Shown here one piece after another: positions 1-64,000 of a DNA stretch of 64,000 nucleotides. Both the position numbers and the translations under genes were made by a program. This DNA is from Tetradesmus obliquus (Eukaryota; Chlorophyta; Chlorophyceae; Sphaeropleales; Scenedesmaceae): assembly GCA_030272155.1 (NCBI GenBank), contig CP126194.1:6687501-6751500 (forward strand). Reading direction: 5' to 3'. How positions within the stretch are numbered: the first letter of the stretch is position 1; each line of letters begins with the position of its first letter. The notes beneath the pieces are model-generated. The model was not told where the DNA came from. It worked only from the letters and a program-made list of their open reading frames with translations, and made no database searches.

Positions 1-1864
1 AGCAGCTGAGCTGCCACTGTAGTTGCTGGCAGCTCACACTGGCAGTTCACGCTGTTGCAACCCCGCAGTCAGTGCAGCACAACAGTTGCATCCTGTGTTG
101 TTCTCAACAAATGTGTCTCTGGGGTTCTCGGTGCAGTACCTGCATGCGTGTTGCCGCGTTGTTTCCAGGGCCCTACACCACAGCTGGTTGTCATGCGCAG
201 ATCATACAGCCCCATGCATGCAGCGGATGAAACTATGAGGTCAAGCACGTCATGCAAGACCCTTTGGCGGTTGAAGCTGTACCCTAAACCACAGTCCTAC
301 AGCACGCAAGTGCCTCCACAGATCAAGCAGCCAGCAAGGATAGCCTGTGCAGCTGCTGCTCAGCTTGCTAGGCGTGCTGATCACACAAGCTGAAACTCCA
401 CGATGATATAATCCACGCCACCACAGCGATACAATGTTGATGGTGAAAGCAGCAGCGTGCACTATATATTCACGGCACGTTTCACACACCTCACTCGGGG
501 AAAAAACTGGTTCCATGCGTTTGGATGCAATGCAGCAGCGTTGTGCTAGAGTGTGCTTCCAGTTAAGTAGTAAACGGCACATGCGGTGCAGCGGTCAAGA
601 TGCAGGTTGTGCTGGCCTGCCTTACAGGCCTCCTCCGCCTGCCCAAAAGCGAGTGCAACAGCGCGCTCAAGTGACATGCAGCACAACCAGTCCAGTGTCT
701 ATAACACAAAAAAACGAACAAATCTGCTGCCGTTCCTCAACAGCGCCGTGTAAACAGAAGCTGCCAATCACCTACTCAAGCTCTGCAAGGCAACAATCAA
801 TAGGCACACGCGTCGACGCATGCAGCCACAGACTTGCCACAGCACAGAGGTCAGTGGAGCTGGACATTTGTCAGTGGGATGCGCAGCATGCTGCAGCACA
901 GCACGCACTGACAACCGCTGTACGGCAAAGCGCCATAAGCAGCGGCTAGCCTTCAGGATTGTTGCAATTCGCATGCGGACAACAGTACCAATACGCATCA
1001 AGGCGTGCAAGCCTGGGATTGCAACACGGCCCAGTTGGTTCAAGCACGCCCGAATTGCGTGTCGTGACGAGCCCCTAAGCACGCCACAACAGCGAAGAAC
1101 AGGTCAAACCACTTCAACCGCATATGCCGCTACTGCTCTGACACTTGGCGAGCATGTACTGCACATGCCAAGGGTCTAAAGCAGGGGGTATGCAGGCTTG
1201 CACCTCAATGAGCTGCTGTGGCACTGGCATGATTGCAGCTGCTCAAATGATCTGCAGCGTCGAAGTGCTGAATCTATTATAATTGGTATTTAACAGAGCT
1301 CTGCCACGGCACCGTCCTGGTGCCAGCTGGCAGCTAGCAAATCGGGCCTTAGACATGTGCCAGGCTGACACAGCAATGCGCAGAAAAGCAAGAACATGAT
1401 ACCCAGCAGCTGCTGCAGCATCATGCTGCACATCAGCTGAAATCAATAACACACAAAATAAGCACAAGACAGCGGCATGTAAGCAAGCGCCGTCAAACAA
1501 CAAGGGGATCAGCTGCAGCAGACAGGAGCCTGCTATGGCAACTTAACAAAAGAATGCGGCTCGTGTGTTTCCTTTCTGAGCCGTCTGGCGGCTCACTCTG
1601 GCCCCACATGCCCTGCAGGTTGAGCATGCCTCGCTCCTCCCACAAGGCATGTGATGCTTATGCTAGGCACTGCATCTGAGGACCTCTGTGGCCAACACCA
1701 CTGGAACAGCAACCTCTGATCACATCACAAAATACAATGCCATGCAGAATGTGCTGCCTGGCTGGCAGCACACCACCCCAGCTGGTCTGCTTTTCTGCAG
1801 AACCCCAGAACCGCAGCCTCAATGCAGCACACACACACTGGCAGCCTGAGCCTCAAGACAGCCG
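1..1864. other. No gene recognised (left flank)
   Basis: I see no open frame with family resemblance, no splice-supported exon chain and no structural RNA here. The open stretches are short and CAG/GCA-biased on both strands. The segment nearest 1865 is probably the 3' flank or 3' UTR of the minus-strand gene that ends there. Confidence 0.5.
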
Positions 1865-3006
1865 TCACCAGCCAGCTACAGCTGAGAACAGCTGCTGCTG
1901 CTGCTGCTGCCGTGGCGCACTGGCAGCGCGCGCCGCCAGCAGTTCCTGCTGCAGCTGCTCCACTAGCTGCCGCAGCATCAGAGCCTCATGCTGAGCTGAC
2001 AGTGCTTCACGCTGCAGCTGCTGGTTCCTGTCAACGGCTTGGCCCCACCTGCCAGTCAGGTCAGCGAGGCGAGACAGCAGCTCTGACTTAGATCCTGTCA
2101 GGTCCTGCAGCTGCTGCTGCAACTCCCTGTTGGCCCCCTTGAGGGCGGAAACCTGGGCAGAGCACAGTACAGGGCAGCATCAGCAGGGATGTTGGCATAT
2201 GTATTGGCGTAGTCCAATAAATGCAGCAGCGTTGCGCCACCTGCGGCAGACCCCTAGATGCAGGTGCATGCACCTACACAATGAACAGCCCGTGCCACCA
2301 TGCACCACGCCTTGAGCCAGCATTGATTCAAATCCAGATGCACACCATGGCCTCAACCTTACCTGCTCTTTGAGCTCAGACACTGCTGCAGCCAGGTGCT
2401 GTGGCTGGCTGCTGTGCAGCTTGCTGCTGAACCTCAATGGCTTGCTGCGTTTGCTGCCCGCTGCTGCTGCTGCTGCTGCTGCTGCCTCGTTGGCAGCAGG
2501 GATTGCAGCCGCTTCTGGTGCAACGCCGCCGCTGATGTCGGTGCCGCCAGAAGCGGACCTGCCTCGCTTACACGGGCCAGGCTGAGCCCACTCTGCTGCT
2601 GCAGCATGCTGAGCAGCAGCAGTAGCAGCAGCAGCAACAGCACAGGATGATGAGAAGTCGCCGCTGCTGAGCGGGCTGCACACATTGATACCGCCAGCGC
2701 CGCCAGCAGCTGTAGCACTGCTGCACACAAAGTGGTTCGGGGCCCCTGCGGGCAAGAACGCCGCTGTGACTGCCGTCAGGTTGGAGACAATTGATGCAGC
2801 AGGGGTTGCGGCAGCAGCAGCAACTGCCGTGCTTGCTTCAAACTGCATCGGGATCTGATTGACTTGCGTCAAATGGCTGCTGCTGCTGCCGCCAGAGAGC
2901 CACATTGCTGAGCTGCTGCTGCCATTCAGGCGGGCAGCAGCTTGAAGCTCTGTGCCAGCAGCCTGAGGTGGAGTTGCTAGAGACCACCCCGCTTGCTGCC
3001 GGCTGA

Positions 3007-3050
<44 letters not shown>

Positions 3051-3733
3051 GCAAATGTGTATGGCGCGGCTGCGAAAGTGCTGCTGCTGGCAGCGTATGC
3101 GGTGTTAGCTCCTGGGCTGCCGGCGCGGTCTGCTGCAGCTGCCGAATGCCTCTGGGGCTGCAGCATCGTCATGCCGCCGAGCATACCTGTGCTACAGCCG
3201 CTGCTCGGCTGCAGCAGCAGCGGCTGCTGTGTGGTTGGCTGGCTGGAAACCAGCGCAGCAGAGTTGGTTGCTGCGGCATAGGTGCCCTTGGTGCAGACCT
3301 GGTTGTGAATGGGTGTTGGCATCTGCCAGCTGACTGGGGCATTTGGAGGGCTCAGGCTGGCTGCTGGCGGCCCAATGCCTGCAGCGGCATCTGCTGCTGC
3401 TGTTGTTTGTGTGGTTGACCAGTTCATTATGCCTTCAGCAGCAAGCATGCTGCCTATGGACTGCAGCATGAGGTGGTCTTGTGCTTCCTCATCAAGGACA
3501 GTCTGCCTGGTCACATCAGCCAGGTGGCTGTCATCAGGTACAGGCGGCAGCTCCAGCAGCATTCCTGCAGGTAAACACGAAACTGATGCGACTTGAGATA
3601 TTGCGGCTTGGATGTACGAATGCCCTGCAAGTATGCTTGTGCCTGTAACTTGAGTCTGCAAAGGCTTGGCTCGGAGCCGCTGCGCATGAAGGGCACCAGT
3701 CAAGGCGCCTGCCCCATCAACCGTAATAGACAT
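1865..3733 (-). CDS. Gln/Ala-rich protein with C-terminal leucine-zipper-like coiled coil (bZIP-like, atypical)
   Basis: Two exons read on the minus strand: 2363-3733 and 1865-2152, joined at a GTAAGG donor and a CAG acceptor in phase 0, giving about 552 residues if the ATG at 3733 is used. The first exon is low complexity (Ala, Ser, Gln, including a run of about 15 Gln at 3008-3050). The second encodes a heptad-rich helix (ELKEQVSALKGANRELQQQL, then further Leu-spaced Q/E/R segments) of about 85 residues that ends the protein. The spacing resembles the zipper of plant bZIP factors, but the upstream Lys/Arg patch (KRSKPLRFSSKL) lacks the conserved Asn-x7-Arg DNA-contact motif, so DNA binding is uncertain. 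A possible 3' splice site at 3565 means the true start may lie further upstream. Expression as a transcriptional regulator is inference. A plain coiled-coil scaffold is the alternative. Confidence 0.6.
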
Positions 3734-4940
3734 ACTAATGAAAAATTCAAGATCGTCGAGTTTCGCACCGGGATGTCGCTGTATTCTGTCTGAAGTAATG
3801 TTGACTTCGTGTTGTGACTCCCTGACAACAACTCATCATCCCTCAGGGTGCGCAGACAGACCCATAAACGCCATTGAAGGTCTTAACACAAGTTTCTAAT
3901 CAACCTTCGGCACTGCTGTGGTCGTTCTAGTCGCATATGTAAAGGCCTAAAGGTCACAAAGCGCTTGATATCATTAGCCGGGCATACCTGCAACGCTGAT
4001 CGGCCAGCAAAGATGGCAAACAGCTACAAATTGTTACTTAGTAACAGATCAGGTATTTGTTATGAAGCTGATGCCCTTACCTGTTGAGCGACACCCCAGT
4101 GTCGTGCGCACTCTGCAGCCTCCAGTGCTGCCACGGTTGCAAGGAAGCTTAGCTATGTTCCTACTATATGGAATTGCTAAGGTTGAGGTGTGCCACGCAG
4201 CGTTGTGGCTGAGCCTCAGCGTAGGCCAGCGCTGAGGCAGGGAACACGTAGGACGCAGTGACTAATAGATCATGCTATGATCGAAAAAAAGATTGAATAT
4301 ACTTAGACAAGCGGTTGCGTGGCCTTTGTGCTGCCACCTCACTGCGACCAGCCGTATCACCGCTGCCGGGGTTCTGGACGAGTTCTGATGCTAATGTCAG
4401 TTGACATCAGCAACGGGGCTTGATTTTCTCCAGTTCCTGGCTTCAAATCATAATTATTGCTCAGTTATATGGATTTCAGTGCAGCTAACAGGGCAACAGC
4501 AGACTCCGAGCTTTATCAATGACACTACCGGTACTATGTATTCTATTATTCTAAGCGCCCACCCTGCTGATGATCTGACTATCCATGATCATCCGTGAGG
4601 TGGAAACGCATCAGCAGCTCCACAAATTGCGCTGAGCTCTGGCGTGATGGCCAGCTCAAGTGCCTTGAGTCGCGACAGGAGACACTGTCTCAGTGTGCGG
4701 CACACTGTGACGGATGTCACCACAGAGGGCCCTCGACGGGTCTGCAGCTGCCCGGAGTGCCTAGCGCGGCAGAGAACATACAGCAAAACTCCACCTGTAC
4801 TTGCGCATACGTATGCATGCCGACTTGGTGTACTGCCACCTGATGTGTGGACGTACCTACAGCCTAGTAGGCTGTAGTACAGCCTACGCAACCTCAACTT
4901 AGCCTGCAACTTTGCACAACGACATCATCGCCTGCATGCG
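3734..4940. other. No gene recognised; possible 5' flank of the zipper-like gene
   Basis: AT-richer than the genes, with no convincing exon. It holds a small hairpin near 4853-4890, where the motif ACAGCCTA recurs three times in alternating orientation. The part next to 3733 is the likely promoter or 5' leader of the minus-strand gene. Confidence 0.4.
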
Positions 4941-5056
4941 CAAGTCCCTACAGACGCCAGGCTGTGATTATCCAGTGAAAAGTCAGTGGGACGGTGGGAT
5001 AATCGCCCCAGTGATTATCTCAGGCTGCACTGACGGATAATCGATTATCTGCCCAC

Positions 5057-5141
5057 GGGGGGGGGGGGGGGGGGGGGGGGCACTAAGAAAGCTGACAGAC
5101 ACTATGTTCGTTCAACAGGGGGGGTACCCCCCCCCCCACCC
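5057..5141. repeat. 24-nt G homopolymer followed by a G7-TA-C11 inverted tract
   Basis: An uninterrupted run of 24 G lies at 5057-5080. It is followed at 5118-5137 by seven G, TA and eleven C, which is self-complementary and could also pair with the long G run. Such tracts can form G-quadruplex or hairpin structures and are error-prone in sequencing, so the exact lengths are uncertain. Confidence 0.8.
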
Positions 5142-5645
5142 CTTCCTCCATCAAAAGGGCTCAAACAGCCGTTTACACCCCCTAAATAATAATTATATAT
5201 AATATTTAAATGATATGCGGGTTTATTTGGGGTAGTTCGTGCTGTATGACACAGTTGTGATGCCTGGATCGATCCATCGATCGAACCGCTGCGTGACAGC
5301 TGCAAGACAGCATCGACCTCAAAGCTCCCAACATATAGGCGGTTGCAAAAGCATGTACAAAGCGGTTGCTATGGCCTGGTTCGTTGTGCTGCGCTTCGCC
5401 CTGAGGTCGCAAGCACCCCTCTGCCTCTGCCTGAGCTGTCAGCGGTGCCCCCCCAAAAGTGCCTGTAGCACCCTCTGGTCACCAGAACTTAAATAAGGAA
5501 CCTATAAACCATCTAATCAACTCATATCAACATTAGCTTTCATTTGAGCTGCGTACGGCGCTGATCCGACGCCTACAAAGAAAGTTGGCAGAAAGACAGC
5601 AAGATACCTCAACCCCCCCCTCTTTTGACTTTGTCAGATGGGCGA

Positions 5646-6670
5646 CTAGCAGTTTCCCGTGACTACGTCACTCCTATCTAGTAATGATGGGAGCCACCCG
5701 TGCTTGCTGGTGCTGTCCTCAAGGCAGCAACTGCAACACCTGCAATCTTAGCAGCCACCCATGATCATCCCTATCCCGTTCTAGCAGTTTCCCGTGACTA
5801 CGTCACTCCTATTTAGTAATTACGGGAGGTACCCTTGCTGGTGCTGTGCTCAGGGCAGCAGTTGCAACACCTGCAATCTTAGAAGCCACCCATGATCATC
5901 CCTATCCCGTTCGCCTTTCGCTGAAAGTAATATTCTCACGCCATCGCTTTTGAGATATCGTTGCTTCACTGCCTGCTGTTCCTGCTGTAGCCCGTGATGT
6001 TTTGCATAGCACCCCAGCAACAGAACACCGCTGCACCCAGCCCACGGCTTCGAAACCATTTCAAATTTCTACACTAACGTTCATCTGTTGCTCTCGCGCT
6101 CTCGTTTGCTTCCTCTGCACGTTTTCGAATCGCCCTGGGGTTCAAGGGCCAGGTCCTAAGCCAGGCTTCTGACGGACGGACTGACGGACGGACAGTTTTT
6201 TTTCTAGTAGTGGACTAGCAGTTTCCCGTGACTACGTCACTCCTCTCTAGTAAATGATGGGAGGCACCCGTGCTTGCTGGTGCTGTCCTCAAGGCAGCAA
6301 CTGCAACACCTGCAATCTTAGCAGCCACCCATGACCATCCCTATCCCGTTCGCCTTTCGCTGAAAGTAATATTCTCACGCCATCGCTTCCCAGATATTGT
6401 TGCTTCACTGCCTGCTGTACCTGCTGTAGCCCGTGATGTTTTGCAGTAGCACCCCGCAACAGAACACCGCTGCACCCAGCCCACGGCTTCGAAACGACTT
6501 CACATGTCTACACGAACTTTTATCTGTTGCTATCGAGCCCTCGTTTGCGTCCTCTGCACGTTTTCGAATCGCCCTGGGGTTCAAGGGCCAGGTCCTAAGC
6601 CAGGCTTCTGACTGACGGACTGACGGACTGACGGACTGACTGACGGACCGTATTTTTTTCTAGTAATGGA
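5646..6670. repeat. 434-bp tandem repeat (two full units plus one short unit)
   Basis: The block beginning CTAGCAGTTTCCCGTGACTA starts at 5646, 5781 and 6215. The first copy is truncated to about 135 bp. The second and third are about 434-450 bp and near-identical, each ending in GACGGACG-type short repeats, a T-rich tract and CTAGTAGTGG or CTAGTAATGG. No coding capacity is shared by all copies. Its position inside the inverted-end element suggests internal amplification within a mobile element. Confidence 0.85.
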
Positions 6671-9315
6671 TTTATATCGTAATTAACATATTGTGTAAGT
6701 TTCAGGTCCAAATCAACCTAGTGTCAAAAACTTACAGAGTGCCCCCCCCCTTGATCTGCCGGATATTCAGTTCGCCTCAGGATTATCGCCAGGACAATCG
6801 ATGGATAATCGCCGTGGATAATCCATCGGATTATCACTTTGTACCAGATTACCCCAGCACTCTCTGGGCACAGCCAGCAGTACGCCACATGCTTTGTTAC
6901 ACCATTCATGATTACGGCAATAAGCTGGTCAGCCTCACAGATGCAGCTGTGCTCCAGTAAATGGCGCCACGTGCACCGCAGCTGGCTGTTGTAGCAGTCA
7001 GTCAGCTGAGATGCAGCAAGATGCTGACGTCATGATCGTGCTATGGTCACTCATATGCCCACAATTGCACACACCAGCGGCTAAACAGCACACCGTATGC
7101 GTGACTCAGAGCAATGACAATGTACCACCATCTACAAAAAGCAGTTGCTGTCCTGCAGCAACACCATCAAGACAGATTGCAAGAAAGCAACTGAACCAGC
7201 ACCCAAGTAATCGCCTGCAGGCCAGCTGGTCTGCCACACAACCCAACACCACAACACAAATGTAAAAGCACAAATGAATGTTCCTGCTCTAGCTCAAAGC
7301 TCCGAGTCTGCCTGCATGGCGTGGATCTTTTGCTGTCTGTCTGCTACGGTCAGCCAGAAAACATCCATTGATTGCTGCAGGATCCAAGCTTCACCTGCAG
7401 CTGATGCAGCAACAAACATGAAAGCCACTCCAATACTGCTGTATTCATTTGGCAACAGCACATAATATCATACTGCATGTGAGCATACACTAGCTGCTGC
7501 ACATGCTCAGTGCGCTGTGCGCGCAGCCCGTGCTGCTGTGCATGGCGCACAAGGCAGTCACCATAGCAAAATATATCTGGCTATAACTCTCACTGATGAC
7601 TTCTTATCAGCGCTACTACCAGCTGCTGTTGGCAGAACATGTCCTGCCATACAAACTGACGACTTTGCAAGGGCACTTGGCTAGGCCGGCACCTGATCAC
7701 CTGCCTAGCTGACCAAACGATGTCAGCTATGTGCCGCACGCCGTGATGCGTGATGCTGATGGCAGCCACCCACCGCATACAAGAGCGCCATCCAGCTGAC
7801 TATGCAGCTGTAGACAGCATGCGTGCTGCTGTGTACCTGCTTTCTGGCAACACAAACATCATCACTGCATCCCGCAACAACCACTGGTGCTGCAGCAGAT
7901 TTGACCAACCCTGCACAACACCAGCCCAAACCACCAGCTGCGTCGCTGCTTCGTGCGCTCAGCCGTGTTGACCAGACCCATTGGCAGCAGCGACATCAAT
8001 CCAGTTGGCTTGAAGGTCACAAGACAACCCCATCCGGTAACAACGTTGTTGTGGCCCACCTGGTATGGGGTGAGGCGCAGCACACCAGCAGCAGCAGCAC
8101 ACAGCAGGGCAGGAGTGCTGTGGATCAGGACGCTGAGCAATATGTCGAGCTGATGAACAGATTTCCAGCAGATCAGCTGCCAGATCTGGTAAGTATATAC
8201 ACCTGTTATGGCCTAGATGGAGTCACCTGCTGCTGTATGTTCCAGTGGCGCTGCTGCACTTTACTTGCTTTCTGACGTAGGGTAGAGCCCCAGATCACGG
8301 ACGCACCTGCTCATATGCCATCAGTATTGCTTCATACGTTATCCACCGTCCAGTTCAGTGCATTGGCTCTTGTGCCGAGCAGCAGCAAGTCGCTGCCAGC
8401 GACCTCAACTGTTGGCAGCTCCTGCAACCCCCACACTTCATGGCTAGCCCTGATCTAGACCGATGCTTCGCTTATACAAGAAACGCGTCATCTGACGCAC
8501 TATGACCGGCAGCGCACGGTCAGGATCAAGCAGGGTAACGGCCGAACAGCTGCTGCGCTCGCGTGTCCATATTGCACGCATCTAGCCAGGCTATGATATC
8601 GGTCAGCTGAACGTATTAAACAATGTATGTACTATCCTCGGCTTCAGAGCATGCTGTGAGACGAAGCTGCGAATAGCTGTCGGTGGCATTTTGTGCTGTA
8701 ACACAGTGACAAGCAAGTGCCCCCCAAGCTTATTCCCGCGATCCTATGTGCACTGCTGGCCTACTGCGAGTATATGAGACATGGCGTCTTTTGTGCTCTG
8801 CTTGGAAAAGGAATGATACAGGCACCACTCACACACCACTGCTGCACTTAGAAGCTCCACAATGCTTGCGAATGATAAGTGGGAAAGGCAATTGCTCATA
8901 GGTGTTGCAGAATCTGGGCAATAATACGTTTCCAACGCAATTACAAGAGTCCTGGAATTGTTTGTACGTACTACCCGGTCAGAACCTGTGCTGCAGGGTG
9001 CTGCAGGCCTGCTGCCAGCCTTGGCATCATGCCGCATGATGGCAGCAATGACTGCCAGGGACCCTGCTCAGAAGTTCCTGCCAACCCAACTCCAACAGCA
9101 GCGTTGCACAATGCCCTGTATGAGATCCTGTACTACGCTGTGGATAATCTCTATGCTGTCAGGATATCCAGATGATTATCCAGTGCAATTACAGGATAAA
9201 CACATAATGCCAAATATCCGCTATGCCATGAGGGATATTTAGTGTATCCTTGAGATATTCACCAGATAATCGATTATCCTGTGGGATAAACACAGCCTGG
9301 CGTCGGTAGGGAAGT

Positions 9316-10686
9316 GTTTGCTGCATGTCATGCACTCAGCAGCCAAGCTGCAGCACGGTACTGTCGCGACACTCTTGCCTGCAACCACAGAGCGCTAGAG
9401 CACAACTCGCTGGCGGCCGCTGACATCCACAGGTTCGTATCGGCTGCTGATGCTGCATGGCTTGGCAGCTGACTGAGCTGAGCAGCCGGTAGCTGCTGTT
9501 CCTACCTTTAGTACCATGATATGGTGTTGCAGAATTACCAGGTGTGTGCCTGCAACCTGCCATGCACGACAGCATGCTATTAACAGAGAGTTTGCATCTG
9601 GCATGTAAGCATGTGAGCATCTGGCAAGTAAGCATACTATATGAGCCTGTACAGCCTCTGCTACAGCTGGCCAGGCAGTATGCGCAGTATGTGGCCCTAC
9701 ACGAAGCATCAAGACCAGTGGTGCCACCACGACACCGCAACCAAGCTGTGCAATTGCCACGCACCAGATGCGCGAGCATGTCCCAACAAGTGCGGAGAGA
9801 TGACGCACACGGCAAGCTTGTGTCTCGCATCCTTCACATTCTTCATATGAACTGCGCCAACCAACAAGATTCAATATAAAATTGCTTGTGTGCGCGCTAA
9901 CACTGCTGCACAGCAGCAATATGCTGCTGACAGTGGCGCACGCTCTGTCAGTGGCAACATGCCAGCCATATCCCGTGCTGCCTTGCACCCCTCCTACTCC
10001 AGGGGATAGAGTTTTGCAGCAGTCAACACTGCTTGTCAGCAGCACCTGCCACCTGTGCTGGCGTGCCAGCTGCTGTTAAACATATGCACACAACCAATAC
10101 CCGTAAGCTGACCTGTGTCAGTGTATTGCCGTGGCAATGAGCATGATGTAGAAATAAGAGTGCCTGCGTCACAAGTGAGGCTTGTGTTCATTGAAGCACC
10201 ACTGCAAGCACAGCCGCGATGGCAGCAGCGCTGCTGGCAGGCATGAACGCCTCCTGGAAGGTTTGTTGCTAGGCTGCTTGCATGCATCCACATGCAATAC
10301 CTGCGCCACAAGCCACTAACGGCGTGCTAGAAAACGACATCAGCTCATCATCGCATGCATACTTCATGCACAGCTGGTGTTGTGGTGATGCCCGCAGAGG
10401 AAAACAAGCCTATCTAAAGCTTGCTGCCAGAGCAGCACAGCAGCTGCTCAGGCAATAACAGCAGCAGGTGCTGCTGAATGTTGCCAGCAGGGCCATCTGC
10501 TGCAGCTCGCCGGCTATGCACTGGCATATCCAACGCTGCTGCAGCTGCAGTCCACAGCCATGGCCAAGCGGCCCAGCAAGAGGCCAGCGTGCTGCCTCCT
10601 GCTTTGAACACCCTGCTTTGAAAGTGGGCTTCTGCATCCTGCTGAAGCGCCCTGCTGATGCTGTAGAAGCTGCTGCTGCTGCTTGT
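9316..10686. other. No gene recognised; possible retroelement zinc-knuckle relic
   Basis: No splice-supported gene is seen. One open segment at 9641-9847 (+) reads CNCHAPDARACPNKCGEMTH followed by TASLC, which has a Cx4Hx4C spacing like Gag-type zinc knuckles. It is short, isolated and without neighbouring polymerase domains. The region nearest 10686 is the 3' flank of the mL54 gene. Confidence 0.3.
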
Positions 10687-11654
10687 CTACTTCTTTGCAG
10701 TCAAGGCATTCTGCTCCTTGATGCGCATCTTGTTCTTATACCGGAACAGGCGCTTCATCTGTGGTGCAGCAGCAGCAGCCGCAGCAGCCGCAAAAGGAGG
10801 GCCTCAGCATCAACAGCTACGCCCACAACCAAGGGAGAGGAAGGTTGCAGCAAGCATGAGTCTGTGCACACGCCAGTCAGAGCTGCAATTCAGTCACCGC
10901 ACAGGCGTGACCACAGCACATGCTGAATGTTCCTGCGCGCGTCATATCTGCTGCAGCTGCGGGTAGTAGCTGCACACGCAGAGAGCACATCTGCTTGACA
11001 CCACACAGCAAAGCCAAGCAGCCACATCTGCTGCTACTGTTGCTTGCCCCTGGTAACAGCTGCTTGCCCCTGGTAACAGCAGTTTGTGTCGCCGAGGCAG
11101 CGCTGCTGCTGTTGCTGAGTCAGCAACTGACGCAGCCTACCTGATGTAGCTCCAACCCCTCCTGCTTGTACATGCGCTCCAACTCTGCCACTGAGGGTTC
11201 AGGTTTCATGAGCGCAAAGAGCCATGCCGGGTACTCAGAGTCAGGCAGGATTGGGGGGTCTGACTCGCCCTTCTTGATTGCTACGCCCGTCACCACTTCT
11301 GCGGACAGCTGCCCTGTTTTGGCAGGACCTGCAAGGCAGGAAAGCACGCCACAGCAGCAAAGTAATATAAGCAGCGCCTCGAGCATAGTCAAAGAATGAT
11401 TGTGCCTACCGCCAGGGTGCTGCTGGGCATGCTGCTGTTGCTGCTGCGACTTCCTCCTTGCTTTGACTTTCATGTCAGCTGATTTTGCAGCTGCAAGTCC
11501 TGCTGCTGCCTCGGGTACCGATAAACTAGCTGTGGAGCAAAGGAAGTGGCTGCTTCGGCTCACCTCTGTCCACCACCTTGCCCTTCCCAGCAGGCAGAGG
11601 GGCCCGCAGCTGCTGTGCTGCCAAGGCGCAGATGCGTGCTCGGAGGCCCTGCAT
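10687..11654 (-). CDS. MRPL54: Mitochondrial large ribosomal subunit protein mL54
   Basis: Four minus-strand exons (11564-11654, 11410-11529, 11141-11328, 10687-10758) join with compatible phases 1/1/0 to give 155-156 residues. The diagnostic core is in exon 3: DPPILPDSEYPAWLFALMKP, the conserved mL54 signature (D-x-x-I-L-P-D-x-E-Y-P-x-W-L). It is followed by the basic C-terminus MKRLFRYKNKMRIKEQNALT, which matches the family's R-x-x-I-K-x-x-N ending. The N-terminus (MQGLRARICALAAQQLRAPL) is Arg-rich and lacks acidic residues, consistent with a mitochondrial presequence. Exon 2 carries a Lys/Arg and Gln-rich linker. The protein is a small structural component of the mitoribosome large subunit. 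It is transcribed divergently from DXR. Confidence 0.87.
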
Positions 11655-12008
11655 CTGCGCCTTTGTAATATAAGTGTTGTTCTTTTCGCCTTTTGAACTC
11701 GCAGGAACCAGATCGTCAAGTGGATGCCGGCACGGCAGTAGCAGGTGAACGGAACACTGCTCTGCACCTTATCGCTAACTTTCTGATATGTTGCACTGTC
11801 ACAAGTAGTTACATAATACTTCGCAAGCCTGCAAGGGTGCCCTGCATGTTGGTTTGTCACTTTCAGTGTGTCAGTATGTGTACAGATGACGATAAAACTT
11901 TCATTATCTTGAAAATACGCATCAGCGTTGCTGTTTGATGTAACCTGATCAAACTGCCTTGTGCTTGCCAGTGCGAGCGCACTTCAACTTTCACACCAGG
12001 CTGAAGCC
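11655..12008. promoter_or_regulatory. Divergent intergenic region between mL54 and DXR
   Basis: Only 354 bp separate the two start codons, so both promoters and 5' leaders must fall here or overlap. I see no clear TATA box. The stretch is AT-richer than the flanking exons, for example around 11890-11935. Its role as a shared promoter is inferred from gene arrangement. Confidence 0.5.
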
Positions 12009-13470
12009 ATGGCTTCGCACACGACAATGAACCGTGCCTTCCAGGGCCAAAGATCTGCCTGCGCGCAGCGTGCCAGCCGCAATGTGCAGCGCTGCAGCAG
12101 GCTCCACGTCGTTGCACAGAAGGCAGCAGTCAGCGTCCCGCCTGCCTGGAACAAGCGAGTGGTCGTGCCAGAGGTGGAGCCCAGGACTACACCAAAGGTA
12201 CGTGGCAAAGCTGCCTGCTGGTGTGACGGGATGACGCCCTGAACAGGCTGGCAGCAGCATCAGGCTGTACTACTGCTGGCATGCATAATTCACCGTCCAT
12301 ATGTTGTATTAGGCCTAAGCAACAGCGCAGATGAACACTTATGTCATACCGCAGTCCTTCAGGACTGTGCACACTCCACCAAATAGCAGAGCACATGGAC
12401 TTGGAAGGCGGGCACACATGCAGCCAGGGCAGGCTTTGCAGCAGCTTTCATGCATTGCTAGCCCAGCAAAGCCTGCAACTAAATGCATGAAACATGTTTT
12501 CTGTCATCATGTATGTAACCGTGTAGCTTAGCCTCTCTGGCAGAGCTGAGCCATCCAGCATAGTCGCACACCATCGCTCTGTTTGAGACCTAGCAGCCCA
12601 GCAACCGCAACAAATGTTGTGCAGTTACATCATGTCACTTGCTGCATTGCAGTGTCCTGCAAGCATTCAGCAGCTGGCTGTAGCGCTACGCAAGCGCACT
12701 GCAGTATAATATACTTCCCTGCAAGCACTACCTGCACTCACTGCCTGTGCTCACCTCATGCAACCACCCTTCTCTTTTGCCGCGGCAGCCCTTCTCCATC
12801 CTGGGCTCCACGGGCAGCATCGGCACGACCTGCTGCACTCACCTCCTGCACTTGCTTTCCTGCAAACACTGCTTTAATCTTGGCGCCGCAGCCCTTCTCC
12901 ATCCTGGGCTCCACAAGGCTCTCCCTCAAAGCTGTACAGTCACTTCTCCTGCACTCACATTCCTGCACTCACATTCCTGCACTCACTTTCCTGCAAACAC
13001 TGCTGTTAATCTTGCCGCCGCAGCCCTTCTCCATCCTGGGCTCCACAGGCAGCATCGGCACGCAGACGCTGGACATCATCGCGGAGCACCCAGACAAGTT
13101 CTCACTGGTGGCGCTGGCAGCAGGCAGCAACGTGGAGCTGCTGGCGCAGCAGGTGCGGCGCAGGAATGCATGCTAGACTGTGCTAGCTATGCTGGGATGC
13201 AGCAGCGGGCGGTGGCAGATGCTAGCAGGCAGCAACGTGGAGCTGCTGGCGCAGCAGGTGCGGCGCAGGAATGCATGCTAGACTGTGCTAGCTATGCTGG
13301 GATGCAGCAGCGGGCGGTGGCAGATGCTAGCAGGCAGCAACGTGGAGCTGCTGGCGCAGCAGGTGCGGCGCAGGAATGTGTGCTAGACTGCACCAGTGGC
13401 AGGCCCAGCAGCCAATAGACAGCAGCGTGGAGCTGCTTTCGCAGCAGTCGAGAAGGGTCAGCACTGCTAC

Positions 13471-13504
<34 letters not shown>

Positions 13505-14538
13505 TGCAGGCGTCAGGCAGCAACGTGAAGCTGCTGGAGCAGCATGTGCGGCGGCTGGTGCTGCAGCTATGGCTGTTGTACGCACTGTCGTTTGTAGCAC
13601 TGGCAGCGGCATCAGCTGCTAGTAGACAGCTGTATGGAGCTGCTGGCGCAGCACGTGCTGGCGCGTGGCTGGCCCTGCTGCCACTATGTTAGCAGCACAG
13701 CTACCCAGTGCCTGCACTGCTGTATGCAGCAGCAGCTGGCAGCAGGCAGCTGTGTGGAGCTGCTGGCACAGCAGGTGCTGGTGTGGTTAAGGAATGAATA
13801 GAATGATGGCTGCTGCTTGTACAGGTCAGACAGGTGGTGCTGCCAGCACTGGTGGCAGCACTCGATGTAATGCCAGCAGCAGCGGCAGTAGTAGCAGCAG
13901 CAGCAGTTTTCAGCTGACACTTGTCAGCGGCACTGCACACAGCAGTAACAGCAACAGCCAGTTGACGTTGGGGCTGGGCTGTACTGTTCAAGCGCTGCCA
14001 TGCATGCGCCGATCGGCCAGTTCAAGTTTCATCTGGTGCCAGCCATGACGGCAGCAAGGTCGACAACTTTCACAAGTAGAGTCAAGTGAAAGTGATGCCG
14101 CGTCACATTTCTAGGGTTTTGAAAGTAACTGAGTTGAAACGGTTTGCTGCATTGCATCCTTACTGTTTTGCAGGTGCGCCAGTTCAAGCCCAAGATGGTG
14201 GCCATCAGGGACGCCAGCAAGGTCAAGCAGCTGCAGGAGCTGATCAAGGACGTGTCCCCGCAGCCGGAGATCCTTGTGGGTGACGAGGGCGCCGTGGAGG
14301 TGGGTTGACCATGTTTGACCATGTTTGACCAGATTTGACCAGATTTGACCAGGCCTTGACGGGCACCATGTGTTTGCTGCATGTGCAACTTGGTCAGAGT
14401 TGCTGCGTTTCCTACTTGTGACAGCCGTACGTGCTCTGATAGCCTTCCCGGGGCGCCTCATGAACTGCCTTGTCTGCTTTGTCACCTGTGCAGTGTCACG
14501 TTCCCACTGAAGCACTTAAGGACCCACCTCCTCTCACC

Positions 14539-14575
<37 letters not shown>

Positions 14576-15267
14576 ACCAGGTCGCCCGCCACCCGGACAT
14601 TGAGGCAGTCGTGACAGGCATTGTGGGCTGCGCGGGCCTGCTGCCGACAGTCGCTGCCATCAAGGCCGGCAAAGACATATGAAGCACTCAAACCTTCCTG
14701 ATCTCTCTCACCGTCCTGCCTCTGCTGCTGCTGCTGGTGCTGCTGCTGCCCCTGCACCAGGTCGCCCGCCACCCGGACATTGAGGCCGTAGTGACAGGCA
14801 TCGTCGGCTGTGCCGGCCTGCTGCCCACCGTAGCTGCCATCAAGGCTGGCAAAGACATCTGCCTGGCCAACAAAGAGACGCTGATTGCAGGCGGGCCCTT
14901 TGTGCTGCCGCTGGCGCAGCAGCACAACGTGCGCATCCTACCGGCTGACAGCGAGCACTCGGCCATCTTCCAGGTCATGCAGGGGCTGCCTGAGGGAGGC
15001 CTGCGCAGGTGGGTGCGTCATTGTTGTGTTATGTTGTAACGTTATTTTGTCGGTTGTAGAGGCCGACAGCGAGCACTCGACCATCTTCCAGGTCATGCAG
15101 GGGTTGTGCGAGGGGGGCCTGCGCAGGTGGGTGCGCCCCTTTTTGGCTGTTGATTGGGTGTAACGTGTTGGTTTGTATGTTTGGTTGGGCTTTGCCGTAG
15201 CCTCCCTTGTATATGTCAGCTCAAACCTTTGCGCAGAAGGCACGCAGATAAGCCACACATGACATGA

Positions 15268-15346
<79 letters not shown>

Positions 15347-18300
15347 GTCAATCAACTTGTGGTTTTCACTTGCAACATCATCCTGACTGCGTCTGGTGGC
15401 GTCGTCCGCGACTGGCCTGTTGAGAAGCTGGGCGAGGTCAACGTGTGTCACTGACCCTGCTGCTGCTGCTGCTGCTGCTGCTGCCATGCTTTCACAGATT
15501 CATCCTGACTGCGTCTGGTGGCGCCTTCCGCGACTGGCCCGTTGAGAAGCTGGGCAAGCTGACAGTGTGTCACTGACCCTGCTGCTGCTGCTGGCATGCT
15601 TACACAGGATCATCCTGACCGCGTCCGGTGGCGCCTTCCGCGACTGGCCTGTTGAGAAGCTGGGCAAGCTGACAGTGTGTCACTGACCCTGCTGCTGCTG
15701 CTGCCATGCTTTCACAGGATCATCCTCACCGCGTCTGGTGGCGCCTTCCGCGACTGGCCTGTTGAGAAGCTGGGCGAGGTCACTGTTGAGCAGGCCATCA
15801 CGCACCCCAACTGGTCCATGGGCAAGAAGATCACCATTGACAGCGCCACGCTCATGAACAAGGGCCTGGAGGTGAGGCACGGGGTTTGTTGTTTGTTGCA
15901 CAGGTTTGTTGTTCATTCCTGGGTTGAAAAGTTGATGTGTGAAGCTTGTGGGCTGCGCGTGATGATGTAGGCAGAGGCTCAGCAGTATCATATCCGCGTT
16001 GCTGATGATAAGGGCCTGGTAATGTGGCATCATCATAATGCTGCCTTGCTGACACGCCGACTGGTGGTGCTGCTGCTGCTGCCGCCAGTTAACCAGGCAC
16101 ACTACCTGTACGGCATGCGACTGCCCTTCTAACGCACGAACTGCTGCTGCTGCTGCTGCCGCTGCCAGGTCATCGAGGCGCACTACCTGTACGGCGTTGA
16201 CTATGACAACATTGAGATCGTGATCCACCCCCAGAGCATCGTGCACTCCATGATTGAGACGGCCGACTCGTCGGTGCTGGCACAGGTGGGGTGCATGACA
16301 TGGGACACATGGCATGGGACACATGACATGGGACACACAGCATACGACGCATCCATGTGACACTTGATAGGGGACACATGGCATGGAACACATGGTACAG
16401 GACACATGACATGCGACACATGATACGGGTTTTGACTTGGGACACATGATGTGGGGAACACAGCGTCATGCACTCCACGATTGAGACGGTTGACTCGTCA
16501 GTGCTGGCACAGGTGGGATGCGTTGCTGGCATGCTGCAGCGTACAGAACACAGGCCCAGTAAAATGTGTCATGCAGGCTGGCCTCGCCTAACTGTGTTGC
16601 ACACCGTCACGCAGGTGACTTGTCAGTGTGCAGGCAGCAGTCACATTGGCCTCAGTCTATGTGTCAGTGGTGCCCAGCTTCTGCTCTCAGCTGAGCTGGT
16701 TCGATGCAAGAGCACGCCTCTCATGTTGCTCCCATTGCACCGCTCGCCCTTTGCTGCCCTCCTCTGCACTTTGGTATGCCTGAACTTGTGCAGCTGGGCT
16801 GGCCGGACATGCGGCTGCCCATCATGTGCACCACGCCACTGCTGTGGCGCCACGCTCTCTCTCACCACCCCAATGTGTTTTCATTGCTGCAACGTCAATG
16901 CTACAACCTGTGCAGCTGGGCTGGCCGGACATGCGGCTGCCCATCATGTACACCATGCCACTGCTGCTGCCGTGCTGCCCCGTCACCACTCCAACATGTC
17001 TGTGTTTGTTTCATCGTTGCAATCATTGCAGCTGGGCTGGCCGGACATGCGGCTGCCCATCATGTACACCATGTCATTGTGCCACGCCACACATCCATCA
17101 TCACCATCCTATGTGTTGTTTCCATCCTTACAACTTCACACCCGCAGCTGGGCTGGCCGGACATGCGGCTGCCCATCATGTACACCATGTCGTGGCCGGA
17201 GCGCGTCAACACCAGCGAGGTGACCTGGCCCCGCCTGGACTTCTCCAAGGCCAGCAGCCTCACCTTCAAGGCCCCGGACCACGCCAAGTACCCCAGCATG
17301 AACGTGGCGTACGCGGCGGGCAGGGCGGGCGGCACCATGACCGGCGTGCTGAGCGCAGCAAACGAGCAGGTGCGAGGAGCTTGGTGGTGTTTTTTTGTGG
17401 GGCGTGTGTTTAATGGCACAGCGTGTGTTGCGTTTATGGCATGGTTAGCTGGTTGTGGTGTTGACCTGGCCCCGCCTGGACTTCTCCAAGGCAAGCAGCC
17501 TCACCTTCAAGGCCCCGGACCATGCCAAGTACCCCAGCATGAACGTGGCGTACGCAGCGGGCAGGGCGGGCGGCACCATGACTGGCGTGCTGAGCGCAGC
17601 AAACGAGCAGGTGCGGCAGGGTTTCAGGGTATTGTGTGTTCTAATGTTGTGCAGGTTGTTGGTGGTTGAGCGCTGAATGAGCAGGTGTGTGTATGCCAGA
17701 CCACGCCAAGTACCCCAGCATGAACGTGGCGTATGCGGCGGGTAGGGCGGGTGGCACCATGACCGGTGTGCTGAGCGCAGCAAACGAGCAGGTGCGAGGA
17801 GCTGGGTGGTGTGTTTGTGGGTCATGTGTTCAATGGCACAGCGTGTGTGGCGTTTATGGCATGGCTTGCTGGTCGTTGTGTTGGGCTGGCCCCGCCTGGA
17901 CTTCTCCAAGGCAAGCAGCCTCACCTTCAAGGCGCCAGACCACGCCAAGTACCCCAGCATGAATGTGGCGTACGCGGCGGGCAGGGCGGGCGGCACCATG
18001 ACTGGCGTGCTCAGCGCAGCAAACGAGCAGGTAGGGGGCGTGCGGGTTGAGTGGGCTGGCGGCACAGTGGCCGGCGTGCTCAGTGCGGCTACGAGTCGGT
18101 GCAGACGTTCATTTCATCCCTATCCACCTCTCCAGACCCCCAAAAATGAGGTCCGCAGAACACGCTGAAAATGGGTGCAAAACTTTTTCTCCCTATAGAC
18201 CTCCAGGTCGGCTGACTGGACAGAATGCCGACGTGTGCTCCTAACACTGCTGTGTGATGCTGCTGCTGCTCCTTGCAGTTGGTGCCAATGCTCATCCACC

Positions 18301-18678
18301 ACCGCTCTCACACTTCTGTGCGATTCTTCTTCTGCTGCCTGCAGTCTGTGCAGATGTTGATTGACCACCAGGTCGGCTACCTGGACAGTATGCTGGCGTG
18401 TTGTCCCAGGATGCTGACGTCGTATGTCTCTTTATCTGTCCTGTCTTGCTGTCTGGCAGTCCGTGCAGATGTTCATCGACCACCAAATCGGCTACCTGGA
18501 CATCATGAAGCTCAACGAGGCCTGCTGCGAGGCACACGAAAAGGAGCTGGTGTCGATGCCAAACCTGGAGGAGATTGTGCACTACGACCAGTGGGCGCGG
18601 CGCTGGGTGAAGGAGGCAGTGGACAGTGGCAAGTTCAAGCCGAAAGTGGCTGTGCAGGCGGCAACAGCAGCAGCCTAA
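12009..18678 (+). CDS. DXR: 1-deoxy-D-xylulose 5-phosphate reductoisomerase, plastid
   Basis: DXR converts DXP to MEP with NADPH, the committed step of the plastid MEP isoprenoid pathway. Eight exons (12009-12197, 13024-13152, 14174-14299, 14761-15008, 15718-15871, 16169-16285, 17148-17369, 18460-18678) sum to 1404 nt, or 467 residues, the normal plant length. The first ~63 residues are Ser/Arg/Ala-rich with few acids, a transit peptide. The NADPH-binding [13 protein letters not shown] is near residues 67-79. The metal ligands ADSEHS (D211, E213) and MNKGLE (E282) are present, as are [31 protein letters not shown] and [12 protein letters not shown]. All catalytic motifs are intact, so the gene looks functional. 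Introns carry many extra partial copies of exon edges (listed separately). I chose exons that keep both junctions and the frame. Confidence 0.96.
12787..12925 (+). repeat. Partial copies of DXR exon 2 acceptor edge
   Basis: Two fragments at about 12780-12827 and 12885-12915 repeat the intron end (GCCGCAGCC) and the first 30-40 nt of exon 2 (CCCTTCTCCATCCTGGGCTC). They lose similarity before the rest of the exon. The complete exon starts at 13024. These are intronic decoys: neither has a matching donor, and neither continues into the NADPH-binding region. Confidence 0.9.
13100..13800 (+). repeat. Tandem copies of DXR exon 2 donor edge
   Basis: The 3' part of exon 2 encoding [14 protein letters not shown] plus its donor is repeated. 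Two close copies, about 100 bp apart, end near 13261 and 13370. More diverged ones occur around 13420-13445, 13513-13560, 13615-13660 and 13740-13790. Similarity falls with distance from the authentic exon. The block also contains a short CAG run (13479-13503). Confidence 0.85.
14300..14353 (+). repeat. 10-bp minisatellite TTTGACCANN
   Basis: Five consecutive units of the type GTTTGACCAT/GATTTGACCA begin immediately after the donor of DXR exon 3 at 14300. Confidence 0.85.
14581..14682 (+). repeat. Partial copy of DXR exon 4 acceptor edge
   Basis: A CTG run, CACCAG and the first ~100 nt of exon 4 (reading [20 protein letters not shown] and on to KAGKDI) are duplicated 180 bp upstream of the real exon at 14761. 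The copy then hits an in-frame TGA at 14680-14682, so it cannot replace exon 4. Differences from the real exon are mostly synonymous third positions. Confidence 0.92.
15060..15135 (+). repeat. Partial copy of DXR exon 4 donor edge
   Basis: The end of exon 4, from ADSEHS to GGLRR with the donor GTGGGTGCG, is repeated in the following intron. It has a few substitutions, for example CEGG in place of PEGG. A second potential donor is thereby created at 15129. Confidence 0.9.
15268..15345 (+). repeat. (GCC)n-(GCT)n triplet array in DXR intron 4
   Basis: About sixteen GCC triplets run directly into about nine GCT/CTG triplets, immediately upstream of the first decoy copy of exon 5. Confidence 0.9.
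15346..15717 (+). repeat. Three extra copies of DXR exon 5 acceptor edge
   Basis: Each unit of about 105-120 bp comprises a CTG run, CATGCTTTCACAG or similar, then ~60 nt of exon 5 encoding [18 protein letters not shown], then GTGTGTCACTGACC and another CTG run. Copies begin near 15370, 15500 and 15608. The authentic exon follows at 15718 and alone continues into the substrate-binding segment. The first copy is the most diverged (GGVVRDW). Confidence 0.93.
16070..16168 (+). repeat. Partial copy of DXR exon 6 acceptor edge
   Basis: A CTG run, GCCGCCAG and the segment CACACTACCTGTACGGC near 16085-16120 mimic the start of exon 6 (GTCATCGAGGCGCACTACCT) at 16169, which is preceded by its own CTG run. 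Confidence 0.85.
16290..16462 (+). repeat. GGGACACATGRCAT minisatellite in DXR intron 6
   Basis: About ten imperfect 14-16 bp units of the GACACATG type follow the donor of exon 6. Confidence 0.85.
16463..16520 (+). repeat. Partial copy of DXR exon 6 donor edge
   Basis: The stretch reads [14 protein letters not shown] followed by GTGGGATGC. It copies the last ~45 nt of exon 6 ([14 protein letters not shown]) and its donor, placed after the minisatellite. Confidence 0.9.
16785..17147 (+). repeat. Three extra copies of DXR exon 7 acceptor edge
   Basis: The acceptor plus the first ~40 nt encoding [11 protein letters not shown](Y/C)T recurs near 16795, 16916 and 17033 before the authentic exon at 17148. 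Each copy carries a CAG acceptor, so three alternative 3' splice sites exist. Only the last continues into [11 protein letters not shown]. Confidence 0.93.
17456..18110 (+). repeat. Three extra copies of DXR exon 7 body and donor edge
   Basis: The segment encoding [20 protein letters not shown] through [13 protein letters not shown] plus donor recurs at about 17461-17611, 17697-17791 and 17888-18031, with a scrap near 18055-18095. Intervening intron is copied too (around 17395-17450 and 17815-17880), so the unit is exon plus intron, about 200-420 bp. Copies differ mainly at synonymous positions. Confidence 0.93.
18195..18420 (+). repeat. Extra copies of DXR exon 8 acceptor edge
   Basis: At 18345-18392 the sequence reads [16 protein letters not shown] after a CAG acceptor, close to the authentic [16 protein letters not shown] at 18460. 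A more decayed copy lies near 18198-18235. Each includes part of the upstream intron. Confidence 0.88.
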
Positions 18679-18689
18679 GGGTTGTTTGG

Positions 18690-19260
18690 ACACTTACCCT
18701 AAGCAGGGTTGTGGCGGGAGCGGTTGAGAGCGGTTGAGAGCGGCAGGCGGCAACCGCAGCAGCATAAACAGCCGCAGGGCTGCGGTGCACGTGTGTTTGC
18801 TGTGGTGGGTGGTGCTGGGTGAAGGAGGCTGTTGAGAGTGGCAAGTTCAAGCCGAAAGTGGCTGTGCAGGCAGCAACAGCAGCAGCCTAAGGGTTGTGTT
18901 ACCGCTAATTAGGGTTGTGGCAGGAGCTGTGGAGAGAGGCAAGTTCAAGCCGCGTGTCGCGGTGCAGGCGGCAACAGCAGCAGCCTGATTATACCCCAGT
19001 TCAGTGCTTTGATGCTGTTTGCGGGAGCTGGGAGGGCAGAGAGTTGAAGCCCTCCCAGAGCAGGGGCTGTGCAGGCGGCGACAGCAGCAGCATTACTGAT
19101 GCTTCGCGGCTCAGCTGGATCTACAGCTGCTGCTGCTGCTGCTGCTGCTGTGGCAGATAGCTGCCAGCAGTGCTTGTAGTGCTTTTGCGGCCTGGGTGAG
19201 GGGTGCAGCAGGCTGTTAACAGCGGACATGCAGGGCGCAGCCGCAGCAGCTGCTGATGCA
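18690..19260 (+). repeat. Four progressively decayed copies of the DXR C-terminal segment
   Basis: After the stop at 18676-18678, copies of the last coding ~60-75 nt ([16 protein letters not shown] plus stop) appear at about 18822-18890, 18935-18988 and 19040-19095, with a remnant around 19200-19250. The first is almost identical and keeps its TAA. The second has [11 protein letters not shown] with TGA, the third only traces. These lie downstream of the gene and are not exons. Confidence 0.85.
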
Positions 19261-22117
19261 CAGTAGCTCGTCAACAGCTCTGTTGACGGTGGGCACGTTA
19301 CGTGGCAGGCTGTGGCATGGCAGCTTGCTGCTGCGCAGCAGGCAGGCAATTTGCGCGCTCAGCCTGAGCGATGGCGGTTTGCATCTGATGTTTGTGTAGG
19401 CATGTGCATTTTGGTGGGCTGCTGCCAGCCATGGCTTGCTGTAGCAGGAGTACAGCTGCACAGGAGTTGTCTTTGTGGACTGACCGCATCCAAGGCCAGG
19501 GCCGCCATGCAGCAGCTGCTAATATATCATCGATGGGCAGCGTTGACTGGGGCAGTTGCAGGCAGCAGTAGCTGCATGCAGCTATTCACATGGAAGTTCA
19601 TGGGTTGTGGTATGCACAGCCAGCAGACCGGCAGTGTTGTGTGGAGGACGTGTGCAGGGCAGCAGCAGCTGGTGTCAGTGAGTGAGTGTGAGTGGGCTGC
19701 GGCGCATCGCAACACACAGCGTGCGTGCATTGGCAGCAATGCATGCATGTGTGGGTGCAGCGGTGGCACCCAGCTGATGTGGTTGATTTAGTGCTTAGCT
19801 GTCTAGGTTGATTGCGCACTGGCAGGATTGCTGCCAGTAGTAGCACGTGCTTGTATCGTGAACAGCGTGTAAGCATTGACACTGTGAATTATGAAGGTGT
19901 CCCTGGTCGTGCTGCTGCAAGAGGTCAGGGTTTGCCCGCAGTTTTCAAACATTGGATACCAAAATTTGCAAGCACAGCGTGCCTAGCCGTTGAACATCGC
20001 ATCATCATCAGAGTACAAATCAAGCATAGCAAGAACTGCAGGTTGATGCCTGACAAAGACGATCCCTTCTTTACAGAGGTAGCCCATATGGATATGGATA
20101 TGGATGCATGTGCGTGCCACACAAAACACGCCATATTTGCAGGACAACAAGGCTACGCAACGTTGTGCACAACCAGGCCAACGCCCCAAAACAACAAGAA
20201 CGCATGCTATGAATGGGAAACAGGAAGGTGCAAACCAGCTGAGGCAGTCATCTGCTGTACTGCAAGCAAGATGGACAGCAACGCAATTGTAACGACAGGA
20301 AGCACTAGCCAGGTATGGCGTGCCAGATAGCACAGCCAGCAACCAGCCATGTAACAAGTGCCGTGTGGTCCGCAGCAGCGCCAGCACCACTTTTGGATGG
20401 GAACCCACGCTCAGCTCCTAACCAGGCTAGTCAGTTCTCTACGTTATTATGGTTTAGGTGGTGGTGCAGCGGGAGGGCCACATGCAGACGGCAACACCAC
20501 AGCTGCTGCCAGATGCTGCCAAAATGCACTGACCGCGGGTTGTACAAAGCCTTTGCTCTTCCAACCAGAGCACGTTCGTCCTGCTGCTGCCACCCTCACA
20601 ATGACCCACAACAGAACCCAGATCACACAGCAGAGACGCAGACATTGACTGCGCCAGCGCTGTAAATGCTGCTGATGTTGTTGCCGGTACCAAAGCTACC
20701 AAACCTCGACTCACCATATCTACTGATGGCACGCACAGCCGCCGGCACGTCTAGCAGTGCCACTGCACGCAGGCAACACATGCGCAATCAGCAGGCAGAC
20801 CTGTCCAAGGATCATGGTGCTGCTGCACCCAACAAAAACTCGCCAATGCCTGGATCACAACACACCTGCTGGGCAAAAGCCCACTGCATGCACACACTTG
20901 TTTGAAAGCAGCGCGCAAGTGGAACTGCTGCTGGCAAAGCCCAAGGTGTAACGCCTTTCCAATCCACCTTCAACTCTGGCAAGAACCCTGGAACATCGAA
21001 CCACACTATCCTTTCCACGTATGAAAGCAGCAGCACATGCGGGCTTGCACTGCCTCAAGCATGCCTGGGGGCCCTGTATGTTGTGCCACAGACGCGCAGA
21101 ATCCCGCAAAAGCCACTAGAAGTGGCATAATCTTAAATAAAAGCTCCCACCGGCAGCCAAATCAGCCACACCAGCACTGCATGTGGCTGCCCACTGCAGA
21201 CACACTGTGCAAACCCCTGATACCCATGTCTGCAGCACATACTGCTGCTGCTGTCGCTGCTGTGTTGATTGATTGCCACGTTGCTTTGTAAGCCCACACA
21301 AAACCTGTGTCTGCTGCCCAGACTGCCGCTGCCGCTGCTGCTGTGTTGCGTGAATCAAAGCGATCAGCAGATTTATCCAATGTGTTGCACTGCCCTCTGT
21401 CAGAAAAGCAACTCCCATATATCTCACGCACGGCTGAACCTGTATTGCCTGCTATTACTGTTGCTCGCGGAACATAGAGTCCCAGCAACTATGAAATTCA
21501 GCCACATCATATACATGCATGTGCCTGCTGCCCAACAACACAATGCCCAATCCCTTGCATCGCCCGCACCCACTGCACAGGCAGCAACCCTGAAACGTGC
21601 CAAGGCTGCTGCGCATGCGCAAGCCCTAAGCAGCAGCAGCAGCATCTCTGATTGATGCTGGCATGCGGCGCGCTCAAACAGTCACCATGTGCCTGCTCAT
21701 CCCTCTGTGAAAGCAAGCAGGCACAGCCTTTTGTTGCACAACAGCATGAAAGCATCCAGCACACATCCTTGCAGGCATGCGGACGTACACCAGCCACATA
21801 TGTACAATAACAAAACGCAGCACTAGTCAACGCACAACCCTATACAGCCTATTTGAAACTGTGTAGGCACACAGCACATGTGTATGCACACACAACAGCG
21901 CAGGGCACGGTACCTTTAATGCTCAAACACGCCAACCCTGCCAGTCCATCTGACCACTCTTTTCGAAGCACAACCTCCGCCTCCCCAACTTGCACAGACA
22001 CCCCAGCTCACACCACTGGCGTCAGCAGCAAACGCACGGGGCAGCACACAAAACGCACGTGCTCTTGTACCGCCTAACCCACCTGCCGCCTTGCCAGCTG
22101 GCTGCTGCTGCTGCTGC
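19260..22117. other. No gene recognised between DXR tail copies and KCS
   Basis: Open stretches exist but none shows a family motif or a splice-consistent chain. One frame near 20205-20300 is Cys-rich (ACYEWETGRCKPAEAVICC) and faintly recalls a Gag zinc knuckle, too weakly to call. The side nearest 22117 is the 3' flank of the minus-strand KCS gene. Confidence 0.45.
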
Positions 22118-23373
22118 TCACTGCATTGCCTCATCCCCCTCCTCAATCACCTCCACATCCACATCCTGCTGCAGGTGCTGCAGATCCTCCTCAGGCACAC
22201 AGCCAGAGCCAATCGCAACCAAACTGTTGCGCTGGCTCATGCTGGGCATGCGCCTGATGCTCCTGCTGCTCATCAGCGGCCTCTGGCTGTACTGCTGGCT
22301 GAACTGCTGACTCATCAAAGGCCGGCTGAAGGACGCGGGCCGGTCCTGGTCGGAAATCTTCTCGGCGATGTCCGGCGCCTCGAACGCCGATCCGCCGAAT
22401 TCGCCGTCCGCGGGCCCGCCGACTCCGGGCTTCGCGAAGACGGTCTCCTCCTCCTCGCGGACCGCGGCAACGGGCACGGCCTCGGGCTCGGGTGCTGCGG
22501 GTGCTGCCTCGGCAGCAGTCTCTCCTGCTGCTGCTGCTGCTGCCTTTGCGGCCTTGGCTGCGCGAGCAGCCTTAGCGGAGGCCTCCAATTGGTCCAGCTC
22601 CACCCACATGGCAGCAACATCGAAGCCCTCCCAGGCCTTGTGTGCGGTGGTGATGCTCTTGTTGGCGATCATGACGCTGCACAGAGTGACCGCAGCAGCC
22701 GTACAGTGCGCAGGCGGTGCACAGTCAGATAGAGCACGTGGAGAGCATGTCACATGCACGGGCTGCTTGCTGCGTTTGACATCAGGCGGACGTCTGGTGT
22801 GATATGCAACATGTCATTTGCTCATGTTACGTGACACGTCAGGCAGACGTCCGGGTGATGTGTAACATGTCATTTGCTCATGTACCATGTTACACGACAT
22901 GGTGAATGCCACATTACATAACACATTATATAACAATGCTGCCGACCACCTGCTGTTGAACTTGAAGCCGCTGCCAAAGGCCAGCTGCCACACGCGCTTG
23001 CCCGCAGCCACGCCCTGGAAGGTCTCAATGTACGCCAGCTCGTACCACACACTGCGGCAGCAGCAGCAGCAGCAGCAGCAGCAAAGGGATCAGTGGTATT
23101 GCTCAAGCACTCCAGGCACAAACATAACCCAGCTCGTACCATTCAAGATGGTGCCAGGACCAACGTGCAACTGTCCTCTCTCAAAAATTAACAGTGTTAT
23201 AACAGTGCTGTAGCAATGTTATAACAGTGGTATAACAGTGGTATAACAGCAAAAAAAACACGCACCTGGTGCTGCTGGTGTTGCCGAAGCGGAACAGGCT
23301 GGCCCTGCTGGGCTCCACCTGGGGCCTGGTCAGCTTCAGCTCCTTCTCAAGGCCATCGATGATGCCGCGCCCA

Positions 23374-23425
<52 letters not shown>

Positions 23426-23751
23426 TTGTCGTGAATGAAGTGGTCAGCTATGTTCTGTTTGTGAGGCCGTTTACCATGCATGCATGGTTGCCAGCAGCAG
23501 CAGCAGTAGTGCCTGGAGCTGCAACACGCACAGCATACACACCCGCTCCTCCACACCGCATGTTGCATGACGTACTTTATGACAATGTAACACTGTCACT
23601 ATTTGCTCCATAACATCCCTCACCTGTGTGGATGCAGTAGAAGTCGAAGGCCTTCTTGAAGGCGGGGATGTAGGGCTTGCTCCACGCAGCAGGCATGATG
23701 CTCTTCAGCGGCTTCACGCTGCGCGCCAGCTGGCGCGTCACCATGTTGCCT

Positions 23752-23789
<38 letters not shown>

Positions 23790-26303
23790 GTGAAGCTTAG
23801 CAGCAGCAGATCAACTGCGCACAGAATGTATGCTTCACATTGCTGCAGCAATGCTGCAGGAAGTGCCTCTCTTGCGTCGGATATCCAGTGCTTTGCAGGC
23901 TGCACCACTTGCAAGGAGCAGCTGCTTGCTGACAGGCAGCATTGACGTACTTCCGCATGCAAAGTGCTGCCACACATTGCACACTTCAGCTTGCTTTTGC
24001 AGCCTGTCTTACCTGCCAAAAGCATCTGCTCGCTGATGGGCACAGCATTGCTGCACTTCCCCGAGCACAACTGCTACTAACAATGCACGCATATTGTTAT
24101 TTAACAATGATGTGCGCAGTGGCCTCACCTGCGAAGAGCAGCTGCTCGCTGATGGGCAGCACCTTGGGCCCCAGCTTGGTCATGTTGCCCTGCAGCGCAC
24201 GCGTGCCTACCTGCGGGTGACAACAGCAGCAGCAGCAGCAGAAGGTTGAGGGACAGCACGATGGGAGGAACGCAGCGCAGGCGACACACTCCAACAAGCA
24301 CCAGCATGCTGCTGCATGCTAATGTCACATGCTGTTCCCAAGACATGCTGATTTCAGGAGCAGGCTGTGTGGATTCATCATGCGGTGTCACCAGCCGTCA
24401 GCGCCTGTGTCACTCACCCCCACGATGTCCTTGGTCAGCCTAACCCCCACCAGCTTCTCCTCATCCTCAGTCTGCAGGCAGCAACAGCAAGCACACGCAC
24501 AAGCATGAGCATAAGCATGTTTGTTTGCTACTCCAAAGTGACAGACACAGCCTTGAACATGAAACAAAGCAGCATGTGACATCCTCGTCCTCTGTCTGCA
24601 GGCAGCAACCACAGCAAGCATATACAATTGTCACATTCACTTGAGGACATGCTCAACACAAGCATGACATGCTGACACCAGAGTTGCCATGCACAGCCAT
24701 GCAGTGTTGCTAGTCATGTCACAGCAGCAGCAGCAGCAGCAGCAGCCGCACCTGCATCACGCAGTTGAAGGCCACATCATCCTTGGCCAGGTTGGTGCGC
24801 ACGATGTGCTTCACCCAGTACTTGGACCTGCAGTAGCAGCCAGCACCCAACCACAATTCAGTGCTATGACTTTGATCGGCTCTTCTTCTTGGTGATGATC
24901 CCGCCGAGGCACTGACGCTGCTGCTGCTGCTGCTGAGACGCACTGTGCAGCCAGGTGAGCTGCAGCAGCCCCCGACAGCTGCGCTGCAGGGGTTGCAGCC
25001 CCGCCCTATGTGCCTGTTCAAACAATCGCACCTGCGTGTGTCGCGGGGCTTGTTGGTGAGCAGCACAGCAGCGCCGTTGGCCCTGAACAGGCAGTTGATC
25101 AGCAGCATGGAGGGGTCCTTGCCTGCAGCAGCAGCAGCAGCAGCAAGATGAGAAGATGCTCCGCCACACAGAAAAGCAACCAGCAACACAGATTGCTGCT
25201 GTGGCTGCTGACAAGCGCATGCATCGCCCACAACACCCTACAACTTGGCCACCCCAAAGTACTGCAGATAGGAATGAGGGCAGGGTATACGCTGTGCAGA
25301 CATTCCGGCTCTGAGTACACCTCTCGTGCATCTACTGCTTTGAGCCTTTCTAGCACACCTACGCTGCAGTGTCTGTGGGTAACACGTGTTACCTAGGATA
25401 CTGCAGCGTAGGTGTGCTAGAAAGGCTCAAAGCAGTAGATGCACGAGAGGTGTACTCAGAGGCAAAATGCAGCAAGTCTGCAGGGAGTTGTAGTAGGTGC
25501 GCATTGACATTAACCAGCAGGCAACCACTACAACACCCCACAGACTCGCACTTGAAATCAAGCAAAGCTGTTAAGGCAGCCCCGACCAGAATCAGATTGA
25601 TGGAAACATGTCACGCAAGCATTTAGCACAACACAAACAAGCACCACACATACGGACTGTGGACATAATAACCAACGCACCTGCGTAGAAGGCGTTGGTG
25701 ATGTTCTCGTGGGACACCACCAGCGCGTAGCTGTTGGGGTACAGCTCCAGCATCTCACGAGCCAGGTCAATCGCAATCACGCCAGCGCTGCAGCCCATGC
25801 CACCCTGGAAGCAGCAGCAGCAGCAGCAGCAGGGGCACAAGTGTGCAGCAGCAGGAGTTGAGACACGTGAGCAGAACAGCGAGCTGTGTGCTGGGCACGG
25901 GTCAGCAGTGAGCGTGTCCAGTGTCTGCTGCTCATTCCGTTCAACCACAACATAACACGTTTTAACACTAAAAATAACACGTGCCCTCACCAGAGAGTAG
26001 CCCTTGGTGTTGCCGCCCATCTTGAAGTGGTTCATGATGGTGGTGCTGAGGCTGGGCGTGGGGTTGAACAAGCTGCTGTTGGTGATGACAAAGTTGATCT
26101 GGCTGGCCTTCACACCAGTCTTCTGCAGCAGCTCCTCAACGCAAGAGAAGCAGGTGGCGGCAAACTCAAAGCGCGCAGCCTCCATGCCTGTGGGCAGCAG
26201 CAGCAGCAGCAGCAGCGGCAGAGATTAGTCACGTTATGAGTGCAGTGCCCAGCAGCTCCTCAACACAAGAGAAGCAGGTGGCAGCAAGTGCGCAGCCTCC
26301 ATG

Positions 26304-26335
<32 letters not shown>

Positions 26336-27785
26336 GGGGCCAGCAGCATACGTGAAGTTGTGGATAGTTGCAGTGGCCTCAGCTTGCGCAGTGACTGATG
26401 TTGAGACACGTCACATGGAGCTTGCAGTGTAGGCAAGGCAAGCTCATGCGCAGCTGTGCAGTGCGTGGGTGCTGATGTGTAGGATCCCAGCAGCAAGCAG
26501 GGCATGTGGGTATGCCGCACCTGTCTGTGTCATGTCGCCTGACTGGATTGCAGGCACCACAGCAGTGTCATCTCCGAGGCCAGTCCTGCACACATTGGCA
26601 GCAGCAGCAGCAGCAGCAGCAGCGCAGATGAGCTGCTCAATTTAAGGTGGGGTCATGCATCATTATCATGCATCATTATCAGTGACCAGTTGAGGTGATG
26701 CTGCAGCACTGAGTCTCAGTGATTGTCTGGCAAGCCATGCACTGCGAATGTACCGCAGCAGAGACTTGCCGGGTGTACACTCCTCGCAAACACGCAGTAA
26801 GCCAACCCCTGACATGCTGTCATGTTGTGTGACTTGCTGCCAATGAAGGTGCTGCTGGCGCTGGCGCTGGTGCTGATGTGCAGCTTCCATACATGTGTGC
26901 ATCCCAGTGCCGCAGCTTGCTGCTGCTGCTGCTGATATCGCAGCATGCCGTGTGTGCACCTGTACGCGATCTTCTCCAGGAAATCGACATGCTCTGGAAG
27001 GATCTTGCCACTCTGCTCAGCCAGCGGCCTGATGCGGTTGCGAGGGAACCTCCAGCTGCAGAGCCAAACAGCAGTGCCAGCAGCAGCAGGTGTCACTTCG
27101 GTGGAGGGTGCGAACAGCAGTCACCCTTGGACGGCATCGTTCATCGCACGGCAAGTCGCAGTATGTTAAAAACACTGTCGCAATGCTGTATTGGTTGCTG
27201 TAGAGCGCTCTAGTGCAGTGCGTCCCGCCAGGTGTGGCCAAGAAGTTTTGGGCCCGTTGGTAACCCGAGGGCCTGTTGCTGGCCTATTACTTGATAGATC
27301 GCTGTCAAAAGCCCGACGGCTGCTAGGGCGTGTACACGGGCGCTCAAGTCACTGCGATCAAATGCTAGGCCAACATGACTGGCCTGTACTGGTGCAGCAT
27401 CCACGTGTGTTAAAGCCCGAGTCAATAATATGTGTTGCTGTCAACTAGATAAACATGCCCACGAGACCATGCAGCCCTGTGATCTACTGCTGCTGGCCGT
27501 GTCCCACACCAGGCGCACTGACCTTGGATCATGAGCGTGCACAGAAAAGTCCAACACGTAGACGTTCGGCTTGCTTGGCAGCAAAGCATAGGCCAGCAGC
27601 AGCAGCGAAGCGATCCCCGCAAGCACGTTGATCGACAGAGTGACCTGCTGCAGGGGCAGATCGCCAGCAAACTGCGTCAAGACATCTTTGGGCACCAGAT
27701 TGGTCAATGTCTGTGATACTGCGGGGATGTAGCCGCTGCCGGCCACTCCCACTGCCACAGCTAGCACTAGAGCTAACGGACGCAT
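22118..27785 (-). CDS. KCS: 3-ketoacyl-CoA synthase (FAE1-type very-long-chain fatty acid condensing enzyme)
   Basis: KCS condenses malonyl-CoA with acyl-CoA in ER fatty-acid elongation. Thirteen minus-strand exons (27523-27785, 26960-27055, 26521-26585, 25991-26187, 25681-25804, 25032-25122, 24752-24827, 24418-24471, 24129-24210, 23624-23749, 23266-23374, 22950-23051, 22118-22676) sum to 1944 nt, 647 residues. Two N-terminal hydrophobic segments (about residues 4-22 and 50-68) precede [15 protein letters not shown], the usual KCS entry. The triad is complete: Cys212 in GGMGCSAG, His390 in YCIHTGG, Asn423 in FRFGNTSS, close to the plant FAE1 numbering. [20 protein letters not shown] and [13 protein letters not shown] are also family motifs. 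Odd: about 180 residues beyond the usual C-terminus, Ala/Glu-rich then Ser/Gln-rich. Several introns hold partial exon copies. Confidence 0.95.
22770..22900. repeat. Tandem repeat in KCS intron 12
   Basis: The motif AACATGTCATTTGCTCATGT occurs twice about 60 bp apart, with flanking CAGGCGGACGTC/CAGGCAGACGTC also duplicated. Confidence 0.8.
23195..23252. repeat. GTTATAACAGTG short tandem repeat in KCS intron 11
   Basis: Four or five imperfect 10-14 bp units (TATAACAGTG) lie just downstream of exon 11 on the coding strand. Confidence 0.8.
23375..23424. repeat. CAG/CTG array abutting the KCS exon 11 acceptor
   Basis: About fifteen CAG triplets on the plus strand, which is CTG on the coding strand, end directly in CCAG at the 3' splice site of exon 11 (exon edge 23374). 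Confidence 0.92.
23855..24065 (-). repeat. Decayed copies of KCS exon 9 donor edge
   Basis: Segments near 24008-24050 (ACCTGCCAAAAGCATCTGCT on the plus strand) and 23900-23945 resemble the end of exon 9 with its donor at 24121-24175 (ACCTGCGAAGAGCAGCTGCT). They sit in intron 9, downstream in transcription order. Confidence 0.75.
24580..24612 (-). repeat. Copy of KCS exon 8 acceptor edge
   Basis: The plus-strand run TCCTCGTCCTCTGTCTGCAG at 24582-24601 repeats TCCTCATCCTCAGTCTGCAG at the exon 8 acceptor (24458-24477). It creates a second possible 3' splice site. Confidence 0.85.
25309..25461. repeat. 62-bp perfect inverted repeat with a 16-bp inner palindrome, in KCS intron 5
   Basis: Positions 25309-25370 and 25400-25461 are exact reverse complements over 62 bp. 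The 29-nt loop contains the perfect palindrome GGTAACACGTGTTACC (25378-25393). Transcribed with the KCS pre-mRNA, it would fold into a very stable ~150-nt hairpin. Long intronic hairpins of this type are known sources of small RNAs in green algae. Whether this one is processed is inference. A recent inverted duplication or a palindromic mobile-element fragment is the alternative. Confidence 0.9.
26245..26340 (-). repeat. Copy of KCS exon 4 acceptor edge
   Basis: Plus-strand 26249-26312 (CAGCTCCTCAACACAAGAGA through GCCTCCATG and a CAG run) repeats 26131-26210 of exon 4 and its acceptor. A short internal deletion removes the phrase encoding part of FEFAAT. Confidence 0.88.
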
Positions 27786-28124
27786 GTTGTCTTTTGCGCA
27801 AGAGTTCTCAAGCGTTGATTAATAAACTTATGGTATGCGTCTGATGGTGTCCAGCAGGACGTTCTCACCTAATGTAGGAAACCCGCACGCTTCTTTGGAC
27901 CCTGTGTAACACCTTCGACCGACATTCAAATGAGACGAGTGAGACGAACGTGCAGCTTTCTGAACTGAATTGTATGCTTCCCATCACGTTAATTAAGTCG
28001 AAATGCTACATTCAGGGGAGCGAAAACGTCACAGGGCTAGAACTACATCAACCACATGGTGCAGACAGCTGCCCTGCAGTTTCCACCCCCACTGGAGTTC
28101 CTGCAACCACAATGCACAGCACCC
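27786..28124. promoter_or_regulatory. Intergenic region upstream of KCS
   Basis: This 339-bp gap separates the stop of the large minus-strand gene from the KCS start codon, so it must hold that gene's 3' end and the KCS promoter/5' leader. It is comparatively AT-rich. I see no unambiguous TATA box or known regulatory motif. Confidence 0.45.
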
Positions 28125-30281
28125 CTACGCCTCCCGCAGCGCCTGCTGCTGCTCCTGCCGCTGCAGCTGCCGCCGCCGCCACACGCGCTGCAGCACATTC
28201 GCCGCATTCTCCACCATCGCCGGCTCCATCCGCCTGTGCCGCAGCAGCTGCTGCCCCATGGCCTTGATTCTGCCGCCCAGCGGCAGCCGCTGCATGCGTG
28301 CCAGCGCTAGCTGAGGGTCCTGCTCCTCCAGCAGATACGCGATGCCCCCGCAGCCGCCCACCAGCAGCAGCGCCGCATCTTCAAGCCGCACCAGGCCCCC
28401 TTCCAGATGGTCACTGGCCAGCGCCTCCACGTCAGCATCAGCGCCCAGCAGGCTGTCCAGGTAGCCCTGCATGCAGTACAACAGCACACGAACACCATTA
28501 TTCGGACGACTGCATGGTGACGATTAGGGTGAAAGGTAGAGGGGCACTGATGCTGGTCACTTGCCAGCGCCTCCACGTCAGCGTCAGCACCCAACAGGCT
28601 GTCCAGGTAGCCCTGCACACAAAACAGATATCAATAAAAGACCAGTGTCACGACAGTTGTATGGGGCAACAGGGTTGTGGGGCGCTGATGCTGGTTGCTG
28701 GCCAGCGCCTCCACGTCAGCGTCAGCGCCCAGCAGCCTCTCCAGAAAGGCCTGCATGCTCAGGCAGCACAGCCGGCAATGCGACTGTCAAGTTTGTTAGG
28801 CTCAAAGTGCCTGCGTAGAAGTCGGCAGTGCTGTCACACACGAGCTTGTCCATCCCGCTAGCGTACCTGTGTGGAGGTGTTGATCAGTCCAAGCAGGAGG
28901 TTAACATACGCCTTGAGCCGCGCATCGCCAGCAGCACCAGCAGCCGTCACGCCAGCCAGCTGCACCTGCAGCGCCCGCGCCCTGTCCCCTGCCGCGTCCA
29001 GCGCCGCCTGCCAATAGGGCAGCAGCGCGGAGCTGTGCCGCGTCAGCAGCACCGCCAGCAGGCTGAAGAACACCTGCAGCGCAGACAGGCAGCAGCAGGG
29101 CAGCAAGGCATTCACGAAGGCATGGGAGGTGATCTGAGAGCACAGCAGACCAGCATTGCTTGCAGGTGAACGGTTGTGCATTTACCATGCCTAAAACTGT
29201 CATATTACAGCAGGCTGCAGAAGCAGTGTAGTGCTGTGCTAGCTGCGCAAGCCAGGCAGCAATCACACGCCACAGCTACATGCCGTGCACAGCACCAGCA
29301 ATGCATCCCAGCACTGCCCTGCCTCAGCACATCCAGCTGCAGCTCGTCAACAGCCTGATCACCGTCCTCACAGCAGCAGCAATGCACTCAAAACATCAAC
29401 GTATCGCAACCAAACAGCAGCAGATCCTGCAGCAGACACGCACTACTGCCGCGCTGCGCTGCAGCGGCCGCTGGCAGCCTTTTCGCTTTGCACACCTGTG
29501 CCTCAGCGTCGTCCTCCTCCAGCCGAGCAGGGTGCAATCACTCCCCAGCTTGATGACTGTCCGCATAACAGCAGCATTGCACTCAAACACCAACTCATTG
29601 TAGTCAAGCAGCAGACCCTGCAGCACAAAACATGCTGCCGTAGTGCGGCACCACTGCTCCGCGGTGGCTGCTGGCGGCCTTTCCACACCTGTGCTTCAGC
29701 GTCGTCCTCCTCCAGCCGCGCAGGGTGCAATAACCCCCCAGCCTGGACACCAACCGCACAACAGCAGCCTTGCACTCACACACCAACTCATCGTTTTCAA
29801 ACAGCAGATCCTGCTGCATAAAACAGCTTGCGGCCTTTCCGCACCTGCGCCTCAGCGTCGTCCTCCTCCAGCCGCGCAGGGTGCAGCAGGTTGAGCTTGA
29901 TGTGCTCCCGCACCACAGCCGTGCCCGTCACGCCAGCCACAAACGCCTCACGGCTGAGCTCGGTCACTGAAGGCACTGCCACCTGCTCTGGCGGCATGTC
30001 GCGCACAAAGCCCTCTGCGGTGGACACAAATACGTTGATGTTGTCCGACACCTGCGCAGGCGAGACAGACGTTGTGGTGTGTAAGAGGGTGTTGTTTTGA
30101 CGCAGCCAGGTGCAGATGCGGCGCAGTGCATACAACACAGCCGCATGCGATAGGACAGCAGCATGCTGGGCGGTAGGTGGCACTGGCATGCAAGGTGTGT
30201 CTACTCTACATTGGGATTTGCAGAGCTTCGCACACCGCTGGGCATGTGTTACTGCTGACAGGTCTCTGCTTTTGCAGCAGG

Positions 30282-30317
<36 letters not shown>

Positions 30318-33300
30318 GCTGCGCCTCACCTGTGCGTCTGTTGCTGCTGGGCTCATGGCCTTCACAAAGCCGCGCGCCAGTACCACGCTCACAATGCCGC
30401 AGCGCTGCGCATCCAGCGCGGCAAAGCGCTCCTCGCCAAAGCTGGCAATGAACCTGATCCAGTGCAGATATTCAGCACCAGCAGCAGCAGCAGCAGCAGC
30501 TGAGCACGTTGCAGTATCAACACGCACTGCCGCCTCCTGCAGCCTTGCGCCAATGCATGAGGTAGGGAGAGCCTGCAGCACCAGCAGGTCATTGCGCCCT
30601 GCAACAGTCAGCCCCGCCAGCAGCAAGCTGATGTGCTGAGGTATCAGCTGCACATTCAACACGTTTTTGCTGCCAGCAGCTGCAGCACGACATTCCCTCA
30701 AGGCTGTCCCATAACAACGCCAACTCTGCCAACAGCACCCAATAACACCACCGCGCACTCACTTGTTGATGCGCAGGATCTCCTTGCACAGGATGAGCAG
30801 GAAGCGGATGCGCGGCAGCTTGTAGAAGCTCTCCGGCAGCTCCTCCTGCAGCAGCAGCACGTGTTCATAAAACAGATATCGCTCGTCAGCTCAGTCGGCA
30901 AGCTCTCATATGATTAATTGCGCGTGATGACCAGTGATCCAGGCACACCCGGGCTAGCATGTACTGCTGGTCATGCGAGATGTAGCATGTGCACACAAAC
31001 ACAGCCCGCCGCGGCACCTCCTTGGCGCCGCCGCCTGCCGCGCCCTTTGCATCTTTCGCCGCCGCCTCGCGCCGCTCGCGCCGCAGCCGCTCCACGTCAG
31101 CCTCGTCAGCCGGCACGCTGGCCATGTGCAGGAACTCGTTGAAGCGGTTGCGCGCAGCCTGCAGCACAAGATGACATCAACCATGTGTGATGTGTTCTGG
31201 CCACATGCACTACGGCACATTTTATGTGAACAGCAGTAGATAGTTGCCCAATTCCTGCCGCTGCGAATCCCGAGCAATGCAAAGTGCTTTCAGCAGCTGC
31301 CGCGATCAAAGCATACATGATGTCTGCATGTGTGGGCCCGTCAACCCTCTGACCCTCCCTACTGCCAATCTGCGCCTCATCATCACCCACCTGTGCGCGC
31401 ATGCCCAGCACCGCATCCGCCACCCACACCGCCTTGTACAGGCACACCCAGGCGTACGCCTCGTCCTTGGAGGGCTCCCGCGGGTACTCGATGCAGGCCA
31501 GTTTGGCGGGCTGCAGCAGCACACATACAACACGCAGCAGCGTCACATCAAGGAATGAGTCATACAGGTGAGCTCGATGCAGGCCAGCACATAGACAGCA
31601 CAGTAGCACAGACAGCAGGCAAGCAGCAGCGCCGCATTCAGGATCAAGCCTTGAGCACTTCTTTGTGGTACAGTTGAGAAGACGGACAAATGTCAGAGGC
31701 AGGCTTGGCCATATGCTGTGCGGCTGCCATGCTAGGAGCACATTGTGGCCCAGCACACATCTGCGGCATGACAGTCCACCAGCTGCAGCTGCACTGCATG
31801 CTGCTGTAAGGAACCACATTCGTAACTGCTGCAGCCTCTTCAGCTGCAAGTCCACGTTCCTATCACCCTGGACAACAGGTGGCAGCACACAAACTGCTGC
31901 ACGCAGCCCCACCTGCAGGCACAGCGCCTGCGCGTTCAAAAAGTCCAGGAAAATGGACACGTCCCACTCCTCGCTCAGCAGCCGCGCAAAGGCCTCCAGG
32001 CGCAGGTCTGAGCGCTGGTGCAGCGCCAGCGTGTTAACCAGGCTGCCCACGTTCTCGTTGACCAGCGCGCGCTGCCCATACCTGCGGCGGATATACATTG
32101 TCAACATGTTACAGGGTTGATTAGGTTTAGGGCGACTATTTCTTGCCACGCATGCAGCATGCATCAGCTGACTGTGTTTGTGCATCAGCTGATTGGCGAG
32201 ATTTCATCATCAGCCAGGGCTTTGGCATAAGTTGTCGACATGATGCAAGGCTGCTCACTTGTTGTGGAAGTAGGCAAACACGATCTCGGGCACGCTCTGC
32301 TTCTTGATCATGTCTGCGCGCCCCAGCTTGCGCAGCAGCGTCTCGCCTAACGCAGCAGCGGCAGCAGCAGCGGCATCAGCAGCGGCAGCAGGAGAAGCAA
32401 CCGCAACAGCATCAGCCCCTGCCCTTGCGAAAGACAGACGCGCATCAGCAGTCAGCAATGCAAATGATACAAAACAGACATACAATTGTGCACAGATGAT
32501 AGCTGCCTGTTGCATGAGCACTAAGCAATATCAGTAAGCCAGGGCCGCACCCTCTTTGTAGATGCTCTCCACCACCGCCATCAGCCAGCCCTTGGGCTTG
32601 GGCTTGGCGTTCTTGTGCTGTGCCATGGCCTCAATCAGGCGGGCATTCTTGGGCAGGCGGCCCAGCCGTGCCTGCGCGGGCGCCTCCGACAGTGCAGCAG
32701 CAGGCGCCGCTGCGCCCGTTGCGCCGCTGCAGGATGAATAGTGAAGGGTGAGCAGTCGCACCACACCACAAGGCATGTTGATGGCAGCCACACAGCAACA
32801 ACTAATCCATAATTTTGGCGTAGTGCAACAATACCGCTGTGGCAACTGCAGCGCACATGCAGAATTTGGCAGGCTTGCATGCTGTGCGCAATCAGCTTGC
32901 GTAGCACATGCAGCTTGCTGAATGAATCCTTGACCTGTTTACAGCTGCACAATATTTTCTGACTGTCAAAGCACAACCACCAAGCATGCCCTGTTTACCT
33001 GGCATCGCCAGCATCATCCTCAGCAGCAGCTGACTGGTTTGCATCTTTTGAACCGCCAGAAGCCCCTGCGCCAGCCCTGCCTGCTGCCCCACCCTTCTGC
33101 TTTGCAGCTTGGCTCTTCAGTGCCTCGCGCAGTGCTTTGCGGCCTGCTGCTGCAGATGCTGCTGCTGACTTGCCAGCCCTGCGTGCCGCTGCGTTGGCTC
33201 CCGCTGCAGCTGCTGTTCGTGGCGTGCTGTCCCCTGACGGTGCACCCTCGCCTTCATCATCATACTGCAAGGACACACAACACAGCGGAAACAGCAGCTC

Positions 33301-36300
33301 AGCAAGCTGTTGGCAGCTGGCAACAGCAAGCCCATGTTACAGTCTCCTGCTGCTGGAGGTGTATGCATTACATACATTACATTACATTACATGCTCCACT
33401 CAATGAGGAGTGGGAACCCCAATCAGGAGCCAACAAGAGGCTCTTAAGGGGAGTAAACATCGCATGCAGCCAGCACAACCACAGATCTCATGCAACCAGT
33501 CACTGTCTCCGCTTTCCCTGTCAGACATAGACTTGCAGCTGCATGCTAATCAGGCTCACCCGCAATGGCCGGCTGGAGCTTGGAGGCGTCTCCTCAAAGT
33601 CGGTGCTGTCATCATGCACAGCAGCAGCACTCAGCGGCAGCAGCGGCACCTCAGGCAGCGCTGCCGCAGCAGCAGCAGCGCCAATCTGGCTGCTGCGCTG
33701 GCTGGGAGCTGGCACCTTGTCATCGCCGCCTTCTGACATGCGGCTCCTGCGGCGCGCCTTGCTGTTGGTGCTGCTGGAGGCTCCAGCTGCACTGCCAGCA
33801 GCAGGCTTGGCAGCAGTGCCTGCTGCTGCAGCCTTGCTGCCCTTCTGCTTTGCAGCTGCTTGGATTGAAGCCTCCCCTGCAGAGGCTTCCAGTGCGGTTT
33901 CTGCCTCGCTTTCTGCAACGTCCCCTGAGAGCTGCCGCTCCTCTGCTCGCTTGGCATTAACAGGTGCCTTCTTGCCCGCTTCACCTGCCGCTGCCCTGGC
34001 CCTGTTTGCTTTGCCGTTGGCGTTGGCCCTGCCGCTGCCACCAGCTGCTGCGTCCGCTGCATCATCATCAATATAACCGATGTTGCTTGCTGTTCGCGCT
34101 CTGCTGCGCCCACCAGCTCCTCCACCACCACCACCACCACCAGCAGCAGCAGCAGCAGCAGCAACTGCTGCTCCTGCATTGCCACCTGTGTCAGCCTCAC
34201 CGCTGCCTTGCATAGTACTGTCTGCAAGCCCAGCGCCAGCCTGCACGCCTACGCTCCTGAGTTGCAACCTGCTGCGGTTGCTTGGAGGTGTGCGGGGTGT
34301 GCGCCGTGCAGAGTTGAGGACTTCCTGCGTGCTCCTGCGTGCAGCTGATGGCTCCTCGTCGCCGCTGTCCATTGCACCAGCCTCGATGGTCTGCAGCGTC
34401 GCACAGAAACATAGGCGTCATCTCCAGCATGCAGATGTGTCCAGGGTAACAACCACTTTACAAAGCAGCACATAGGCGGCTCCGACCAACATGCAGCTAC
34501 TCTGCAGCTGCAGCAGCTGCTGAGCAGCTACAGCATCCTCTGATCATGCCTGCATGGACGCACCTCATAGGCATCCACGAGGCGCTGCACAGTCTCCGGC
34601 TCATGGTCCCGGAAGCCGCCCTTCTGGCGCGCCCTGGCGGCAAAGCTGTCGCCAGCTTGGCAGTCCGCAGACTGCAGCACCTGCCAGCCATAAACAGCAG
34701 CAATACAAGTGGTGGGCGCAGAGCAGAAGTCCCGGAGCTGAATGGATTCGTTCAAACGTTGCATAAGACACGACGGAACTTTGTGCGCATCATGACTATG
34801 CACCAATACACGGGCCAATTGAACCAGTCAGAAGCTTGCGACAGTGCTGTTGTGGCCGCCTCACCTGCACCATGCGGTTCCGCTCCTCACTGCTCAGCGC
34901 CTGCCCCACCAGCCGTGCATTGCCGTCCCCAAGCGCAGCCAGCAGCACCACAGCTTCATTGGGGTCCATCAGCCCTAGCAGCTGCGCTACAGCATTCGGG
35001 TCCATGTTGGCCAGCAGTGCGGCCTTGTCCTGCAGGGTGATGCATGTAACACATAACATTATTATTTAAAAGACTGTCTTGGCAGAAGCAGCACCATGTT
35101 GCCTTGTCCTGCAGGGTTTGACAAATTCCCACGCCTACGTGAGTCAGATCAATGACTGGTGCATCGGCAGAAGCAGCATATGGCCACCTGCACCAGCAGC
35201 TGGTCTGGCAGACGCCTGGCCAGACAATACAAAGCCATTTTCAACTGCAGGAACCCAGAGTCCATGTCCAGCAGGCAGGTGTCTTGCATGCAGTTCCCAC
35301 TGCGTCCCCACCTTGCAGCTTGCTGAGGATGCTTGTGACAGTGTGACTCGTCAAGAACAGCACAGCAGCGCGCATCACTGTGCTCACCTGCACGCTCATG
35401 TAGCTCATGATGCTGTAGGCGTTTGCTGCATCCAGCTCCATCATGGTGTCCATCACGGGAGACTCCATGTTTGAGCCGCCAGTCAGCGACAGCAGCTGCA
35501 CAGCACGGCAAGGCAGCACAGCCGCAGCTCAGCGCGCGGGAGACACAGGCGGCAATTGACTGGACATGGCAGTGCATGTCACGCACCTGCTGCAGGTTTT
35601 TCAGCAGCCCTGCACTGCTTATTACTGCATGTGCTGGAGGTGATACCACTCACACAATCTTTCGTCCTTAGCCATGGATTTCGCAATAAAGCACGATGTG
35701 ACGGTGCTGCACAGGTCAAGCAATATGCCCTCAGCCATTGTGGCCAACATGCCGGGGCCCAAAAAAACATCACTCGACATACATCAACTTCCATCAAGTC
35801 AAAAACACACACCTCTGGGCTGTCTGGCCTTCCATCCTGGGCCTGCTGCAGCGCATCCTCCATGGAGGCAAGCGTGACGGCTGCTGCGCGCGGCGCCATG
35901 CTCTCAATGATGCTGTTGCGCGCGTCAGCATCCATGTGCATGAGCTTGCTTGCTGCCTTGCTTGCTCCCATCTCTGCAGGTGCAGAATGTTGGCCCGCAC
36001 TTGTCAGTCATAAGTGCAGTGCAAGCCGCATGCAAATGCAGCCATGGTTATGCAGCTGCGCAAATTTCTGCAAGCAGCAGTGCCAGCGCAACAACAGCTG
36101 CCCCCTGTTGCAGGAACCACAGGGCCACACGCGCCGCCGTCCTCCATTCTTTGCTATACACAGCATGCTTTGGCTGACTGTGTGCTGCGTCTCGCAAGAC
36201 CTCAAAATCCATGCAAAACATGCGTGACCTCATGCAGCACATTACAAGGCCTTGCACTAACGCTACTAGGATTCACAGGCGCTTCACACCAAGTTTACAA

Positions 36301-39300
36301 AAAAATGCGCACCTGTGAGTTGTGTCTGCCGCCTTGCTGGGGTCCTGAAAACAAGAATCTGCAGCTATGAGAATGTTATGTGTCGCAGTGCACTGCACAA
36401 CGAGCAACATGTGCCTCACCTGTGAGTATGTCAGCTGCCTTGCTGGGGTCCATGGCCATGAGGATGGCCATGGCCTTCTTCACGTCCAGCGCGTCCACTG
36501 ACGAGGCTGCAGGCGGCGGCATCATCGCCTGCAGGACAGATTCGAAGCAGAGTGGGGCCACACAAAACTCGATTCTTGTATGCTGTTTTAGGTACATGTC
36601 TGCCTTCCTATAGCCAACAGCTGCACCACATGCAGTGCACCAAAGCAAGTTGTGCCGCAGCCCCCACCTGCACGATGTTGGCTGCCATGTAGGGCTCTAG
36701 CATGCCCAGCAGCTCCTTGCGCAGCGGCTCAGGGCTGCGCGTGAGCAGCGCGGCCGCGGTGTAGGTGTCTGTGGAGCCCAGCGCGTCCACCTGCTGGAAG
36801 GTGCCCCAGCCCAGGAACTCGGCTGCAGCGTCGTCAATGTCCGTCGAGGTGAGGTACCTGCACAACACAGGGCGCATCAGCAAGCACACAAGGCACTTTG
36901 ATTTGAAGCAAAAAGAACAATGCAGCAGCCGATCTGCCGTGCTCAGCCGCTGCAGGTGCGGCAATGCAATGGTTGCTGTCATTTGCAATGACGTGCAAAA
37001 CACATGAGTGTGGCCCTGTAGCAACAAACTTCCACCACCTTAGCTGGGGTAGCTGCTGCCGAAGCCCTTTGTGCTGACGCACCTGGCTGCCTGCCCGCTG
37101 TGGTTCTTGATGATGTCCATGGTGCGCTCCCACAGCCGGCCGTCAACAGCAGCAGCCGCCTCCTTGCGCAGGCCCACGCTCATGGCGATGACCATGGCAG
37201 CGCGCTCCTCATCCTTCATCGCCTCCACCACCTGCCAGCAGCAGCAGTGGCAGCAGCAGCAGCAGCAGCAGGGAAGTGTGCATGTAGATCGTGCATGGAG
37301 AAACAGATAGGGGTAACATTTGTGTGTATCAGCAACTCCGCCACAACAGACACCTGTCACAACAGCAGCTGTGGCCGCATTGTGGCTGCCATACTTCGCA
37401 AACCAACCCCTTGCTGCGTGCAGGGGCCAGCAAGAACAGAAGCCACCGCACCTTCCAGCGCTGCACTGGCGGCATGGTGGCCAGCACCATGGTGCGTGCA
37501 TCAGGCGTGAGCGCCGTCAGCATCTGCACCGTGCTGTCGATGTTGTAGCCGTCATGCACGCGGCCAGGGGCAGCAACCTGCGGGCCCAGGGTCATGACCT
37601 GCATGCACAGGAGGGAATCAAACTGAAGGCAGCAGGCGTGGTGGGATTGTGAAATGTCAACCATCCCCATAACCAGGTTGTGTGCAGTGCCAACACCAAG
37701 GAATGGACACCAAATCAGCATGTGCGACAGCTCTTGGGTATGCACTAGAAGCTCAGCAAGCAGGTGCCGCATGGTGCTTGCACCATCCTCACGTGCACTG
37801 CGTTTTTTTGCCACATCCTTGTGCTAGTAGTGCAGTCACACATGTAACCTGACATCAAGCAACGCCAACCTGCTTGTTGTCAGCATGTATCTGCCACATG
37901 GCACAACTGCCAGCTCACCTGCACCATGTCTGACATCTGCGGCCGGTTGAACTCAAACTTCTCCATCTTCTGGTTGCGGCCCCAGGCCAGCTTGCGGTGC
38001 TCCACAGAGTTGACCGCGTTGACCATCTTCTCCAGCATGACCACCTGCAGGTTGTGCAGATATCCATCACCAAAGAACACAGGTTAGCAAGCTATATGAG
38101 CTGACTCATTAACATAGTTGACCGCGTCGACCATCTTCTCCAGCATGACCACCTGCAGGGTCAGCATGCATTGACGCTTGTGAAATCAAGTGAGTGCAGA
38201 CTGTGCATGCTGCCCCAAAAGCACCAACGCACTGATGATATTATCGTGCGAAACAGTCACAGAACACGTGCAGCGGGCACGCCGTGAGTGCATAGACCTA
38301 GCAAGCAGTGTGGACATGCCGCCCTCACAAGGTTGCTTTGTTTGTCGCACCTTGGCCAGTAGCTGCCCCGGGGCCTTGCTGCTGCGCTGGCCCCCGCTCT
38401 GGATGGTGCTCTGCCTGCTCCAGGTGCCCAGCACTGCAAACGCGTTGCGCCAGCGCAGGCGCGCAAGCCTGCACATACCAGCACAAACACACGTCAGCCA
38501 CTGGCAGCTGCAGTTTATCAAGGTCTTCACAGCTGGCGCCACTTGCACTGTGACACGCAATTACGATCGCACAAAGCCGTAGCCTGGCAGCATCGCAACC
38601 CCTCGCCCATTGAACGCCCCTACTGCTGCTCATCCGCCGCATCGTAACCTCAAGGTGTACATGGTGCTCGGAGCGAGTCGTTGTCTATGCTGCGCTAGAG
38701 GCTGCCTCAGTGCTGCACTGCATGCCTGGCGCCTCACCGCTTGCGTGTGAAGGCCTCCACAGCCGCCACCTGGCTCTCAGCCACCTCCAGCCGTGCCCGC
38801 AGCGCGCTGTTGTCTGCCGAGGAGCCTGCTGCTGCCGCCTGCGCCTCCTCAAGCTCCTTGCGGAAGCGCATCGCCTCGCGCCTGCACAGCAGCGCACAGG
38901 TTGCAGAGCAGCATTCGAAACGTTGAGCAAGAGCGGAACCAGCCTTGCATGCATACAGCTTGTGCATCCGCAGCTCAATCGCAACGCTACCTGCAACATC
39001 ATGCTCCTTGCTTGATGCCAGTCACATTGCTCGGAATGCTGAGTCCTGCTTGGCTTCCTCAGGGTGGAATCTACAATGTACGCTGCACTAGTTGCTACTA
39101 TCCTGTGCAATTATCAAAAGCAATCCTACCTCAGGAAGTCCACACCCTTGAGCTCCTTGGCCAGCTCCTGCTGGTCATCCACCAGCTTGCTGTTGAGCCG
39201 CAGCAGCTGCCTGTTCTGCGCCTGCAGCTCAACCAGCGCTGACTCAGCAGCGCCAATGGAGCAGTTCCAGGCACACACCAGCGCACGGCCGCGCTCCACA

Positions 39301-42300
39301 CAGGCCACCTCCACCTGCGGAGTGCGTGCAAGATAGAGGGTTACATCAGTGTGTTCTTGCTAAGTTGTCTTGTGCATAAATGGCACAGCAGTTCCAAAGG
39401 CAAAGGGTGAAGTGAAGTATGATGGGCAGGAGTCGGGCGTGCCTGTGGTGACAGGGCTCCCCATCTGCTTGACAGGGTCACATAACATATCTGTGAGGAT
39501 CCTGCTGACAGGCTCCGCCAAGAGCAGTGCGTACCAAGAACTTCCAGCAATTGCAACAATGGATTTGACATTGAACACTTGCAGAGTTGACTGGCTAAAA
39601 AAGGACCCACCTGGCGGACCAAGTCTGCCATGCACACCGAAGCTGAAAGCGCCACGCCATACAAGCTGCTGAGCTCATGCGGCTGCTTCAAAAGCTGCAT
39701 AGCCGACACTGAGCCATCTGCTGCTGCCTCTTTGTCCTCCTCTGCTGCATCCGCTTCTGCCCTCGCGCTCTGCTGCTCATGCGCTGGCACTGCAGCACCG
39801 TGCTTGGGACTGCTGGCCCTCTGCTCCGCTGCTGCTGCTGCTGCTGCAGGTGGTGACGCTGGTGGTGTTGTCAGTTCCGGCGGCTTGCTGATGCCACTTT
39901 TCAAGCGACTGCAGCCAGCTGCACTGGGGCTCCTGTCACGGCTGGTGTTGGGGCCAGACGCAGCTGCAGCAGCAGCACACGGAGACCTAGGCGTATACAT
40001 TGCTGAGCCAGCACCAGCAGCGGCCCCAGGGGCACCAGGCGTGCTGGCTTTGAAGCTGCCTTGCGGATCTTCGCCACAGCTGCTTTTGCTCAGGGCTGTA
40101 GAGCTGCTGCATCTGCTCTGCCTCTGCCTTGCAGTGCTGCTGCCGCCAGTGCTGGCCATGCTGCTGCGGCAGATCTGCTGCTGCTCCTGGCTGGGCTGGT
40201 GCTCAGGTGTTGCTGCTGCTGCTGCTGCTGCTGGGCTCGCATGTGCTGCTCCACTGGCTGAACTCAGGCTAGATCTGCTGGGGCTGCCCAGCTGTGTGGG
40301 TCTGCTAGAATGTTGGCTAAAGCTCTTCATCTCAGTTGTGACTGCTAGGTTCCCAAATGACGCCCGCATTGCACTGCTGCATCTGCTGTTGGCAGCAGCA
40401 GCAGTAGCAGCATCGGCCGCCTCAGCTGCTGCATCTTGGACTGCAATGGAGTCCTGATGCACTGCCCTGCGCAGTGGCGACTGCCTGCTAGTGCTGCTGC
40501 CGCTCTGGCTTGCAGGAGGGCTGCCAGCTCTAGGTCCGAGCAGCTGCGGCTGCTGCTGCAGCTGGCTGCTGCAGTGCTGCAAGCTGGCACCTGCAGCTTC
40601 AGAGTCACCCAGCCAGCTTCTGCTGCGCCTGTTAGTGCCAGGCGATTGAGGTGACTGCAGGCCAGAGGAACCAACCTCGCCTACAAGCGCCTGCAGCTGC
40701 AGCTGATGCCGCAAGCTGCTGCGATGCTGCTGCTGCTGTGCCGCCTTCTGTAGCTGTTGTTGTGCTGCTGCTTTGTCAGATGCATCTGCCAACTCTGCTG
40801 CAGCAGCTGCTGCAGCCCCTGCGCTTATGCCAGGCGCAAGTGCTGATGGACAGCGTAGTGATGCAGGTGCCACTGCTGCTGCAGCAGCTGCAGCAGCTGC
40901 TGTTGCTGCTTCGCCTACTTGCACATTGGCCCCCTTGATGTTAATCAGGCTGGCCATCTTGGCAGCTGTTGTGCTGACCTCGCTTGAAGTCATGAGGCTG
41001 TCTATGGCTTCTGCCATATCAGAGCCCAGCACTTGGCCTGAACGGCAACACAGCAGCAAGGATACAGACAGCAAGCATTCGGCTAGCACCCAGCAGTTCT
41101 GCCGTCCATTCTTATATCTTTTTGCCGCTGAGCACAATGATCACGCTGCGCCACTGTCTGATGCACGGTGCAGAGGCAGCACTTACTGCTCAAGCCGGCT
41201 TGCTGCTGCTTGAACTGCCAGCTGCGTGGCGGCCCCTTCTCCTTCAGTGCCTCAGCCACAGCCCCCAAGCTGTCGCTGCACAGTGCTGCAAGTACAGCAG
41301 CACGCCACTGGCATGCCTTAGCGACTGCAGTTGCAGGGTCCTGCAAGCAGCAACAAGGCGGTGCCAGGGGCATTGTTGCAGGCTGTGATTTCGCTGCACG
41401 TAAGCAAGCTACATCCAAACAAGCTGCAGGAGCACAACAGGTGCAGACTGCATATGGTTGAGGGCATCTAGTCGGCTGGACGGCTGCACAGAGCACACAC
41501 CCACCTGCAGCAGCTGAGCCAGCAGCTCCTCCACTGCCAGCGCCTCTTTGCGGTTGCTGGGTTGGTCAGAGGGCAGCACCAGCAGGCAGGCATGGCCGGA
41601 CCTGTCCTGGATGGCTGCAGGAACGGCGCCTGCAGGAGGCCGCGGTAGCAGCAGTAGCAACAGCAACAACAACCAGGAGTCATGTGGCACGCACTGCTTG
41701 CAGGCATGTTTCCAGGGCAAGTATTGCAGCTGCTGCAGCAAAAGATAAGGCACTGCATTGCTGAAGCGGCTGATTTACTAGGCCATGCTTTGCAGGAAGA
41801 GCAGTAGCTGCTGACTGTGCTCACTCAGGAAGTGCTCAGTCCCCAGTGGCAGCCGCAGCAGCATGCTCATGCGCTGCCGCGTGTGCGAGGCGGGCAGCAG
41901 GTCGCCAGGGCCAGCAAACTCCTGCAGCAGCTGTTGGCGTGAAGCATGCAGAAAGCAATGTGCATGTCACAACAGATGAATGTAAATGTGTGCCACAACA
42001 AAAGCTGGGCCAAATCCTCAATAGTTAACACAGCTGTTGCTTCAAGCATCTCTTCCTGCAAGCTCTGGCTCTGGCATGCAAGCAAGTCCTGCCGTGGCGC
42101 ATATAAGAGACGCATACCTGGAAGCCCAGAATGTTGTCGCTGCCATGCAGCACTGCTTGCCCTGCTGCAGCTGCAGCAGCATCGCCCTGCACCGGCTTCC
42201 AGTAGTAACCAGGCTTTGCAGGATCTACTGGCCGCAGCAACCGGGTGTCATCACAAGCTGCTGCTGCTGCCGCTGCCTTAGCTGTTGCCGACACAACATC

Positions 42301-43556
42301 AGCTGCCTCGCGAGGGGAATCAAGCTGCTGCTGCTGCTGATTGCTGTTGCCAGCAGCTGTTGCTGCTGCTCCTGCAAGCCAGCTGCCATCTGGCTGCCCA
42401 CCCAGCTTCCTGCAGCCATTGCAACCAGCAAAGCCGTCAGTAGAAGAGCAGGAGCATCTCTGCAGCACATGATGGGTCCGGCACACCGTCAAACAGCAAC
42501 ACCTGTAGCCGTGTTGATATGACAAAAGCGCGCTGCATCCTGCACAATTCCCCTCTTTCTGCAACAGCAGCTACTTGCCTGTAGTATGATGCCGGAAGTG
42601 CTGTCATTGCTACGCTGCCGACTGCTGGTGCACCATCTGCTGCCTTTTTGGAACTGCTTGCTGTAGGGCAGGAGCGCCGCAATGCGGCATTTGCTGCTTG
42701 CTTTGCTGCGGGTGCGCCAGCTGCTGCAGCAGGAGAAGATGCATCCCTGCTGCTGTGCTTGCCTGCTTCCCTGTGCCTCTCTGGTGAGAGTGTGGAGCGG
42801 TTAGGCCGTGGCGGCTGTAGCAGGAGCAGCGCAGTCAGAGCAGGCTGCAAGGTTAGCGGCAGTGTGTGGTGGTGCCCTTGCCGCAGCTGCAACTCAAGCA
42901 GATGACAGCAAGCATGTATATTGCAAGGGCAATTGCCAGGTCTACTGTCAGGTCAGCTACACAGGCTGATCCTGATGCTCCTGCTGCCGTGCATGCAGCA
43001 GATGCCTGTCTTGCTCACCGATGCTGACAGTGCTGGTCGTGAGGGCAGCGCATGCTGCTGTGCAGCACTGAGGGAGTCAAGCCTGCACAGCAAACATAGA
43101 TTGTAGTGTTGACTATGACATGGTTCAACACAGCTGTCAACTGTGTTTAAACAACAGCTGCATGCTCACAATCTTCCAGATTGTACAGTTGCTGGGCATG
43201 TATGCGGACTTTGTGTGCTTGCCTTGGCAACAGAGCAGTGGACAGCAAGTCTGCACTGGGCACGGAGTGGCTGCCTCTTGCTCCTGCAAGCTGCTTGTCT
43301 GCTGCAGTGTCGTGCTTCGCCCCTGCGTGCCCATGTTGAGCTGCTCCTGCTGCTGTTGCAGTGCCTGCAGGTTCAGCAACGTCAGTAGTCAGGCTAAGAT
43401 AACCCTTCTTGAGTTCTAATGTCTGGTCTGCTGCATATGTGCTGCAGTGTTGCTGCAGTGTTACGCACCTGGCAACTTGCTGCTGCTACCAAGATCAGCA
43501 GAGGTCCTGAGGACGCTGGGCAGCTCCCCCGGCTTCACAGACGCAATTGCTGGGAT
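28125..43556 (-). CDS. Very large helical/coiled-coil protein of unknown function (MgtE-N-like repeats, possible IQ motif)
   Basis: From 41340 to 28125 a phase-consistent minus-strand chain runs through more than twenty exons. These include 41187-41340, 39611-41037, 39130-39314, 38738-38881, 38351-38468, 37919-38044, 37452-37598, 37083-37231, 36668-36857, 36420-36528, 35813-35973, 35388-35495, 34865-35029, 34564-34680, 33560-34390, 32999-33264, 32551-32726, 32259-32418, 31913-32081, 31391-31510, 30949-31158, 30763-30845, 30330-30453, 29845-30051, 28867-29073 and 28125-28466. Order: Ser/Ala/Gln-rich disordered region; coiled coil; helical repeats of the A-x-x-L-x-x-M-D-P type (MDPNAVAQLLGLMDPNEAVV, AMDPSKAADIL); Lys/Ala linker; then a helical C-terminal half (NKYGQRALVNENVGSLVNTL, LPESFYKLPRIRFLLILCKE) ending with an IQ-like LQRVWRRRQLQRQ. 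Further exons at 41505-43556 are likely but their junctions and the start are unresolved. No enzyme motif is visible. A cytoskeletal or ciliary scaffold is my guess only. Two adjacent genes are not excluded upstream of 41340. Confidence 0.6.
28550..28770 (-). repeat. Two extra copies of the large gene's last-exon acceptor edge
   Basis: Plus-strand CAGCGCCTCCACGTCAGC through CAGGTAGCCCTGCA (real acceptor edge at about 28425-28470) recurs at 28563-28618 and 28700-28755. Each includes the acceptor and part of the upstream intron. The period is about 135 bp. Confidence 0.92.
29340..29880 (-). repeat. About 200-bp unit repeated across the large gene's 29-kb introns
   Basis: Three diverged copies contain a frame reading like L(D/E)x(N)ELV(F/C)EC(N/K)AAV on the minus strand (around 29370-29440, 29545-29615 and 29745-29820). 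They are linked to repeats of the exon 29845-30051 donor edge (CCTCAGCGTCGTCCTCCTCC at 29502, 29695 and 29850). The 29531-29615 copy, LLLDYNELVFECNAAVMRTV, may be a real small exon. The first copy contains a stop. Confidence 0.75.
36300..36350 (-). repeat. Copy of the large gene's exon donor edge (36420)
   Basis: Plus-strand 36309-36345 (CACCTGTGAGTTGTGTCTGC then CGCCTTGCTGGGGTCC) mirrors 36417-36455 at the donor side of exon 36420-36528. It offers a second 5' splice site. Confidence 0.85.
38110..38162 (-). repeat. Copy of the large gene's exon acceptor edge (38044)
   Basis: Plus-strand GTTGACCGCGTCGACCATCT through ACCACCTGCAGG (38117-38160) repeats 38009-38052, the acceptor end of exon 37919-38044, upstream in transcription order. 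Confidence 0.9.
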
Positions 43557-43605
43557 CTGTGGTGAAACAAACGGGTTGCAGTCAATATCACAAGGAGCTA
43601 GGCAA

Positions 43606-43643
43606 CACATGTCTAGGAAAGCTGCAGCTTTCCTAGACATGTG
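43606..43643. repeat. 38-bp perfect palindrome
   Basis: The left half is CACATGTCTAGGAAAGCTG and the right half is its exact reverse complement, with no loop. It lies just upstream of the first candidate exon (43469-43556) of the large minus-strand gene. It could be a cruciform, a dimeric protein-binding site or a remnant of an inverted duplication. Confidence 0.93.
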
Positions 43644-44545
43644 GCTTTTTGCCCAGCTGGCAGGGCAGCAGCAAGGCACCTGCGGCTTGTTGCTTTTTAT
43701 GCCTGGCTTCTCTGGGGTCTCCATACCCCTGCCAGAGTCCAGTTACACGTGCTTCTACCTCATATTACGTGCTCGATTCGCTGCTGCGCAGCGTGGAGGG
43801 AAACCCAATTGTGTTACTGTGTTGATGATCGCTTTGACCTGCGATGCCAGCAAGAGCAGTTGCACCGATAGCAATTGCCGTATCGAACAAATAAAGATTC
43901 GTCCTTTGAAGGCGTTGCAGTTTGATGCGGGTCACACACGCACGAAGTCCCGGACAATTGACGGGTACTGAGTCGACAGTATTCTCTGTAGTCCTGATGA
44001 GAGTAACAGAACATTTATTTGAACCATGTTACGTCTGTCAGCGGTGTGCCCATGCCATGGACTCCATGGACTACAGCAACAAAAAACCTAGCTGCCGCAG
44101 GTGCCTTCCTGACAGCTAGGTGATCCTCCTTGCTCACTTACGCAATTACAACTCCAGCAGCAAGAACAACGGTCTCACTTTCACTTACCGCAAAGTCACT
44201 GCTTGTGCTGCTACAGCGGGTGCGGCTGTTCAGGGATGGCACTGAGCCCGGCACACTGTGCAAACCTGTGACATGTTTGGCCTAGCCCGGGATGGCACAT
44301 GATTTGCATGTACAACTCAAAGCATGCCATACTTATTCCATAACAGTTGTTTACACTGCTTTTAAAGGGCCAAATTACAGCTGCACACGCCCTGTCAGCG
44401 GCGTCAGACGGTTCAAACACAGTGACAATGACAAGTTATGCCAGACCAGCCTTCCGCACATTCATAGCACATGCAGCTATGTTGGGCCAATCAGACGGGT
44501 TGCCTGACATTTATGGTTGCTACTAGAGTCGAGCTGCGGTGAAAA
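43644..44545. promoter_or_regulatory. Divergent intergenic region between the large gene and PrmC
   Basis: No convincing exon is seen. It contains a hairpin at about 44087-44120 (CCTAGCTG ... CAGCTAGG). The two flanking genes are transcribed away from each other, so promoters for both are expected here, although the large gene's true start is unresolved. Confidence 0.4.
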
Positions 44546-44892
44546 ATGCAGGCCTTGGGAAGATGCTGTTCGCGACCGTGCAGCCTGGCATGCTACGCCC
44601 GCAGCTACTTCGTCCAGCAACGCCTGGCTACAACGCACGCCACAGTAACGTGCCCCGCGGCATCATCTGCTGCATCAGAAGCTGCTGATGTGGAAACATC
44701 GTACGTATCCCGACCAGTGACTGAGGTGCAGGACGTACCAGTGCCTCTGTGCAGAAGAGCTGCTAACCATGTGGAACAACTGTCAGCGCTCATGGGCTGG
44801 AGGCAGACGGTTAAAGGGCAGATACTGGATATAAAGGACGCTTTCGAAGCAGCTGATGGTGGCCCAGGTGCTGGAGAGCTGCAGGTGTGATG

Positions 44893-44930
<38 letters not shown>

Positions 44931-47298
44931 CACAACAGTGTCTGCGCACATGTGTACAACAGGGACGGTTCTAAGTATAAGAAATACTGGACAGTGGCTG
45001 TGTGTTTCGTGTGACTTGACAGAGTTGCAGCTGAGCAGAACAGCTGTGCCAGCAGTATGCTGCGGCTCAGTCATTTGTTCACCGGTGCAACAGTCGTTGA
45101 GCGTGCACAATAATGCTCAAATACTGTCTTGACTGCCTGGCAATGCACTGCAGAGGGAAGTCACATGGGTGCTCGATGATGTCATTGCAGTGAGTGGCAG
45201 CTGCAACCGCCAGCAAAGATTGCAGCTCATGCAACTGCCTGCTTGCAAGGCTTGCTCAAAGTTCCTGCGGCTGGCCATTACACTGCATGTCCACCCTTTG
45301 CCGTCTGTTGCTTCACAGGCATGGCCACCCTCCAGCTGCATATGCTATTGCAACAGCATGTATGATGTTTTGCTTGCGACTTGCAACACTGCCCTCTCAC
45401 GTGCTGCCCGGTTTGCTGCTGCCCTCTGGGGTGGCGTGAGCAGCAGCAGCAGCATGCATGCTACTGCAACATAACAAATGACAAGCTGCGTACTACCCTC
45501 TCAACTGCTGCCCGCGGGGTGCGGCTGCCTGCAGGCGTGGCGTGAGCAGGAGCAGCAGCAGTGGCAGCCCTGCTGCTGGCAGCAGCTGGAGCTTGAGCTG
45601 CAGGCAGCAGGCAGCAGGGGCAGGCCCACAGGGGACTGGCAGGTGCTGCTGAGGGCGCCGCTGCAGCAGCTGCAGCAGCTCTGGCGGCTGCGGCTGCAGG
45701 TGGGTGCATGCACAGCACATAGCAGGGGGTTAACGAGGCCACCTTTTACAGCAGGATATGTAGTGATCGGAGCAGTGGCTGTTTCTCTCAACAGCTCTGG
45801 CAGCTGCGGCTGCAGGTGGGTGGGACGTGTTGTAACACATGCGGCGGCAGCAGAGGGCGCTGTTGTTGCTGCAGCTGCTGGTACAACAGTGATACCTCAA
45901 CTGCTAAAGTTGTGCACAAGTTGTGCCCAAGTTGTGCACAGCACGTGCTGCTACAAGCGCAGCAGGCGCGCTTCCTGCAAGCTGGCGAGAAGCCGTGTTT
46001 CTTGCGCATGTGGACATTGCGTCGCAGTGCTGGGTCGAAAATGCTCCACCTATAATTACCATGCTGCTGCGTGTTTTGCTTGCAGGAACGTGTGCCATTC
46101 CAGTACCTCATCCACACAGCACACTGGCGGGATCTTGTGCTGTCAGTGGGACCCGGCATTCTCTGCCCGCGCCCTGAAACAGAAGCAATGGTCGACCTCG
46201 CAGCAGCAGTAATAGCAGCAAACCCAGCGCTAGCAGCCGCGCCATGGGCAGATCTGGGCACTGGCAGTGGAGCCATAGCGATTGGCACAGCGCGGCTGCT
46301 GCAGTCCATGCAGCAGGATCCGCAGCAAGCTGGCCGGCAGCGCAAGCAGCAGCAGCAGGGTGTACAGCAGCCGCAGGTGTGGGCCGTAGACCTGAGCCCG
46401 ACTGCAGTTGCGTATGCAGCAGCGAATGCGGAAGCTTGTGGAGTGCAGGATATGCTGCAGGTGCTGCGGGGCTCATGGTTTGAGCCCCTGCAGCAGCAGC
46501 AGCAGCAGCAGCGCGGCTGGCTGGGTGGTGTGCTGAGCAACCCGCCGTACATTCCAGCTGTGCAGATGCAGGGGCTGCAGGCAGAGGTGGGGCAGCATGA
46601 GCCGTGGAGTGCACTGGATGGCGGCCCAGAGGAGGGGCTGGATAGCTTGCAGGTGAGAGGGGAGTGGGGTTCAGGAAAGGGTGTTGAAAGGTTTCAGCGT
46701 AACAGCGAATTGCGGAAAGGAAAGTTTCCTGCAGTTTGAGACTGATGTGCTGCTCTTGCAGGCGTGGCATGTCCACACAGGAGACACAGATGCAAGTTGT
46801 GCCTGGTGTGTGCCATGCAATTCTCGCCTGCTAACAGCGCTGCCTACCGCCTACTGCTGAAAGTCACTGCGGAATTTGCCGCTGCTGCATGAATCAACAT
46901 ATGCAGGTGATCTGCAGTGGTGCTGCTGACATGTTGCTGCCTGGTGGTTTCCTCGCACTTGAGGTGAGCTGATGTACAAGGAAACCATTGCATGTGCCAA
47001 GAAGGTTTTCAAACAGCCCAACAGCCAGCCGATAGTAGGACGGAACTCAAAAATCGGTTGTACTGCTGTGCGCAACAAATACTGTGATATGCCTGCGTAG
47101 CACATTGCAGGCGCAGACTTTGCAGCTGACAAGCTGGCTGTTGTGCACTTCCTGCAGACGGCTGGCTCAGAGCAGGCGCCCCTGGTGCAGCAGCTGCTGC
47201 AGGAGCAGCAGGCAGGCGGGGCTGCAGCTTTCAGGGACGTCCGCGTGCACGAGGACTGCTATGGAGTGCCTCGATTTGTGAGCGCCACCAGGAATTAA
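44546..47298 (+). CDS. PrmC: Peptide chain release factor N5-glutamine methyltransferase, organellar (PrmC/HemK)
   Basis: The enzyme methylates the Gln of the GGQ motif in organellar release factors, using S-adenosylmethionine. Six exons (44546-44884, 45154-45189, 45535-45699, 46086-46652, 46907-46963, 47158-47298), all phase 0, sum to 1305 nt, 434 residues. The N-terminus (MQALGRCCSRPCSLACYARS) looks organelle-targeting. The family signatures are in order: PFQYLIHTAHWRDL and CPRPETE (209-213) in the release-factor-binding part, DLGTGSGAIAI (236-246) for SAM, and the catalytic SNPPY with NPPY at 332-335. The end, YGVPRFVSATRN, is typical. Gln-rich insertions flank the methyltransferase motifs (around residues 267-275 and 316-322). 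A short duplicate of the exon 3 end lies at 45791-45825. Confidence 0.93.
45785..45830 (+). repeat. Copy of PrmC exon 3 donor edge
   Basis: CAACAGCTCTGGCAGCTGCG followed by GCTGCAG and a GTGGGTGG donor repeats the last ~27 nt of exon 3 (CAGCTCTGGCGGCTGCGGCT) with its donor, about 118 bp downstream. Confidence 0.88.
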
Positions 47299-48063
47299 TA
47301 CATGGAGGGAATGTGTTCAGTTGCTGCAGCGGGTGCAGAAGTGCCAGTGCCCAGCAGCAGCAGGTGCACTGCCTGGTGAATGCAGCCAGGCGTGCACAGG
47401 GGCGGCTGACGTGCTGGTATGTTGGGAGCGAGCGATCAGCAAGCAGCAGTGCTTGAGGGCTCAACCTAAGCCGAGCTGGTCGAGGCATGTGGTGTCGAAT
47501 ACTGTGCCGTGTGCTGCTCACTGTGAACTTGTATTGTTCCTTGGGTCTATGCATGCGCGTTGAGACGTGCAGGAGTATACAGGTGGTTATATGAAAGTTT
47601 GTGTTGGCTGCGTTCATTACGCAAGCGTGCAGTGCCAAAAAGTGGGAGAAGGCGGTGGGCTCAATTTGATGCATTTGATCGGACGGTTACGCAATGCGAT
47701 GCTAGACGTATAATTGATGATCATTCATATCATTGATCTTGGAAGGCCATTTTTGTCCAGCTTGCTCTCTTGTGTGGTTGCCGCCCAAATCACAGCCCGG
47801 ACGTTCAGCAAGTTCTCGGTGCAGTGCTGCTGTCCTGGCGCGTTCTCTCGGATCAAACCAGCCTGGTGACACAGAATCGACATGAATTCAAGATTGCAAA
47901 CTGAGAGGTGCGTTTTGCCATCCCGTAACTGCAGGGCCCGCAACAGATGTCGTTGACAGACCTAGCACCATCCAGATGGCTGGTGTGTGCTGCGAAAGTG
48001 TGTGCAGCTGCTGACAATTTATAAGCAAACGTAACAATGTTTTAGCATCTTACGCCTGCACGT
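47299..48063. other. Intergenic region between PrmC and the first MFS gene
   Basis: No exon or repeat of note is seen. It should include the PrmC 3' end and the promoter of the downstream transporter. Confidence 0.45.
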
Positions 48064-51000
48064 ATGCCAGCTCATAGACACCACCACAGCCATGTGGCAG
48101 GAGTGACGCCATCATGTAGTGCTGGTACTGCCGCCTTCGCCTGCTGCTGCTGCAGGCCCTGCCAGCCGCCACAGCATGACTGCTGCAGCAGCAGCAGCAG
48201 CAGCACTGCTGGCAGCACCCAGCAGCCCGACCAGCACCCGCTCAGCAGCAGCAGCAGCCACAGGCAGCCCGTAGCGCAGCTTGACTATGCGGCACTGCAG
48301 CAAGCAGCCTCCGCAGCACGTGCAGACAGCAAGCGGAAGTCGGCTGCAGCAGCCGCAAGCACCACAAGTACCCCTGCAGGTCTCGAAACACCGACTACAC
48401 CAAAGAGCAGCAGCACCAGCAGTTGCAGCAGCGTCACTGGATCACAGCAGGGTTCAAAGGTTGCTGACGTTGTCATTAACGTGTCAGCTAAAGGTCCACT
48501 GGGGTGCAAGTCCATCTTCCAGCTGTACAGTAGCCGGCAGCGTGCACTCATCCTAGCTATTGTCAGCCTGGCAAGCGTGCTGGTGCCACTGTCAGACACT
48601 GGTGAGTGCTACAGCAACAGCATGACAAGGCTCTGCAGCCAGCAGGGACTGTGCACACCATATGGTGCGCAGTGCTTCTGGATGCTACCAGGCTAGTATC
48701 CTATGCTTGGCCTGCACTCCTTGCAGCAATCATGTAGTTGCATGCAGCACTATGTTGCTCCCATCTCACACATATTTACATGTCAGAACAACAGCCACAA
48801 TAGCGACTATCAACTGGCTGAGCGCGCACCTGCCAAGCTCATGCCTCATGCTCGCCAGCAGCAGTTGCCAATACCACTCTCCATGACGTTTTGTCGCTGA
48901 CCACACACTATGTGTGTGGCTGCTGCTGCCTGCGCCTGCAGTGTACCTGCCAGCGCTGCAGCCCATCCAGCAGGAGTTTGCAACCTCGCAGCAGCTGGTG
49001 GCCAGCAGTGTGGCAGTGTACATGTTTGCAGTCGGCCTGGCTGCGCTGTGCCTGGGGCCTGCTAGGTAAGCAGCAGCAGACATACAGCATGCTGTCATGA
49101 ATCTGGTATGTCAGGCAGTGTGGCCGTGTACCTTTTTGCTGTGGGCCTGGCTGCACTGTGTCTGGGGCCTGCCAGGTAAGCAGCAGCACGCACACAGCCT
49201 GCTTTCATGGTGTTGGTACGTCAGTGAGTGCGGCCATGTGCATGTAGCATTCGGTCTGGCTGCGCTGTGCCTGGGGCCTGCCAGGTAAGCAGCAGCACAC
49301 GCAGCATGTTGATATGGTGTTGGTGCGTCAGCAGTGCGGCGGTGTACATGTTTGCAGTCGGCCTGGCTGCGCTGTGCCTGGGGCCTGCCAGGTAAGCAGC
49401 AGCACACACAGCATGCTTCAAGCATGACAGGCTTTCATGAATTTGGTGCGTCAGTCAGTGTGGCCGTGTACATGTTTGCAGTCGGCCTGGCTGCGCTGTG
49501 CCTGGGGCCTGCCAGATGTGCCTGAGGCGGCTGCGGGATACTAGAACTGCTGGCAGCAGCAATGTGCATCTTGTTGAGTTCATTGATATCCTGTGGTGAC
49601 GAGCCAGTAGGACCCCGTCCCCCCTGGTAACCAGTAGATGTGTACTGCTGCCGCCTGCCTGCAGTGACCGCTTTGGGCGCAGGATCGTGTACCTGCTCAG
49701 CACACTGGCCTTCATCGCCACCTCACTGGTGAGTGCGCCTCCAGGGTCATGTACCGTGCACCACAACCGCAGCTGTCCACGCTGCGCAGCTGTTTGCTGC
49801 TTATGTAAGTCTCAGCCATCTTGACATACGACAGATGTGCAGCACAATCTGCTGCATGGGGTCTCACCATGCAAACAATCAAAAACATTCCACCTCATGC
49901 TGCGGGGTTGGAACTTGCAGGGCTGCATCTTTGCGCCAAGCATCGGCCTGCTGGTGGCGTTGCAACTGAAACCAACTGCATGGGCTGTCACAATTCGAAA
50001 CTCTGAACCTCGTGCGGCCGGGTTTGACTCTGCAGGGCTGCATCTTTGCCCCAAGCATCGGCCTGCTCGTTGCCTTCAGGGCGCTGCAGGGCGCAGCAGT
50101 GGCCGGCTATGGCGCCACTGGCTCGGCCATCATTGCTGACGTGTACGCGCCACATGAGAGGGGCGCAGCCATGGGCATCAGCACTATACCTATGGTAAGC
50201 GTGGTTGGATAGGCTTCAAGTTGTGCTGCTCATGCGTGTGAAAGACAAGTCCATACAAGATCAATGCACAGCTGCGCACCTTCAAGCAATGCGAGTGCAC
50301 ACACTGAGTTGGTGGTGCATACACTGCAGCTGTCACAGCAACACTGTGTTTGGCAATGAGAGGGGCGCAGCCATGGACATCAGCACCATCCCTATGGTGA
50401 GGAGCAGCGAGGCTGCTGTACCCTGCTGCTTGTGCGCTTATGCACACTAGACTGGTGTTGCACACTATGTGTCAGAGATTTGAACACCCTGTTGCGCTGC
50501 GGTTCTAATGAGGTGGAACTCAGCCAGGCTGTGTTTACCACATCAAGTACACCACCAGCACGCGCTCTACGCTGCCAGAAACTGACTATTCTATGTCTTT
50601 TTGTTTCATTCTGCTGCTGCTGCTGCTGCTGCTGCCCCCCCCCCCCCCCCTCAGCTGGTGGGCCCCATCCTGGGCCCCATCCTGGGAGGGGCGCTGAGCC
50701 AGGCCTTCACCTGGCGCAGCACCTTCATAGCTATCGCCATGTACGCTGGCGTTGTCATCCTGCCGCTGCTGGTGCTGCTGCCTGAGACGCAACACTACAG
50801 GAGGCTGCGCAAGCTGCAGCAGGCTGACCCTGCGGCAGCAGCAGCGGTGCAGGGATGCGAGTGCATACTTGGGAGTCCGCCTGTGTTCAAGGCACCTTAC
50901 TACCCATTACAGGTGACCATCTGCAATATTACTGGCCCAGTGGCATGTTGTTGCTGCTGCATTGCTGTTGCCAGGCGGCAAGCATTGTGCAACATTTTAA

Positions 51001-51559
51001 GCACTCGGCAGATGACCTGCCAGTGCCGCTATCAGGCTGGCTGCCCGGCAGGCCCCCAAGTGTCGCATGTGGCAAACGAAGCACCAAAGCGTTGCTCTGC
51101 ATCTGTATGTGCTGCTGCAGGTGCTGGCGGAGGGTGGTGTGGTGCTGCACGCAATCGTTGCGCTGCTCAGCTTTGCCAGCATGTTCTGCAGCCGTCACCA
51201 GTGTGCCATGTGTGCTGCCTGTGATTGGCGTTGCTGCTGCTGCTGCAGGTGCTGGCGGAGGGCGGCGTGGCGCTGCACGCCATCGTTGCGCTGCTCAGCT
51301 TTGGCAGCATGTTCTGCAGCCTCACTGAGATGCCGCTGTTCCTGGCGGTAGCGCCCTACAACCTGAGCCCGGCACTGACGGGTGAGTGCAAAATTGACTT
51401 TGTCAAGACATGCGGTGTTTGCTGCAAGCAGCAGCACTGTGCTGGCCTGCTGCAGCAATGCTGCGATGAGTATAGCATCTGGTGAAAGCACAATTGCTGG
51501 TTAATTTGCAACCATCCCAGCCTTGCCACGGCAGCCAGTTATGCCGCTGACCCTGCTGC

Positions 51560-51613
<54 letters not shown>

Positions 51614-52438
51614 AGGGCTCTGCTACATGGCCATGGGCGTAGCAGGCATCATTGCCAGCCCCCTGGGCGGCAAGCTCAGTGATGCTGCTGCAGCCACACA
51701 TCCAGCCGCCCCACTCGCCCGCTTAATGTATAACACAGCTATCAGTGGCCTGCTGCTGCCATGCAGCTTGCTGCTGTTTGGCTGGGCGCTGCATTTCAAG
51801 CTGCACCTGGCGGTGATCCTGGTTGCGCAGTTTTGCATTGGCGCAGCGGCGTGTGCGTACACGCCGTCGCTGTTTGGGTACCTCACGGCGATGAAGCAGC
51901 AGGGCGCGGCGGCTGCGGCGGCTGGCTTGCACAGCACGATGTTCCTTGCGTCTGCGGTGGTGAGTCACAACTCCGCGTGCTTCCCGGCTGCCTTGCATAT
52001 CCGCCTCGCAGATGTGAGCAAGATCAATCGGTGCGCTGACGCCTGCAAAATGCAATTTGGCGGGTTGCATGCATGCTGACCGGTGCCATGTGCTGCAAAC
52101 GCTCTCCTTTGGTTCTGACACCGCTTCTGCTGCTGTGCTGCCTGCCGCTTGTGTCTGACCTGCAGCTGGTGCTGGTGGCATCTGCAGCAGCATCTGCGAT
52201 GGGAGTGGGGGCGTTTTTCAGCCTGCTGGCTGGCCTCAACCTGCTGTCAGCTGCAGTGGCTGGGCAGCAGATCTACAGACAAGTGGCAAGCAACAGGGAG
52301 GCAGATAGCAGCATGCTGCCGAAGCTGCAACAGAGCAGTGCTGTGGCTGATGATGTGGCTGATCTTCATGAAGATAGGGGGATCGGGAAGGCTGGCAGCC
52401 CTGCTCCCGTTGTGCTCGTCGTGGATGCACGCAAGTAA
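48064..52438 (+). CDS. MFS transporter, DHA1-like (drug:H+ antiporter family), copy A
   Basis: Eight exons (48064-48601, 48942-49065, 49665-49728, 50036-50194, 50655-50912, 51249-51381, 51616-51959, 52166-52438) keep phase throughout and sum to 1893 nt, 630 residues. A ~160-residue hydrophilic Ser/Gln-rich N-terminus precedes the membrane domain. TM1 leads into VYLPALQPIQQEF, a signature of the Bcr/CflA and fungal DHA1 drug exporters. Motif A is DRFGRR (222-227). The antiporter motif C is LVGPILGPILGGAL (296-309). The predicted topology is about 12 helices with a loop after helix 6 containing SPPVFKAPYYPLQ. Substrate unknown. It is in the same orientation as a close paralogue 650 bp downstream. 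Introns carry many exon-edge duplicates. Confidence 0.93.
49066..49520 (+). repeat. Four extra tandem copies of MFS-A exon 2 donor edge
   Basis: The segment encoding VAVYMFAVGLAALCLGPAR plus donor and ~45 nt of intron is repeated. Donors (GTAAGCAGCAGCA) occur at 49066 (real), 49176, 49285 and 49392, a period of about 107-110 bp. A fifth copy ends at 49515, where the donor is lost. Each copy is preceded by a CAG (TGTCAG, CGTCAG) that could serve as acceptor, so copies could in principle be micro-exons. Confidence 0.95.
49915..49966 (+). repeat. Copy of MFS-A exon 4 acceptor edge
   Basis: TTGCAG then GGCTGCATCTTTGCGCCAAG and CATCGGCCTGCTGGTGGCGT copies the start of exon 4 (50036), 116 bp upstream, with its own acceptor. 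Confidence 0.93.
50350..50402 (+). repeat. Copy of MFS-A exon 4 donor edge
   Basis: GAGAGGGGCGCAGCCATGG through ATCCCTATG and GTGAGG at 50358-50403 repeats the end of exon 4 and offers a second donor. It reads ERGAAMDISTIPM versus the real ERGAAMGISTIPM. Confidence 0.93.
51110..51190 (+). repeat. Copy of MFS-A exon 6 acceptor edge
   Basis: A CTGCAG acceptor and ~70 nt reading VLAEGGVVLHAIVALLSFAS and MFCS lie about 130 bp before the real exon 6 at 51249. It ends before the donor region. Confidence 0.93.
51551..51615 (+). repeat. CTG array abutting MFS-A exon 7 acceptor
   Basis: About twenty CTG triplets, interrupted once by CTA, end in CAG directly at the 3' splice site (exon starts at 51616). 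Confidence 0.95.
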
Positions 52439-53091
52439 TTGATAGGAACGTCCAACACAAAACATTTATTTGCATAGATAGTGTCGAATGAATGTGCGCC
52501 AGCAGAAGTCCTCCCATTCATGATCAACTTTGCTTGCTCCCGCTCTGTACCGGCTGCGTTGCACTACAACCGGTCTCAGCAGAAGCAGAGCAGGAATTGT
52601 CGACGGCACAGTTGTTTGTTGTCAATCCTGCTGGTGCTTTGAAAGCCGCTTGATTGCTGTGCCACGACATTGATGAGATTCCTATGGAACTTGGACAGGC
52701 GCCTCGTAATCGTTCTGGCGTGTTAGCCAAGACACCCTGAGACTCGCCGACAGTAAACGAGTGCTACTGTATAAGCAAACAATCTGGAAGTTGGTTTTAC
52801 ATTTCCAGCCACCTCTGCTCTGCTGCAGTATCAACACAAGCGTAATCTTGTGGCCGGCGCCATCCAGCTGCAATTTGCCCTTTTGAGCCGCAAAACTTTG
52901 TTACCGGCACTTTTTGAGTTGATCGAGACGCTAAGGCGGCTATGGGCGCTGTAGTTCAGCTGCACAGTGACAGCAGCAGGTGATTCGCAGCAGCAGCTTT
53001 ACTAGGCTGTTTCGAAGCTCGCAGATCCCCAGCACTACGCTGAAATTGATTATCGTCGTTTATTAACCATTCAACGTGCCCTCCTGCTTCT
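52439..53091. other. Intergenic region between the two MFS paralogues
   Basis: No gene is seen. It is expected to hold the 3' end of copy A and the promoter of copy B. No recognisable repeat is shared with the region upstream of copy A. Confidence 0.5.
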
Positions 53092-54730
53092 ATGCTGCCT
53101 CGCAGCCACCATACCTCTGCACAGCAGCAGGACCAGACACACAGCACCTGGCAGCCAGACAAAACCAAGCAGCAGCAGCCCAACATGCAGCACGACGAAA
53201 GCAACATCAAGGATGCCAGCAAACTTGCAGAGGCCCACTCCGGCAAGGCAGCAGCTGCAGCCATGCCAAGCAGCCATAGCTTGGCCAGCCTGCGGTCTTC
53301 AAGCTCCCGCTCAGTTTTTGAACTGTATTCAAAGAAGCAGAAGGCATACATTTTAGCTACAGTCAGCCTGGCGTCGCTGATGGTGCCGCTGTGTGACACA
53401 GTGTACCTGCCAGCACTGCAGTCCATCCAGCAGGAGTTCCGCACCACGCAGCAGCTGGTAGCAGCCAGTGTGGCAGTGTACATGTTCACTGTGGGCGCGG
53501 CTAGCCTTGGTTGGGGTCCTGCAAGGTACGCAGCAGCACACACAGTATGCTATTATGGTATTGCGTATGCCAGCCGCCAACAGTATGTGCTGGTGTCGTG
53601 TGTGGAGCGCTTGTAACATGGGGTGCTTGCTCAGTCATCTGATGAGTCAGCACTTTCACAGCAGCTGCAGCACCAGCAGTGGTATGCAGCCTGCCACACT
53701 GGGAAGTGCCTCATCACAATTTATGTATTCAGAGTGTCTGAAATTCTCGTTTTCAACGAATATCTTGTGTTATTGACGCCAGATGCTGCACAGCATCACG
53801 CAAGCTTCCCTTGGCAGCTGCAGCTGCAGGACACGTGATGGCTTGACTGTGCTGCTCGTGCTATGCTGCTCGTGCTTTGCTGCTGTGCAGTGACCGCTTT
53901 GGCCGCAAGCGCGTCTACCTGGCAGCCACAGTTGCCTTCATGGCAACGTCACTGGTGAGCATGCAGCAGCAGCAGCAGAGGCGGCGGCAGCAGCAGCAGC
54001 AGCGGCAGCAGCAGCAGCAGCAGCAGCAGCGGTAGCAGCAGCAGCAGCAGCAGCAGTAGCAAGAGCAGCAGGGGCGCTTGTGGCCACATGAAGCAGCAGC
54101 TGCATTGTGTCCAGCGCCACCTTGCTGCAGCTGTGGGAACGCATTGTGCAAGGCTGATGCTGTGCTCTGTGAAACAGTGGCACGTGGATGCTGGTTTGCT
54201 GTTTGTTTGCTGTTTGTAATGTAATTGATGTAGACGTTGGCCCATCCACTGCTGACATCGCCAGGGAGCTGCAGTCGACCATTCAATGCAGTGCAGTCCG
54301 TGGTTGCGACGATGCTGCTGCCGCTGCCTTTTTCTGCTGCATGACTGCAGGTGTGCGTGTTTGCCAACAGCATTGGACTGCTGATCGCTTTCAGGGCGCT
54401 TCAGGTGCGCATGTGTTGCACGCTGCATGTTCTGCTGATCAACAAGCCTGGGCAAGCTGCCTCTGATGTGTATTGTCTGGTAACAACTGGTGATGCGCTG
54501 CGTGATTGCTGCGTGGTAGTGTGCTGCGTCACATCTGCTGGTTTAGCAATGAATGAGCTCATCAGACGACAAGCTGCTGCTGCTGCTGCTGCTGCTGCCG
54601 CAGGGTGCTTCTGTGGCTGCGTATGGCGCCACTGGCTCGGGCGTCATTGCTGACGTGTACAAGCCGCAGGAGCGCGGCATGGCCTTGGGCATCGTGACGA
54701 TCCCCATGGTGAGGATGCAGCAGTTTTTGT

Positions 54731-54788
<58 letters not shown>

Positions 54789-56857
54789 GCAGCAGCGGCA
54801 GCGGCAGCGGCAGTGATGCAGGCAGCTATCTAGTTCTAGGTGCATGCTGTGCTTGGTGCGTCTGGACACGTGTTGTGCAGCAGCAGGAGCAGCAGGAACA
54901 GGATGTGAGGTCATGCATGCAGTGCAAGTGCTGCTCTGCCACCCCATGCGTCATTCAATTGAATATGAATGCTGCCCCCCCCCCCCCCAAGCTGGTGGGC
55001 CCCATCCTGGGCCCCATCCTGGGAGGTGCGCTGAGCCAGGCCTTCTCATGGCGCAGCACCTTCATCATGGTGGCGATGTATGCGGCGCTCATCATACTGC
55101 CCATGGCCGCATTCATGCCGGAGACGCACCAGTACAAGAAGGTGAGCCATCTGATTCTGATTCAAACAGTGTCAAACTTGAGCAATCCACTGCTGGATGT
55201 GTGATGTGTGATTGTCCATGCCGGATGATGGTTTGCTGCTGTGACAGCCGCATAGCGCAACGTGCCGCTGTTCGCATCGGGGTATCCGGCCTGCTGCGCT
55301 TCGGGCTGCCCCTTCCCGCTGCGAACATCCCTTTCTGCCTGCTAACTAATCCGCATCCATTTTTTCTCCCTGCGCGCAGCTGCGCCGCATGCACAAGAGG
55401 GACCCTGAGGCCGCAGCAGAAGTGGAGGAGGCAGCAAGCATCTTCTCAACCCCGCCAGTCTTCAAGGCGCCCCACTACCCGATCAAGATCCTGTGCGAGA
55501 AAGACATTGTGCTGCACGCAATTGTGGCGCTGCTGCTGTTTGGCAGCATGTTCTGCAGCATCACTGAGCTGCCGCTGTACCTTGCGGCAACACCTTACAA
55601 CCTGAGCGCAGCAATGATTGGTGAGCAAACTGTTGCTTGTTGCGGTTGTCCAGTGCTTTTGAGCTGATCTAGCAGTGCACTGGTGCGGCGATATTGCTGT
55701 CAGTTGTGCATGCGGTGCCAGCGTCAGTACTGGCATGCTGCGCACGTGTTTGTGTTGCGCTGCTGCTGCAGTTGATGTTTCTGTGGCTGGTTCCTGTTCC
55801 TGTCCCTGACCCGTATGCCGTCATTTTTCCGCTGCCTGCAGGTCTATGCTACATCCCTGCTGGTCTTGCCAGCATGATTGTGAGCCCCCTGGGAGGGCTG
55901 CTCTCAGACAAGGCAGCAGCAGCACACCCAGGCAAACCCCTGGTCCGCCTGGTCTACAACAACGTCATCTCAGGCGTCCTCATGCCAGCCAGCCTGTTGT
56001 TATACGGCTGGGTCATGCAGGCGAAGCTGCACCTAGCAGTGGTGCTGGTCTCGCAGTTTGCGATTGGCGTGGCGCTTGCTTCGTATCTGCCGGCGATATT
56101 TGGGTACCTGACGGCGCTGAAGCAGAGCGCGGCGGCGGCAGCGGCGGCGGGCGTGCACAGCGGCATGTTCATCATGTCGGGAGTGGTGAGTAGCATTAAA
56201 GAAGGATCAGGGAAGACAGATCAAGGCTGTTGACTGCGTGTTGTCAGCAGGACAAACCTGTGAGCTGCCGCCTGCAGCATCTGTAACACCGCAGAATCTG
56301 CCTGCGCCCAGCCCTCAACCACCCTGTGTCACAGCTCCCTTTCTGTCCTTGCCTGGTTATGATCTTCAATCCCTCGCGTCCTCACTCTGATGCTGCTGCT
56401 GCTGCTGCTGCTGCCGCCTGGCTGCTGTGTACTCCCTGTGTGCGTGCAGCTCATCCTGGTGGCGTCAGCAGCAGCCAGCGCCATGGGCATGGGCCACCAC
56501 ACACAGCTTTCACCAGCATCTGGTGCTCACATCTGCTGCTGCTGCTGCTGCTGCTGCCGCCTGCCTGTGTAATGTGTGTATCTGCAGCTCATCCTGGTGG
56601 CGTCAGCAGCAGCCAGTGCCATGGGCATGGGCCCATTCTTCACACTACTGGCGGGCCTCAACCTGCTCACCACAGGCGCAGCAGCGCTGCAGATCTTCCG
56701 GCACAGAGAGGCCAGCCGAGAGATGATCCGGTCAGCAAGCAGGGCCCAGCTGGCAGCAGCAGCAGCAGCAGCAGCAGGGACGGATGAGGCTGGGGAGTCA
56801 ACAAGCAGGAGTAGCGGGGAGGATGTGGAGAGTGGAGCTGGGGGTGCCAAGGAATAG
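53092..56857 (+). CDS. MFS transporter, DHA1-like, copy B (tandem paralogue)
   Basis: Eight exons (53092-53525, 53891-53954, 54351-54404, 54604-54708, 54992-55141, 55380-55620, 55842-56185, 56588-56857) are phase-consistent and sum to 1662 nt, 553 residues. It is clearly paralogous to the preceding gene: VYLPALQSIQQEF, DRFGRK (146-151), LVGPILGPILGGALSQAF (220-237), TPPVFKAPHYP and the C-terminal AAAGVHSGMF. The N-terminal hydrophilic part is about 75 residues shorter, with the start taken at the first ATG of the open frame. A later ATG is possible. The intron pattern differs: the first intron of copy A is absent, introns occur after RALQ and after QYKK that copy A lacks, and copy A's intron before VLAEGG is missing. 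The tail is Ser/Glu-rich. Probably an exporter in the same membrane system as copy A; substrate unknown. Confidence 0.93.
53962..54066 (+). repeat. CAG/CGG array after the MFS-B exon 2 donor
   Basis: A run of about thirty CAG triplets with CGG and TAG interruptions starts about ten bases into intron 2. On the coding strand it is CAG, the opposite of the CTG runs seen at 3' splice sites. Confidence 0.93.
54727..54818 (+). repeat. CAG array after the MFS-B exon 4 donor
   Basis: About twenty CAG triplets, then CGGCAG variants, beginning some 20 nt inside the intron. Confidence 0.93.
56385..56587 (+). repeat. Copy of MFS-B exon 8 acceptor edge with its CTG tract
   Basis: At 56390-56497 a CTG run, GTGCAG and CTCATCCTGGTGGCGTCAGC (LILVASAAASAMGMG) duplicate the start of exon 8, which is itself preceded by a CTG run at 56534-56555 and starts at 56588. 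The unit is about 140 bp and includes intron. Confidence 0.94.
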
Positions 56858-59451
56858 GTGTTAGCCTGTAGGGCGCTCGATCTAATGCTGTGCAGTCTCT
56901 GGTGGCATGCTAGTGCGACTGTGCCTCATCTGCTGCAGCATTTGCGGCTTTGGCCTGTCATGATTGTATGGTCTCTCATGATGTGCTTATCAACATAGCG
57001 CAGCAATTATTTTGATATTTGTGTGTGTGCCGCGCATGCTGCGGGGTTCAGTGGCGGTTGCTGGCTGGTGGTCCGCACCGGGAGCTGCTGTGCAGCACAT
57101 GTGTGTTGCACTCTTTAGCATTGTTTCGTGGTGTGAGGGCGAGAGTGAGCGGCCTAAGCGTCATCAAACAATAGCAATAGCGCAGGCGAAATTGGCCCAG
57201 GCATCAGTGCTTGATCGGTATATAGCTGTTGTATTTCTGCTAGCACTTCGCTTGCAGGAACTGCTTGAACTTGCTGGCTGATGTCGGCTGGTGCGTGATG
57301 TGTTGCACTTGCTTGTAGCATGCTTGGAGATGGCTTTGAGTCAAACATCACCCTGTTTTGTTGCATGCTGCTCTGCTGCTTCTGGCACAGCAGTTGCTGG
57401 ATTGTAGCAGCAATGTGTAGCTGGCGCAGATGGGCCTGGCGTTTAAGGCTGATTAATGCTGATCTTTGACCCTACTTGACTCCCACGCACTGCAGTTGAG
57501 CAGCATATACTGCATAGGATCTGTTGCCATGCTGCTTGCCCGGTCTGCCTACTGCATCACCTTTTCATGCGCCAGACATTGATTAAGCATCTAGGTCATC
57601 TCTTCCGGGCGGATGATCGGGGCTTGGGTGTGGGCTTTATGGCGACCGCATGGCATGCCGCAGTGCGTGCTCAGGCTGAGCGCTGCCGCATCAAAGGAGA
57701 GACGCTGTCTGCGACTCTGTTGGTGCTGTTGGTGTGCTCTTCTTTGTATGGCATGCAGACGTATACGTAGTGGCGTAGTAGGAATGTAGATGCCAACGGC
57801 TGCATAGTGGCGGCTGATGAGTGATGTTGCCAATGTAGCATGACATGTACCTGCGTAATGTATGCTAAGAATCCGGGCGTGGTATGCCCTGCATACAGGC
57901 GTACGCATGCGTACGTACGACAGCCTGAACATGCAGTGAGCTGCACATGCTTGCAATCTGAGGTTCAGCAGCCGTGGTGGCCTTTTGGGGGACCACTTTT
58001 AGCCCTGTGAGTACTGATTATGCTGCATTTTACTTGAATTGATTGACCTGCTTGCACGTTGTACCAATTATACACTGCCGTGAGTGCCAGCTGGCAGGTG
58101 GCAGGCAGACGCTGCTGCACCGCATGCGCAGCCCTGCAGCCTGCCATGTTCTTGGCCATCAAAGTGCTGTTGCTGCTATCGTATGTGATTAATCAGTGAA
58201 AGTGCTTGACTTGGCTGCACACCAATGACTTGCGTCAAACTTCATGCAGCTGCAGGCCTGTCAGGTTCCTGTCACAGTGATACACACAGTGTGTGCACTG
58301 CAGGTGTAATGCTCCATCATGTTGCGCATCTCCAGCTAATGGCATTGAAACTGAACCAGAGACAGCGGACATGCTGCAGGATACATTTTTCGTGGCTGCT
58401 TGTTGGCATCACACGGCGTAAACGGCCCTGGCCAGGAACGGCAAGTTTGAACGACTGTGGTGACTGGTGCTCCCGGTGCTCATGGCGTTGGACTGCATGT
58501 TACACAGCGACGACAAAAGCATCGCCGCGTCACATATCATACAACCATTTGAAATCATTTTCTCTGTACTAATATAAGGCGAGCCTCCGTTGTCGATAGT
58601 AGTATTGGCAGCAGTACCCACAAAGCCAAGCGTCAGCATTTCTGTGACAGCCGGACCGTTCTATGCAGCATCACAGCATACGCTTTGTGAACCACAACGT
58701 TGTGCCTTCAGAAGTCATCTGCGTCTGGCAGGCAGCTTGCACTGCAGATCCAGGGCAGCAGGCAATTCTGCAGTCGCATCCTGTTCTTTGGGGACATAAG
58801 ACGCGGCCACCCAAGCGTACATCCAATCATCACCGGAGTCAGTACATCAATGGCTGAAGAACTGCTGCTTGAGCGCTGACAGTGGAGCGCATCAGCGCGT
58901 CTGACGCACGGCAGGTAGGTTCGTCACTGGGTGCAGCCATGGCCATGCAAACCAGTGGTAACTTCAAATCACATATGTAGACACTCATGGGTGTTCAGAC
59001 CTTAAGAGGATCTCGTGTGTTTCCTTCACATGCTGCTTGCGAATGGGACAGTGTTCGCAGGACATAAGCTGCAGGAGGCGCTAGTACCGAGCCAGCGACC
59101 GGAATCAGTTTTGGGCATTTTTAGAACATTTTGGCGCGAACACGGAGCAGAAAGCCGCATGGCGGTGTGCTCACTGCAGTACCGTTGGCTGCTGCTGCCC
59201 ATCAGCAGTCATGGATGGCTTCCCTGCTCGCTGTTGTGTGTCAAGCGACAACTTGCAAGTGGCAAAAGTGCACACAAGACATCACCACAGCACAAACTGT
59301 TGAAGGGGTAACAACGAACAACAATCTACTGTGGCGTGCGCACACGCAGTGACTGCACGCTGTAGTGCTGACTCACCCTGTTGTTCCGTGTTGCTCTGCA
59401 GTGGCAGCCCTACAGGCGACGCCATCAAACTGGCACACTATTACCACCACA
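56858..59451. other. No gene recognised between MFS-B and the third transporter
   Basis: This 2.6-kb stretch contains only short unpatterned open frames and no splice-supported exons. It includes the 3' end of copy B and the presumed promoter of the next gene. Confidence 0.45.
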
Positions 59452-62198
59452 ATGACAGCACCACACAGCAGCAGCAGCAGCACCAGCAGCAGCAGCAGCG
59501 CCTTTTCATCTTCAGCAGCAGCACGCCCGCTGGCCCTCAAAGTGGCACTGTGTGCCATGGTTGCCATTGGCTTTGCTGACATGTACACCTACAGCATGCC
59601 AGTTGCCTTTCTGGGCCAGGTGCTGGCAGCGCAGGATGCCAGCAGTGTTACAGTCATTATTGCACTGGTGAGCGCCCCAGACAATCGGTCATGGCTTGGT
59701 TGCTGTGTGGTTGTGCTGTTGCAGCCAGCATGCACACACGGGCAGCAGCAGTGCGTGAAAGTGCTTGTAACAAAAGCAGCAGCAGAAGCAGCGCATGCTG
59801 CCAGCCGTCATGCTAGCTTTTTGCTGCTGCAGAAGTTGAACCAGCAGTGTAAACTCGGCAGCAACTCATAACTCATGACTGCTTTGACAGCTAGTGCTGC
59901 AACACAACACTTCGCCACAAGCACAACCTCCCACATGCGCTGCTGCTGCTGCTGCTGCTTTGTGTGTTGCAGGGCTTGGAAGGCATTGCAACCAGCATCA
60001 TGGCAGTCCTGGTGGGTTTCATTTCATGCACTGCGCTGTGCATTCTTTGTAAACAGCTGCATCAGATGCCCCATCTGCAAGGCTCACAGCTCTGCATTGC
60101 AGGCTTAGCATTTCTCATTGTGCATGCACACTTCATGGCACTTGAAACAGCTCACACATTTCAGCTGCACCCTAAGCTCATGATCGTGGCTGTCTACGTG
60201 TCTGCAGGTGCTGCTGAGCCAGTCCCTACCAGCAGTGAGCCGGCTGTCTGCTGCTGCCAAATGGTGGCTGGTCATTGGGGGCCAAGCAGCCAGCGTGGCA
60301 TCATCCCTGCTGCCGGCGCTGCTGCCAAAACCTGAGGTGGTTACTGCCTGCCGTGCACTGCACGGCGCAGCAACAGCAGGTGAGGACCGCTGCTTAGGCT
60401 GGGCCACACTGTGCTGGCTGCTGTCTGTTTTGCTTACTGCTGTGCAGCAAAGCTGTCCGGACAGGATCCAAGGTTGCACTGTACCGCAAGCCGTGTACCC
60501 TCTCATGCTGTACTGCCTGACGTTGTGCTGCCTGCTGCTGCTGCTGCCCTGCAGTGTATATGGTGTACTGCCTAATCCTGCTGGTGGAGCTGCCACATGT
60601 TGTACTGCCTGATGTTGTGCTGCCTGCTGCCTGCTGCTGCTGTCCTGCAGTGTACATGGTGTACTGCCTAATCCTGCTGGTGGAGCTGCCACATGTTGTA
60701 CTGCCTGATGTTGAGCTGCCTGGTGCCTGCTGCTGCTGTCCTGCAGTGTACATGGTGTACTGCCTAATCCTGCTGGTGGAGCTGTGCCCGCCATGCCACC
60801 TGGCCCTAGGCATTGCAGCTTTCAGCGCAGGTGGGGCTGCAACCACAGCACAGCTCAAGTTTCCAGATAATTGCAACAGTTCAACACCTGCCTTGACATT
60901 GCAGCGCACAGGGCAGCTCAGGCCAACGCCGAACCTCACGCATCTCACCACGATCAATGTTGTTTTGCACTTGAGGCAGCAGTCGTGCTCATACCAAATC
61001 CGCCTGCTCATGATGGGTACACTCTGCTTGCTGCACCACATGCTACGCAGGCTGCTCTGCTGGCGACAGCCTGGGCCCTGTGCTGGGTGCTGTGGCCTTT
61101 GACAGGGGAGGCGGCCTGCCGGCAGCTTTCCTGATGCAGACAGCCGTCAATGCAGTGCCCCTGCTGCTGGCGCTGCTGGTTGTGCCTCTGTGGGTGTGGT
61201 TGAAGAACGACCCCACTGCTGTCGCCAGCAGCAGCAGCAGCAGCGGCAGCGGCAGCAGCTGCAGCGGCGGCAGCATGTGCTTAAGTGACAGCAGCCAAAC
61301 CAATCATCATGAGCTGCCCCGCATGCTCCGCTGGGACTCCGCTTGCAGCAGCTATGACAGGTCAGCAGCATGTCACCCTCACAAGCCAGCCGACCAGTGC
61401 TGCAAGAACAAAGAGCTGTTTGCGGACGGAGATTCAGATGATGTGACGGTTTGCAGCGACTGCAGCGCAAGCCTACAGTGCTTGGATGCAGGCCGCTGCC
61501 ACGCGCCTAATCACAAAGCAGCAGCAGCAGCTGCTGCCGCAGGTGATGCAGACACGCAGCCTGTGCGCGACGTTAACGCTAGCAGCCGGCGGCACATGGA
61601 CAGTGCCCTGGACATCAAGGCCGGGCATTTCAATGCAACACCAGCAGCAAAGCTGAAGCAGGATGACAGTGAGCTCAATTCTGGCAAGGCAACGAACCAG
61701 GAAGAGCAGCGGCAGCAGCAGCAGCAGGGTCTGGGCGGCCAGCAGAGTTCAGCGCTGGATGTCCGCGCTGTGTTTGCCACGGTGTGTGATGCTGTGGTGG
61801 CCGGGCAGTGCCTGCTGGTGCTGCTAGAGCAGGCAGCAACAGGGGCGGTGGTGGTGCTGCTGCCTGCAGTGGCGGGGCTGCCTACGTGGCTGATGGGCGT
61901 GCTGTACATCGCAATGGTGAGTCTCTTGCTTTGCAAGGAATAGGATTTGCAAAGCGTAAAGCCTAGGGGTGTTGTATGTGGCCAGTGACGGGGCTGCCTA
62001 CCTGGCTGATGGGGGTGCGGCACATTGCCATGGGGAGTGCTGTTTGATGTATACCCAATATGCGCACATGTCTGCACGCGGCGCTGCGTATGTTGGTGTG
62101 ATTGCGCGTGCTGCATTTGCAGCAGCGCAGCAGCAGATATGTGAGTGAGTCTCGCCATGCCTGCACTGCCCAGCCATAGGTGCTGTTCTGCTGATGTC

Positions 62199-62242
<44 letters not shown>

Positions 62243-62697
62243 AGGTCGGGGGCGCCATTGCAGGCCCCTTTGCCCTAGAAGCCTACCTCTCCTGCAAGCG
62301 GATTCAAAACAAACACACCTATCACCTGGCCTGGTGCATAGCTGTTATCTTTGCAATAAGCAGCTCTCTGGCTGTGTTATTTTGCAGGAGCATTCCTGCA
62401 CTGGTCTGCCTGCTGTTTGTGTTTGGCTTCACGCAAGCATCAACGGAAGCGCTCGTGTACATCCACATTGCGCGCAGGCTTGAACAGCTGGGCCGGCACG
62501 TGGCAACGCATGTCTCCATGTGCATGTTTACAATAGCGCTTGCACTAGGAGCTGGGATAGGCAACATGATAGGTGGGCTTGTGCAGAGGGAAGAGTGGGG
62601 CGTGCAGCTGGGGGTTGTTTGTGGAATGGCGGGGGCAACTGCTGTGTGTGGTACTGTTGTCAGCCTTGTTGCTGCAAAAGCAAGCAACAGGCCTTGA
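59452..62697 (+). CDS. MFS-like multi-pass membrane transporter (divergent from the tandem pair)
   Basis: Six exons (59452-59667, 59973-60011, 60208-60379, 60747-60830, 61051-61916, 62245-62697) keep phase and sum to 1830 nt, 609 residues. A Ser-rich start ([16 protein letters not shown]) precedes TM1 (LKVALCAMVAIGFADMYTYS). GLEGIATSIMAVLVLLSQSL and the motif-C-like GDSLGPVLGAVAFDRGG support MFS membership. A ~190-residue hydrophilic Ser/His/Asp-rich loop separates the two halves. The second half has about six helices (VGGAIAGPFALEAYLSC ... GAGIGNMIGGLVQ). Substrate and subfamily are not recognisable. The exon at 60747 is the third of three near-identical 96-bp repeats, and alternative use of the earlier copies cannot be excluded. 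Confidence 0.78.
60540..60746 (+). repeat. Two extra 96-bp copies of an MFS-C membrane exon edge
   Basis: The acceptor CCTGCAG and ~40 nt reading VYMVYCLILLVEL occur at 60555 and 60651 before the real exon at 60747, spaced exactly 96 bp. The spacing is a multiple of three and the intervening sequence is open, so all three copies stay in one frame. Confidence 0.95.
61970..62045 (+). repeat. Copy of MFS-C exon 5 donor edge
   Basis: GACGGGGCTGCCTACCTGGC through CACATTGCCATG at 61986-62033 resembles the end of exon 5 (GGCGGGGCTGCCTACGTGGC ... ATCGCAATG, 61871-61916). The donor is degraded to GGGGAG. Confidence 0.9.
62196..62244 (+). repeat. CTG array abutting MFS-C exon 6 acceptor
   Basis: About fifteen CTG triplets end in CAG at the 3' splice site; the exon starts at 62245. 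Confidence 0.95.
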
Positions 62698-63581
62698 GGG
62701 GACCCCGTGCAGACCTCTTTCTGCATTGGGAGCCGAAAATGTAGTGTAGGTGTTGCACTGCCGTCCATGCATCTGAAGTTTGGCTTTTTCCTTTTGCCGT
62801 GGGCTAGTGCTCATTCAAGATACATCCAGCACGTACTACCCAGCGTCCAAGAATACACAGATTGCAGGCATTGCAGCGTGGCATGGCCTGTCTGATTTTG
62901 GCATTTGAGCAACACAGGAAGCGTGGTCATCAAGGGTACTTAAGTGCTTCAAGAGTGGGCTGTTGCGTTCCTTCTTACAGTACAAATGCGTCTTGTAGGC
63001 AGAGCCGGCTGTTTCAGCTATGTTTTTAGGGTCGCAGGGTGGCATTGGGTGCAAGCTTTGCTGTGGTTCTTGGTGCAGCTGTAGTTTATCACTCGTTTGG
63101 AGGCACAACCTGGTGCATAAGGAAAAAGCGAGGTGCATCATGGTTACAGGCAGCCATTGCACAGCTGTGCATCGTGCAATCGCCCTGCCTTGGGCTTTAT
63201 AATTAGGACAGGATCATTCAGGGTTGACATTAGGACAGGGTGATTGCCCAGCATGCTTTGCCCAGAGATCATCAAGTGCTTGTTGCTTTAGGCTTGGCAT
63301 TGGTTTGCTCGCTGTGCACTTGGTTGCAGCGTGTCACGGCGGGATGATGCACAAGTACCCCAAATGCTCCTTTCTGCTGTGGTCCGCTTGTACCACGTAT
63401 ACACACACAACATAAGCACTCATTCATGTCGAAGCTGCCTATAAGCTTTCCTCCAACAGCAACATATTGGTGGGTCGCACTTTGTCTGTGCACAGCTACA
63501 CAGCAGCAGTGTTTGCACAGCTGCTGCAGCTGCTCATCATCATCATCATCATCATCATCTTGATGTCAGCGGCTGACTCAC
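62698..63581. other. Intergenic region, right side, with TCA/ATC microsatellite
   Basis: No complete gene is seen. It contains a run of about nine ATC triplets at 63535-63560. The left part should hold the 3' end of the MFS-C gene. Confidence 0.45.
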
Positions 63582-63746
63582 AGTTGCAGCAGGGTTTGTG
63601 CCAGACATTGTGACAGTCATTGCACCACAACCTGGGCCAGGTGTCAGGCGTGTGGCGACACCATGACACACCATGACACACAAATCCCCATAGCTGCTGC
63701 TTCCTGCTAGGCATGTGTGTGTTTGTGGTTCTAGGTGGCATGTCAT
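63582..63746 (-). CDS. Candidate exon of a partial gene with PHD-finger-like Cys/His core
   Basis: On the minus strand a CAG acceptor (exon edge 63746) and a GTGAGT donor (exon edge 63582) bracket a 165-nt open segment reading TWPRLWCNDCHNVWHKPCCN near its end. The pattern C-x2-C-x4-H-x2-C following an upstream Trp matches the core of PHD-type zinc fingers. The first metal-ligand pair would have to come from VCHGVSWC, whose spacing is unusual, or from a neighbouring exon outside the window. The acceptor edge is duplicated about 117 bp upstream (63863), the same signature seen at real exons elsewhere in this window. Confidence 0.35.
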
Positions 63747-63930
63747 CTGCCAGGTGGCACACTTGTGCACAGCGTTCTGCTGTACTATCAGTGCAAGCTA
63801 CACAATCTTCCGCAGCTGCCTGTTCCTGTCATGCACCTTTGCATGTGTCGTCTTGCACTGGTGGCGCGTCATCTGCCAGGTGGCACAGTTTTGCACAGCA
63901 TCCTGCTTTACCATCAGTGCAAGGTCAAAC
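63735..63930 (-). repeat. Duplicated acceptor edge at right end of window
   Basis: Plus-strand GTCATCTGCCAGGTGGCACA and the following ~50 nt (TTGTGCACAGCGTTCTGCTG versus TTTTGCACAGCATCCTGCTT) occur at 63742 and 63859. On the minus strand this is intron end plus acceptor plus the first ~12 nt of an exon. Confidence 0.9.
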
Positions 63931-64000
63931 ATCACACAACAGCTACAGAGCAGCTCAGAATGCTAGGGGGTTGTTCTGATGTAGATTGAGGGGAAAGGGT

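Follow-up and report, generated by a model that had tools for sequence, protein, structure and literature searches.

The window, that is, the whole 64,000-nt stretch of DNA analysed, comes from a green alga (in all probability Tetradesmus obliquus) and carries a DXR gene, a KCS gene, a putative PrmC region and three transporter genes, and copies of exon edges recur at all of them. For DXR, hand-made exons were substituted for the predicted ones. The features of the DXR locus are as follows.

12009..18678, + strand: DXR gene, an uninterrupted spliced frame of 467 aa with full-length identity to P0001
12009-12197, 13024-13152, 14174-14299, 14761-15008, + strand: DXR exons 1-4
15718-15871, 16169-16285, 17148-17369, 18460-18678, + strand: DXR exons 5-8
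12713..12915, + strand: two acceptor-edge copies of exon 2 (junction copies at 12789 and 12892)
13211..13778, + strand: donor-edge copies of exon 2 (junction copies at 13257, 13362, 13545 and 13774; the later ones decayed)
14542..14681, + strand: acceptor-edge copy of exon 4, a sequence repeat of the exon 4 edge
15061..15135, + strand: donor-edge copy of exon 4 (junction copy at 15126)
15318..15676, + strand: acceptor-edge copies of exon 5 (15498 and 15608; one at ~15379, found by eye, lacks AG)
16041..16114, + strand: acceptor-edge copy of exon 6
16459..16521, + strand: donor-edge copy of exon 6 (junction copy at 16512)
16783..17075, + strand: three acceptor-edge copies of exon 7 (16794, 16916 and 17032)
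17462..18032, + strand: three donor-edge copies of exon 7 (17610, 17791 and 18030), with private differences that are synonymous only
18333..18387, + strand: acceptor-edge copy of exon 8 (18345; a weaker copy at ~18195)
18811..19091, + strand: copies of the stop-codon edge in the 3' flank, where there is no splice junction

Copies were found for the acceptor edges of exons 2, 4, 5, 6, 7 and 8 and for the donor edges of exons 2, 4, 6 and 7. By self-comparison, positions 18599-18733 are repeated in whole or part at 18811, 18922 and 19062. When the genome was searched with DXR exons 4-5 as protein, all seven matches lay at the DXR locus. A second DXR gene as donor of the copies was rejected, as a single locus was found in the genome, and this one stretch, with matches at the DXR locus only, does not behave like introners or dispersed mobile elements.

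The remaining genes of the window showed the same kind of repeat.

24582..24620, - strand: KCS gene region, short copy of 24458-24493, predicted exon edge
26250..26334, - strand: KCS acceptor-edge copy, predicted exon 25991-26187, family by Pfam PF08392
28554..28758, - strand: two acceptor-edge copies (28612 and 28750) of predicted exon 28129-28466
29351..29729, - strand: donor-edge copies (29689 and 29496) of predicted exon 29845-30051
36310..36345, - strand: short donor-edge copy of predicted exon 36420-36528
38112..38159, - strand: acceptor-edge copy of predicted exon 37919-38044
45388..45454, + strand: edge copy, predicted exon at ~45535, putative PrmC region
49115..49515, + strand: first MFS transporter (Pfam PF07690), four donor-edge copies of predicted exon 48942-49065 (junction copies at 49175, 49284, 49391 and 49515, the last without GT)
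49892..49961, + strand: acceptor-edge copy, exon start 50036
50356..50401, + strand: donor-edge copy, exon end 50194
51110..51198, + strand: acceptor-edge copy, exon start 51249
56391..56495, + strand: second transporter, acceptor-edge copy, exon start 56588
60504..60688, + strand: third transporter, probable exon edge at ~60747 (exon by eye) with two copies upstream
61983..62038, + strand: donor-edge copy, predicted exon end 61916

Among five predicted proteins, Pfam identified KCS and one MFS transporter, and the other three were without a match; the protein of the putative PrmC region had none in Pfam. An Rfam scan gave no match. Exons outside DXR and the Pfam-supported genes are models from our own gene finder, with 27 predicted exons removed as copies and predicted exons shorter than 30 nt also removed. 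Eight KCS loci served for training the gene finder and were excluded from all repeat counts.

Repeats were counted in the window together with 25 sampled 10-kb loci (314 kb in total). Pairs with at least 40% simple repeat, a length below 36 bases or a spacing above 700 bp were discarded. The filter never detected units of 40-50 bp and detected 42-70% of 60-bp units, and no claim is therefore made for units under about 60 bp. When the window was compared with itself, 68 direct matches and no inverted one appeared, and 57 direct pairs within 700 bp were left after the later filters. Part of the 68 direct matches join two neighbouring transporter genes. Of the 29 families in the window, 24 lay at exon edges, 2 in introns only and 3 outside genes, in agreement with the original count of more than twenty edge duplications. 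The third-transporter family (60504-60784) is one of the 2 intron-only ones, as its probable exon escaped the gene finder. The duplicated unit had also been said always to straddle an exon-intron junction, which does not hold: the DXR stop-codon edge is copied, and window repeats lie outside genes at 5644-6632 and 63734-63923.

Across the 314 kb, 192 local repeat pairs were direct and 2 inverted. They formed 97 families, of which 72 were exon-edge, 5 intron-only, 19 outside predicted genes and 1 exonic, and an intronic copy was present at 60 of 519 modelled splice junctions. The window is not a special place, since 48 edge families came from the 25 sampled loci alone. The smallest spacing per family was 74-170 bp in 78 of the 97 families (59 of the 73 that touch an edge, 19 of the 24 others); this likeness argues for one process behind both. 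The direct orientation and short spacing are those of small tandem duplication by break repair.

The position of the families was compared with two expectations. In simulations with uniform placement and neutral decay, 39-44% of in-gene families fell at edges, with a maximum of 54% in any subset, compared with 72 of 77 observed. The shift test, in which whole pairs were moved, gave an edge share of 0.83 observed against 0.65 expected, a modest excess. For the youngest full-length tandem pairs it gave 9 edge and 3 intron observed against 8.9 and 3.1 expected, whereas the same 9 of 12 differ from the simulation share of 0.44 (P = 0.03). The shift test moves a two-unit span through an already duplicated genome, which inflates the overlap with edges expected by chance (0.63-0.65, compared with 0.39-0.44 in the simulation, which places one unit before duplication). 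It is the cruder and more lenient test, its number of youngest pairs is small, and judging targeting by it alone was rejected for the overstated overlap. Neutral duplication followed by decay would predict far fewer edge copies. The exonic interior is nearly free of families (1 of 97).

The proposed count of duplications at junctions and in interiors, run on this genome sample, hence revealed a junction excess, and of the claimed junction targeting the over-representation of edges stood (72 families against 5 intron-only). Targeting at formation is not established, because the shift test finds no edge excess among the youngest pairs and preferential retention fits equally well. Breaks or strand switches might cluster at junctions, for instance at the edge of an exon-seated nucleosome, and duplicate about that length. 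The 72 edge families beside 5 intron-only ones, compared with a simulated edge share of at most 54%, and units that approach nucleosome size, both at edges and away from them, are in keeping with such targeting (the nucleosome idea is our own). The youngest pairs speak against it in the shift test, though not when compared with the simulation share. By itself it would leave the conserved splice consensus and the synonymous lean described below unexplained, and we consider it quite unlikely.

As to the splice sites, 70 of 74 copies lay on the intron side beside an existing junction, confirming that acceptor copies lie upstream and donor copies downstream; any tandem duplication that leaves the exon intact gives that side. 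GT or AG was intact in 65 of the 74. In junction profiles of intron-side copies for exons of at least 60 nt, exon-side identity adjoining the junction was about 0.9. Identity at donor positions +1 to +5 was 0.95, 0.98, 0.90, 0.79 and 0.90, and 0.5 beyond; at acceptor positions -1 to -4 it was 0.93, 0.91, 1.0 and 0.87, and 0.6 beyond. Alignments ended 1-12 bp beyond the junction in 29 of 86 cases. Neutral simulations, restricted to units with at least 30 intron bases, gave such ends in 0-6% at comparable divergence (up to t 0.20), and 28 of the 29 real sharply ended cases had room for at least 30 intron bases. The flanks of the sharply bounded copies hardly resembled the true flank more than other flanks did (mean percentile 0.60, 31 pairs), so a tandem origin is not established for these copies. 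Several of them had a spacing of at least 200 bp.

Intact splice dinucleotides and the sharp drop of identity just beyond the consensus would suit a direct splicing role, in which the copies are kept by selection as alternative edges, decoys or switches for unproductive splicing. The identical 467-aa DXR protein contains none of the intronic copies, which speaks against alternative-exon use for DXR. A second splice site at the inner end was no commoner than background (AG in 15 of 42 donor copies, background 0.41; GT in 15 of 46 acceptor copies, background 0.34), and the idea of complete small exons was rejected on this ground. A few single copies may yet be bounded by both splice sites. Selection for splicing would, moreover, be expected to conserve bases and not codons, and this role appears distinctly unlikely. 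Anchoring at CTG repeats, or microsatellite slippage, was likewise dismissed, as CTG tracts were near 78 of 192 events (0.41) compared with 0.47 for random spans.

The exon parts of the copies were analysed for coding constraint. Third positions made up 0.57 of the differences (60 edge entries outside DXR, some exon edges being entered more than once), compared with 0.43-0.44 in neutral and 0.79-0.84 in fully constrained simulations. The excess was even across 71 edge entries including DXR (heterogeneity P = 0.26). Private changes of the younger copies comprised 24 synonymous and 15 others against a neutral share of 0.26; in the sampled loci alone the numbers were 9 and 11, which is marginal (P = 0.05). 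That differences are often synonymous, as first noticed, is thus supported by a third-position share above neutral expectation, and the coding constraint on edge copies is partial. Pooled divergence was 15.6% in noncoding sequence and 6.7% at first and second positions, about what a neutral copy beside a constrained exon would give. These divergences and the modest shift-test excess would suit plain neutral tandem duplication, in which edges stand out because the conserved true exon half is recognised by reader and BLAST. This explanation is disfavoured and, we judge, improbable, as the decay-aware simulation falls well below the observed edge share and neither the homology end points nor the third-position share fits.

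At single DXR edges the pattern varied. The exon 4 acceptor copy has 11 third-position differences in 33 codons and none elsewhere, a result seen in 0 of 1914 neutral simulations. The exon 7 acceptor copies have 2, 0 and 0 differences per 42 exon bases, and neighbouring units are 69-85% alike in their upstream intron (identity 38/55, 42/51 and 44/52, with 20-28 gap columns). By eye, a simple tree accounts for the exon 7 donor copies, and nothing in it suggests that the true exon was converted by them.

Divergence that existed before duplication is a further possible source of synonymous differences. If a second diverged haplotype or hybrid parent were present, unequal exchange could set the exon edge of the other haplotype beside the resident one, with synonymous differences from the start. 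The exon 4 copy and the evenness of the third-position excess agree with such common divergence. The assembly of another strain, DOE0152z, measures 208 Mb, roughly double the 109 Mb given for UTEX 393 (PMC5552973), which may point to diverged haplotypes. Several 96-98% identical copies nevertheless differ at first or second positions (13211, 16790 and 38112 in the window; 2129 in sampled locus L011), and four-copy arrays would need many haplotypes, so that this origin is unlikely, if still worth weighing. The same structured, synonymous differences could look like an assembly artefact, a chimeric consensus of two diverged haplotypes or strains. The size class is, however, common to repeats away from exon edges, the four-copy arrays show graded divergence and the DXR exons themselves are clean, making this very improbable. 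A simple assembly duplication had already been doubted, rightly, since the copies are about 70-98% alike with structured differences.

We tentatively favour, at somewhat short of an even chance, tandem duplication that is blind to position and purged in exons, with exchange with the true exon preserving the exon-like character of edge copies. Such duplications, direct, small and mostly of ~75-170 bp, would arise frequently wherever DNA is open to them. Those in exon interiors would break the protein and be lost, and intron-only and intergenic copies would decay freely. A duplication spanning an edge would leave the true exon in place and add a spare edge with its splice site to the intron. Such copies may stay exon-like through continued exchange with the true exon, either as gene conversion or as an unequal exchange in which the array shrinks and expands again; a spoiled copy would be overwritten, or its carrier would lose a working gene. 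Introns would then grow as arrays of edge copies differing in age. The exchange is inferred, as is the way in which the duplications form (break repair, through fill-in or slippage). By our estimate, exchange slow enough for the exon 7 donor tree would impose only weak second-order selection, which accounts poorly for the wholly synonymous copies of exon 4 and of the exon 7 donor edge. The data hint that a reserve of spare exon edges can be kept within introns. The stronger proposal is that spare edges are actively maintained genome-wide as recombination partners of the true exon; second-order purifying selection would then make parts of introns evolve in a coding-like manner though they are never translated. 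This proposal seems doubtful.

If edge copies are retained by exchange, introns would have a growth route that depends on exon sequence, conserved intronic sequence need not imply RNA function, and gene finders would report false exons, such as the copy exons removed here. How the spliceosome chooses the outer site could also be tested on the copies, which supply many natural decoy splice sites, often lying 75-170 bp away from the genuine ones.

In searches of open-licence literature, no description of intronic exon-edge copies of this kind was recognised. Tandem duplication of mutually exclusive exons involves whole exons with both splice sites. The present repeats resemble it as intronic exon copies with splice sites and differ in that mostly one edge is copied, with a second site not above chance. 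Small tandem duplications formed by fill-in of break ends by CST and Pol alpha-primase are described in human and mouse cells (PMC8355091). They are likewise direct, short-range copies for which long homology is unneeded; as described in that source they fall among insertions below 100 bp and carry no link to exon edges. In the alga, involvement of such enzymes is putative. In Drosophila, novel intron positions arose by tandem duplication or intron sliding in 5 of 31 cases (PMC2891723). There, too, tandemly duplicated exon sequence with splice motifs alters intron structure, to the extent described, whereas the 60 junctions with copies found here keep their positions. The AGGT model of intron gain by tandem genomic duplication (Hellsten 2011, Gao and Lynch 2009, cited in PMC3443670) similarly starts from a small direct exon duplication with splice-site motifs that yields new candidate splice sites. 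As outlined in PMC3443670, the stretch duplicated there belongs to a single exon, and a new intron forms between the copies. Exonic families and copies outside existing introns were both rare in our sample; here the unit includes a junction that is already present and makes its intron longer, leaving the protein unchanged.

The DXR gene comprises eight exons with an uninterrupted spliced frame of 467 residues, and a public protein (P0001) matches it over its whole length at full identity. Given the seven introns of the locus, P0001 was taken to stem from a transcript, and it shows that the true, outer DXR splice sites are in use. Among the best DXR protein matches, the nearest one assigned to a named species came from Scenedesmus sp. 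PABB004 (87%). As originally noted, the edges of DXR exons 2, 4, 5, 6, 7 and 8 were repeated with their splice sites in the adjacent introns. These edge copies are local, since a genome search with the exon 4-5 protein stretch gave seven matches, all at the DXR locus. The claim that the duplicated unit always straddles an exon-intron junction held for the DXR splice edges but not as a rule, as the DXR stop-codon edge was also copied downstream. Two of the copies were inspected by eye:

14581-14683, plus strand: DXR exon 4 acceptor copy, open frame kept, then TGA
17449-17610, plus strand: first DXR exon 7 donor copy, in-frame AG upstream

Splicing to the exon 4 acceptor copy would therefore give a truncated product. 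Also by eye, exon 7 itself holds an internal AG-GTGACC, and the last full exon 7 donor copy lacks the in-frame AG; a variant splice at exon 7 adding about four residues is conceivable. A second splice site at the inner ends of copies showed no excess over background (AG 15/42, background 0.41; GT 15/46, background 0.34), indicating that the copies are mostly single edges and not whole exons.

The genome has 104,662,953 bases in 17 contigs, with the window on contig 4; GCA_030272155.1 (Tetradesmus obliquus) is tabulated as 104.70 Mb, 17 contigs and 56.5% GC (PMC12571836). Outside the window, 25 loci of 10 kb were sampled at fixed coordinates, at least one per contig on all 17, and exon models came from a simple gene finder whose initial training set was DXR and KCS exons. 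The window and sampled loci (314 kb) were scanned for local repeat pairs; 70 bp units were detected 85-88% of the time, and units below about 60 bp escape the repeat filter, so that the lower size bound of the duplications is not fixed.

The scan gave 192 direct and 2 inverted pairs and 97 families (72 at a coding edge, 5 intron-only, 19 outside predicted genes and 1 exonic). The sampled loci alone held 48 coding-edge, 3 intron-only, 16 outside-gene and 1 exonic families, and edge duplication thus extends beyond the window. At least one intronic copy was found at 60 of 519 modelled junctions, with 88 junction-copy pairs altogether. Copies lay on the intron side in 70/74 and preserved GT or AG in 65/74. 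The smallest spacing per family was 74-170 bp in 59/73 edge-touching families (exonic family counted in) and 19/24 others, and this shared size class argues for one duplication process behind both; spacing fell below 79 bp in one family only, though 70 bp units were mostly detectable. The suggested anchoring at CTG repeats was not borne out, CTG tracts being no closer to copies than chance. Other repeats in the scanned sequence were as follows:

5644-6632: array outside predicted genes, spacings 135, 434 and 569 bp, 90-97% alike; a useful non-exonic control for the duplication process
48939-52245: MFS transporter gene by Pfam, first of two adjoining paralogues
53399-56667: second paralogue; matches between the two are 70-86% alike and about 4.1-4.5 kb apart, and edge copies lie at different junctions
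L020:2337-5511 (sampled 10-kb locus without predicted exons): long satellite-like array, period about 210 bp, repeats also at 422 and 616 bp

A genome search with profile PF08392 (KCS/type III polyketide synthase) gave 71 exon-level matches on 12 of 17 contigs, suggesting that the family is large by algal standards.

Edge excess was assessed against two nulls. When repeat pairs were moved randomly within each locus (400 shifts), the edge share was 0.65 vs 0.83 observed, which 0/400 shifts reached; 20 full-length tandem pairs of at least 80% identity gave 9 edge and 3 intron cases vs 8.9 and 3.1 expected. This shift null inflates chance exon overlap because two-unit spans travel through an already duplicated genome. 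In the simulation null, a single unit was placed in the gene before duplication, after which introns and copies drifted with substitutions as measured, indels near the measured value (0.10 gap openings per substitution) and nearly synonymous-only change in exons. Across all detected events its edge share was 0.39-0.44; for events that aligned in part it was 0.33-0.54, the top value with old events included. Against this, 72/77 genic families at edges is a large excess. The two nulls disagree on the size of the excess: the predicted over-representation at junctions is borne out relative to the simulation, but the youngest tandem pairs sit at the shift-null expectation. We rate targeted formation of duplications at exon edges as unlikely; in the youngest class, 9/12 were at edges vs 0.44 simulated (p 0.03), a number too small to separate birth from survival.

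Copies differ from plain intron. Over the 88 pairs, mean exon-side identity began near 0.9; donor bases 1-5 gave 0.95, 0.98, 0.90, 0.79 and 0.90, with a drop to 0.50 at base 6. At acceptors the values were 0.93, 0.91, 1.0 and 0.87 over the final four bases and 0.61 at the next, and intron more than 30 bp from the junction gave 0.24-0.35. Alignment stopped 1-12 bp beyond the junction in 29/86 (donors 19/43, acceptors 10/43), with aligned identity of 80-98%. Neutral simulations, limited to units carrying ≥30 intron bases, a length that 28/29 real cases can accommodate, placed 0.00, 0.00, 0.01 and 0.06 in this class at per-lineage divergences of 0.20 or less, and 0.17 at 0.20-0.30. In sharply bounded copies the further flank resembled its true counterpart barely better than other flanks did (31 pairs, mean percentile 0.60); in the remaining 57 pairs the percentile reached 0.89. 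In the DXR exon 7 acceptor array, 42 exon bases showed 2, 0 and 0 mismatches in the three copies. Over the 65 upstream intron bases, neighbouring units agreed at 38/55, 42/51 and 44/52 positions, in alignments that contained 20-28 gap columns.

Differences were often synonymous, as originally noted. The DXR exon 4 copy carried 11 third-position differences and zero others in 33 codons (matched in 0/1914 neutral simulations), and all 9 private differences of the exon 7 donor copies were third-position. The 60 edge entries from genes other than DXR, in which some edges count twice, had 148 differences at positions 1+2 and 196 at the third, a share of 0.57 vs 0.43-0.44 simulated for a neutral copy beside a constrained exon and 0.79-0.84 for two constrained copies; all 71 entries including DXR showed no heterogeneity among edges (p 0.26), and the share was 0.62 in sharply bounded pairs and 0.56 in others. 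With age order guessed from divergence, and some real-lineage changes possibly among the private counts, younger copies at multi-copy junctions had 24 synonymous and 15 other private changes (neutral share 0.26, p 3e-6), 20/15 without the exon 7 donor (p 9e-5), 17/13 without DXR (p 4e-4) and 9/11 in sampled loci only (p 0.05). Oldest copies had 29/49 (p 0.02), or 25/49 without the exon 7 donor (p 0.08). Stop codons arose from 3/118 private changes, near the 0.029 expected under neutrality. A second, diverged haplotype as source of the copies would account for the synonymous lean, and the assembly of strain DOE0152z, double in size (208 Mb vs about 109 Mb for UTEX 393; PMC5552973), hints at it; we consider this source unlikely.

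We tentatively prefer tandem duplication blind to position, with loss inside exons, which would yield the direct orientation, size class and intron-side rule. By itself it leaves the edge excess, sharp boundary and third-position lean unexplained. The preferred reading therefore also includes exchange, in which copies would be overwritten by the true exon, or tested in functional position, with flanking intron left free; such exchange explains all three in kind. It cannot be very fast, as the exon 7 donor copies are tree-like by eye, and its quantitative side is its weak point.

Earlier work describes introns as genuinely gained when exon segments bearing AGGT are duplicated in tandem in the genome (PMC3443670; PMC2891723); here, in contrast, the duplicated unit lies across a junction that already exists, and intron number is not increased. 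The small tandem duplications outlined for break-end fill-in (PMC8355091) are a plausible candidate source of the copies.
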